A stretch of DNA of 64,000 nt from Watersipora subatra (taxonomy: Eukaryota; Bryozoa; Gymnolaemata; Cheilostomatida; Watersiporidae): positions 15,460,027-15,524,026 of the forward strand of contig NC_088712.1 of assembly GCF_963576615.1 (NCBI RefSeq), read 5' to 3'. A model generated the notes under the pieces. It saw nothing but the letters and a program-made list of their open reading frames with translations. It was not told the origin of the DNA and made no database searches. A program made the position numbers and the translations under genes. The stretch's first letter is position 1. Each line of letters opens with the position of its first letter. Below, in pieces: positions 1 to 64,000 of the stretch.

Positions 1-1165
1 AAAACACCCTAGCAGTCAGATTAACTGAAGCATCAAAAAAATTCCAAATAATAGAGAAAATACTTATACTTTTTAATAGAATTCTGTGCAAGCTAGTTTT
101 GAATGAGTTCAGCTCTCTTCTCTGTTATCCTAGATAAATACTTACTTGACCTTGACCTCTGGGATAAAGTGGTGTAGTTACTGCTCAAAAGTGAGCAACA
201 ACCTACATATACAATTGAGGAATATCTTCTTCTCTGTTATTATAGTTTTTTTGGCATCATCACGAAGTTGTTGCCTTTCGGTGTCTCATAAGATGGCATA
301 CTTACTGAGCATATCGAACAGGCATTCTACATTATTTGTGTGTTGACATGTGCTTTCAGCAATGCAGTTGCTGTTCCTGATTAAACTAAAAATAGTTTTT
401 GTTAGTAATTTGATATACTGTTTTTTTGTATTTTTTTAAAGAATATTTTTATGTCTGGGTTACATGTACTCTTAGAGATATTTAGAGTTTTAGATAGCCA
501 AAGTGTAGTAAACAGTCACCTTGGGTTAGATGTCAGATATTTTTGGACTGTTGCCATTTATTAATTTTCAAAACTAATGCTTTTTCTCAGTTTTTGACCT
601 GGTAAAATTTTTTGCTTCACTAAATCTTTCCTCTGCTACAGCTATGATTGGATACTTAGATATTTCAAGTAATTCCAAGTTAATGGATGGTAGTCATAAA
701 TGCTGTATAGCAATTTTGTTGAAGACCTACATGTACATGCCTGAAGTAAGCTATCTGATTGAAAGTAAATGCAATGCTTTGCAACGCTGAGTTAATGGCT
801 ACTAGTAGATATACTACAATAACTTTGAATTTTTGCCATCTATTGGTCATTGAACCAGATGGAATTGAAATTCCGCAGATCCCAAAGGCAAATCATCAAC
901 TCATTAAATGTACATTGCGTTGCTAATAGAAAGCATTAATTTATAGAACCCTCGTGCCATGAGTCATTGAGTACTGCGGCCATCTGTTTTCTTAAGCTTT
1001 TTTTTGAACAGTCGCTTGATATCTGTTTCAAGATTCAGTGAGTTTGAAGGTTTTTTAGAAAGAGAAGGGCATTGCTTGACAAATATTATTTGCTTCCCCA
1101 TTCATTTGCAGGTAAAATTTATTTTGCTACATTTTGCTATAACATATGCTTTAATTAACGATAAA
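1..1165. other. No gene seen
   Basis: AT-rich; short open frames only, none with family or domain similarity that I can recognise. Confidence 0.5.
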
Positions 1166-1592
1166 CTTCCGCAAAATTTTAATAAATTTTATCAGACTGT
1201 AAGAATATTTTTTTGATCATTTGCGATTGTTTTAGATATTTGTGATGATATGGTTGCCAGGGTGTTCTAAGAATAAAATCGACAAAAGTTGATCACCGCT
1301 AAAATGCTCAAACCAAAAAAGTGTGATTATGACGTTTATAGTTTCAAACATGAGGACAGTAAGGAGACGCATACCGCTAAAACTTAAATGCATTAGCTGA
1401 TATCAACTATAGCAAGGTTAGTGACTCGTGACGCCATTTTGCTCTTAGTTTTCTACCGAGCATTTTAATCCCGATCAAATTTGTCAATTCTAATCTTGAA
1501 ACATCCTGGTAGGCAGATCACCTCAAACATCCAAAACAATTGCGAATAATAAAAAAATTCTCACAATTTTTGATAAAATCTACTAAAACGTT
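1166..1592 (+). mobile_element. Long-TIR foldback MITE, copy 1
   Basis: The left arm (TTTTATCAG ... GCCAGGGTGTT ... AATAAAATCGAC) and the right arm (CCGATCAAATT ... CTTGAAACATCCTGG ... GATAAAATCTACT) are inverted repeats of about 130 bases. The centre contains AAAGTGTGATTATGACGTTT and GATATCAACTATAGCAA, found in the other copies. No coding capacity. Confidence 0.65.
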
Positions 1593-1881
1593 GTATAGGT
1601 TTATCTTTGATTTATTTTTATGTGTTACCTTGTAATATTTTACTACGCAAACTCAAAGGCTATCAATTTTAAGACATTGATATAGCAAAAATGTTTTGAT
1701 TTGCTTTGAAAATGAATTTTTTTACTCGATTTACCTATTAAGGTTGTGTATTCTTGTCAGTTAGGCACGCTGTTTTTACTTATGTTTCACTCCATTAAAG
1801 AGTGTATATAATTGTAGCTTTTTAGCCTCTGTAGATATTTATGTTGCAGATATTGATACGCAGTGACAGGACACGACTGAA

Positions 1882-4800
1882 ATGAAGGCTGGCTCATTTC
1901 TAGCTACGTTTTTGCTGGCCTTATTTTTAATGAGTAAGTAAAAAATATGACCCAAAATTTTGGGTCATATTTGAAAAAATTGTAAAAGATAATTTTTTCA
2001 ATTTACAGTCCTTATTAAATCTTTATTCATTTCATACCGACAGAAAATAGTTTGAAAGAGAATGGCTGCATGTTTGTTAATGCTGCAGGGTGACCACTTA
2101 TAACCACCACAATAACCTTTCACGACATAGACTTAGATCTTTTGTATAATTTCGGTTGGTTATGAGGCTAAACAGCTTTTAAGTCACCTAAATTCTGTTT
2201 AACTTAAATTACGTAGCTAAAAAGTTGTTTTGAAAAGGTAGCCTCTTGCATTTAAAAGATTTTTAATGAAATCAAACAAAATGTTGAAAATTTCACATAT
2301 TATATCATTTGTTGACAGAGTAGCATTATTTACTTGTTTTTTAATAATAATGAATTTCAGGTTATTTTTTTAATCAGTTATATTGTTTGATTTTTTATAA
2401 CTTAATATGATTCATCGTTTATCCTTTATAACATTTTACTAATTTTGTAAATTTTAAATGCTACCACACGTTTCAGTGAGTTTATTAAATCAAAATCTAG
2501 CTTTACGTTGTTTTAAAAAAACTTGTCTGATATTTTTTAGCAAAAAATTTTAAACCATTTGAAAGCTTCTTCAAATTCTGGCAGATTATAATTTTTTTTG
2601 TTGCTACCAGACGTTCAGCAATGCTTTCCTTGAAAGCTAGTGTAGGCTATAATAGCATTATGTTTGTATTAATCATACGGTAGACTGATGATCGCCTTTG
2701 ATAAAAGTGTTCATATCCATCCGCATTTCCAACCATCACAAAACGTATACTGTCATACCTTTAGATAAGAGTGCCTCAACATGCGAGAAAGTTGAGATAT
2801 GAGCTGACTTTCTAGCAAGTTTCTGCCTTGAGATATGAGTAATCTTTGAGATACAAGCATACAAAGTGGTTGTCGATAGCTACAATATGGTAGAGTATTG
2901 GAGAGGCTGCTTGTGAGAGTAGCATCGCCTGGTATTTTTTGTTAAATCATTTAAAAAAGTCTGATTAGAAAGTTGACTAAAAGTTATAGCGAACGAGAGG
3001 CAAAAGAAACTAATCGGAACTGGATATTAAGTAAGTTTAGTGAAAGATTAATACTTTGCTTCAAGTGTGTGTTCAGTAAGCTAAATTCATTGAAGTTAAA
3101 CTCAAAGTTTTTATTGCGTAGGGTCAAAAAAGTTTAGTGTACTAAACGTGTTGCTCTCAAGTCTCTCAGGCTGCCGTTACCCACAATGTCTGTCTCGAAA
3201 GCAAAAACTACAATCGGTAGTGTACATGGGGATGTTAAACTTTATTGCAGATCATAACCACTAAATAGATACTTGTTACTTTTTTACTGTAAGTATTAAT
3301 TATTACAATCAAAAATATTTTTTTATCGTAACGTCCTCTTTAGGCGGTTTTGCGCAATAAGGTAAATGATTAATTTTTATTTAGTTGTTTTATATAAAAA
3401 ATAGTGTCTTGAGGTGCGAGGCAATTTACATACGAGCTCTTGCCACAATGCATTAGGCTCAAATGTTGAAGTATGACTGCATATAAGTGACTTGCTTGCC
3501 CCATTATAAAATTCTCCTTTTACAAAGCAGTCGCTGAACCAGTAAAATACTATTCTCTCATGCAACAAACATCATGAAGGGAAGAGTAGATCAAACAATC
3601 TGCAACAGCCGATCAACATCGTCGAAGTCGTGCACCTTACTGTTGCGGATACACAGTAAAACGTTGTCAAATTTGTCATCGGCAATGTTTCCGAACATAT
3701 TTGCGTTACCTGGCCGATATCATCAATCTACAGTGTGCACAGTTGATGAGTGGCTGAAAAACAACACTTACACTTACACTTACACTTACACTTACACATT
3801 GCAATACTGTGTGAACTGCTTTTAAAAATGAGCTTGAACAAAATTATTTTAGTCGATTATGTCAGAAATATCAGAGTTTCTCAATTATTTGCAATGGTCT
3901 TTTATCTTTGAGGTCTAACTACCAAGATGTTTCAAGATTAAGATTAACAAAACCTGGTCCAGTTAAAATGTTCAGATCAAGCAAAAGTGTGATTATGATG
4001 TCTATAGTTGCAAAGAGACCGACAGAATAGAGGAACGTAACGCTTCAACTTGAATGCAATAGACGATATCAACCATGGCAATGAAAGCAAGTAGCATCAT
4101 TTCACACAAATTTCTTTTGAGTACTTTTACTACGATCAAGTTTTGTCTTGAACCACTACTCATTAGTTTTTTTAGTTAGACTATAGTTTTGTATTCTCTG
4201 TTTGTTTGATTGTTTTTTGTACGCTGGTTTTTAGTTAATTTATTTGCTGTGATACCTTGTAGAAAACATGTAAAATATGACTATTGATTACCACAATAAA
4301 AATTGCTCATATATAAACACTCGCAGGGGAGGATCTAGGAAAAAACGTGTGTGGTGCAAAATTTTGTGTAATATATCTTGGGTGAGAGAGGGTGCGCGGA
4401 GCCACCCCAAGCCATAACAAGCCCTGCTAGGCTTTTTTGTTCCTTCCCTCCCAAAGCAAGTTCTCAGTGAAATGAAATGTAATTCATTCAATTCATAATG
4501 GATTTTAAATCTTTTTTTTGCCGTATATAGGGTGGTGCATTTGCACCATATGCACCACAATAGATCCGCCCCTGACTCGGGCTGTCAGATCACTGCAAAC
4601 ATCAAAAACAACCGGAAGTAGTAAAAATGCCAAAACTTACAGTTAAACTCTTCTAATATTTGGTGCAAGTTTATCATTAACCCTACTTGATATAAACAGT
4701 TCCAGTTGAATGTTGAATAGGTTTGGACATGTCTCAGGGTGAGATTGAAGGATACCTGTACTGCAGAAGAAACACTTGCGAAGCGGCTTGCACTGGCAAA

Positions 4801-5067
4801 TTTCGTTGCCATAGCGGAAGTTGTGGAAGGTTTCAGAGGTGCGAATGCTTTCTATGCCCGACCTGTAACAATTATTCATGCAACGAAAGTTGCCGCAAGC
4901 AAGGATTTATAAGTGGACGATGCCCAAGAGGTGCTGGAACTACTAGAGATTGTGTGTGCATGAGAGGGTGCGATAAAGACTACTATTGCTACTTTGAATG
5001 TAAATATAGAGCAAACTGTCACAAAGGTAGTTGCATTAATGGAAAATGCCAATGTCATTTTTGTTAG
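1882..5067 (+). CDS. Gene 1: secreted three-module CS-alpha-beta (defensin-like) protein, two coding exons
   Basis: Coding exons are 1882-1933 and 4721-5067. Exon 1 encodes MKAGSFLATFLLALFLM, a hydrophobic signal peptide, and ends at a GTAAGT donor in phase 1; exon 2 follows a TAG acceptor and gives 132 residues in all. The mature part has 22 cysteines: module 1 (8 Cys, about residues 32-63), module 2 (6 Cys, 66-98) and module 3 (8 Cys, ending at the last residue). Each has the Cx(4-5)CxxxC ... CxC order of the defensin CS-alpha-beta fold. It is probably an extracellular effector such as an antimicrobial peptide; that is inference. The 2.8-kb intron contains two transposon remnants and a hexanucleotide repeat. 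AATAAA signals lie at 5333 and 5377. The exon 2 frame is certain by cysteine pattern; the exon pairing is predicted. Confidence 0.85.
2747..3484. mobile_element. Mariner-like non-autonomous element A
   Basis: The left end reads CTGTCATACCTTTAGATAAG and CTCAACATGCGAG; the right end is the complement (CATACGAGCTC, CTCAAATGTTGAAGTATGACTG). This CAGTCATACCTYRACATRCGAG terminal motif is usual in mariner/Tc1-type elements. Internal sequence (GTTCAGTAAGCTAAATTCAT, CTCAAGTCTCTCAGGCTGCC) recurs in element B. No transposase frame. It lies in the gene 1 intron. Confidence 0.6.
3766..3797 (+). repeat. (CTTACA)n microsatellite
   Basis: About five uninterrupted CTTACA units in the gene 1 intron. It contains repeated ACTTAC, the complement of a splice donor. 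Confidence 0.85.
3862..4665 (+). mobile_element. Long-TIR foldback MITE, copy 2, split by later insertions
   Basis: The left arm and centre run from about 3862 to 4156 (CCAAGATGTTTCAAGATTAA, AAGTGTGATTATGATGTCTA), and the right arm resumes at about 4584 (TGTCAGATCACTGCAAACAT). The interval holds a 251-base hAT-like element and about 170 bases of other DNA. It ends just before the gene 1 exon 2 acceptor at 4720. Confidence 0.55.
4324..4574. mobile_element. hAT-like MITE nested in foldback copy 2
   Basis: Ends are CAGGGGAGGATCTA and its complement TAGATCCGCCCCTG (13 of 14 match), flanked by the 5-base direct repeat ACTCG (4319-4323 and 4575-4579). No reading frame of transposase type is present. 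The TIR is of the CAGGGGCGGATC kind usual in hAT MITEs; the short flanking repeat makes the superfamily uncertain. Confidence 0.65.
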
Positions 5068-5623
5068 CAAATTATAGTACACATCTTCTAGCGCAGATGT
5101 ACCATATATGAGACTATTGCTTAGTTGTAGACTTCAAGATCTGTAGCAACTAGATAGAATTTCTGAATTTAAATGAAACTAATATATGCATATACATTGT
5201 ACTTAAAAAGTGTATGAACAGACTTATTCGTTCACACAACAGAACTAAAGAGTTTTTCTACGACAATTTTTCTACTTTCTACCTTTTGGGTAGTGTGAAA
5301 ATGATTTATGTCTACAAATATTCAAATTTATAAATAAACAGCTTCATATAAGTTAAACTAAATGTTGTATGTATGAAATAAAATTAATTTTCTGTGCAAA
5401 AACCTTTTTATTACTCGAGCAATGCCAGATATTCACCTAGTTTTAACATAAAATCCAAAATTTAGTAAAAGATCTAAGCACTGTCATACATCTAAAAACA
5501 AAACGAACCATCTTCAAATTACTGTTACCTATATATATATACAATATAAACATTATTTATATGTATATTATATATATTATACATATAGTGCACAAATAAT
5601 AAATATACATAAGTTATGCATAT

Positions 5624-5625
<2 letters not shown>

Positions 5626-5707
<82 letters not shown>
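5626..5707. repeat. (AT)n microsatellite
   Basis: About 35 AT dinucleotides without interruption, at the tail side of the SINE at 5.8 kb. Confidence 0.9.
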
Positions 5708-5789
5708 AGTCTTGTCAGTCTATAATTATTGTTCAGTGTTTGTCTGTCTTCTGTTGTTTGTGTGTCTAGTTACAGTAATTAAAATCTTT

Positions 5790-5890
5790 CAGCAATAACT
5801 AAGCATCACACTGGAATTAAACTTGCAATCACTAATTTTGCTAACTCGCAACCTAATCACTACGCTATGTTGTCCTTGCTAAACTATGGA
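5790..5890 (-). mobile_element. tRNA-derived SINE head (family shared with 16.4 kb)
   Basis: On the minus strand, box A-like TAGTGATTAGGTTGC (about 5848-5862) and box B-like AAGTTTAATTCC (about 5813-5824) are 25-30 bases apart. Downstream on that strand come TTTTAATTACTG and an (AT)n tail at 5626-5707, the same order as at 16.4 kb. Confidence 0.5.
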
Positions 5891-6867
5891 GCAACTGTGC
5901 ATATACTTATACAGCGCTTGCGAAAATACTATTATTCACTACTATGATTGTGTGAGAGATCATGATGTGTAATGTAAAAACTTGCTTCACGGCTCTTATT
6001 ATAGTAAAGGTTTAAACTAGCTTTCGTTATTAGTTACTGGCTACTAGTTACTGGTTTAAGTGGCTCAAATTCATTGGATAATTCTGTTAATACCCAAGCA
6101 ATGCCAAGCATTCATCTTATTTGATAAAAAGAGAAAAACCTGACTGCCAGTTTGAGCACAAAACTAGAATTGAAAAAAACTAATTGTATAATGCTGCCGA
6201 ATGCTAGATAAAATATCTTATTGCAAAAAATACTTTATAAAAAGTAAAACTCTAACATAAACCGAAATATACTATCTAAAAAAAAGGTAAGCATATAGGT
6301 AATATTTTTATTATGATAGTCTCAAGGTTTTAGAGCCTTTAATTAAACTTGACTGCAGGTACACTTCAACCTGCAATTTTACATAAAAATTGTTTATTTC
6401 CATAATCTTCACATTTTATTCCATCATAAACTCTACAACATAATTGCATCAATGACGCTAATTATACATAATAAAAATGTCAAAAAATCGTCAATATATC
6501 ATGGACTAATTACCAATTTTTAAAACTTTCATTTTTTATGTAAATAAGATGTTATATGGTGGCATAATAAAAATTGAGAAAGTTTGCAAAACTTTGAGAA
6601 ATTCTTTAAATTCTACGTAAGAATCTCAAAATAAAAACTCTTACCTATATGTATGCAACTATGAAAAAGAACGTTGCTGAATCCTCTTTGATAGCAAGTA
6701 GGTGTTTTCAAAAAATATATTTTATGTCTCTATTGTACATAACCAGCAGACCCGTGTGCAGCTATTTATTAAAAAGTACATGTAAACAACTTAGTAAAGC
6801 ATGTCAAAGGATATAGGCTTGGTTCACTGATTAATATATGCGCCAACAAAATCTCAAAAGATATCTT
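5891..6867. other. Intergenic, nothing recognised
   Basis: AT-rich sequence with stops in all frames. Confidence 0.5.
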
Positions 6868-7287
6868 ATCACATAGTATACACTCTCAACACATCGTATA
6901 AACTCTCATCACATAGTATACACTCTCATCACATAGTATACCCTCTCATCACATAGTATACACTCTGATCACATTGTATACACTCTCATCACATAGTATA
7001 CACTCCCATCACATAGTATACACTCTCATCACGCAGCATACACTCTCATCACATAGTATCTACTCCCATCACATAGTATACACTCTCATCACATAGTATA
7101 CACTCTCATCACATTTTATACACTCTCATCACATAGTATACACTCCCATTACGTAGTATACACTCTCATCACACTGCATACACTCTCATCACATAGTATC
7201 CACTCCCATTACATAGTATACACTCTCATCACATAGTATACACTCTCATCACATGGTATACACTCTGATCACATAGTATACACTCTC
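6868..7287 (+). repeat. 20-bp minisatellite, about 21 copies
   Basis: Unit ACATAGTATACACTCTCATC, with point differences (CTCCCATT, ATGGTATA, ACTGCATA) but a constant period. No coding frame is maintained. Confidence 0.9.
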
Positions 7288-7444
7288 TGGCCTTAGAAAA
7301 AACATTTGTTCTAAATTTTTTTTGTGAGAGGAGTGCTAATGCATATATTAATTGTATGATGATAATCAAAACTACTTGTAGTATAGAAAAAAGAAGTGCT
7401 TTATAGTGATGAATGTACGACACTTTATATGAATGACTGCTGAC

Positions 7445-7875
7445 AGCAACTCTCTCCTCGTTTTTGTCTCCGCCTTCGTCTCCGTCTTTGCCTCTGTCTC
7501 TGTCTCCATCTCCGCCTTCCTCTTCGCCTCCGCCTTCCTCTCTGCCTGCGCCTCCGTCTTTGCCTCTTCCCTGTCTTCGCCTCTGTCTCTGCCTCTGTCT
7601 CCGCCTCAGCCTCCGTTTCTGCCTCCACCTCCGCCTCAGCCTCAGCCTCAGCCTCCGCTTTTGTCTTTGCCTCTCTCTCTCCGCCTCTCTGTCGCGTTCT
7701 CTCTCTCTTTTTCTCTCTCAGTCTTTTTCTCCCTCTCTCAGTCTTATTTTCTCTCTTTTCTCTCTCTCTCTTTCACCTTCTTTCCCTCTCCCTCTCTCTC
7801 CCTCTCTCTCTCTCTCTCCTTCTCTCTCTCTCTCCCTCCCTCCTTCCCTCCCCCTCCCTCCCTCCCTCCCTCCCT

Positions 7876-7916
<41 letters not shown>

Positions 7917-8254
7917 CCCTCTCTCTCTCACCCTCTCTCTCTCTCCCTCTCTCTCTCTCCCTCTCTCTCTCTTCTTCTTTCCCTCTCTCTCCCTCTATGT
8001 CTTTCCTTCTCTCTCTCTTTCTATCTCTATCTTTTTCTCTTTTTTTCTCTCTCTCCCTCTCTCTCTCCCTCTCTCTCTCCTTCTTTCCCTCTCTCTCTCC
8101 CTCTATGTCTTTCTTTCTCTCTCTCTTTCTATCTCTATCTTTCTCTCTCTTTCTCTCTCTCTCAGTCTTTTTCTCCCTCTCTCTCTCCTTCTTTCCCTCT
8201 CTCTCTCCCTTTATGTCTTTCTTTCTCTCTCTCTTTCTATCTCTATCTTTCTGA

Positions 8255-8301
<47 letters not shown>

Positions 8302-8325
8302 CCTCTCTTATTCTTTCTCTCAGTC
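7445..8325 (+). repeat. 0.9-kb polypyrimidine tract
   Basis: The plus strand is almost purely C and T: first degenerate GCCTCCGTCTCT hexamers (7445-7690), then long CTCTCTCT and CCCTCCCT runs, then a repeat of about 120 bases around TTTCTATCTCTATCTTTCTC. Reading frames across it are low-complexity Ser/Pro/Leu artefacts, not genes. Confidence 0.92.
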
Positions 8326-9263
8326 GGTCATTTTGACCATGGCTGTCAAATAATTTAAGCTTGATCACTGACTTCCATTCAGCTGTGTTTTTTTGCAACA
8401 TCTTGCCATCTGTTTGAGTCTAGTTCCCTCAATATCATGTTACACTTCACTACATTTCAGTATTTTAGTCTTGTTCGACCCTGATGTTTATTTTCTTTTG
8501 TAGAGTCAAAAATATAATAATTGCAATAGCATGATAACTGTAATAATATAATATTACTGTGTATGCCTTGCGTTGTATTAGCGTGTAGTGACAGCACCAA
8601 AAATTCTTTATAACAAACAGTAAATCTAATCATATTTCTGATTTTGAGAGCAGATGTAATTTTACTTTTTTTGCGGTTACCAGGTAAGCCTGGTGCTACA
8701 CCAGCTGGAAGCCTTTAGCCAAGCCAACCATTGATTAAAATAGTACACCACACTACTCACTAATAACTTTTAAATGTGAGCAACTTTTTTGTAAAATTGA
8801 AGTTTGTGGGCTGATTTGCCGTAGATTGCTTTCTACCGCAATAAAGTGGCACCACAAAATTTTCTTTTTGTTCAGATTTTTATTGCCATTAATTTTTTTC
8901 TTGTGATCATTGCCATACAAGCATGCAATTAGTAAAAAAACTGACATAGAAACAAAACAAACTAGCAAACCCTGTAACACAAACATCAGCTAATGCTACA
9001 ATTTCATTCACAACTATGATAGCAGACCAATATACTGTCTTGAAACATTTTGTTTTCATTTAGATTATAAATAGTTATGACCACTGAAGAGAGGGTTGTG
9101 TCAGGGTTTGAAGCAATAGATGACCAAAAGTCAAAAGAAATAATAAATTGTGGGATCACCTAATACCACAACTGCTGCAAAACATTGCAGCAAGCACTGT
9201 GATGCATCAATAAGCAGACATGAAATATATGGCAATTGCTATGCTGCTGGAAATATCAAGCAT

Positions 9264-9450
9264 GGGAGTTGTCCAACTATCACAGCTGATGCAATGTGAA
9301 TATATGGGACATCAGTTCGATTGGGAGCTGTCCAACCATCACAGCTGATGCAATGTGAATATATGGGACATCAGTTCGATTGGGAGTTGTCCAACCATCA
9401 CAGCTGATGCAATGTAAATATATGGGACATCAGTTCGATTGGGAGTTGTC
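9264..9450 (+). repeat. 59-bp tandem repeat, three copies plus
   Basis: GGGAGTTGTCCAACTATCAC starts at 9264, 9323, 9382 and, partially, 9441; copies differ by only a few bases. Confidence 0.9.
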
Positions 9451-10869
9451 TGATCATTATAATGAAAAGCTTAATGAATGAAAAACAGCATGAAATTGTT
9501 ACTAAATCACGATTATTATTGATCAACACCACTTAATATGAAAGAGACTAACTAGTTACAACAATTATTAATGGATATTCAGCGAAGCAAACAACTCTAC
9601 AGAGTATCAGGCAAAAATGGAGGTATATCGCCAATATTACAGGAGCCAGCCAAATTTATGACTTGTTGGAGCGAAGAAGCAGCCGGCCTGCACCAGATCA
9701 GTAACCAGCCATCAGTGAAAGAACCATTTACAACACTTTATTTAGTATATTTAGTTATAGCTTATAACATCATTATAGTCTAGAAAATGTTGTATTGTAG
9801 AGCAGTAGAAAAATATAGCATAATTATTCATTAACTCAGATATTGTATTTTATGAGAAAATATTGATGAAATGGTTGTAAAAAGAATGGCATAATATGAT
9901 AATAGTTTCTCTTGCTTCATATAAATTAGCTAGCTAGTAGCGTCTTAGAACGAGGATTACTGTAAAATTAATTTTATAATGCTGCCATTGTTAGTTTTTG
10001 AGTTATGGCCAGTTTTGTACAATTTGTTACCGGACTTAGAATATTTTTCACTTCTCATTCACTTGTCGTCATGGAATCCCAACCACAGTAAGGAATTTTA
10101 GCTCACTGTAAGGAATCTGAAATAGAAATTACACAAAAGCTTACGCAAAGACCGCAAGTAAAACACAACCAACCAATGACATTCGACAATGGCTCAAGGA
10201 CAAGTGTAAAAGAGGGGCAAAATCAAGGGAAGAGCAGGAGAAGCTGGCAGCGAGCCAAGCAGGAGCAGGAGAAGCTGGCAGTGAGCCAGACGGCAAAGGG
10301 GAGCCACGAAGAAGAGCCAAGATAGGAGGATTAACATAAGCTCAAGATAGCCAAGGAGCCAGCAGCAACCAGCTCGCCGAGGATAGACCCAACAAACACG
10401 ATTCACTCAAAAGGAGGTGGCAAGCCAGGAAGCCATAAAGCCCTGAGAGAAGAGAGCTAAGAGAAGAGAGCCGCCCCTGTTTACAGTAAGAGCTACTACT
10501 ACACGCCTAACAGATACGTACTCATTTAACCTAGTAAGGCCATAACAAATAGGGCTAAGTATAAAAGCATATTGTTATTTTTGCTTGAGCTAGTAAGCCT
10601 TGACAGAATAATTGTTATTTTGACCTTTGGAGAAAAATAGAGTTCACAGACGCTTAGAAACAAACCACTGGCGTGTTATTGTCAATTATAAGATAATTAC
10701 CTGCAAAGAGTTGCCCACAAGAGATAGTAGGCCTCATAATCTCAATAATACTTGATACTTGGGCTCATCGATACAGCAACGCCTTACTATCAAAACAAAT
10801 TGCAAGGATAACTATAATAGTGCCCATCTCTTTTGATTGAGTTGCTATTTCAATTTTGCTTTATAGCAA

Positions 10870-10975
10870 CGGTCTGATTTTTGTGGGGCAGAAGTGCCAC
10901 TTTGTCTGCGGTCAAAATTTGTCTTGGGAGAAATTGAACTCAAGGTCCAGAGGCTAACCATTACACATAGAACCA
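10870..10975 (-). mobile_element. tRNA-derived SINE head
   Basis: Minus strand: box A-like TGTAATGGTTAGCC (10965-10952), box B-like GAGTTCAATTTCTCC (10941-10927). No acceptor stem pairing of a real tRNA gene. Confidence 0.45.
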
Positions 10976-12295
10976 TAAAACCATAAAACCATAGAACCAT
11001 TGTAGTATTTTACTCAAAGGAAACTCACAAAAGCAGTAAATTTCATATTATTATTTAAATATCAAATTATCATTATTAGCCTACTTTTTATATTCATTAT
11101 TATAATAAATTTAAAATAAATATAATAAATTAAATTAGTTAAAATTTCTCCCTTGACAGTTGCAACACAACAGTTTCAGTTTCAATTTAGTTTACAGTTT
11201 CAGTTTCCAAGCAATACAGAACAGATTATACAATGATTTTAAAATGCTAGGTTTAAACACCTTTTTCAATAAAAGTTTTTCTAAATGTTGTTTTAGTTGC
11301 CTTTGACTACAATAAGCCAATTTAAAATAAATTATTTAAATAACAAAATCTAAACTTTGAAAAAGTTTATTCCTTTTGTTAGCTATTTTAAGTGCTAGAA
11401 CAATTATTGTGTGTAATATAGTACATAAATCATAAATGGTGAGTTCTTCCTCAATAAATATGTTAACTGCTTGCATGATGGTTTTACTAGGTAAGAAATA
11501 TAGTTGTCTTTTCTATTCTTCAAACATGCCTCTGAAACAAAAAAAACTATTCATATTGCTAGTGTACAACTAGACATACAACACGGAAGACCTTAGAAGA
11601 CCGTTGACCTTGGCGCCATTAGTAGAGCAGCTTTCTGAGAGTAAAATCAGTTTGTCCTTAAAGAAACACAAAATAGAGCAACAGCAGCAATTCTTTAAAG
11701 CTCAGAACATCCAACAGCATTGATAAAATGGTTATTTATAGTGCGATTTGGTCTCTTTCTAGTATGGTGTTAAATTTTTTTGCAGATTTGAATTTTAAAA
11801 ACTGATTCATTTTTACAGTTTATAGCATCATTGCAGATTCAAGGAAGCTTATTTGAACAACGTTAGCATGAAAATAAACAGATCAAATTGTATTTACCTA
11901 ATGAATAGGAAACATTGATGCAGCAAAAAAATGCCAACAGACCCTTTCTATAAGTTGAGTTTTTGAGTTAATACATTTTTGTAGTATTTGTAGTAGACTT
12001 ACAACATACAGTACTTTGATAACATAAAAAAGTAGTTAAATTCAGCTGAAATAGACTACCAACAGCTGCTACATGTGAAGTCAAATGTTGAGAAATATTG
12101 CATGCAGCAGATATACTGCAATTACTTTAGCAAGCATTTATTGTTAGTACCAAATTTGATGACTATGTTGAACAATAATTGAATAATGCGCAAAACTATT
12201 TTAATTGTCCATCAATTCAAATAGATAATAACTGCAGTTTTATTTTACCTGCAAAATAAATGCCAAAAGTTTACAAGATAAGTTTATGAATATGG

Positions 12296-14374
12296 TCAAC
12301 AAGCCAGACACTGGCAGCGGCCATTGTTACAAACACCACCTTTACACATTATCCTAAATCTACATTTGAGTTTGCAGTAGGTGTCTCTGGTACAATCATC
12401 CATACAAACGCAGTCTTCATAAAATCCATTGCGGGGACATTGCCCGTAATCATAGCCAACTGTTTTACAGAAACTCGTGCAGTGTTCGTCGCTCTTACAC
12501 GTGTGACAGTCGTAGCATTGACACCTTGAGGCCATTATGCATCGACCGTTGTCACATCCTTTGAGTTGCTTGCAATCAGCTCGACACTTTTCCACATGAC
12601 ACACTGGTATTGTCTGCTCATCGTAGCAGAAGACATCTGCAATAATAATGACGAAGACTCCAAAGTGATGAGCACTTTTGTTTTCAAGACAAATACTGAT
12701 TTCTTCTTACAACTCGGGCAAACATTTTTGAAATGCAACATAATTTCTGACCTACAATGTCAAGAACTTCTCTAAATAATTTTAAACCAGTACATACATG
12801 TACATGTATGTACTGTTATGTATATACATGTACATGTATATACTGGTTTGATTAAATACCTTGATTCCACATTGGTAAAATAATATCAAACAATGATCCA
12901 CATGTTTTATCTTTTTATATTAAATTTGTAAGTCAAAGAGAACAAGCATGAATAGCTATAACAATAATTTTTCTTTAATTAAAATAATAGCAATGTAATA
13001 ACTAATAGAAATATTGAAGTATGATTATTTTATATCGCAATAATAATATATAATATAATAATAATATATCGTAATAATAAAAAATGAAGGAAACTAAAGC
13101 ACGAAATCAAAAGAAGTTAATAATACAGTGTAAACAATAATATCTATGCCAACTAGACACATTCAAACAAATTTATTTTAGTGTTCAAGTAGTTTTGGTT
13201 AAATTTATATTTAATTTATATAAATTTATATATAGATATAAATTTATACTAAATTTATATCTTTATTGTAACCTTTTTATTAATTTTTTTTATAAAAAAA
13301 ATGAATATTTTTATTACATAAAAAATATTTGTTGCTTTTCTTCAGCTTAAAAATGAGGAGACAAAAATATGTATTTCTTACTAAATATTATATGTTAATT
13401 CAAATTAGTTTTTATTTTTTAATTCACCAGCTGTAATCACGGTGTTGCCTGGAATTTAATTTATTTTGTTTTTAATCACATAACAAATAGGTAAAGGCTA
13501 AGGCGGCTGGTTTTTAAGAACACGACAGAATTTTGAAGCATATGTAGTATTCTTTTGCAATCTGATGCCACTTGAAGAGCATGTTTATCCAGAACTTCAG
13601 TAAAAGTGTAAAAACTGAAGAGTATTTACAGAAACTAACAAACAGAGATAACCACCATAAAAATGGAATCTGTTAATATATATTGGCAATTATTGATTCA
13701 TAAAAAAGGGACGATAGCAAGTCGATTCAATAAAAATGGTTCGACATATAGTGTTAAAGTGATTTTTCCTGTTGAGAGAATGGCTATTAGGTAAAACATT
13801 GTTAAAAAAGCTAGTGGTAATGTTTTTAAAATAATTTGTATAATTATTATCTCATACTATGTTTCAGCTCTTATGTTACATAATATCATATTATGTAACA
13901 TGATATGATATTATGTTACATATTATGTTTTAAATATCATGTTATGTAACATAACATGAAACAGATCTTATGTAACATAATATATCATATTGTGTTACAT
14001 AAGAGCTGAAACCTCACAATTTTTATGTAAAAAAACTGGACACAACCTGTAAAAGATCTCAAAGTTTATAATTGTTGTAACAACCACTTAGCATGAGAAG
14101 AGCAAAACGATGCATAGATATCTTTCTCTATGTTTTTAGAACCTTATTCTAACATTTTATGCTTTGTGTTTGAAAAGGTGGGCAAAAAATCAAAGCTACT
14201 CTAAGTAGAAATTGCCTAGTTTATTCATTGCGCCTTCTCTAATTTCATCAAAATAAAGAAGTTGGTTTTTACTTTTATTACCAAGAAAATGTTTACGAAA
14301 GGCAAGCATAATGAATACTTACAAGAAAACAGCAATAATGCTCCAAGCGTGAACTTGACGATCTGGCAATGCAT
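12296..14374 (-). CDS. Gene 2: secreted three-module CS-alpha-beta (defensin-like) protein
   Basis: On the minus strand exon 1 is 14374-14323, encoding MHCQIVKFTLGALLLFS plus one base (donor GTAAGT), and exon 2 is 12636-12296 after a TTGCAG acceptor. The predicted protein has 130 residues. Modules with 8, 6 and 8 cysteines follow in order, with the family spacing (Cx4CxxxCx5Cx4Cx5CxCxxC in the first) and a GYDYGQCP turn in the second. One extra cysteine lies in the FCYDEQ stretch just after the signal and may be removed with it. The intron is 1.69 kb and holds a foldback palindrome at 13861. A reverse AATAAA at 12137-12142 could end the transcript. Role inferred as an extracellular defence-type peptide. 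Confidence 0.84.
12784..12849. repeat. Nested palindromes ACATGTACATGT
   Basis: AACCAGTA at the left and TACTGGTT at the right enclose two inner palindromes, CATACATGTACATGTATG and TATACATGTACATGTATA. It is about 150 bases upstream of the gene 2 exon 2 acceptor. Confidence 0.75.
13861..14012. repeat. Foldback palindrome with internal TATGTAACAT repeats
   Basis: Outer arms 13861-13891 (GTTTCAGCTCTTATGTTACA...) and 13982-14012 are complementary. ATGTTACATAATA-type palindromes recur about seven times between them. It lies in the gene 2 intron. Confidence 0.8.
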
Positions 14375-16238
14375 GACTGTTGATGCTCCCTTGTGGCAAA
14401 CTGGCTGTAACATACAGTAGTTGAGTCAAATGTTGAGTTAAAGACTATTTGCCTGTCCTAACTGTTGAAGACTTAAAAACCTTTGCTACCAAAGTTGAAT
14501 CAAAATTCTATCAAAGCTTTAGGATCAATCAAAAAGAGAGAAATTATTAAAACGCTTTTATTTAAAAATGGACCAATAAATATAGAGTTGTTAGTAAAAT
14601 TTATTTTTTTCTTTTTTCTAGATAGATCATTAATATATAAACCATTATTTGTCAATATTGTAACTGAAAAAAAAGATTAAACAAAGTTAGTTCACAAAAA
14701 ACCTTTGTATAAAACAAATTATTTTAATAGCAGTGTTTCATTTTGCATAATTGAAGTTTAATTGAACACAATGATAAACTTTACAACTAAAAGCGTATTT
14801 ATGTATTTAGAATATGCTAAATCATAACAGCTTTTACAAACTTCACAACAGCAAAAGCAGCAACTAAACTTATATAAGACATGTTGAATATTATTGGCCC
14901 TATTTAAAAAAACTGCATGCTCTTCATAACTCAGGAAAGGTTTTTTAGCATAAATACCAAAACATTAGAAACACCGAGCTAGCTAAAAATTAGTCATAAT
15001 TTAGCACTGACAGGAAACAGCAAAATAGTGACCATTTTAAACGCCAAGAAGATAATTCAAAAAGTTTGAAAAGATGAATAAAAAATTAACCTACCTGGTA
15101 GATGGTGTCGAAGTAAAGCTTTAAATAAAATTGTTTATGAAAGAAACCATTTCTTTAACTTTTCACTCAAGTGACTTCAAAACATAGTAGGCCATGAAAT
15201 TATGTAGTTAACTTGGTTGGTTATCTATATCAGTTTATGATCGTTTTATCTCAGATAGTAAAAATTCCATAAAGACCTCAATCATAAAACACTTAACTGT
15301 CAGTTACCTTCTATTCTTTAGATGATTAAATACAAAAACCTATGTAAAAGTCAGTAACATGTTGAAAGCTTTTTCAAAAAAGCAAAATTGACTTTTTAAA
15401 GTTTTTGAATAAACATAATAAGGTTCTTGTAATTCCAGTAATAGAAAACAACAACTACAATAAATTGTTGAAAGATTTCAAGCGCCGTTATAATATTTAG
15501 CAAGGGATTCGGGAGGTTTAAAACAACTGATTTTAAATCAATTTCAATTGCATCATACTAAAATACAATAATTGAAAAACTAGGTTTACAGACAGGCGTG
15601 TTAAACCACTATGTCAAACAGCTGCGCTGCTATACAACATAATAATTGCACACATACTTATTACACCTGCCAACTTTACTTGCTTATGGTTAAAATACTC
15701 ATGCTTGACGCTTCAACAAGCATGCTTTAAGATCATGATTGCAGAAATCATGTGGCCATCATTTTTTCCAAACGATGGCTTAAGTTATAATAACGGCTCT
15801 TATTATAGTAAAAATTTAAACCAGCTGAAGGTACTCAAAGTCATTGAAGTAAAGAAACTTTGCCAATTAAAAACAAATTTTTTACGTAAATTTTTTTTAT
15901 TACCTGTGCAGTTCTTGGCTCTTGCAGTTCATTCAGCTGGTGCTTGTATAAAATACCAATCTAACAATTATTGTATTTTTTCCCCTTTTCTGCTGAAAGA
16001 TTTACTATGATGTCTTCTATATTATATTACGTTATATGATACTATATGATACTGTACTATAATATTAATCTGACCTGTCTTATATTTTTGGGTGGCTGTT
16101 TTTTAGGACTTCTTTTATCTATATATATAAATATAATGTTTATCTATACATATAAATATAATATTTATCGATATTTATATTTATATATATATACATGTAT
16201 ATATATTTATATAATTTATATATACGCTAATTTTTAAT
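14375..16238. other. Upstream of gene 2, nothing certain
   Basis: A minus-strand CACAG|GTAATA at 15904 could be a weak 5' exon donor for gene 2. Otherwise AT-rich DNA. Confidence 0.3.
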
Positions 16239-16291
16239 TCCTTGATTTCAATAGCTATAGCCAGACAGACTAAACAGCTGACCTTGAGATT

Positions 16292-16342
<51 letters not shown>

Positions 16343-16500
16343 ATTTATATATATATATAAATCTCAAGGTCTGTCGTTTAGTCTGTCTGGCTATAGCTAT
16401 TAAAATCAAGGAAAGAAAAATTCGCGTAATGCTGGATTTGATCTCGGAACTTTCAGTTCACTAGGCAATAACCTAATTAATCACACTACACAACACACAA
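16239..16500 (-). mobile_element. SINE copy with an inverted second body (hairpin)
   Basis: The tRNA-like head is at 16434-16483 on the minus strand (box B GAGATCAAATCC, box A TGATTAATTAGGTTA). The body forms an inverted repeat: 16239-16293 pairs with 16359-16412 (TCCTTGATTT ... AGCTATAGCCAGACAGACTA), around an AT-rich loop. Two bodies in opposite orientation share one AT tail. Confidence 0.5.
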
Positions 16501-16837
16501 TGGATTCATTAAGATGTATAAGTTTTTATCTTCGTTAAACTACACATAGCATTCTACATTATGCAATGTCACTAAAGCTTGCTCTCACATCTCTTATTAG
16601 TAAATTAAGTAATACGGATAGAAGCTTATTCAAACTAGTTATTGAGTAAGCAATGAGCCAAGTTAATAACAAGTGGCAGGCAACTCAATTAACTGCCACT
16701 GTTTATACGCTGTTTTTAAATACCTTTGCAATGTCGGGCATTTAACTAGTGCTATTTAATGCAAGATATTGTTATATAATATTACAATACTTTACCTTAT
16801 TTTAAATTGCATCTCTCAGTATATTATCTAATAGTTT

Positions 16838-17585
16838 TTATACGGCAATTGCTCAACATACGAGTGCCACAATCTGTGAGAAAATTGAGATACGAAAAAA
16901 ATTTCGAGCCAGGTAATACCTTTAGATACGGAAAACCTTTGAGATACAATAATGGGAGCTGTTTCTTAATGGCCACTAAATAGCCACAGTCAGCAGCATT
17001 GCTCTATCTTTCTCATCATTTCGGTTAAAAATTTCTGAAAAGGTTGTCTAAAATCATAACGAAAGCAAGGCAAAAACTGCCTAACCAAAAACAGATAATA
17101 AAAAATTAAAATAAATGCAAAATTTAAGTATAGTAAAATATTAAAATTTGGCTTTAGGTCTGTGCTCAGTGAGGTAAATTTTTTAAAATTAAATTCAAAA
17201 TTAATTTTACGTTACGCAGCGTCACGAAACTCTAGTGTACCAAACCTTTGGCTGTCAAGTCTCTCACTCTGCCGTTAGCCACTGCGCTTGTCTCAAAGGT
17301 GAGAACTCCACACTCAGCACATAGTAATGCAACATGTTATTGCAGATCATAACTACTAAATAAGTATTAGTCATTTGTGAGCATAGGTAGTGAACTAAAA
17401 CAAATGAAAACACATTTTTCTATAGTAATATCTTGCTTTTAGGTGGTTTTATTTAGCATGGAAATAGATTGATTTATATTCAGGTAATTTATATAGGAAT
17501 TGTTGCTTTGAGATATGAGCACATCAACATACGAGATCAATCCTAGAACGCATTAAGCTCGAATGTCAAGATATAATTGTACTAT
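16838..17585. mobile_element. Mariner-like non-autonomous element B
   Basis: Same layout and length as element A: start GCTCAACATACGAGTGCCAC, end CAACATACGAGATCAATCC and AAGCTCGAATGTCAAGATAT, internal GCTCAGTGAGGTAAATTTTT and CTCAAGTCTCTCACTCTGCC. Divergence from A is considerable, so both are old. Confidence 0.6.
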
Positions 17586-18533
17586 GCGTTAAGGCTATTC
17601 ATTATTGTATTTTTATTTTTATTTATTTTTATACTACACATATTATGTTAAAAATTGTATGTTATATTATTACGTTCTGTAGAATATAATAATGTATCAT
17701 ATTATTATAATGTTTAATATATGTCTATTGATTATAATAATTAATAACATGTAATAGTTATTATAATAAGTATTATATATTATAATAACATATTCATTAT
17801 TGTTACATAAATACATGGAACAATTGGTAATTTTATTTTACCTAGTTGTCATTGTTGCGAATATTGGTTATAAATATCTTTTATAAAATCTTGTGTTTAT
17901 TCATGTGTTTCAACATACCAATCTAAGCATCAAGCAAATGGTGTACATAATCAAAGAGGCCAAAATACTTTATGAGTTGTTCAAGAACTTTTAAAAAAAG
18001 AAATTCATAAAAATATAGTTTATTTACTAATATACCAGTCTACAGTAAAGAACAGAATATTTAGTTTTTTTGGTGAAATTTTATAAAATAGAAGTTTATT
18101 TGTTCGGATCAATTATGAGAACTCATAAGTGTCACAAAATATCTAACTTCATTATTTGACAAAGCAGCTCCAAGTTATTGTACACAAAATATTTCAGACA
18201 ATGAATCAAACTTCAAAGAATAAGGTTTATTATAACACACAATAGTTTTTAGACTGAGTTCTTTTCAACTTTTGTAATACAATATTAGAAAGCTAAAAAT
18301 ATCTTTTCCACCAAAAAGCATTTTTTTGCAGATAAAAAGTACACGAAAGAGCCAAAGAAATACTTACAGAACTTATTAGGAAAAAAGGTCAAAACAAAAA
18401 TCATATTTACCAATAAAAATACACTCCAAGTACTTGCGTATGAAATATATAATATGATAGTTTGGAAATTTGAACTTTGTATAGAAAACATTCATAAACT
18501 TGTACATAACTGCTAAGCTAATGAAAGACTAAC

Positions 18534-20923
18534 TTAACAGCCAAGACATTGGCACTCTCCTCCTACACAGAATCCATCCATGCACTTCAGTTGAAATTTA
18601 CACTTGACTGAGCAATACGGTTTATCTAAACAATTGTTCATGCAGTGACATCTAGCAGTAGCTGAGTTCTCGCTGCATCTTCCGTACGGCAGGTTTTTAA
18701 TTGTTTGACAATATCTCATGCATCTGACGTTATTCACACAGTTTCCACACTTGTCACAGAAGCATTTTTTTGCGACTGTGCATCTTCCTCTGTCGCAGTC
18801 ATATTTTTTTTTGCAAAACACTGCACAATTGTCATCCGTGCAGTCGAACTGCTCGCCGGTACTCCAACCTGAAATGAGTTCCAGAAAAAAAAGTTGAAAT
18901 TAATTAAAATATTAAAAAACAAATCCACTTTAATAACAACAAATTGAGGCAAAAGTATATTAAATAAATACAAAATAATCATTAACACATGTTTGCTAGC
19001 AAAGTAGGTCAAATTCTTTATTTTAATTCAAAATTGTGAAAATGCGTTTTCTAGTTAACTAATAAAACAAACTTCTAAAATAGCTGCAAATATTTGAGAA
19101 ATCTACTGATATGTGTGATAAAATCTATTGCTGAACATACATTCCTTTTGACTAGAACTTTTTGCTAGACAATAAAACAATATGTTTTATGTGTCACACT
19201 CATAAATATTAAAAACTCCAAAATTAAAAATCAATTTTAACTTTAGCCATTAAAAGGTGTAGGTAATTTTTTAAAACTGCTACAATTTGTAGTTTCAGGA
19301 TTTGACATGAATTTTAGTGCATCACAGAAAAATTGCATGTCTACAGAAATACCTAAAAGCAGATAAGCTAAAATTGCGCTATTTTTATAAACTTAGCTAA
19401 CAATTCTATTCTCTCTTGTTGTAATACGACTGCATATAAAAATATGGTTTTCATTACTTTTTCTAAAGCAAACATATGAAACCATATTTATTATTTTTCA
19501 ATTTGCTAAAATGATTTTGGTGACTAAATGCAACACAACAACTAGTGGGGTCAAAGTGACACCCGAATGACTTCTGAATTCAAATACATATGGCTAACAA
19601 ATAAAAAAGCTACAACGGTTTCATCCACCACTGTGACCACAAAGAGAGATGAGTTACATTTTATCTGCTAGATACTTTTAGTAATTTCAAAAAAAATAAA
19701 ATTTGGTTTGTGAAAACCAAATTTTAATTCAGAGCAAATAATACATTTAAAAAATATTAAATCTCAACTCAAAATTTCATCTTTACTTGTAGCACCCTAT
19801 TTAGTAGTGTAAAAATTTTAAAAGCGAATTTAATATTTACAAGTTATGAACTACTCAAAGAAAATTAACAGAGAATTACACATCTAGCAAACAATTTTTC
19901 ATTAAAATGGAGTAGTAATACATTTTACTGTCAGCTTTTATTGCAATACAAATAGAAATATTCTAAAAGAAGTTTACTACTTGAAAATATTTTAATACAA
20001 GAAGCCCTAACAAAAATGTGTGACGTCAAACTAGTTTGAACATCCAGTATTTAAACGAAACATATTAGAATTTGCACTAGCAGAAATATTAAAAAGAAAC
20101 ATTCCATGCTTAGCCAATCAGAAGACAGATTAGATAAATAGATGCTACACTGCATATTAAAACTTACAGTTTGAACGACAAATTACACTGCTGTTTACTA
20201 AACCTTAAAACCTTATAAAACCAAAGTTTATATTCGATTATATATATTATATAATATTATATATACGTTTATATTATATTATATACATCAATTAAATTGG
20301 TCTAATATAACAAAGGTTTCTGAACATGCGTATACATATAATGATATAAACGTGAATTGTTGGCCTTTAAATTAATAGTATCATTTTAAGATTTAATTGT
20401 CCGACTCTGATTGTTAAATGCATGAAAAGTAAACATCTAATATATAGATTACATTTGTTTGGAATAGTTTTGGGTGCAGAAAGAAGGTCTATAATTTTCT
20501 CTTCTCAAATATGTCTAGTCTGTAAGGTCTGAGATAAGAGAAAAAGTGAGTTTCTGCCATTAATGACAACTAGGTAATTCTATAATTATGATGATCACCA
20601 AATTGCTACAAGCACCATTATAGACAAAAACAGGCATAATAGTGACAACAACAAATAAAGAAAATAAATAATGAGTTTGGGCAACAAATCTTCACAATTA
20701 ACCAGAGTTTAGCCAATTTTTGTAAACATGAAAGAATTTCAGTCAAATATTTTTGTGGTAATATATATTTCATATTATGTTAGAGATATATATATGTAAA
20801 AATAAAAAATAGATCAAATAGAAGAAATTATATATAATCGTAGAATTGCGATAGAACAGAGCAACGCTTACATATGAGAATTAGACCTATGGCCATAGTG
20901 AAACAAAAAGATGAAATCTTCAT
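18534..20923 (-). CDS. Gene 3: secreted three-module CS-alpha-beta (defensin-like) protein
   Basis: Minus-strand exon 1 is 20923-20872, encoding MKISSFCFTMAIGLILI (donor GTAAGC), and exon 2 is 18868-18534 after TTTCAG; 128 residues are predicted. Mature sequence starts near WSTGEQFDC and has 22 cysteines in 8+6+8 modules; it ends CQCLGC. Basic residues cluster in module 1 (KKKYDCDRGRC). It is closest to gene 4 in the third module (CxxGFCVxGxCxCLxC), and the introns of the two genes are also alike. A CTTTCAG acceptor about 50 bases upstream of the ATG suggests a further 5' noncoding exon. A reverse AATAAA lies at 18226-18231. Confidence 0.85.
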
Positions 20924-21900
20924 TTTATCTGGAAACAACTCGGTCTTAGCTCTTCAGATGGTGAATCTGAAAGGTTTGAAAAAACATGAATTATTTTAAA
21001 ATAGAGAATTTAAACAAATAACAGAATAAATGGAAACCATAATCAATGGTAGATATGTTGAGAGAGTATAATCATACTACATGGATGCTCGAAGTTGCCG
21101 GAGTAATAAAAAAGTCTTCGCGCAGAAAAATTAATTTCATTTAACATATGCAACATTTACCATTCCAACTTTTAAACTTCATAAAGTGAGAAAGTGTTTT
21201 CTGCAGTTGAAATGAATTAAGAGATAAACTAAAATGACTGTAAAGGTGTTTAAATGTCAAATAGGCAGCAAGCAATGGCTAGATAAAATATGATTTGGTG
21301 CAATGGTTACCATGAAAAGGGAATTGATACTGATGCAGTTAAAACGAGCTGAAAAACAACAAATTAAAAATCTCAAATTTGTTGAAATAATAACAACAAA
21401 GAGTACATAAAAGTGTGTCTATAAAAATAATACTGCTGCTGCAGATGCTATCCATAAAAAATATACATTCAACTATATTTGTACCTCTTGATAGTCGATA
21501 CTGTCACAAACACAAAACGAGTTAACAAAATCAATTACATTAGTGAAACTTTTAAAGGTACTTTGCTCAAACTGAAAAAGAACATAGAAGCAATTCCTAC
21601 ACAAAAATGTCCAATTGAACATTCTTTGCTTTTGTAATTTTTAGCCATTTCTCTTTTCAATAACCGAAAATTGACAACTAAAACTGTGCTCTTACAGTGG
21701 CATTGTAACGGAACATCTCAAATTGAAATAGTATAGTTGAAAATTACAAATAAAGAAAAAGGAATGATTGATTTTAAAATAGCTTTTAAAAAAAATACAA
21801 AAGACGATCAGACATAAAATTTAATATTAATTCATAATAAAACGTAAGCGTTTAGCTTTAATCAAAATAAGGATGCTTATTTCGATGAGCTAAAATGATA

Positions 21901-22085
21901 AGGATGGCTTAGCCTTGTGGTTAGGTGTACATAATACTTGCATTTGTTGGGAGTTCAATGCTAGTATGGAGAGGGTTTTTTGTTCTATAACTTTGATCAC
22001 TGTAGTGAGACAAATCAGTGACAAAAAACAAAAGACCAACACAAAACAAACACTGAGACTTGTATATAAATTAGACTAACAAATT
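21901..22085 (+). mobile_element. tRNA-derived SINE
   Basis: Box A-like TAGCCTTGTGGTTAGGTG (21910-21927) and box B-like GAGTTCAATGCT (21951-21962) with 24 bases between. The body continues to about ACTTGTATATAAA. It lies upstream of the gene 3 start exon. Confidence 0.45.
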
Positions 22086-22525
22086 TCTCCCCATTTCAAT
22101 CAAGAGGTAATAAAAGTTTTACTATGGATGCAAAGTCAAGAAATCTATTTAGTTTTGCCTAATTGGTTTGATGTAGAATAAATACTATAATATTTTTTTG
22201 CAATTTTAGAAATGTTTGACAAAACTGGTCCAACACAGAATGCTTAATAGTAAAAAAGATACATATCAACTTAGGCCTTTGTAGGTAAACCCGGAACAAA
22301 ACCATAACAAAAAATATCAAGATAAAATAGGCTAAAAAGCCATTTTAAATATCAGATAGCGTAAAATTTTTATATATTTGAATTAAAACTAAAGCCATTT
22401 TTTAACTGTTGACCAAACCTTTAAATTTAGCAGCAAAATCTCATTTTTATGCTAAATATAGTTTTTCTAAGCTATAAAGAATCTTTGAGAACATTTTATG
22501 AAGGAAGATAAAAACGCACTCTCAC

Positions 22526-22590
22526 CTGCACTTGAGAAAGTCGCTATGAAAGCAAAAAAGTAGATAAAATCTCGTAATGTGCATGCAAGA
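22526..22590 (-). other. Candidate 5' noncoding exon of gene 3
   Basis: A donor GCAG|GTGAGA on the minus strand lies 1.6 kb upstream of the gene 3 start exon, which itself has a pyrimidine-rich CTTTCAG acceptor 5' of its ATG. The upstream limit given is arbitrary. Part of the segment could encode a hydrophobic stretch, so a decayed signal exon is the alternative. Confidence 0.3.
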
Positions 22591-23275
22591 TAGTAGATTT
22601 CCTAAACTGCTTAAAGCAAATGATGCATGAAATGTTTTCTGCAAAAGTGAATCCTCACTACCTGATAGTTTCTGGTGATGTAATCATTACACTTCACGTA
22701 ACAATATGGCTTTATGGCTTCACCAGAGATGCTCTTTTTTATTTCCAGTAAACACTATTTTTCTCTGTAAACCCAAGGCTGAGGTTTAAAAAATTTAGAC
22801 TTTTAATGTTTCACAGAATATGCAAATAAATAATTTGAATAGTTTTCCGTTTTTAATTTTTTTACAGATAAATAGTCATTTTGCTTTGTGACTTGAAGTA
22901 CATCAAAACTAAAGAACTAAATTATTTTTTAGAAAGCTTTTTGGCTGCCTTTGATCTCTTTTTCGTAACTGCTTTAAACTTATTATATTAATTAAAATGT
23001 TTTAATAGCTTTCATATGCATTTTTCATTGTTAAATTTTCATCAAACATTTTTCATAGATTCAATCTAACAATCCAGCATTAAATCAGAAGTGAGCAATA
23101 AAACTTGTGCAATTAATGTGTTTCATGTATTATGACAGGTTGGCGTTGCTGGTAAACTTGTTTTTAAATATAGCTTGCAGTTATTTTGAGCTTATACCAT
23201 GAACTCATTGCATTTATTAAAAAATTCAAAAAAAGATCAAACATAAAAGTTAATATTACCTCATAATAAAACGTA

Positions 23276-23575
23276 AACAACTGTATAACAGCGGACTGTG
23301 GATATACCAAAGCAATCCCACAAGAGCCAATAAATCAGACTCTGTATAACAGCCGATAGCAGACTGTGTATATACTAGTGCGATCCCAGCATAAGAGCCG
23401 ATAATACAGACTATATGTATTACAGCCGATAGCAGACTGTATATATACCAGCGCAATTCCAACAAGAGCCGATAAATCAGACTCTATATAACAGCTGATA
23501 GCAGACGGTATATATACCAGCGCAACTCTAACAAGAGCCGATAAATCAGACTCTATAACAGCCGATAGCAGACAT
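23276..23575 (+). repeat. About 65-75-bp tandem repeat, four copies
   Basis: Unit contains GCCGATAGCAGACTGTATAT, ACCAGCGCAATTCCAACAAG and AGCCGATAAATCAGACTCTA; spacing varies slightly. Confidence 0.85.
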
Positions 23576-23589
23576 GACGAATCTGAATT

Positions 23590-23990
23590 ATACCAAAGCT
23601 AATTTAATTTTATCGGAAAGTATTAATATTTTTCTAACTCTATGAGTTGATTGCTAAGATGTTTTGAGATTAAAATCAATAAAACTTGATTGAGTTTAAA
23701 AATCTTCAAAGAAAAAGATGTACCAACATGAGAACACTAGTTGCTTTTATTGCTATAGTTGATATCTGCTATTGCGTTCAAGTTGCAGCGGTACTGCATT
23801 TCTATTCTGTTAGTCTTTTTGCCACTTGTGATGTCATAATTGTATTTTTGTTTGTTCTGAGCATTTTAATCACAAACAAGTTTTGTTGATTTTAATTTTG
23901 AAACATCCTGGCAGACAACGCATCTTAAAAAAACAATCCCAAATGATAAGAAATATATTGATTCTTTCTAACATTTTTAACGGATGATAG
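23590..23990 (-). mobile_element. Long-TIR foldback MITE, copy 3
   Basis: Arms are TTTATCGGAAAGTATTAATA ... AGATTAAAATCAATAAAACTTGAT at the left and ACAAGTTTTGTTGATTTTAA ... CATCCTGGCAG ... at the right. The centre is reversed relative to copy 1 (GATATCTGCTATTGCGTTCA). A reading frame of 67 codons crosses it but is chance. Confidence 0.55.
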
Positions 23991-24780
23991 GCAAATGAAT
24001 ATTTGTTTCACACAAAGCTATCCAGATAAGTTGGTTCACGGTTATCTTTGACAAAGGTTTCTATGAGAAACAACTTGTGTTTATTTTTTCAGGGTATGAC
24101 TCTTTTATTATGGCCTTTCATTTCTTATGATAACTAAACTTGTTTGTTTTCTCTGATTGTGGTTGTCATAAATAAAGGACAAGCGGCTTCAGCAACTTTT
24201 TCAACGTTTTTAAAAAGCTTTCATGCATGTAATAGAGACTATCACATATCGATTTGCTCCTAATTTTTTTGTAAAGATATCTAGATTTAGATGAGAACAG
24301 GGAAGAAAAGGTTGATGAATGCCAGTTCGAGTTTAGTTTTAAGCCTTCTCTGTGTATTAAAAAGGTTGACATCTTAATTTATTTGGTAGAATTAAATAAC
24401 TGCTTTATTACGGCTACCAACCAGTTACTAGTAAACATATAAATAAAATAATCCTCTATTCAATGAACTTGTTGTGAAAAGCTTTTATAACAAACGTAAA
24501 ACCTCTAATAATGGCCCCTTTATTTTGACCTCCATTATAAGAAAAAAATTGAAAAATAGAGCGCCTTGCATTCAAGTATAGGCTTTCCGATTATGTTTAC
24601 TGAAAGCTGGCATAAAATCAAAAAGCCTAACATTGTTTTACCAGTGCAGTTTGCTATCCCTCTTATCTTATGCAGCTCATTGCTGGTTTCCATTGTTATT
24701 AATAATAATATTATTATTAATATCATTATTATTGTCCTTGTTGATTTCCTCAGCTCTTCATCTAGTAATACATTTGTATC

Positions 24781-25090
24781 ATTATTGGGCCCCTAACCTG
24801 GGATATCCAACACCTTTCTCAGTATCCTCACTGATCCTAGTAAAGTAGAGAATTGTACTCTATCCACTATCTTCGTCTCTATGACTACCAGCTGCATTTG
24901 CTCGCGCAGGTTGCCACTGCTTCCAGTGCTCCCAGAATGATTGGTAACCGTCGCTGATGTTTTTTTATATATTTCTTATCCTATTGCTAGGTCTTGACAC
25001 CTCTCTATTTTTTCTTTCACTTTTTCTGTTATCCTTGCGTCTCATAGCTCGCAAGAATAACAGAAAATTTATTATTATTATTATTTGTGC
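24781..25090 (-). mobile_element. LINE 3' tail, truncated
   Basis: Read on the minus strand, pieces of a reverse-transcriptase-protein C-terminus are seen in different frames: DARITEKVKEKIERCQDLAI, then LPIILGALEAV, then STLLGSVRILRKVLDIPG followed by a stop. This DxRIxxKExEKxExYQDL ... LLGxxRILRKVL ending is common in invertebrate non-LTR elements. An ATT microsatellite lies at the higher-coordinate edge (25066-25085). Only the last 100 codons or so remain, with frame damage. Confidence 0.5.
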
Positions 25091-26155
25091 TATTGTTACC
25101 ATTGTTATCATTTTTAATCAAATGAAAATATAGTGCGAAACTAAAAAGACTACAAATACTTTGCGTTAGACTGATGATGCCTCATGTGAAAAATAATGAC
25201 CAGCGATTAGAGGCCATTAGGCTTAAGGAAATTTCGCTATTTTTGAATCTCTTCTGTCTAAAATACTCTAACAGAATATCCCAGCACCCAACCACTTCCT
25301 TCATAGCTACACATAAAACCCAGACATAAACATATTGTTCATCCCATGTTTAAAGCATCCTTATATAATAAGAATTTTTTTTCATACTATTCTAGTCCAA
25401 TGTCACTAATATTATTATTTTATTTTTTTTTACACTGCTTGATTTGCTTTTATCTGCCTTGGCTGGAGAAAAATATACAATACGCGCTGAAGCTTAAATA
25501 TCGATAATTGACTACAGTTTCAATCAAAATAAAAAATAGTAAGATTTGTTTGTTCAACCTGTCATTTCTATAAATTAAGCTAATGCTTTCTCCTATTTTG
25601 TATGTTAACTACAGTATATATACTAAAACATATTTTTATAGTTTATAAGCAATACAAATATCAAAGAATCAAATAAATTCAGGGATAATGACGTTCTTTA
25701 TTTTAGACAATCTGAAACAAATAATAAGTTATTGGCAAAAGCAATTCTGCCATGAATCTGCATAAGGCCACAGAATGTGTTGAATATTCTAAAAGTAAAC
25801 ACTGAGTATAACAAAAAACAGTTGTGGCATGAAATGAATAGATAGATTTGCAAAACAGGAATTTTTTAAATTTAATTGAATTAAACTAAAAATAAAAGTA
25901 AAGACACTGATTGCAAATGTTTCTATTTTTATTAATTTTTTTTAGTAATATTTTTTTGAACAATTTAAAATATGACATAAAATAGTCTTTTTTGGTACCA
26001 GCAAAAATTGGTAGAACTTTCGGATTTCTTTCAAAAATGCTCAAATCGATTTGCTACCTTAATATATTTACTATAACACATAATCCTATTTCAATGCATA
26101 TAATCTGTAAGTAAAAAAGAGTGTCTTGGAATCGCAACCATAAAACCACATATTC

Positions 26156-28430
26156 TTAAATCCGATTGCAGCTCAAGCATTCACACTTCCCTTTTACACA
26201 GAATCCATTCTGACACTTCAGGTGCCATCTACACTTTATAGAACAATAGGTGTTATCTATACATGAGCGTATGCATATACATTTTGCTGTCCAAGAGCCT
26301 AATGTACACTTGCCGTATTCAAACTTTTTTTTAGTCTGACAGATTTTGGTACATTGCTCATCAGATTCGCAATACGGACACTCATCACATGAACATTTTT
26401 CTAATTTAGAGCAAGTTCCTAAATTACAATTGTAAACTCTGCTACAGAAGTCTTTGCATTTCAATGCTGTACAAACAGGTTCTGTCAGGCCTTGAAGGTC
26501 TTTGACATCTACAAACAACATGTCAAATATGGAAAAATATTGTATTATTAGGTTCGTGCTTGGCATTGCTCAGGTAATAATAAAAGCTTTAGACAAAAAA
26601 TTTATTTTTATTTAACACATAAAACATTTACCGTTCTAACTATTAAACTTAATATCATGAAAAAATGTGTTTTTTGTCCAGTTCAAATGAATTGAAAGAA
26701 AAAATAAAACAACTGTTGAGGTTTTCAAAACTTTTTAAACCACTGCAACTTTTAAATTTTATATCATGAAAGAAATGTTTTGTTGAAATGAATTAGGAGG
26801 AAAAATAAAACTGTAAAGGTGTTTAAATGTAAGGGTGAAATAAGTAGCAAGTAGTGACTAAATATAGTCTGTTTAGCTATGACTACAATGAAAAATTATT
26901 TGCTATAAAATTATATGGTTTCAGTTTATTTTAGTGTTGAGAAAATAGTAATGTTGACCCATAGTAATTATCTAATGCAAACACCTAGTAAAAATCATCA
27001 TCATTGAAAAATAGTAACAAAACAATATGTTAACCTTAGTAACTACAGTTATCCACAATAACTTTAGTGCATTTTATGGTTATGATCTGCAAGAAAATTT
27101 AACATTACAATGTACTGCATGCAGAGTTCTTACCGTTGAGACAGATGTGTAAAAAAACTAAAAACTAAACTAAAAACATACTTGAAGGAAGTTTTAGTAA
27201 ACTTTATACTTTGACTAAAATTTTATCACTTATTTGTTTGCAGATTGGTTTTCACCACAACCGATAACGCTGAACAAAGATAGTGGCCAAATAACATATC
27301 AATATTTTTTTATTTGGTTGTAATCAGTTCAACAATAACAAAATTTTAATTTCAAGAAAAATTATTGTTGATATCATATGGCAAAAACGAATTTGCTTTA
27401 GTATGGTAAGGAAAAAAGCATCGGCTTTATAATTATGCAAAGAGTATTTATAACAGGGGCATTGTAACTCGTGGGGTTACAATAGTCAATTATTATGTCA
27501 GTTAGCGAGCGCAATTGAGAAACAGGTACACAGTATATAATAAGAGCAATAGACTACTAAGGACTCTCTAGCTCAGTGGTTAATTTTGCGGTTAAAACGT
27601 GTGAGTTCAAATTCAACATGAAGCCAGCTTTTAGTTCTAAGATTTTAAAAGCTACATGATACAGTCAAATAACTAAAAATACAGGTAAATGAAGAGACGG
27701 ATAACTGGACAGGCAGATAATTGAACAGACAGGTAAATGGACAGATAAGTAACTGAACAGACAGGTTATTGGACAGATAGATAACTGAACAGACAGATAA
27801 TTGGACAGAGAGATAATTGGACAGACAGATAACTGGACAGATAGATAATTGGGCAGACGAATAATTGGACAAACAGGTAACTTGACTGACAGATACTTGG
27901 ACAGATAGATAACTGGACAGGCAGATAATTAGACAGACAGATAACTGGACAGGCAGATAATTAGACAGACAGGTAACTGGACAGACAAATAACTGGACAT
28001 AAAGATAACTAGACAGACAGATAACTGAGAAGACAGATAACTGAACAGACAGATAACGATAGATGACAGCAAACTATGATATTTATGTATACAGATAAAC
28101 GACAAGGCTAATTGATTTAAGCACACAGCTTTGATGTGATTTTAACTCAATGTACATGGCCAGTTAACTTGACTCTAACAGCATCAATTCATTTGATGTT
28201 TAACTATTTTGCTTTGTAAGCTAGCCACAAATTACTATATGCAGAATATAAAAGTTCAGTTAAATTGCAACATATATTCGTACACAAACAATTAAAATTT
28301 TTTTGAAATCAAGCATACAATTAAATTGAATTCAATTGTTGTTGCACTAAATATATAAAATAATAACTTTGTACTCACATATCAATAAAGCGGTCATGGT
28401 AAGGGCAGAACAGTGGAAAGAAATATGCAT
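26156..28430 (-). CDS. Gene 4: secreted three-module CS-alpha-beta (defensin-like) protein
   Basis: Minus-strand exon 1 is 28430-28379, encoding MHISFHCSALTMTALLI (donor GTGAGT), and exon 2 is 26508-26156 after TTTGTAG; 134 residues are predicted. The mature chain has 22 cysteines in 8+6+8 order and a short tail NRI after the last cysteine. Its second module has two extra residues before the glycine (QTKKKFEYGKC). The 1.87-kb intron contains a tRNA-derived SINE head followed by a 16-bp minisatellite. Part of the intron (26.6-26.9 kb) resembles the gene 3 intron (21.15-21.32 kb), which supports duplication of one from the other. A reverse AATAAA is at about 25697. Confidence 0.85.
27561..27640 (+). 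mobile_element. tRNA-derived SINE head
   Basis: GGACTCTCTAGCTCAGTGGT with box A (27569-27582) and box B GAGTTCAAATTC (27603-27614) gives a clear tRNA-like layout, but the first seven bases have no pairing partner at the expected 3' end, so it is not a tRNA gene. The 16-bp minisatellite follows it directly. Confidence 0.55.
27680..28050 (+). repeat. 16-bp minisatellite GACAGACAGATAACTG
   Basis: About 23 units with frequent A/T differences, directly after the SINE head at 27.56 kb. Frames rich in Leu/Ser/Val on the other strand are artefacts. Confidence 0.9.
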
Positions 28431-31060
28431 TTGCTGTTGAGTCCACTTAGCCTCCACTTAGAATGTGGTTTCTAAAAAGTTTATCTCAGATATTGGCTGA
28501 TTAAAAAGAGCAGTTCTAAATATGAGAATTTTTATGTAAATTATGCTTTGAGCTTTTGACTCTAAATAAGCAAAACAGGATATATTACATAATATAACAT
28601 ATACCTAAATAATATAGCATCTACTCCTATAAACTTTAAATATCTCAAAATATAGTAAAAACCTCATAAAACAGCAAATAATTCAATCAATGCAGAACAT
28701 ACACTAAATTATAGCATTGGTGTCTGTAAAGAGCATTCAGCCTTAAAATATAGTACAAGTAAATTGAGTTGTAAATTATGACATCTGTAAAATAATGTTT
28801 TAAATTACGATTTTTAATGAAAAATAAAAGAAGTTATTTAAATTTTGTGACACTAACTTATAATAGTATATACATTTGCTACCACAATATAACCTACACC
28901 AATTAAAGGAATAAATGATAATAATAAAGTACATGTATGCATGTGTATACTCGGATGAGTATTTGTAAAAAAAATTCCAAATACCAATAAGTTCTTTAAA
29001 CTGAAAAATATGCTTGAAATCTGAATTTCAGAATAAACAGCTCAAACTGGCACACCTATGATATAGCATATATTTCTATCTTCATGAGCTTACAAAACAT
29101 ACTATGTGTTTTAGATCGTTTTACTATGTTTTTGGCTTTATTGTGGTAAGTAATAATCTAAATTAACAATACTTGCATACTTTCAAGCCATAATATTGTT
29201 TTAGTAACTGCAGAAAGCTAATAAAATCTATATTATATGTCAGGACATGTACGTGTGACACATTAAGTACTGAAGAGGTAAGGCTGAAAACCCTCTCAAT
29301 TGAACACTCATATATTTTATTTACAAAGACATAAATACTGAAGCTTTTATAAGAAATCAATAGGCTTTCAAGTGAAACATCAAACACGCTATTGTGTTAA
29401 ACAGCTAAAGGCTCTGAACATTATGATCAAACTCAAGTTGCATATTTGATAACTTTCAAATTGACTAAAAACAACAGCAGTGATTTGCAAATAGAATCAA
29501 ATATTTCATTACTATTATTATTATTATTTCATTACTCAAATTCAGGCAATCTACATCTAAATTATAAACCTATAGCAATTATGCATAGCTTCTTGTTTAA
29601 AGAACATGTTTTGAATGATCCTAAAAAAAACTGTTGGGATAGAAACCATAACATTTGTTTTTACCATTTAAAACAACCTTCGTGCATCAAAACATCTAGA
29701 TATAGTTTTAGTTAAAAATCAAGTGATTTTTAGTTCAGAAACTTTACAGAAATTAAGTTAGCTCTATAGTGTTTAAAAACAACAGCAAGAAAATCTAGAT
29801 ATATTATTTCATACCTTACCTTTATGATGAATACACAGTTAATCTAGTATGTATTAATTATGATAAGATATAGATTTTTTCTGAACCATATAATGCCATA
29901 AAAACAAAATGTCTTACCTCACATAGTAGAATTGCAGCACTAACTACCCATAAACGCAAATCAATATCCACAAAGAAAAGCTGAAAAATTTCCCTGAAAC
30001 ATTTCCATAGAATAGTCCAGAATTTTCTTACATGACTTCAAATGTCTATAAGTCAGCCTTCTGTAATGTTGCATGGAAAAAGTTGACTCAAGGTTTTTGA
30101 TCTGACAATAAAACTAATTGAGCTAGACATTCGGTTTAAGATAACTTAATGTGTTTGTGTTTGCAAGCCGGAACATGCCACGCCATTGTTGCTAAATTGG
30201 TACACTTGAGCGAGTTCTCTAAAGACGCTTCAGTTGTGTACCAAACATTAAATTTTGGGAAATTAAATAGAACTCAGTACTCTAGCTTTTGAGATTCATT
30301 TTAAAATAGACATTTTAGAGTTACATTTTGACTAGAGAAAATATTAAAATAAAGGTAAAAGATGTTATAAAAATGTTTTCACTTATATGAGTAGCAAATA
30401 TTTTCCAAATTACTGACTTAAACAGAAAGAAATACCTGAAAATATAAATAAATTGAACCAACTTGATGAGTTATTAATACAGATCAAAAAATACAAAAAT
30501 ATATTACTAAAAACAAAGCCTAAAAAGATTTTGAACAATTTTGAAGTCTTGCATTTTTGTTTAAATAAGTAAAAATTTAGGTTAAAATAAATATACTGCG
30601 GTGAAAGCCAGTTAGACTTGGGATTAGGCCAATTCTCAGCTAGGCTTGGGGTGGTTTATCAGGTCAAATAGCCACAGGACTTCCCACAAGATTAAAGGAT
30701 GACAGGATGGAGCAGACACATCTAGACAAGTGAAAATGTTAACAGGCTCGCTCAGTAAGAAAAATAGAGAACCCTTACGCATTGCCTATATACTATTATA
30801 ATATACAGCAATATTTTATTATATACACAAGTGTAATTATTCTAATTTTGATTCTAGCTTGTAGATATTGAGATTTGGTCTGGTTCATAGGAAATGAGTT
30901 TTTTCAGCTTTTTTTTAATGCTTGGTCAGACTATATCACTATATGCCGGTGTTTATCTCAAATTGCTCAAGTGATCATCTGTGATAAAAATATTCACACT
31001 ATCACGAGCCCATCCGCCTATACAACAGCAACTAGCCTGCGACATAAAGTCTTCATTATA
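28431..31060. other. Upstream of gene 4, nothing certain beyond the 29.9-kb segment
   Basis: AT-rich; 30600-30760 is locally less AT-rich (TTGGGGTGGTTTATCAGGTC) but unrecognised. Confidence 0.35.
29918..29971 (-). other. Candidate 5' noncoding exon of gene 4, or a decayed signal exon
   Basis: The segment ends in GTGAG|GTAAGA on the minus strand, 1.5 kb upstream of the gene 4 start exon. One frame reads VDIDLRLWVVSAAILL, which aligns without gaps to the gene 7/8 signal peptides MDVSxxIYLTAVFILL and would end in the family phase at position 29923. It is not usable as a coding exon as it stands. It also resembles the segment at 40404. Confidence 0.35.
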
Positions 31061-31232
31061 CAATGGGGTCACAATAGGGCTCACAATGGGGTCACAATGG
31101 GGTCACATTGGGGTCACAATGGGGTCACAATGGGGTCACAATGAGGTCACAATGGGGTCACAATGGGGTCACAATGGGGGTCACAATGGGGTCACAATGA
31201 GGTCACAATGGGGTCACAATGAGGTCACAATG
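31061..31232 (+). repeat. 11-bp minisatellite AATGGGGTCAC
   Basis: About 15 units; GGGG in most, GAGG in four. The G-runs are regularly spaced at 11 bases. Confidence 0.9.
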
Positions 31233-31739
31233 GGATTACCTAAACGGTGAAACATTAGTCCCGCAGTAACTGTCACAAAAGAAAATATGGATCGATCAAT
31301 TTACGACAGCCAATCACTATTGCTGGAGTTGCGCACACTGCACAGGTTGTTTTGGATTCTCGGAAAACTAACCGAAAAGTTTAACAGGTTCGAGCTTTCC
31401 CAAAGTATCCCATTTCACAATAAACATAGTCAACAAATAATCGCAGATAAGACAAGACTTACATATGGCGATACAGTGGGAACAAGCTTTTGAAGCACTT
31501 ATTTTGAATGCCTAATATTTAATAAAGCAAATACACTTAAATACATTTTGCTAAAATGACTACAGCAAATCTATGTCAATATGACAATTTGAAAACTTGT
31601 TAGGAACTAATATAGTGGGTTTTTAGAGTATGAATGTAATATATTATATGAATATATTTTTGCTATGGCTGACCTTTGACCTTTGTTGCTTCAAATGTAA
31701 CTACTCAAACTTTTAAAAGTTCAGTGATGAACTCTTAAA

Positions 31740-31890
31740 AATTTTTTGCACATTTTTTGAGAAAGGATTGGTATGTTTTTAACATTTGCAATTGTTTTTG
31801 ATGTTTGAGGTGATCCGACTGCCAGGATGTTTCAAGAATCAAATCAATAAAACTTGATCATGATTAAACCGTTTTTACCAAAAAGTTCAA
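31740..31890 (+). mobile_element. Long-TIR foldback MITE, single arm (copy 4)
   Basis: Only the left arm is present: TTTGCAATTGTTTTTGATGT, GGTGATCCGACTGCCAGGAT, AATCAATAAAACTTGATCAT. Confidence 0.5.
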
Positions 31891-32857
31891 AACATTTTGG
31901 ACAAATAAAACCAAGGTTGTTTCTTTGATTAACACTATATGTCGAGCTCATGTTCATTAGCTGACTTTTTGTTTTTTGTATTATTGTGTAAACATAAAAG
32001 TGCTTTAAGAGAGACTAAATACCTGCAACTGGTAATATATTTTACTACTTGCACAAACTATATTGTGATTACACAAACATTGCATAAATTTCCCTAAAAT
32101 TCTACTAAAACTATAATAGCATCAGCAGCAACTTTAATAAAGCCTAAATATTTAGAGTTTTTAAGAAATTTAGTAAACAAATAGGAATGAAATTTTCTAT
32201 CAGAACTATTAAAAATAATTATTTACAAATATTTATATAATTCAGCAGATCAACTGTTGACTCAATAAACATTTTTTACCACTATATATTTTATAGAACC
32301 ACAAAAATTGTAGGCCCGAAAACCGCAAAGAGGTAATATACGGAAGTAAAAATACGTAAAAATGAGAGCAAAATATCAAGGAACTTCATTAGAAACTAGT
32401 AGCAATAATAAAGAATCTGTGCAGAACTAACTTTGTTCAAGCTATATTGCAATGACAAAATTTTTATGAGCAAGTGTTTTGCAGTCTAGAAACATTTTAT
32501 TACATGTAGGCAATGCTCGCTGATGAAAAGACACTGGTGGCTGTGGAGGGTTTACTATATATCCGAGTGTAGTAGGTTTACTTGGCTTTATACATAAGCA
32601 AGGTTTGGCTTGTTTATTCAAAACATGCAAAATAGGTTTAGATTTTTAAGCTGCAGTTTTTAGTTTTTACAGCCCTCGAAACTTGAGTGAGGCATCCATT
32701 AAAATGATGTCTGTAATACAAACAGTTTTAGTGTCATCTGCTCAAAAATTGGCATTTGGTTTCCGTAAAGATCAAGACTAAAAATCGTTGTTCAAAAAGA
32801 CAAAACACCTTTAAAATTGTATATTTTATTTATCATTGCATAAAATGAAATCAACAC

Positions 32858-32921
32858 AGTAGAGTCTGGCAACAGTCATTCATAACAGTAGAGTCTGGCA
32901 ACAATCATTCATAACTTGCAA
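32858..32921 (+). repeat. 31-bp direct repeat, two copies
   Basis: CAGTAGAGTCTGGCAACAGTC ... CATTCATAA occurs twice in tandem. Confidence 0.8.
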
Positions 32922-33361
32922 AGGAAAATCTGAAATTGGTCAAAAGCTAGCAACTACGTGTCTTGGTTTTCAAGTTCTGGTAACTTGCAAGTATCCAATA
33001 GATAAAAATGTAAACAGTTCGAAATTAGCAAAATTTATATGTCACAACTTTGTCTGATGCAATGGATCTCACTTTGCAGAAAGAACAAACCTAAGTTGAT
33101 AAGACAATGTATAGCAATAACAACTTTAATGAGAGTGACAAAATTTATTAAAAAATTACACATGAAACAAGATGAGCACCAAAATAACTTGAAAATTACA
33201 CATAAAACATTCTATTGAAATGCAAATAGCTGAAAAACTGTAGTTATCACAATATTAGACTGTAGCAGAATATTTAACTAAACAGTCTAAAACAAAAATC
33301 CTTAATTTGGCCACTTGCGCTTTTTATTTTGCTCTCCGCTCACTAAGTAGAGTTCAAAACA

Positions 33362-33722
33362 GTCTAATCAGCCAATCATAATACAATGATTACAACAATG
33401 TTTTCAGCCAATCATAATACAATGATTACAACAATGTTATCAGCCAATCATAATACAATGATTACAACAATGTTTTCAGCCAATCATAATACAATGATTA
33501 CGACTATGGTAACAGCCAATCATAATACAATGATTACAACAATGTTTTCAGCCAATCATAATACAATGATTACAACAATGTTTTCAGCCAATCATAATAC
33601 AATGATTATAGCAATGTTATTAGTCAATAATAATACAATGATTACAACGATGTTATCAGCCAATCATAATACAATGATTACGACTATGGTAACAGCCAAT
33701 CATAATAAAATGATTATAATAA
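33362..33722 (+). repeat. 36-bp satellite, about ten copies
   Basis: Unit CAGCCAATCATAATACAATG plus ATTACAACAATGTTTT. Since 36 is a multiple of three and the unit has no stop in one frame, an open frame of 118 codons appears; I do not regard it as a gene. It starts about 0.6 kb downstream of gene 5. Confidence 0.9.
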
Positions 33723-34170
33723 TGATATTTAAATATTTTTAACCCTTTGCAACAAATTGTTGCAAAAAAGATTGCCCAGATCTTCAAATTTTCAATAATT
33801 TTGTCGCGGTTTGTTTTAAAGAGATTTTTGACAGTTGGCTTAGTGTCAGCATCATGCTAAGATAATGGTAGTAAGATATGTTATATTCGTAGTGCAGCCT
33901 TTAAAACCTCATGCAGTAGAATAAAAATTCAAAAAACTACCAAATAATTAATTTTGTCTGTAGAACAACAATAGTTCAATTGTGTTTATTGCTGCCTTTT
34001 TGATATAAATGACCATCAACAGAGTTTTATTTCCCAAACAGGTTTGCATAGTTACCGACCAACAGTATTTCACAGTCATTTTGGTCATGTGAAATATTAC
34101 TTACAAAAATATGTGTAGATAAATATGCACAACATTTTCTGGTAAAATAAACTGCAATATTCTCAAAAAC

Positions 34171-36268
34171 CTAAATAGGTAGGCCACAGCCTGTACAACT
34201 ACATTCTCCATTTTCACACTTCCCGCCCTTACAGCGTGACATGACCTGACACGAAAAAAAGCAATCTTTATCAGCAAAACAGTCATCTGTGCAAAGGCAG
34301 CGTTTAGCGGGTCCTTTGGTTGAACATCTTCCTTTTCCTTTTCCTTGCCTTTTGCAGGTTAAATTGCATGACATGTCATTGAAGCATTCATCGCAATCTG
34401 TACACGAGCATTGATCCATTCTAATGCAATGTCCTGTGTGGCAGCCATATTTTCTGTGACACAGTGAGGTACAAAGTTTGTGTGTACAATAAACACCTTC
34501 CGTAAATTGGTTTAGACTTAGACCTGCAATCAAAAACCAAAGATCAATCATAATAACATAGTTAGTATTTTGAAAAAATAAACTCATGCAATAAATCCTA
34601 AACATGTATCAAAAACTGAATTTTTGCTAAAATGTTAGAAACACTACAGATAAGCTTTTACTATGTTTAGATCAATTCACAAAGTTTTCAGAAAAATTGG
34701 ACCAAATCTTTGATTCCTGAGTCAAATTCTTTTTAAAAATATGAGTTCAAAAGGTTTCTAAAGTTTGGTACTTGAAGTAAATAGATTGAAAACAATGTAG
34801 ACAATGATAGAAATAAGCTTAGTTGAAAATTCTCTCAGCCTAGACGACACTGCTGTCAACTGTACACAACACACAGTCATGTGGTGGTAGGTGACTGGTT
34901 TTAGTCCGTGTTGAGTCCGGGTCTTAACAAAAGGCCTAAGGATTAACATCTTCCTCAATTGCACTAAGAGAGGACCTTTCTCAATATGTGAGCTGTTCCT
35001 ATTATTATTATTGTAAAAAATTTTTTCACAGTCATGTGGTGGTAGGTGACTGGTTTTAGTCCGTGTTGAGTCCGGGTCTTAACAAAAGGCCAAAGGATTA
35101 ACATCTTCCTCAATTGCACTAAGAGAGGACCTTCCTCAATATGTGAGCTGTTCCTAAGATGGCTGGCTTATAATAATAATAATTATTATTATTATTATTA
35201 GAGCTTTGCCCGCACACACCCACACACACACATGCACCCACACACACACATACGCACGCGCTCAAGCGCACGCGCTCACGCGCACGCGCACACACACACA
35301 CCCTACAATGAAATAGTTTAGATTTGACAAAAAATAGATTTATTAATTGTCAATTATTTTCTAGTATTACTAAACTAAAAAGAAATTTATGGGAAATCTT
35401 CATACAGAGAATCTCAGCAGTAACTAAACCAATAAGGCTTCAGTAGCTGAGACATTGTTGTCTGTAGCAAAAGTATTATGCTCCTTTGCTTCGGTTTGGT
35501 TGAGCACTCTGTCAGAGGTTTGACACTATTAGCCTTAAAGCAAAGCTCATCATTTTGGTGGCTTTATCACTTTTGTATAGCACATTTGACTTTCTTAAAA
35601 ACTGAAACAACTCAGTTGTTTTATTACCAGAAGTCAACTCTCATTGGCAAGAGGAATCATCTCTCTTACTGGCTTTCAGCTGCCCTAATGAGGCTTCAAT
35701 AACCAAAACAGTGTCTAGAGCCCAAACTGTAGCAAGAGTATAGGAAATCTTATTCGGTATTGAATTAAAAGTTCATTAGTTTAACACTAAAACTATTGAG
35801 GGTGTTTGAATTTTCACATTGGCGAAATCATTGAAAAAGCTCTAAATATACAGTATATAATATTATACGGAGTGAAATATATACAATTATTTCCCAGCTT
35901 GTACATTATGTTCTCTAAATAATTTCATGTAGATTCTTAAATTTTAGTTTAAAAAATACTTCTTGCATTGATTTTAACATGTTTCCTGCAATCAAGTTTT
36001 GTTGATTTCAATTTTGAAACATCTTGGAAATCAGATCACCTCAAACATAAAACAAATTGAAAATGATATAAAAATTTTGACACTTTCTGATAAAATCTAC
36101 TATAAATTTAGTAACATTGCTTTTAAAAATAACTTAGCTAATAACCAGATAAGACACATTGAGTAACATAGTAGCGTATCTCTCAACAACTATCAACTTC
36201 TTACTGTTTTGAATATACTTACACAGCACAGTTAAAATTACTGTTATGTTGAGCGCTGTACTTTTCAT
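34171..36268 (-). CDS. Gene 5: secreted three-module CS-alpha-beta (defensin-like) protein
   Basis: Minus-strand exon 1 is 36268-36223, encoding MKSTALNITVILTVL (15 codons, two fewer than most relatives; donor GTAAGT), and exon 2 is 34523-34171 after TTGCAG. The product has 132 residues. The 22 cysteines fall into 8+6+8 modules; a stretch KRQGKGKGRC makes module 2 strongly basic, and GLPI follows the last cysteine. The LSLNQ start of the mature part matches the LNLS/LDMS start of genes 1, 7, 8, 9 and 10, a shared pro-segment or mature N-terminus. The 1.7-kb intron carries a duplicated LINE tail and a CA/CG repeat. A reverse AATAAA is at 33985-33990. Confidence 0.85.
34874..35205 (-). mobile_element. 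LINE 3' tail, tandemly duplicated, with ATT repeat
   Basis: A 155-base unit starting CAGTCATGTGGTGGTAGGTG occurs at 34874-35028 and 35029-35155, over 95% alike by eye. On the minus strand the second unit reads KPAILGTAHILRKVLS and stop, the same C-terminal signature as at 24.8 kb. Each unit adjoins an ATT-type microsatellite (35000-35012; 35171-35200). It lies in the gene 5 intron. Confidence 0.5.
35211..35302 (+). repeat. (CA)n with alternating CG blocks
   Basis: ACACACAC runs flank GCGCACGCGCTCACGCGCAC, a purine-pyrimidine alternating stretch able to adopt Z-DNA. It adjoins the LINE tail ATT repeat. Confidence 0.85.
35985..36115 (+). mobile_element. Long-TIR foldback MITE, single arm (copy 5)
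   Basis: Only the right arm is present: ATCAAGTTTTGTTGATTTCA, TTTTGAAACATCTTGGAAAT, CACTTTCTGATAAAATCTAC. It lies just downstream of the gene 5 signal exon, inside its intron. Confidence 0.5.
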
Positions 36269-38174
36269 CTCCGTCTGCTGAAGTTTCTTCAATCAGCATG
36301 AAACCAATCAATCTATTGATAAAATATTTGTCTGCAAGTTCCATAAAGTTATGTGGTGTATGGTATTATGAGACTCAAAAATACTTTCTCGTTTTGCAAA
36401 TCTAGCTTCTACTGCAACTTCTAGCAAATAAATATGTGAAACCATTTTACTAGAAAACATCAAGATTTTTTAGCAAAAAATATAATAGATAAACGCATAG
36501 GGCTGTCATGTTGAGCTGAAGTTTTAAAACTGTAGGTTGCTTGAGGAGTTCAACTTTTTGAAATTATTATTGACTTGCCTAAAAATTTCTTAAATTACTT
36601 TTAGTTTAAATGCCCAGTTTTAAAAGTCCAATTATTTTAGATGTTGCTAACTGTTTAGCTATATACTTCCATATTTGACTTTTTGAGCTTTAAAAACTTT
36701 GATTTAAATCCTTTCTCACACCAGCATAACTTAAATCTTCTAGGTATTAGTTATCATAAAGTCTGCAAAAAAATATTCTAAGTGTAGTTTGCATAAAAAA
36801 ATTGAAACCGCATGTTGATAAAGTTTCTTTGCATTGTTTAAACAGTTAAAACTGCTGCCACAACTACAGAAAAATTTATAGAAGTTTGGGCAAAAGCTTT
36901 ACTCATTTAATTTAAAGGTAGCTAAATATTTAGAGATTAATATAATTAAAATTAAAACTTATTCTAAATATTTAAATTAAAAAAAATTATGTTAGGTTTT
37001 AAAAATGTTGAAACTACTTTTGATACCAAACGTGATGAACTGCAAAAGTGAGATAAGGTTTTAGTAAATTTAAATTTTATTGAAATATGTAAAGTATTTC
37101 TAGCTTTTCAACTTTTGATTAAAAAAGCTGCTGCTTTGACAATGACGTGTTTGATACCAGAAGGCATTTTCTGCAGGTAACACATTATTTCTTTTAATAG
37201 TGAAAAAACCTCTGAATGTAATATTTCTGTAACATTATGTATATAAATATTTCTGATACTTAATATTTCTTCTTTTTTCATAGCAAAGTATTAATTTCAT
37301 TGCTTTATTTGCATTGCATAGCAGGGTTTACAATTTTATCTTTTTATTAATTTGAATTAAGTTTAGCAGGTATAAAATTTAAGTTTTAACAAGCTGATGT
37401 AATAATTTTGAACGAAGGTTATGGCTACCAGCATTTTTCTGTATATACTTCAATAAATTCAAAATGGCAAAAATGGAATAATTCAAACAAATCTAAGCTT
37501 GAGGCATCATATACATATATGAATCAGATCAGCATTATATTTTGAGCAAACATAATTTCCTTTTTATAGATTAGCAAGCTACAAACGACCTATCTACTAT
37601 CATTTCATATGAAAAATTTGAATTTATAATCTACTATTTAACATTTTATAATAATGTTTTCACGAGCGTTGTAAACCAGATGAACCGAAACAGGGCAACA
37701 GTTCAGCTTTCAATAAAATGAATTGCTCATGTTGCATTGGAAAGGTGAAAACTATCAAAGTCAATATGGAAAAAACCTGATGCCAAAATTAAGCTACTTT
37801 TAAATTTAACAGCAAAAACTTTCAAAATAATTTAACCTTCAAAATGAATGATAATTAAAATTTTTTTGTTAACTTTAATGCTCAGAATATCGAAAGCGAA
37901 TCAGGGCCAATATCTAATAGCCTAAATGTGATCCAATTAGAAAAATCTCTTAAAACCACTAACTTTAAATTATATGTGCAGAAAGATATTTAATAGTTTT
38001 TTGTAAAGAGATAACTTTGCATTTATGTTAAACAACTTTTCATAAACAACATTTTAGATTGAGTATCAAAGCTTTTTATTTTTGTGTTACAAAAGCAGTT
38101 GTTGTAAATGTGTCAACCTTTACACATTCGCAAAATTGTGTACATGTAATTGGTGAAAAGACTAAAGTGTTGGT

Positions 38175-38260
38175 CAATATAAGGCTTGAACGACTAGTAT
38201 TCAGCTTATCATACTGACACTCTAAGCAACTGAGCTGATCAACCATCTCTCAATTTACAA
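38175..38260 (-). mobile_element. tRNA-derived SINE head
   Basis: Minus strand: box A-like TGATCAGCTCAGTTGCTTA (38241-38223), box B-like GTTCAAGCC (38191-38183). Confidence 0.45.
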
Positions 38261-39296
38261 AACATTTGTGTCAATACTTATTATTTGCATTAAGTAACAG
38301 AAAAAGTGAATAGAGAAATGGATAAAGGCGTAAAGCAATATCGATACAACATTTGAATCACCCATAGGCCTCCACTTTAGGATAACTAAAGTTAACGATT
38401 AGCAAATGTTTAGAAGTAGTCAGATTGATGAAATAAAATAATGTTTAAAAGGTCCCATTATTTTTTGATGACTTTTAATGACTTTGTAAAACTGGAAAAA
38501 ATAACATACTGTAGGCTAAGTAATGTACTTGTCCGGTTTGGAAAATATTTTTGAGCAATTTTAGTAATGATAATTACAGTACAGTTGAAATGACGGATAA
38601 AAAGCACATAAATATTTTTGTCTAGACTGATTCTTCAGCAATAGATCTGCAAGTGATTTACAGGAGCACATAAGTATATTTTGAAAAAAAAATTTTGAGT
38701 ATGAAAAAAGTTTTTTTAAAATTACACTATAAGTGAAGCATAGTCTGGCATAACATAAAAGTGTTTAATTCACTTTCGCAAATATCTATTTATATGAATT
38801 TCAAATTTATTTTACTTATTAGTTGATTGATAGTTTGCGTTTAAGCATGTTGAAGCCAGTGTATTGCAACAAATATTATAGATTCGATTTGTTATGGTGT
38901 TACTTGGTATTAGCTCTGTTTAGAAAACCCAAAACTAATGAGCTGTAAAATTTGCCAACATCAAATAGATGTTTATTCAGATCACTGATGACCCATTTTA
39001 TGTTCCACTTTAGGGTCAGTATGCATAAAATGACTATATTTTAACAAAAAAAATTAAAAACTCCCTTTAGCTTAGGTGCTTGCTACTTGATAATTTGTTT
39101 TGACCACAGAGCTGTCACTAATATTTTGCTAAGCCATCGGTGCTAAAACTAACATCAAAAAGCACATCAAAATTATTGTAATTTTAATGTGCTTGTACAG
39201 TTTTGATTTGCTCATAATTAAAATTTTTTAATGCTGTTATTGAAGAAGGAAAGTATGAAAGTTTTACAAATTAAGTAATGACCAACATTTATTTTA

Positions 39297-39495
39297 ATTT
39301 TATTTCCTTAATTTTTTTCAACATGTATTTCTTTGCTATTTTATATTGACTGTTATGAACAATTTTTTTAGAAACTATCTTACAATAGAAGGCTTACATT
39401 GTATATATTGCAAGATGGTTTCTAAAAAAATTGTTCATAACAGTCAATATAAAATAGCAAAGAAATACATGTTGAAAAAAATTAAGAAAATAAAA
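39297..39495. repeat. Near-perfect 90-bp inverted repeat
   Basis: Arms 39297-39386 and 39407-39495 are complementary with only about two to three differences (for example CAACATGTATTTCTTTGCTA against TAGCAAAGAAATACATGTTG), around a 20-base spacer. TTGTATATATTGCAAG occurs both in the spacer edge and after the right arm. Confidence 0.9.
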
Positions 39496-40403
39496 TTGTA
39501 TATATTGCAAGTGGGTAAATAAATTTGCATAATTTTTAGAACTTCAAATAAATAGCATGAAAGCAAAAACCAACAATCACATATACTTTAGCTATGCATA
39601 GACAAATAGGAGTATATGAAAATATATGTTTTTTTGTATTTTAATAACGGTGAGAAAAACACAAAAGTTCTTTTTGGCTTGCGAAAAACATTTCTTAATT
39701 TAAAAAGTTTAAAACATGAAAAAAACAGGCCGGATTTTGTTTAAACCTGCAAAATGGGCTGTTTCCAAAAATAATTTTACATGTTTTAGTGTTTGTGTAG
39801 AGATAATAAAAAAATAACATACAAAAATAAATGCTGCATTTTTAACTTAAGCTAAATAATTATACTTTGCTAAAAAAAACTTAAAAAGTACTTAAAAAGG
39901 GAAGAATCAACAGGTATGACTACTGGCAACTATTTTTTGTTCAGTGTAAATTAAAAAAAAGTTAACTAAAAATTTATTTTCAAGCCAGTGAATGTAGTCT
40001 AGCACTAAGGAGTTAAAAATAAATGAGCTAGAAATTTTGGTATTGAACTAAAAGTTGATGAACATAACACTAAAACGTAATTTATGTGTTTGAATCACTA
40101 CAGTAATACTCTAATTGACCAATTTCTAGAGAAACAATATGAATTAGCAAATACAACAAGTTATATACCATGAATCCAACTTTTGAATTAAGTTTCCGCG
40201 TTAATTCATGATAGCTGTCTCTTTTCATCTGCTGCCAACCAGTTATCTAAAAACTACAACTTTCTTAACCAGCTGAAACCTATTCCTGTTCATGAAGGTA
40301 AAACTTGCTTTAGTTTAACACAGACATAGTTTGCATAACTGTTTTGTCCTAAAAACTACAAAATGAATAAACTTCATGTTTATTGAAAGATATTTTATCT
40401 TAC

Positions 40404-40455
40404 CTCCCATATGCAGTTGCGATGACTAACAGTATTAACGGAAGCTACAAAGATG
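40404..40455 (-). other. Candidate 5' noncoding exon of gene 5
   Basis: A GGGAG|GTAAGA donor on the minus strand lies 4.1 kb upstream of the gene 5 start exon. The last 45 bases or so align with the segment ending at 29918 (both CTTACCTC...GCA/GTTGC...ACTAAC on the plus strand), so the two share ancestry. No long reading frame crosses it. Confidence 0.3.
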
Positions 40456-41622
40456 GTTACTTCTGTGCCAGAAGGTCAAATCAGTGTTTGATGAACAGTA
40501 AAATGAGTACAGAGACCATCACTGATGACATTTTAAAAAGGTTTCTATGGACAACTAAACTACAACTACCAACATGGCCTTTGTTATCTGAAGTTAGAAA
40601 TGCTCGTTTTATGAACCACATTAAAAGGAAAGCTAGCTAATGTTTGCATAAAATGATAAACTTAAGATATATGTATGAAAAAAGAAAATTTAAATGAACC
40701 AAAAAAACTTCATTAATTAACATTTTTAGCAAACAATTCTGAATTTTATCCAATTGATTTTCTAGAACGCATGTTAGCAGAGAAGAATTTTTTTGAGGCC
40801 TATATTGTGTATGGGGATTTCAGCTTTCCAGCAAATCGGTCCATTTTATTTTGTGTATCAAAAACGAAGTGTTTAGAATTAAAATGATTTGTATTCAATA
40901 TAAGTAATCTGTGGTATGGTACATATATTACTATATCTGTATATTAATATGCTATAATTATTATATTATTATATTGGTACACTTGGTGCTGTACTTCATA
41001 CCTCTATATACAAAATAAAAAATTGCATAAAAACCTATTTTCTGGTAATATTTGTGTGGAAAAAACGTGAGCTATTAAATTATTTTTTGTATATAAAATT
41101 TTGCCTAAAAGTTAATTAGGTGCCATTAAATTTTGCAGTTTAAACTGAATTTTACCATCTTCCAAAATTTAAAAATTGATAAATGTTTTAATCTATTTCA
41201 AAATGGTTTACTATGTTTCTTTTTTAAAAACAGCTTTAAAAATTTACAGCGATATGTAATCAATGGCTTTGCATTGTCAATTGCAACAAAATAAAATAAA
41301 AATCAATTTGAAACTACAGAACTAATAGAGAATGTAATATGTGTGCAAGAATGAAAAATGGTGAAGAATGAAAATGATGATGTTGTAAATTTTATAAAAG
41401 GATTCATTGACATTCTATATTCAAGAACACGCGAATTAAAACATTGCAACTTTGTTCAATTATTTGTTTAATTTTTGTGTGCACTGGTGCAAAACAAAGC
41501 AAATCAACTGTAAGTTTGCACGGTCACCTGTTTTAATTGCGGTTGCATTCTGAAAATATTTAGTTCCCCTAAGAGTGACCAGTAGGAATCACACAATTAG
41601 CTGAGCACGATCTTTCTAGAAG

Positions 41623-42786
41623 ATGAAAATGTTTACTTACAAAGCATTAGTGATCTGGTGCCTGGCTTTTACACGTAAGTAACATTTATTTCTTTAATCC
41701 ACTTTGTCATTGTGTGTGGCACGTGTGATGTGTGGTGTGTGGTGTGTGATGTGTGATGTGTGGTGTGTGGTGTGTGGTGTGTGGTGTGTGGTATGTATGG
41801 TGTGTGGTGTGTGGTGTGTATGGTGTGAGGTGTGTAGCGTGTGGCGTGTGGTGTTTGTTGTGTGGTGTTTGGTGTGTGGTGTATTGTGTATTGTGTGTGG
41901 TGTGTAGTGTTTGTGTGTGGTGTGTGGTGGGTTGTGTATGGTGTGTGGTTTGCGGTCTGTGAAGTGTGATGTGTGGAGTGTTGTCTGTGGTGTGTGGTGT
42001 TTGGTGTGTGGTGCAGGGTGCGGGGTGCAGAGTGCGGGATGTATAGCGTGTGGTGTTTAGTGTGAAGGTATAGTGTGAAGGTGTAATGTGACGGTGTGGT
42101 GTTAAGGTGTTGTGTGTCATATTTTGTGCGTGTGATTAGTATTGTGCAAAGTTTTTTATGCTTTTCTGGATTTTTCAATTTTGATCAAATTTCACATGCA
42201 TATACTCTATGCCTTCTGCTAAATTGCAAAATAATTTTATTTTAAAATCCCTATCTGGTTTCTGAGAAACAGCCTTTTAAGCTCTAATTTGATTAAAACT
42301 CAAAAATAGTTTTTGCATGCATTCAGAAGGGTGGACTCAATGAAAATGCATTCATGGATTGTTGTCATAAAAAGTGTAGCATAAAGTATAAAAAATATAC
42401 ATTCATTTATGAACCATCTGATCAAACAGAAAAGAAAACTTGATAATCCCTAAATTTAATGCTACATTATAATGTATTACTATATAATATAAAATCTAAT
42501 AGCAGTACTATGAAACATGAAATTGTTACAAACTGTTGCAGTTCTGAAGATTTCAACAGCTGAAACTGATGATGAATGCAAAGAAGAAGAGTGTGTAAAC
42601 TTCTGCAAGACCCAACTACGGTGCACAACTGGCCAATGCAGCCCAAAGGGAAAGTGTGAATGTGATATATGCCCTATTTGCGTCAGTAACTCAGAATGCA
42701 TGACATACTGCCAGAAGACTGGTTTTGCTGGTGGGAGATGTCCAACATACATAGGCATCAGCACCTGTTTATGCATGAGAACCTAG
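41623..42786 (+). CDS. Gene 6: secreted two-module CS-alpha-beta (defensin-like) protein
   Basis: Exon 1 (41623-41674) encodes MKMFTYKALVIWCLAFT (donor GTAAGT in phase 1) and exon 2 (42542-42786) follows TTGCAG; 98 residues are predicted. Only two modules are present: 8 cysteines then 6 cysteines, ending CLCMRT, so 14 in all, an even number compatible with full pairing. The stop comes just where the third module starts in the longer relatives, and no third module is visible downstream. The N-terminus of the mature part is acidic (TAETDDECKEEEC), unlike the basic relatives. The 0.87-kb intron is largely a GT-rich minisatellite. AATAAA at 43364-43369 may end the transcript. Confidence 0.8.
41703..42120 (+). 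repeat. GTGTGTGGT minisatellite in gene 6 intron
   Basis: Degenerate TGTGGTGTG units fill about half of the intron, G+T only on the sense strand. It begins within 30 bases of the exon 1 donor. Confidence 0.9.
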
Positions 42787-43469
42787 ACAGGGTTGACACA
42801 TTGACACCGGTTGTGTTACCAAATGTATTAAGATTCTGTTACACTGCTGCCACCTCAATCACATTTCTTTACTGGTAAAGTGATACTTCATAAGTTAGCC
42901 AGTTACTACAGTACTTCAAGTCAATGCCGACATCTTTTTAGTTATAAAAACAAAAACTTTTTGTGTAACAGATAGTGCAGGTAAGTTTTAATGTCAAGGT
43001 CAACATGCTCTTGGTGGTAAAACTAACACTTACATTAAAGCAATCTTGCTTGCTAACGTTAACTTGTTAACGGTGTTATAAAGTATCACTTTTACCATTA
43101 ATATATGTGTTATGTTTGGTAAGTAAACAATAATAAGGGTTTTATTCTCAAAAATACTGTTTATATACACTTTGTTGTTGAATGTTTAGTAAATTTACTC
43201 TGACTTACAAAATTAGCTTTTTTTTAAGGTAAATATTTGTTATAAGTTAACCTGTAATAAATATAATAAATCATATTTATAAGCTATTATATATTTATGT
43301 TTAATAGTGTTCTAAGTTTGTACTGAAAATATTTATGCTATGTGCTTTTGAAATTTGGAGCCAAATAAAGATATTATATGAGACTAGTAGGCTCAACAGT
43401 TTTGTAGACTGTAAGGGATTGTTATTAGTAATAAGTTTATAAAGAACTATGTAGGAAACTTCTAGGGCT

Positions 43470-43570
43470 TCCTAATGAGGTGATGGTTGTGTGCTAACCT
43501 TTGAATACAACACCCTGGGTTCTATTCATATTCAAGACATTTTATTATTTCTCTGGGAGCAGCTTCGAAC
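43470..43570 (+). mobile_element. tRNA-derived SINE head
   Basis: AATGAGGTGATGGTTGTGTGC followed 20 bases on by GGGTTCTATTCA (43517-43528), a box A / box B pair, just downstream of the gene 6 polyadenylation signal. Confidence 0.4.
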
Positions 43571-45192
43571 AAATAAACATACAGAACTCTTAGTATAGAA
43601 AAGAAAAGTACATTGGCAGTACAGGATGTTGTGAGAGATTGCCATATGTAGTAGATATGTGCACAACTATTCCTGTATGTGAAAAGGTGATTGAGTAGTG
43701 ATGATGACAGTGCACTTGGCTGAGAGACTGATTATCAGTCTCCGATGTCGAAAGGTATGTAGTATGTAGAAAAGTAGCCGAGTGGCGAATATGGCTAAAA
43801 ATATGATTATCACAGTTTGATGCCTGTGCTTAGCAATAAGCTTTCCTAACCCGTTCAACTTCTGACAGATAGACACATGAACATGACTCTTCTTATAGCA
43901 AATAATAGTTTCCATTTTAACCAATTTACAGTTTGAAACAGCAAATATCTTTATACACTGGTGGTAGGATTACAATTGGCAGCCATAACGTTTAAGTTAT
44001 TAACTTTACAAACAAAAAAGGTAAAATATGTAAAAGCAATATCAATTACAAAAGTGTCTTCACAAGCTTTAAAATACAGAAACATAACAAATATAATAGC
44101 AAAAAATAATTCACAAGTATAAACTTTTTGTCAGAGTATTTTTTAATGAAGCATGTTTGTCTAAACAGGGTTTTAAGTTCTTTTGACACAAGATAAACTT
44201 AAATAAAGTTCATGACTAGTTAGCAAGTATTAACCAGAAGCATAAATTTGCAATGTAGAGCTGCAACATCTTGAGCAGCAAGCTTTACATACTAGCATTT
44301 TTTCAAACAATGATTTTCCATTAAGCAACAGCTTATTTATTTAACAAGTAAATTAGGTTACAAGTTTGATTTGTTAATAGTAACTTTGGAAAATTTTTCG
44401 AAAATTAAAAGATTGTTTATTATTTGCTAAAGCGTGTAGTTTTCTGAGACAGCCGATTGTAATACTTCAAAAAAGCAGCAAAAATGGATAAGCGTGCCAT
44501 GTGCAAAATCGCTATATTTCAAACGCTACATTATGTAAGATGCTTTAATATTTTTGACACATGCTCAAAAAGGGTGAGTTACGGTTAACAAAATGGTTAT
44601 GTGTTTCAACCCTTTCTTTTTATTTCACAAATGAACGAAAAGTTTGTCTAATGTACCAAATATTTTGTTAATGACAAACTAGTATGTTTATCCATAAGCT
44701 ATAAGCTTTGCTGGAAAGCTACAGCAAACCTGGTTTTCTTACACTAGCTAGAAAGCTAGTCATGAAACAAATAGGGTGTGAATTAATTATGCACTTGTTA
44801 AGGAAAAATCTATGAACATAGAATCATCTTTTGTTAACTAATTTGGCAACATGTAATTAACATATTAATTGCTTTCATAATTACTTATAAACAAAAACCA
44901 TAATTAGATTTTGCATATAGCTAACGTGTTTGCTACCAACATGCATTTATTGTAGCCTAAAACGTATAACATGCTTGAAAAGATTTTAAACGGTAAACTT
45001 GAAAGATGTACTGTCATTCATATACATGTACTTACACATCCAAGTTGTTTTCACTTAACAAAAAGGCTAAGTTTAAAAGATTCTGTCATAAAGAAATTCA
45101 ATATTCCCTTTCAAGTCCCTAGCAACAATACTCAAACAATACTAGCAGGTGGCTTGACGATACTTCGTATTTCTATCAATTTTAATCATATA

Positions 45193-45362
45193 GCCTGTTA
45201 CAAGTAGTTTAAATCATATAGCCCGCAGGTCTACTTGGTTCCTAGTTTAAATCATATAGCTCGCAGGTCCACTTGGTTTCCTAGCTTAAATCATATAGCC
45301 CGCCGGTCCACTTGGTTCCTAGTTTAAATCATATAGCCCGCCGGTCCACTTAGTTCCTAGTT
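45193..45362 (+). repeat. 38-bp tandem repeat, four copies
   Basis: TAGTTTAAATCATATAGCCC then GCAGGTCTACTTGGTTCC. A related single unit is in unit B of the duplication (48241-48285), so the expansion happened in unit A after duplication. Confidence 0.85.
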
Positions 45363-46084
45363 AAAAAATAGGAGCCAAGAAGAGCCTTTCAATCAAATGT
45401 TTTTAGTAAAAGAGACTTTGAGCATATGCAAGAGAAGAATGTATGAAATGAGTCAGAAAGCATAACAGTGCATAGCAATTATAGGTATTAACAAAAGCAG
45501 ACACATAGAGAAACTGTGGTGTATAATTGATATAGAAAACGAACATTTGTTACAAGTCTGTGTAGGAAATGCATTTAACAAACAGGATTTACAGTATAAG
45601 ATTTCTGAAATTTTGATCTTTTTTTAATTACACTGTGTTATAATAAACAATGCTTGGAGATTAACCCCTTGAGTCGACTCAACCATGCACTAAATTCTTG
45701 GCTAATGAGTTTAAAAATACATATTTGTAAATAAAAAAGTGAACTCTGTTTATCATGGTGAGTGAAGTTGAAAAATGCTTTTTCAAACTGGTATACCTAA
45801 GTTATCAAAAGACTGTTATTCGCAAATGTTAAAGTTTAGCTACGAACCATATGAAACAATAAGTAATAATTAATATCAAACCAAATAAAATAAACTTGCA
45901 TTTTGAATTCAATTATTGAATTTAAACATTTTTTTGCTACAACTAGTAGCAAATTATCAAACCAAATCTAATTTGATAAATGAGCAAAGAAAAAAAGCAT
46001 GTTCAATCTTGCGTACCCAAGTTATCATACAAATGCTATTCAAAAGCGGGCAACCAAAAACACATTAGTAGAGCTGACTATCAA

Positions 46085-46183
46085 ATCAAAATAAAATAAA
46101 ACGCCTCATTGGCTATTCTAATGACCTTTAAGCTGTTTTGATATTTAAATGTGTTGCTTAAATTTTAGACCAAAAATCTAAAA
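46085..46183 (+). promoter_or_regulatory. Proximal upstream region of gene 7 with inverted CCAAT box
   Basis: ATTGG (inverted CCAAT) at 46108-46112 lies 76 bases before the ATG in a block nearly identical to that of gene 8. No clear TATA box or start site can be fixed from sequence. Confidence 0.3.
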
Positions 46184-46669
46184 ATGGACGTAAGCACCGG
46201 AATATACCTTACAGCCGTGTTCATACTACTCAGTAAGTAGTTTCCTCTATTCATCTAGTATTGTATAATACAGGTAACAACTTTGGTAAGTACAACAACC
46301 ATTATGTATGCTTTTTATCGCCTGAAATATTTTGCAGGACTAAACTTGTCCAAAGGTGGGAACTGTGACTATGACCAGTGCGTCTCTCGTTGTCAAACAA
46401 ATAATCAGTGCGGTGGAGGAAGATGCAATTATCGGGACCAGTGTGTCTGTGAAGATTGTTTGTTTTGTAGCAGTGATATGCAATGCACTAAATATTGTCA
46501 AAAGCAAGGCTATGCACAAGGACTGTGCCCAAATGACTCTCCAGAGAACAAATGTGTGTGCATGCGCAGATGCTTTGCTAATCTCTACTGTTCATATAAG
46601 TGCCTGTATCGTAAAAGTTGTGAACATGGAGAATGTATATCTGGTCGGTGCATATGCACAGGTTGTTAA
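46184..46669 (+). CDS. Gene 7: secreted three-module CS-alpha-beta (defensin-like) protein, tandem twin of gene 8
   Basis: Exon 1 (46184-46232) encodes MDVSTGIYLTAVFILL; exon 2 (46338-46669) follows TTTGCAG. The intron is only 105 bases. The 126-residue product has modules at about residues 26-57, 60-91 and 95-126, each exactly 32 residues, with 8, 6 and 8 cysteines. Spacing is Cx4CxxxCx5Cx4Cx5CxCxxC, then Cx5CxxxCx9Cx8CxC, then Cx5CxxxCx5Cx4Cx4CxCxxC. The third module is very like mussel eight-cysteine defensins in spacing. An ATG further 3' (46283) is inside the intron and would lack a proper signal peptide, so I prefer the spliced start. It shares promoter-proximal sequence with gene 8. 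Confidence 0.87.
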
Positions 46670-49089
46670 CTTATAATTTAGGTTATCTGGTCAACATATG
46701 ATAACTTTATTCTCTGCATTTGTTACATTTTGCAAGATATTTTTGTGACCACATATTTTACACATACTTGGTGTTATATAATTTCTCATTATTTAAAAGC
46801 TACCATGTGTTTGTATGCAAATACATTTAAAATATTTGTAAATATTATAATATCTACCAATTAATATATAAGTATATATGGATTAATAACAACAGTTTCA
46901 AAAAGTAAAATATTGTATATTGTTTGAGAGAACTTTTAATTTACTACTAAAATTGATTTTAACACTTTAGAGAAAAGCAACAAAAACAGATGAGAGTGCT
47001 ATGTTCTCTATTGTTATATTGCAAAAACTACATTATGCGAGAAGCTTTATAATTTTTGACACATGCCCAAAAAGGGTGAGTTTTGGTTAACAAAATAGTT
47101 ATATGTTTTCACCCTTCTATTTATTTCACAGAAACAGACTGCTACACAATTCTTTTAAAAAAGACCCTCATTTGTGCGAATAAACAAAAAGCTTGTCTGA
47201 TGTACATAATATTTCGTTTATGACAAACTAGTAGATTTATCCTTGAGCTATAAGCTTTGCTAGAAAGCTACAGTAAGTCTGTTTTTTCACATTAGCTAGA
47301 ATGCTATTGATGTAACAAATAGGGTGTGAATTAAACATCTGTTTAAGGCATATCAATGGACTTGGGATCTTTTGTTAACTAACTTTACTGATGCGTAATC
47401 AACATGATAATTGTTTTAAAAATTACCTGAAAGCCACAACCATAAATATATTTTGCATATAGCTAACGTGTCTGATACCAAAATGCATTTATTGTAGCCT
47501 AAAACCTATAACATGGTGACATATGTATAAAAATAAAATTATATTCTGTTAACTAACTTTACTGATGCGTAATCAACATGACAATTGTTTTAAAAGTTAC
47601 CTGAAAACCACAACCATAAATAGATTTTGCATATAGCTAACATGTTTTCTACAAAAAGGCATTTACTGTAGCCTAAAACTTTTAAAACACTTGATAATTT
47701 CATTCAATGAACTTGAATGACGTACTGCCATTCATATACATGTACTCACACATACAACTTGTTTTGACTTAGTAACAAGGGTAAGTTTAGAAGACGCTGT
47801 CATTAAGCAAATCAATAACCTTCCTCCAAGCCTCTACTGCATACATATAAGCTATTTATTTTGTACTGCATTTTTCACTTTTTTCTTCATTTTCCATGAG
47901 TATTTTTAGTAACAAGTGCAACCCTTTACCAAGTACATTAAATTTTATTTATTTTTCATTTATCCTCTGTGTGAGCATGTAAACTACTGGTAGGCTATCA
48001 TAGATTACATTGCAAATTTAAAAAACCCAGAAAAACTAGTGTAAAAAATAATTTATTCAACCAATAAACATAAGCAATAGGTTATGTATTTTAATGAACG
48101 ATTCAAGTGGTCAAAAACACTGATGCCATTTTTTCAAACCTACATTGTTCAACTTCAGTAGAATTTTAACAAAATTTTAGATCAGAATTTTTATACAATA
48201 CTAGCAAGTGACTTGACATTGTTTGGTATTTTTATCAATTTTAATTGTATAGCCTGCGGGTTTACATGGTTTCCAGTTTAAAAAGCTAAAAACCAAGTGG
48301 AGCCATAAAATAAAATATTTTTAGAAAAAAGCAAATTACTTTGAGCATACGCAAGCGTAGGTTGTATGAAACTAGTCAGAAAACATAAAAATGCACAGAG
48401 TTTATACGTATGTGGGGAATTGCTGTGGGGAATTAAAACGGATAACAAACATTTGTTACAAGTCTGTTTACGAAATTCATAGCAAAGATTTTATTCAACT
48501 GAACCTGTATAAACCTGTTTATAGGATTTAGAGTATAGAAAGTACAAGGCTGTTATCTTTTTTATTTTAATGAAAAGTTTTCATACAATCTGAATTTTGG
48601 AATTCTGAAATTCTTTAAATTGTATTGGGTTATAATAAACATTGATTAAAAAGATTAACCCTTTGAGCCAACTCAACCATGCACTAAGTTTTGACTAATA
48701 AACTTAAAAATAAATTGTTGTACATATGAAAGTTAAATTTGATTAACGGAGTGGATGAAGTTAAAAAGTGCTTTTTCAAACTAGTATATCTAAGCTATCA
48801 GAACTCTTTTATTCACAAATGTTAGAGTTTAGCTAACAGCCATATAAACCTCTAAGCAGCAATGAATATCAAATCTAAATGAAATGAACCTGAATTTTCA
48901 ATTCAATCAATGAGTTTAAACATATGTTTGCTACGACTAGTAGCAAACTATTAAACTATATCTAACTTGATAAGCAAACAGAAAACGAAAACAGCATGTT
49001 CAATTTTGCGTACCCAAGCTACCATACAAATGCTATTTGGAAGCGGGCAACCAAAACACATCAGTAGAGATGACTATCAAATCAAATCA

Positions 49090-49189
49090 AAATAAAATAC
49101 ATGTAAAAGCGTCATTGGCTATTCTAATGACCTTTAAACTGTTTTGATATTTAAATGTGTTTCTCAAATTTTGGACCAAAAATCTAAAA
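49090..49189 (+). promoter_or_regulatory. Proximal upstream region of gene 8 with inverted CCAAT box
   Basis: ATTGG at 49114-49118 lies 76 bases before the ATG, the same distance as in gene 7. The surrounding TTGGCTATTCTAATGACCTT is shared by both copies. Conservation may simply reflect recent duplication. Confidence 0.3.
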
Positions 49190-49671
49190 ATGGACGTAAG
49201 CATCAGAATATACCTTACAGCCGTGTTCATATTACTCGGTAAGTAGTTTTCTCTATTCATCTAGTATAATACAGGTAACAACTTTGGTAAGTACAACAAC
49301 CATTATGTATGATTTTTATAAACCTAAACCTATTTGCAGGACTGAACTTGTCCGAAGGTTGGAGCTGTGACTATGACAAGTGCGTGTCTCATTGTCAAAC
49401 AAGATATCACTGCGGTGGAGGCAGATGCAATCCTTGGGCTCAGTGTGTCTGTGAGGATTGTTTGTTTTGTAGCAGTGATATGCAATGCACTGAATATTGT
49501 CAAAAGCAAGGCTATGCACAAGGACTGTGCCCAAATGGCTCTCCATTGAACAAATGTGTGTGCATGCACAAATGCTTTGCTAATTTCTACTGTTCATATA
49601 AGTGCCGGCATCGAAAAAGCTGTGAACATGGAGAATGTGTATCTGGTCGGTGCAAATGCACAGGTTGCTAA
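49190..49671 (+). CDS. Gene 8: secreted three-module CS-alpha-beta (defensin-like) protein, tandem twin of gene 7
   Basis: Exon 1 (49190-49238) encodes MDVSIRIYLTAVFILL; exon 2 (49340-49671) follows TTTGCAG; the intron is 101 bases. The 126-residue product has the same three 32-residue modules as gene 7. By direct comparison the two proteins differ at 8 positions in module 1, 3 in module 2 and 5 in module 3, with every cysteine kept. Flanking DNA for more than 2 kb upstream is also duplicated. The uneven substitution pattern hints that module 1 evolves fastest. Confidence 0.87.
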
Positions 49672-49839
49672 TATAGATTACCTTATCTGGTTAACATATG
49701 ATAACGCTATTATTTGCATTTGTTACATTTTGCAAGATATTTTTAATGTCCACATACTTTACACATACTTGGTAGTATAGCATTTCTCATAATTGAAGTA
49801 CTACCATGTGTTTTTAATACATATAACCTTTGTGATATT

Positions 49840-52600
49840 TACAAAAATAATAATATAGTAATATGAATATAACAATATAACAATGTACTATGTGATTTTG
49901 TTATAAACCAGTGGTAAGCCTGGCGATGCCCACAAATTTTTTCCTTTGGAGTCTGCTGGTTCGCACATACTGTATATATTTAGGATAATGGTTTTCAGAA
50001 ACCAAATGAAGCTTCAAAAAAAAAATCTTTAAGGGTCTGACAGCAAGCACAAAGCGTATGCTTGAGAAATATGAAGGATATCAGCCAACAAAGGTGGAGA
50101 AACATAACATTTAAGCGAGTTACAGATGCACTCAATGACAAAGTAGGATTTTTTGTAATTGATTTTAGTAGATTTTTACAGTTGATTTTTTTTGTAATAA
50201 CACACACTTAAGATAATTCGTACTGCCGAAAAAATTTACATTTTAAATCTTGCTACTAACTATAATCAGCATAAACTGAAAATTCTATCTATTCTACATT
50301 TTAGCTTGAAATGATTTCGTGGTCAGTTAATATATAAATGCTTACACCGCCAGTATAAATAACATACAATCAGTTATATGCGACTGTAGGCTGACAGAAC
50401 ACCGAAGTTGTAGGCTGATGTCATCAACCAACCAAATGGTACAGAAGCCTTTTATCTATTTGAGCATAGTAATCTTGACATATCTGTTTCAATAATTCAA
50501 ATTTATAGGCAGACTAAAGTGTAATAGAGGTTAGTTTGAAAAGTATTCTACGAGAGCAGAATCAATATAAACTAAACTAACTTCCAATTTCATTTTTGTT
50601 TACCATGTCTCTTTTTTTCTCTTCTAATTTTAAAAGTCACTAGTCTATAAACCAAGCTTCCTCAAACAAACGTAAAAATTTTTAAAGAATTTTTGGGTTT
50701 TCTCTGTCATTATGAGTTGTTAAAATGCATATAGTTCATGCTGTCTCTAATCGAAACAATCAAAAACAAAAAATAAAAAAACAAAAAATAAAAAAGCAAT
50801 CAATCAAAAACTTGGCAACAATAATTTTATTGCTTTTTCTCCGCTAAATACCATAAAAGCCAGATACATTCAATGAACTGTACAAATGACAGTTTACTTT
50901 GAAAGACTTCTTTTAATATTTTATGAATGATGTATCTGCCGCCATATGTTTGGAGATTTCAAACTCCGCCAAAATAAAGCTTTTAGTGAAATCAATTTGT
51001 TGTATCTGTTAGAATGCTGCATGTAAATTTGAGTAAGATAACAAACCGTATTACATAAAACAATAATGATTGTACTTACAAAATAACTACCTTGCAGATT
51101 AATCTTTGACATAAAAGCCTTTGTGTGAACATACATCTGTATATGACTGAGCAATAATCAGAGGTTGTGAGTGCTAGATGGCTTTAACATGCAAGTGTCT
51201 AATGGCTCTTAAATAAATAAGGTTTAAAAATTGAACAAGTTACATGTGAGGGCACAGTCAGCACAATGCCTGGCCTTTTGTAAGATACACTTTTAAGGAA
51301 AAGCTATTGTTGTTTAATGGGGCTGTTGGTTGCTGCCATACCATAAAAAATAAAAATATAATACTTTTACAACAGAAGTATGAAAGTCTTTTGCCTTCTT
51401 TCACAAATAATCATTGAGTTCACAATTCAAATAACACAAAATTAGCGTCTAGTATGAGACAATACCCAAACCTTCATAATAACCTTAAATATTAAAAATT
51501 AACTAATTTTCCATATGCTTTTGCAAAAGCTAAATTTTATAATCAACAGGTCCCTCACCAAAAATCTCGATCTAAGACAATCTAACCCAATCTATATTTC
51601 TATCTCAATTTATTCCAAATCTATAATCCTAGTTTTATAATCCCAAATCCATTGTATCATCTTGAAGGTTATATTGACAGTAAAATTGACAAGAACATGT
51701 CTAAAAGTACTAAATAACAATGAAATTGAGTAAAATGTCTTCATTACATTATCAAGAAATATTTCAGCTTTAATCAGATGGCTGTTAAAAGGCTGTTTTT
51801 TAAGAACAAGGTAGAGCTTTGAGATCAACTGAGTTTAGCAACACAGTAAAAGGCACAAATTATAATGCATGTAAAGTTTGGATGAAATCAACAAAAAATG
51901 TGAAAATGTATAGCGCTTATCCAAACTTATGAGCGCAAATAAAACATGATAATAGTAAAATCAATAAAAACTAATATTACATTTGTTTTGACTAAAACAA
52001 ATTTATTTTAAAAATCAAGATTCTGAGCTTTCATTAATGCGTAAATTTTTAAAAAAGCTCTTTTTTATTGTGAAAGGCATGACTAACTTTCCTGTGAGAA
52101 AAATACAAAAAATTTGTAAGAAGTTGTGAAAAAATTGTGAAAAAAATAACTTTCCTGTGAGGGAAAACACTTCATTATATGTGGTGGTGAAAAAGCAAGT
52201 AAAACTATGGCTGAATAAGCTATGAGTGAAATTGAAGAAAGATACCTAAAATTTACTTTAGTAAGATCTCCACATAACATTTGAAAACCGATCAAAGTTG
52301 GAAAAATAGCTAGTCAAGTTCACCATTTCATTTTTGTGAGTGATTCTTTGTGAACTACATTTACCTGCATACCTATCACAAACCAACCCTTGACCAAATT
52401 GGCTCATTATAACACAACAGATTACGAGATCAAATTGCTACCTACAATGATATTTTGCGACTTTACCTGTTTTATTTTTTAGTTAGTTCTTGTCCAAATT
52501 ATCAGTAATTAAAAAGGAATCGGTATGCATACATGCATATTTTAAACAATGAAACAAAATAGAACGCTATATATATATACCACAAGATTTTCAAGGATTA
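49840..52600. other. Intergenic between genes 8 and 9, nothing recognised
   Basis: Short frames only. Two near-identical AACTTTCCTGTGAGRGAAAA pieces lie at 52085 and 52148. Confidence 0.45.
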
Positions 52601-52841
52601 TGCAAAAATTGTTTATTAATTGATAAATATAGAAATCTGAGTAATAAATATGTAATAAAAATATTAAATAAAATTAAGTTAAAATGTTTGAAAATTACAT
52701 AAAGTTTAAATAAATGATTAGAAAGGTGAGTTCAAGTTTATACAACATTTCTTTTTTGTAACTGACGCAATAATCCATAACACAATAGAAATAATATCTA
52801 TTTATCAAAATAATACTGAGGAATCGCAGCTCAAACTGATT

Positions 52842-55800
52842 TTATTTGAAAAAAGGTGACATGTGATCGATACATATACAACTATCGATCGGTGTAAAAC
52901 CATTTTCAGGACACTCTCCGTAATCAAACCCCATTCTTCTACAGTATGTGTTGCATTGCATGCTATTTTTGCATGGCGGACAGTAGTGACATTGGCAAAA
53001 GTGCAAGCTACTGCAGGAACCACCTCGACATCCATAGACTTTCTTACATAGAGCTAAGCAGTTCTGACGACTGCAGATCAGCTCAGGTTGACCTTGAGAC
53101 TTGTTCAGACCTAAAACGTAGTTAAAAAGATTTATTGAAACGTAGAAATTCTCTAAATTTAGAAAACTTTTGAAATTTATTTAAATGTTAATTAAAAAAA
53201 ATTTTTTGTAACTAAAATACATCCTAAAAACTTCGAAGTTTCATCAACCTTATAAAACAAGAATGAAGTAGTTGAACAGCAAGTCATGCTTTCTAAGATG
53301 CCATCTATTGGATCACTGCACTACAGTTATATTAAAAAATTTCTATAAGTTACCTACCTAATCAATTGCACACAATATGGTCTTTTGAATTTAATCTGTT
53401 TACAATGAAAGTTTGCGTATTTACAAAAACAGCAAACTTAGATAGTGCAAATGTGTCCATAGAATTACGTTTATCAAATGTTTAGATTACGGAAAGGAAA
53501 TAGATTTTGCCTAGCTAAATCTTTTCAATAAATTGTTTCCGTTTCACAAATGCAAAAAATGAATTTTTTTATTAATTGATGATGAATTCCTGGTTTTAAA
53601 TATATTTCTAAGTAATTTTGCTCAGTTCTTATGCATTCACGGAACAATTATAAATAACTATCATAGCCTATTTGCTTTTAAAAAACACAATATTACCATA
53701 TGTATTACTGCCAACCTTCAACTTGTAATGTCAATTCACTCCTATACTTGCTTTGTAGGTCAAAACAACTGTATACATGCATGGGCAAAAGGTTCATTAT
53801 AAGAATGCATCGCGGATACTTTAACCATTTTAGTGCAAAAAACAATCAATGCTTATTTTACTTACAGTGGATATGATGTTGAAAATAACCAGCATAATAC
53901 TTTATAAAAAACTCAGTTTACAACTATATTTGATAAAAAAATAAAATAACAGTAGCTGAAAACATTTTTATTGACTTCATTTTGCTGAAACATGAACAAG
54001 GGCGCAAATTTGCAATGCTTAGGTTTGGTGGTAGAGTGAATAGCTTGAACACATGGTACGACTTACAATATATTTACTCAAAACTAACCTAATCTATGTG
54101 ATTATTATGTTTCTAACTTCTATTTAGCATGCTGTAAATTATATTAAGTGTGAAGGCAAATACTTGCTGAAGGGTTACAGAGATGGTCATAGATTTTGGA
54201 TAGAGAGAAAGATATAATATGCTTTGTTTGCACTAGTCCGTAAAGGAAATCAAGTAATATTACTATTACTAGCATTTGGTGACTTTTGATTCAATTGGCT
54301 AGTTTTGCAAAAAAATACCTATTTTGTCCAAAAAATGAAGTTTAAACAGCAAAATGGAAAACAAAATTAAGTGGTCAAGGGATAGCAGAGACAACACTAA
54401 AAACAAGCTATAAAAATTGTGTGATGTGAGTCAGAAAACCTCGCATACACGTAAGTAACTCGAAAATAATATGGTCCAAAACTAAGGGCATTACAGTTAC
54501 TAGCCAACGGACCTTATCTACAAGAGGAGGCTGTAATAATTAGGTAGGCGCACTGCTTTAATAATGTCAAATAAGTATGTTGTCGTTTTAGGCATCTACC
54601 ATTATTTTTTCTTAATAATCTATAACAAAATAATTTGAAAGAAGTCTGTAAGAATGGGCTTAAAAACGATTTACTCTTTTTAGTTAGAAAATAAAATCAA
54701 TGGGCAGCATTTATAGCGTAAAACAAAAGCAAAAACTTTTATTTATATATGCACTTTTATATCACAATTTTAGTCAATTCAACTCTGGCGGTGAAATTAT
54801 TTATGCACATGTTTATATTTCCTTTTTGTAAGTTTTTGAACCAGTTTTTACAGTTGCAAAAAATAATCAATTAGAATAGTTGTATATGCAAAAGTTGGGT
54901 ATTGAAAAATTTACACTTTTTTATTGACACAAAAATATGTTTGAAGACTTTTTCTAAGAAATTTAGAGTTTTGCCAGAGCTCATAAAGATGCATGCACAT
55001 TATTGCAAGTTGGACTTACCGCTTTTAGCATGAACAAAATAATTTTTGCTAGCCACTGACTCAAACCCAGATAACCTGTTGTATTGTTTATATAAATTCT
55101 TCAAAGCATGCTAATTTTTGTGTAAAAAACTTTTTGAAAAGTTGCTTGAGAAGAACCATAAACGGTTTATAATTTATGACTAGTTAAAATATCTCTTAAA
55201 ATTAAGGATGAAATATTAAACCGCAAGCCAATTTAATCTCTAACTAAAAACAAATTCAAACATAGATTTTCACAAAAGGTGATCTTATAAATGAATAAAT
55301 CTTAATTTACAAAAATAGAGTGCAAAATGTAAAAAATAAATTAACTGACTTTTTAACCAGCTGATGTCAGAAACAGAAAAAACTAAAATAATATTTTTAA
55401 CATGCACTTGAAAATGTCAACTCTAATAAATGTTAGGGTTGAGAAATGACCCTAACAAATGTTTTTTATTCAATTACTTGCTTTTTTATTGCCGAAGAAC
55501 TGTTTGACTGTCCTGTCAGGTAACAGACTGTCAGCTGCCAGTAGTTTACTTAATTTTCACAAATTAACATTTTAGCAGCAGACTATATAAGACTTGTACG
55601 TCAAAATGCAATTATTGATTTTTGAAGATGTAGATCATGCAAAATCAAATAATATATTTCAAATATATTCAATGTTAGCTAAGTTACAAAAGTAACTGGC
55701 ATGTATTCAAAATCTAAATTTATTTGCTACGGAGTGCGGTTGTAACGGCTCGTTGTAGTATTCATACAAAAATATTCATCACAGACCAAAGAATGAATGG

Positions 55801-57329
55801 CTTCACCTAAAAGTTTGCAACAGTAAATAGAATATTTTATCATCCTTTTGATAAAACAGAACATAACAGTAGTTTTTTCTCAGAAGTCACAGCACATTAT
55901 TGCGATCTCAAAGCTTTCTAATTTTTGGTTTAGAACGAGTGAAAATATATTTGTAAACAACGATCTAATCATATTTTTGCAGCTCACAGTAGTATGTATA
56001 ATATAATATATATAACAATTTAATATCATTTTTTAACAACGAGCCTCAGATATTTCTGATAACTGTATTTTTATATTAAAAAATAAAGATTCAGTTTTTA
56101 GCAAAGCTGGAAAGCAATTGCATTTCTCTCTTGCAGCCAGTTTTTCGAAGCTAAAAAGTTTATCAAACGTGGCTTACGTAGGTCAAATACAAAGATTTTT
56201 TAAGCAAAATTTTTTATGGAATAAAACAATTAGATTAAAGCTTCAAAACAAAAAATCTAGCTGTTAAAGCATAAATACTGAGTGTAAATCAGTCAAACTA
56301 TTTTGACAAAAGTTAACTTTTTTGGAAAATGCAAAATATTTTTACTACGAAAGAGCTAAGATGTTAATTTTTAGCTCAATAAAATTACTTTTGATTGAAA
56401 GCTTGAGCAAGTAAAAAGGCAGTATACAGGAACTGATCAGCCTAATTTACAATAGCTTGTGGTGTTCAATATTGCTACAAAAAGATTTTCAGTCATTATT
56501 TTATTCAAATGATTAAAATATATACCTCCCCCATGTATAAACTTTATGATGAGCAGGCTCAAAATTTCAGTAGACTTTATCAGAAAGTTTCAGCATTTTT
56601 CTATCGTTTGCTATTCTTTTTTGCTTAAGGTAATTTGACTGCCAAGATGTTTCAATATTAAAATAGAAAAAACTTGATCGGAGTTAAAATACTCAAATCG
56701 CTCAAATGTAAAAGCGTATATGACATTATTTGCAAAGAGACTGACAGTGTTATATGTCACTGCAAAGAGACGGATAATGCTGTCGCTTGAATACAATAGA
56801 CAGTATCAACAATAGCAACTAAAGCTGCCAGGATGCTTTAAGATTAAAATTGGCAAATCATGATGACACAAGATCCAGTGAAAGTGCAGTTATAACTTCT
56901 ATCATTACAATGGGACCAATGGAATAGAGATGTGTAACACTGCAACTTCAATGCTATGGTCGATGTCAGCTAAAGCAGCAATAACAACAACCAATGTCAT
57001 TTCACATGCATTCATCTTCTAAGCATTTTAATCCCAACCAAGTTTTTCCCGATTCAAATCTTGAAACATCCTAACAGTCAGATCACACCAAACATCAAAA
57101 ACAATTGCAAATGATTAAAAAAATACTGATACTTTCTGATAAAATTGCCAAAAATATTGTGTAAGTTCGTTTTGAATACAATGATTTTTTTCAAATGAAA
57201 AGTTTTTTAAAATTTTTTTAAATTTTTTAACATGTTGAAGTTCAACAAATACAGTTGTTGTATTTGATAATACTTACTTATAAAGGTGATTGCTATTGCC
57301 AGAACTGCATTCACCCACTTCAACTTCAT
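52842..57329 (-). CDS. Gene 9: secreted two-module CS-alpha-beta (defensin-like) protein
   Basis: Minus-strand exon 2 is 53110-52842 after a TTTTAG acceptor. It reads LNKSQGQPELIC and continues through module 1 (8 Cys) and module 2 (6 Cys), ending CICIDHMSPFFK; 14 cysteines. The matching frame has no ATG in exon 2. The best exon 1 is 57329-57278, encoding MKLKWVNAVLAIAITFI with a GTAAGT donor in phase 1, giving 106 residues. This makes a 4.17-kb intron, the longest in the family, which holds a partial foldback MITE; that lowers confidence in the pairing but not in exon 2. A reverse AATAAA is at 52612-52617. It groups with genes 6 and 10 in lacking module 3. Confidence 0.78.
53111..56544. other. 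Gene 9 intron, unannotated part
   Basis: AT-rich; no exon with family cysteine pattern was found on either strand. Confidence 0.45.
56545..57165 (+). mobile_element. Long-TIR foldback MITE, compound copy 6
   Basis: The left arm (CAGTAGACTTTATCAGAAAG, GACTGCCAAGATGTTTCAAT) and the right arm (CTTGAAACATCCTAACAGTC, CTTTCTGATAAAATTGCC) flank a centre in which the inner arm and core occur twice (56640-56815 and 56822-56990). It lies in the gene 9 intron. Confidence 0.6.
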
Positions 57330-57567
57330 TTCTAAAATATTTACCGCAACATTTAATGCCGAGACCACAACCGCATTTACTGTAAACGAGCTTGCTTGTT
57401 AAACAGGTTTTTACTGGCATTACCGAAACTTCATATTACTTCAAGCCTTTTGAAAACTATACTACAGAGTAACCTGTAGCAGAATATGAGATGCTAAAGT
57501 AAGCAGTACAAGAGTAATACAGACACTTTCAAAATTAATAATGTAATATATACTTATTTCGTCTTAC

Positions 57568-57610
57568 CTGATTTTTGCTGCAAGTTTATATTCTCACAAT
57601 ATGCTGAATA
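57568..57610 (-). other. Candidate 5' noncoding exon of gene 9
   Basis: An ATCAG|GTAAGA donor on the minus strand lies 0.24 kb upstream of the gene 9 start exon, whose ATG is preceded by a TATTTTAG acceptor. The segment is not coding-like. The upstream limit is arbitrary. Confidence 0.3.
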
Positions 57611-57682
57611 GAAAAAATAGTTTGAACCGATGCAAGCTGGTCTCATGATAAAATTAATGATGCATGTGGGTAACAATAGTAG

Positions 57683-57995
57683 CCATTTATATTTTTAGCC
57701 ATTTACTTCGATAGTCATTTACATCAATAGCCATTTACTTCAATAGCCATTATACAATCAGCCATTTACCTCAATAGCCATTTACAGTATATCAACATCC
57801 ATTTACTTCAATAGCAATCTATCTCAAAAGCTATTTATTTCAACAACCATTTATATAAGTAGCCATTTACTTCGATAGCCATTTATATAGATAGCCATTT
57901 ACTTCGATAGCCATTTATATAGATAGCCATTTGTTTTAATAACCATTTGAATCAATAGCCATTTACTTCAATAGCTATTTATATCGTTAGCCAAA
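57683..57995 (+). repeat. 16-bp minisatellite CATTTACTTCAATAGC
   Basis: About 18 degenerate units with TTTATATAGATAGC variants, just upstream of the gene 9 candidate 5' exon. Confidence 0.88.
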
Positions 57996-57999
57996 TACT

Positions 58000-59590
58000 T
58001 CAATGGCTATATATGCAAATATCAAGTTATACTAATATATATTTATTACATACAATCATTTATATAAGTTATTTGTTAGAGATAACAAAGTTCAAGCCTT
58101 GTCTGATAGTATTTAAATGAACCATATCAACTGTTCGTGCCAAATTTATCCACAAAGTTATTCTACCAAATATTCAGTTGGCAGTAAACTGAGTAAGTTT
58201 TGGCAAATATGTTTTGTTACAGCAAACCCTGACATCTTAGTTGTTTAGAAGGAATAATTGCTAGATTTTCTAGAAATAAAAGTTGAATTTGTGTCTTTGT
58301 GTACACATTGTGTTTGGGTCTATATGTATATGCCATCTTCATGTCTAGTTGCATATGTTACCGTTATATTCATGGGTATATTTTGTTTCTGAGTCTGCGT
58401 ATATGCTTCCTTTGCCTCTGAGTGGAAATGGTATTTTTGTTTATGTACTTATGTTGTTGTTGTGTCTATTTGTCAATGTGTATGTAATGTTTTTGTTTTT
58501 ATGTGCATATGTTGTTGTTGTGTCTATGAGTACATATTCATTTTATCTCTATGTGTATAAGTAGTCTTTTCCTTTGTGCGTATATGTATATGATGGCTTT
58601 GAGTCAAAGTTTATAAAGTTTGTGTGCCTCTGTAATAAATAGTTAAGCATCGCGCTGGCTAGGCAAAACGATGAATTTCTTTGTTTAAAAAAAGAGAGGA
58701 TAACAATTAAGAAATTTATTTAACAAATAATTGTTTTATGCTTCTCTTCAAAAGAAACTGCCCTAGTTCAAGTATCAAAACACAGATACAACACTTTTTT
58801 AGATCTCAAATCTAGTTTAAGGCATGTGAGGTGCAGAAATCTTAACGTATTTTTTAATTACATGTAGGTTACCAAAGAGTTTGCATGCGTACAAGAGAAA
58901 CCGAATAAAATTAAAAAAAAACAATTCAGCAATTTTAATTTTTTTATCAGACAAATATTTAATTTTTTAAATAAATTATTTAATAGAAGATAAATTCAGA
59001 AAGAGAAAAATTGAGCACAAGTTATAAAAAAAAGGCTACTATCAAATTTTTAATTTATTAGAGGCATTGCAGAAACTTTTGTTTTTAATTATATATTTAA
59101 GTTTAGTAAACAATTTTTTAGGTATATTTGTGTTTTCCTTTGCATTACAACTATTAATACTATTTGTAATACCCTTGTTTTCATATTTTTATTTACATGT
59201 AAATAATAAACATAACTTAATTTTGTATCAGAGATATAGACTAACTACTCAATATGCACAAGAAGCCAGCTGAATGCTAGAGTAGTTACATGTATGTTAG
59301 GGAAGTAGCAAAGTAAATACATTTGATAAAAAGCAGTTTGCTGCCAATTTTCTGCCAAACTAAAAAATAAAAATAAAATCTTGAATTTGTAAAGCACTAT
59401 CCGTGACACACTACTGCAGTATATATGTATTGTATAAAATTATGATTATATAATCAAGAGAGAATTGGAAATTTACTTAAGAAATAGCAGCACAATGATA
59501 TCTTGGTGATATGACTGTTAACAATCTGAAAGAAAATATAAATGAAGTGTAATATTCCTTGTATATGTGTCAATATTCCAATATTAAGTA
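58000..59590. other. Intergenic between genes 9 and 10
   Basis: 58300-58600 is T- and G-rich with TGTTGTTGTGTCTATxTG reiterations; no gene is seen. Confidence 0.4.
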
Positions 59591-59667
59591 TTTATTACAC
59601 AAAGTCGCTAACTTTAGTAATATTTCTGACAGCTAATGAACCACCTTAAATAATAGCTTTTGTTGAA

Positions 59668-59915
59668 CTATTCACGATCTGTTGAGAGGGGATCAGAACA
59701 TTCGCATCCGTTTCTCATCCTGGAAATTGGACATTTTCCTGAACCATAACCTTTTGCTTTGCACCGTACAGTGCATTGGGTGTCACTTATGCATTTGGGA
59801 CATACCTCGCAGACACAGTTTCCTTGCGAGTTACATTTGTTAAGCCGGCATCCATAGTTATCGCACAAGCGCCTACAAGCTTGAGTGTCACATTTCGCTT
59901 CTGAAAGATTCAAAT
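59668..59915 (-). CDS. Gene 10: second exon of a two-module CS-alpha-beta (defensin-like) protein
   Basis: The exon starts after a TTTTAG acceptor at 59915 and encodes 80 residues beginning LNLSEAKCDTQAC in the same phase as its relatives. Module 1 has 8 cysteines (one residue shorter between the third and fourth than usual) and module 2 has 6, ending GCECSDPLSTDRE. No convincing signal exon was found between 59915 and 64000. A GTGAGT donor after a hydrophobic stretch at about 63953 on the same strand is the only weak candidate, so exon 1 probably lies beyond the window. The 1.4-kb transposon at 62.3 kb lies in what would be the intron. A reverse AATAAA is at 59591-59596. Confidence 0.75.
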
Positions 59916-59969
59916 CTAAAACATCAATACTGAGTATGAGATGAGGTCTTATTTGCTAACGGAAACTTT

Positions 59970-60215
59970 TGTATTGCCAATTGCTAATTGCTAATTGACT
60001 ATTGCGTATTGCTAATTTCTAATCAGTAATTGACTATTAAATTTTGCTAATTGCCAATTTTTTGTTGCCGAGTTCACAATTGATAATTGCTTGGATAATA
60101 ATTTGGACTTCTGAAAGTTGCTAATTGTTAGTTGCCAAGTGCTAGTTGCTCATTAGTAAATGCTAGTTGTTTACTGTAAATTGTATATGCCAGTTTACAA
60201 TTGCTAGCAGCCTAT
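59970..60215 (+). repeat. Degenerate TTGCTAATTG repeat
   Basis: Irregular reiterations of TTGCTAATTGC and TTGCCAATT, starting about 60 bases upstream of the gene 10 exon. Confidence 0.7.
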
Positions 60216-62303
60216 TGATCAATGATGGTTGTTAATACACTGACATGTTGTCAAGATCTTATACTTGTATATGGCATAACTTCACCAAGCAATTTGCAGG
60301 CTGTGTAGGCACTTTAGCAGTTGAACAGTTTAGCAAATACAATGCCATAATTCAAAAATTTGCTTTTAATTTAAATATAATTTTAAATTGCTCAAATTTA
60401 CACAAACTTACAGAAATAACCAGCGTCCAAATATTTTATGAAAGCATAAAACTTTTGAAAGCTAAATGTTGTGCCTATTAAATTCTGAAAACTAAAAATG
60501 TAATGCATAGCTATTGCCCAAAGCGCAACAGATTAAAACAAGGGTTTGAAAACATTTTAAAAATAAATTCATGAAACAATTATTAATAGATAAATTTTAG
60601 AGCAGCAAATTTTTTTATAATATTTTGAGGCTGACTCGGAACACAACAATTTGCTATAACATACTATTATTTTCCCATTGGGAGACTTTTGCTACTGTTA
60701 TGTTTTACAATGAAATAAAGATCTAGCTTATTTATAAAACAATTTTAAATCACATCAATTTGTTGGCAAAAGCCTAAGTGTATGGTGTATTAAGTCTATT
60801 GCAGCAAACAAAGTTTTAAAGTGCATATTTCAGAGTGAGAATGCCTGGAGTTATGAAACTGGTAAATAATGAAGAATTATAAATCAGTGGCTTTTAAAAT
60901 TGCCCAGAAAGTTCACAGGAAGATTTTTCAGCAATGAATGACCAAATTTAAAAGAAGTTACTCCTTTCATAAAGTACAATCAGAATGCTTGCAGTGTAAA
61001 CTTTTTAAAACTATTTTATTTGTCTGCAAATATATAAAGTGCTAGCTACATGTAACACATAGAGTTATAAAAATCCATTAATTTTGTCACTTTAACCCTA
61101 TATAGCTTTGTCTAAAAGTATTCCATTCAAAAAATACACATTTAAAAAAAATTAAAATATTGATAATAAATTGTCCTACACAAAATTTGAAAGGTGAGTA
61201 TAATATTAGTTAAAAAAATACATTACAGCTGGAGTTGCTTGCACGAGCTTAAAAATCAATGTTGCCCAAATTTGAAAGCAATCTCAATTTTTTAAAGTAT
61301 CTATAACTGTAAATATTTAATAATTTGAAAATAGTTTTATGCTTGATTCTAAACCTCATAATCTTTTTTGAAACTATAAGTTCAGAGATGACCTCTCACA
61401 AAATTTCAGTAGACTTTATCAGAATGTGTCTGTGTTAGACTTTATTAGACTTTATTAGACTTAGACTTAGACTTTATTTTATTATTTGCAAATATTTTTA
61501 ATGTTTGGAATAACTACTTTAAACATGAAATTTTTTATAGAACTTGATGAATTTACCATCTTTTTTTAGCAGTAAAACTTAAATTTTTAAAAAATTTAGA
61601 AAAATTGAAAAAAAGCAGATTTTTTTTAGATTAAACCTTCTAGCTATTGGTATTTGCGGTAATTTGGTTTTTTAGAATTAATCCGAAAGACTTATTTTAC
61701 GGTGAACCAACAACCTCCTGTCAGTAAGCAAACTTATTGGATGTATATGCATATAATTTTTCTGTTACTGAAACATAATTACTTTTAGAAATGAATATAC
61801 TAAAAGTATTGAATCTTACATCAGCAAAGACAAAATAGGTCCTATAAACTAATGTTTAATTTCAAAAAATGGTGAAGCAAGTGAAAATATAGTTGAACAG
61901 AAAACTTCATATAAGGTGAAAAAATGATGCTATTTATTAAACAAAGGAGTTCACTAAACATAAAAAACTTACCATAAATTATGTGTGTGAAATGTCAAAA
62001 GATTTTAATTGACCTAATTATTTTGATTTAATTTTTGATTGACTTTAATTGTTTACTAAACAAAGAAGACAATTAAAACATAAAAACTGATAATAAGTTA
62101 TGTGTGTGATATTTATTAATTTTAATATCATACTTTTGCTTTGATAAAAACCAAAAAAGACTACAAACAGGTTGAATGGAGAAATGCATGCTTTTATCTG
62201 TAGATGTAAAAATCTTTGTTGCACAAATTGGTTATATTACGCTTGTTATAGTCTATTTAGCATTTAAGGAACTAATTGATTTTTCTGCAGAGTAGAAGAA
62301 GGC
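60216..62303. other. Probable gene 10 intron, unannotated part
   Basis: AT-rich; holds one foldback arm (61.4 kb). No signal exon was found. Confidence 0.35.
61390..61520 (+). mobile_element. Long-TIR foldback MITE, single arm (copy 7)
   Basis: AAAATTTCAGTAGACTTTAT followed by a short TTAGACTTTA microsatellite (61434-61475) and ATTTGCAAATATTTTTAATG match the outer left arm of copy 6. Confidence 0.45.
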
Positions 62304-62807
62304 GGGGTAATTTGTGCCGTTTTTCGGTTTTTGGTGTATGTACTAGTAGTGCCTTTTAACTTTTTTCACCCAAATATTTTTATGTATGTAGTTTAACATG
62401 TTCTCTAACAATATATATCAATCAGTTTGAATTAAACTTACAAGGTGACAAAGGAAACCATTTCTTATAAAATCTTATTAATGGCACAACATACCCCGCA
62501 TGTGGGGTAATTTGTGCCACATACTTATTTTATACGGGGTAATTTGTGCCAGCATAAAACATTAACAAAATTGCATAATTTTTGGTGACTTTATCATAAT
62601 AACACTTTATAAAACTTTTATTTGCTGTATAACTCAGCTGAGTATTTAAATACTATAATATATATTAATTAAATGGTGACATTACACAAGTCAGTACTTC
62701 AAACAATAAAATACATTTTATTCAATGGTGAAATCACCCAAGTCTATACTAAACATAATTTTTCTTGCAGCCCTTTTGGTCCCAGGAATAGAAATAGGCT
62801 TTCTAAG

Positions 62808-63577
62808 CTATAGCACCACATCGTTAACTGTAATCAATTCTAGATCATCCTCATCAGGGAAGGTGAATGATACAGCCGGCCTCTTTACTTTACGCATGAA
62901 TTTAACTTCGAAATTGTGTTTTACGAGAGCATTACTTTTCTGACATAGAACTTGTTATGCTGTTGATCAGTCACATAGTTCACCAGCACAAAATACCCGG
63001 CTCTTAACTAATGTAGGCTGCTCTAGGATGCCAGTTTCACCAAACTCATCATCTAGACTGTTTGAATCTGCCTGCAGCAATTCAATTTGCATATCCTCTT
63101 CTAACAATGACTCGGGTATTGGAGCTTTTGCAACTTTGTGCTTATTTGCTGGTGCTTATTTGCTTATTTTGCACTTGCTGGTGCTTCACGTTTGCTTCTT
63201 TTTAAAGAAGCTTTCTTAGTTATTTTTCATTTCGGCTCATTTCTGAGTTTTTAAAATTTGTCTTTGCTGAGCCCATGAAAACAAGCATTTAAAGTTTTAA
63301 TATAGGCAGCTATAGACCTCTCTTCTTCATCGGTAAAAACCCTGTGAGCAGCAGCAGTCCCCTCGTAGCCTTTTTGCATATTATTAGTGATATATCTAGC
63401 CAACGTCATTCTGTTTAGACCATGCACTTTGGCAGCATTTCTTATACTGGACGCCTCTTCATGAACCAATTCTAGTTCATGAAGAGGCGTCCATGTAGTT
63501 CATTAACAGCCTTTTCTAGTTGCTCTATCACCGATATTGTCAACACGAATTGTCTTTCTTTTGTAATTTTGTGTCAT
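62808..63577 (-). pseudogene. Broken pogo/Tigger-like transposase (N- and C-terminal parts)
   Basis: The N-terminal part starts MTQNYKRKTIRVDN at 63577 and continues as EQLEKAVNEL, then SSIRNAAKVHGLNRMTLARYI (psq-type helix-turn-helix) and FTDEEERSIAAYIKTLNACFHGLSKDKF, typical of CENP-B/pogo relatives. The C-terminal part reads AGYFVLVNYVTDQQHNKFYV, then FEVKFMRKVKRPAVSFTFPD and ends DLELITVNDVVL at 62808. The DDE catalytic core between about 63000 and 63250 is missing, and the remaining parts lie in more than one frame, with an in-frame stop near the hairpin at 63449-63492. A non-autonomous relic. Confidence 0.72.
63449..63492. repeat. Perfect 18-bp hairpin inside the transposase relic
   Basis: GGACGCCTCTTCATGAAC (63449-63466) is the exact complement of 63475-63492, with an 8-base loop. 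It interrupts the transposase frame between AVNEL and the helix-turn-helix, so it is a local inverted duplication made after insertion. Confidence 0.8.
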
Positions 63578-64000
63578 TTTTGCTATAGCAGTGAGAGTGA
63601 GCTAAAGTAATAGAGGTTCACCAGTAAAAACCCATATATAAACCAAATTTTATATAAAGTTACATGTTGCAGTAAAAGCACGGTGTAAGTTGTGCCGGCA
63701 CAAAGTACCCTAGTGTCAGTGGCTCAAATTACCCCGAACCTCCATGTTGAACAAAAACTGAAATTATAAAAAAAGTATTACATAGAATAAATTTATACAA
63801 TGATGTCATTATACCCAACAAACATATTAAAAAGGAATAAATGGTTTGGCGTAACTTTTGCAGTTCATTCTTCAAAAAAATTATTCCCAAATATCATGCA
63901 TCAAAAATACTTTTTACTGAGAAGATGACTAAAGTTAGAATAAATTACTCACTATGCGCTTTGAAGATAAGAAACAGGAAACAATATGGTCACTATCCAA

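Follow-up and report, generated by a model that had tools for sequence, protein, structure and literature searches.

The 64-kb window of Watersipora subatra DNA (the whole stretch that was analyzed) contains a family of ten genes, nine of them visible as two exons, whose probably secreted products would each comprise two or three modules of the defensin or short scorpion toxin type, encoded by one exon. The assignment to multi-module CS-alpha-beta proteins with predicted signal exons is supported by the cysteine order, profile matches and the predicted fold, module 3 being the least sure. Their best explanation, held with moderate confidence, is an uncut multivalent host-defence chain of CS-alpha-beta modules, for which we infer the defence role, the target, the disulfide pairing and the absence of cleavage. 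The copies, the framework, the splice phases, the module types, the near-zero linkers and the lack of a shared basic cleavage site are read from the nucleotide sequence; the fold and the signal exons are predictions.

The six-frame scan, which also listed low-complexity and other frames, identified ten neighbouring cysteine-dense exons sharing a single cysteine framework (Table 1). An acceptor AG in phase 1 precedes the framework in all ten, 7–13 residues before its first cysteine; because alternative AGs are located close to the chosen ones, the choice rests on their common phase and place. Seven genes encode three modules with 22 framework cysteines (8 + 6 + 8), and three (G6, G9, and G10, with acceptors at 42542, 53110, and 59915) encode two modules with 14 cysteines (8 + 6). 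The coordinates, counts and phases that the first-pass annotation had given for ten exons with one framework proved right, and its reading of two or three defensin-like modules per exon is supported.

Table 1. Exons of the ten genes. All second exons were located by six-frame scan, phase-1 acceptor and profile; the acceptor position is the first coordinate of exon 2 on the + strand and the last one on the - strand. Intron lengths are in bases.
Feature	Coordinates	Strand	Details
G1 signal exon, predicted	1882..1933	+	17 codons + 1 base; donor GTAAGT; intron 2787
G1 exon 2, three modules (8C+6C+8C)	4721..5067	+	
G2 signal exon, predicted	14323..14374	-	intron 1686
G2 exon 2, three modules	12296..12636	-	
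G3 signal exon, predicted	20872..20923	-	donor GTAAGC; intron 2003
G3 exon 2, three modules	18534..18868	-	
G4 signal exon, predicted	28379..28430	-	donor GTGAGT; intron 1870
G4 exon 2, three modules	26156..26508	-	
G5 signal exon, predicted	36223..36268	-	15 codons + 1 base; intron 1699
G5 exon 2, three modules	34171..34523	-	
G6 signal exon, predicted	41623..41674	+	intron 867
G6 exon 2, two modules (8C+6C)	42542..42786	+	AlphaFold2 model
G7 signal exon, predicted	46184..46232	+	16 codons + 1 base; intron 105
G7 exon 2, three modules	46338..46669	+	AlphaFold2 model
G8 signal exon, predicted	49190..49238	+	16 codons + 1 base; intron 101
G8 exon 2, three modules (G7 duplicate)	49340..49671	+	
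G9 signal exon, predicted	57278..57329	-	intron 4167
G9 exon 2, two modules	52842..53110	-	
G10 exon 2, two modules	59668..59915	-	no good signal exon in the window

Derived from these same exons, a spacing pattern of 14 cysteines has 10 matches in the window and none in 30 second-order Markov shuffles. Profiles built from the ten exons recover the ten places as self-matches (E-values of 5e-21 to 1e-38), with no further place in the window below E 1. All ten genes keep 14 framework cysteines, and the seven three-module genes keep all 22; counting cysteines, exon-2 identity to G7 is 33–38% in eight of the nine other genes and 81% in G8. A 110-codon open frame has a probability of about 0.00025 in the window composition (5 of 20,000 trials). 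Chance open frames or decayed copies, rich in cysteine and devoid of function, are therefore very improbable: although the gene models come from sequence alone, their signal exons are predictions and three members are shorter, the absence of the pattern from the shuffles, the rarity of such frames and ten frames open across the framework, all in one splice phase, argue against this reading.

G7 and G8 represent a tandem duplication (45601–46853 and 48594–49856, 84% identity over 1275 columns). Further paired blocks at 44455–45103 and 46955–47817 suggest a unit of about 3 kb. The second exons of the two genes are identical at 300 of 332 positions with no indel, compared to 629 of 762 positions with 24 gap columns in the flanks (p 0.0009 and 0.0004). 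All 22 cysteines are kept, and dN/dS, obtained for this pair alone, the remaining pairs being too distant for dS, is 0.7, or 0.9 without the shared cysteine codons, with few changes (9 synonymous and 27 other). Together with the ungapped exon, these ratios indicate that the pair conserves its reading frame and cysteines, the remainder being nearly free to change. The 100-base intron is as similar as the exon (90 of 100, with 6 gap columns) and the exon differences are spread evenly over codon positions (11, 11, and 10); both count against a simple selection reading of exon 2, and the even spread is what decayed copies would also show.

Upstream of nine of the ten genes, on the right strand, an ATG exon of 15–17 codons plus one base encodes a hydrophobic segment and ends in a phase-matched donor (GTAAG in eight genes and GTGAG in one), with predicted introns of 101–4167 bases in these nine exon pairs. 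The nine phase-matched signal exons proposed earlier were thus found by scan as well. For G10, the scan for an ATG, a hydrophobic core and a phase-matched donor revealed no comparable exon before the window end; a weak candidate of 23 codons (63740–63809) has the poor donor GTTCGG. The same scan of 20 Markov sequences served as a control. Candidates of 13–29 codons under loose settings number 39 in the window versus a control mean of 12.9 (maximum 18), and candidates of 15–19 codons with a stronger core number 17, five of them within a GTGTGGT repeat, versus a mean of 2.05 (maximum 6). At exactly 17 codons, a length picked after the exons had been seen, there are seven versus a mean of 0.45 (maximum 1); six are assigned to the ten genes, and the seventh (58428–58479, + strand) is not. 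As a set the signal exons exceed chance; each individual one is a prediction. Of six motifs sought in the 600 bases upstream of the nine signal exons, GATA-type sites number 30 versus an expectation of 18–20 (p 0.005); no NF-kappaB-type site is present, 0.04–0.3 being expected.

Several other elements are present in the window. Minisatellites are located at 6864–7287 (20-base unit), 27695–28057 (16), 33367–33728 (36), and 41723–42013 (7), the last one inside the predicted G6 intron. A dispersed repeat of about 100–150 bases occurs in both orientations with about 75–86% pairwise identity (1459–1588, 3838–3988, 31741–31868, 35958–36109, 56562–56693, and 57022–57162). The segment 38171–38244 (- strand) matches the Rfam tRNA model with 31.9 bits (cut-off 29), is not called by ARAGORN, and is possibly a tRNA-derived repeat. 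An open frame at 63254–63499 (- strand) has weak helix-turn-helix matches below Pfam cut-offs and is perhaps a transposon remnant.

The CS-alpha-beta signature is found throughout the family, with CxxxC and CxC in all 27 modules and GxC in 26 of them (nine of ten first modules, all ten second and all seven third ones), the exception being module 1 of G10. Module 2 of G9 has a 10-residue gap behind GxC, longer than the 3–9 allowed by the search pattern. Cysteine spacing is 4-3-5-4-5-1-2 in module 1 of nine genes and 4-3-4-4-5-1-2 in G10; 4 or 5, 3, 9 or 10, 8 to 10, 1 in module 2; and 5-3-5-4-4-1-2 in all seven third modules. The two-module genes serve as a natural check on where the modules begin and end. 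They end 3–9 residues past module 2 and lack the cysteine that follows it in three-module genes, so that this cysteine is most simply assigned to module 3, leaving six cysteines in module 2. Modules 1 and 3 have the eight-cysteine mollusc/nematode order, and module 2 a six-cysteine order. The linkers comprise two residues between modules 1 and 2 and three between modules 2 and 3. A dibasic pair is present in only one of the 17 linkers (MRR in G7), indicating that no cleavage site is common to the family.

Both AlphaFold2 models consist of helix-strand-strand units, three in G7 (mean pLDDT 65.9) and two in G6 (mean pLDDT 70.7), consistent with the helix and two strands per module expected of the defensin-like modules that the first-pass annotation had described. 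In G7, pLDDT is about 74–80 in module 1 and about 79 falling to 61 in module 2; module 3 has the lowest values (about 51–55) and is barely covered by structure comparison. Foldseek matches of the two models are defensins, scorpion-type toxins or brazzein in 48 of the 50 listed (of 113) and 49 of the 50 listed (of 129); individual matches are weak, and many scorpion toxins are among the neighbours. With the module 2 profile, matches to defensins of plants and fungi were obtained (5nce, E 3.5e-5; plectasin, E 3.8e-4). The module 3 profile aligns ungapped over 32 of 32 positions with the scorpion toxin Pi7 (E 0.02) and over all 32 positions with maurotoxin (E 0.06) and HsTX1 (E 0.7); no solved mollusc defensin was noticed among its 44 matches. 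Module 1 weakly matches the "defensin" 2b68 (E 1.7, among 16 matches), which we take to be the oyster defensin. One exon of ten, that of G6, passes the Pfam cut-off of Gamma-thionin (PF00304; 26.5 versus 25.1 bits), the others being below it or unlisted, and no strong match to an unrelated family was found.

The toxin matches could indicate gland-secreted multivalent toxins directed at prey or predator ion channels, with several knots per chain slowing their release from the target. This reading is rather unlikely, even though module 3 fits the four-disulfide potassium channel toxin Pi7 without a gap, maurotoxin and HsTX1 are matched too, scorpion toxins are frequent among the structure neighbours, and a dN/dS of 0.9 outside the shared cysteines together with clustering would fit venom genes. 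The channel-blocking pair of scorpion toxins consists of a lysine and an aromatic residue. A lysine before the fifth cysteine combined with an aromatic residue after CxC is present in none of the 17 eight-cysteine modules; one of them, module 1 of G2, has an arginine and a tyrosine. The scaffold itself does not discriminate between toxin and antimicrobial peptide: in the available text of PMC5116183, a six-cysteine sequence of the CS-alpha-beta kind does not distinguish the two, and some eight-cysteine scorpion toxins have the mollusc/nematode pattern.

Defence is the most likely role, favoured by predicted secretion, clustering, the kept scaffold and the positive charge of nine of the ten proteins (net +2 to +7 for the exon-2 part, histidine uncounted). 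The modest and uneven charge would count against a plain membrane-killer, and an antimicrobial function is what we infer for the cluster proteins, as the first-pass annotation did. In the favoured host-defence reading, the chain would be exported and fold compactly, with the framework cysteines pairing inside their own module to form 4 + 3 + 4 or 4 + 3 disulfides. It would stay whole rather than being released as single peptides, and would act as one multivalent defence protein, the hairpins of which may bind microbial surfaces with avidity. With lower probability, this may be a lineage-specific hetero-trivalent family, in which three unlike knots (8-6-8), nearly linkerless, would bind several sites on a single target or several targets simultaneously, and the cluster would vary the knot surfaces on a constant scaffold.

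The X-tox proteins of Lepidoptera, as far as the text of PMC2728511 was available, carry 5–11 six-cysteine motifs C-x4-C-x3-C-x7-G-x-C-x3-K/R-C-x-C with spacers, and share with the proteins described here tandem CS-alpha-beta motifs in one secreted chain (secretion being predicted here) and the absence of conserved cleavage sites. One of them, Spod-11-tox, is immune-induced yet without antimicrobial activity according to the same text. The cluster could likewise encode immune proteins that no longer kill, being secreted binders, opsonins, inhibitors or signals. This is a possibility of lower probability than the host-defence reading, since the module types are unlike, 8-6-8 cysteines in two or three modules against six in each with spacers. 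The X-tox consensus is absent from modules 1 and 3, which have eight cysteines, and from module 2, which is spaced differently; linkers of two to three residues and ten clustered genes are further differences.

To our knowledge, mollusc/nematode-type eight-cysteine defensins are single-domain mature peptides. Unless the chain is cut, the present proteins differ from them in having two or three modules per exon in all ten genes. The cysteine order with the place of GxC is that of the mollusc/nematode type in module 1 of all ten genes (GxC in nine) and in all seven third modules. It corresponds to the C2–C6 and C8–C10 order of MGD-1, myticins and ASABF, as given in the accessible part of PMC5116183. 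Pi7, maurotoxin and HsTX1 resemble module 3 in eight-cysteine spacing, Pi7 with an ungapped alignment, and differ in being single-domain venom peptides with the blocking pair that is absent here.

The multi-module build, regarded as unusual in the first-pass annotation, is so only in part, because multi-domain precedents exist: the portions of the literature available mention fused CS-alpha-beta domains for a few lineages (moths, wasp, nematodes, and legume), namely X-tox, nasonin-2/-6, nematode bi-domain peptides and MtDef5. What stands is the 8-6-8 build with its mixed modules in a cluster of ten genes, of which no description was found in the open-access texts consulted in part; it would represent another origin with a different build. 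Its natural two- and three-module forms together allow the role of each added knot to be addressed. Nasonin-2 and nasonin-6 of Nasonia vitripennis also contain several defensin repeats, and the nasonin genes are duplicated in tandem, but the accessible text discusses this wasp family under exon duplication (PMC2853521), whereas here the modules differ in type and are all located in one exon. MtDef5, as described in the available part of PMC5700942, likewise joins two defensin domains, of 50 residues each, through a 7-residue linker, and the joined form is more active. Plant and fungal defensins are matched by the profile of module 2; the module itself has six cysteines, and the linkers here comprise two to three residues versus seven.
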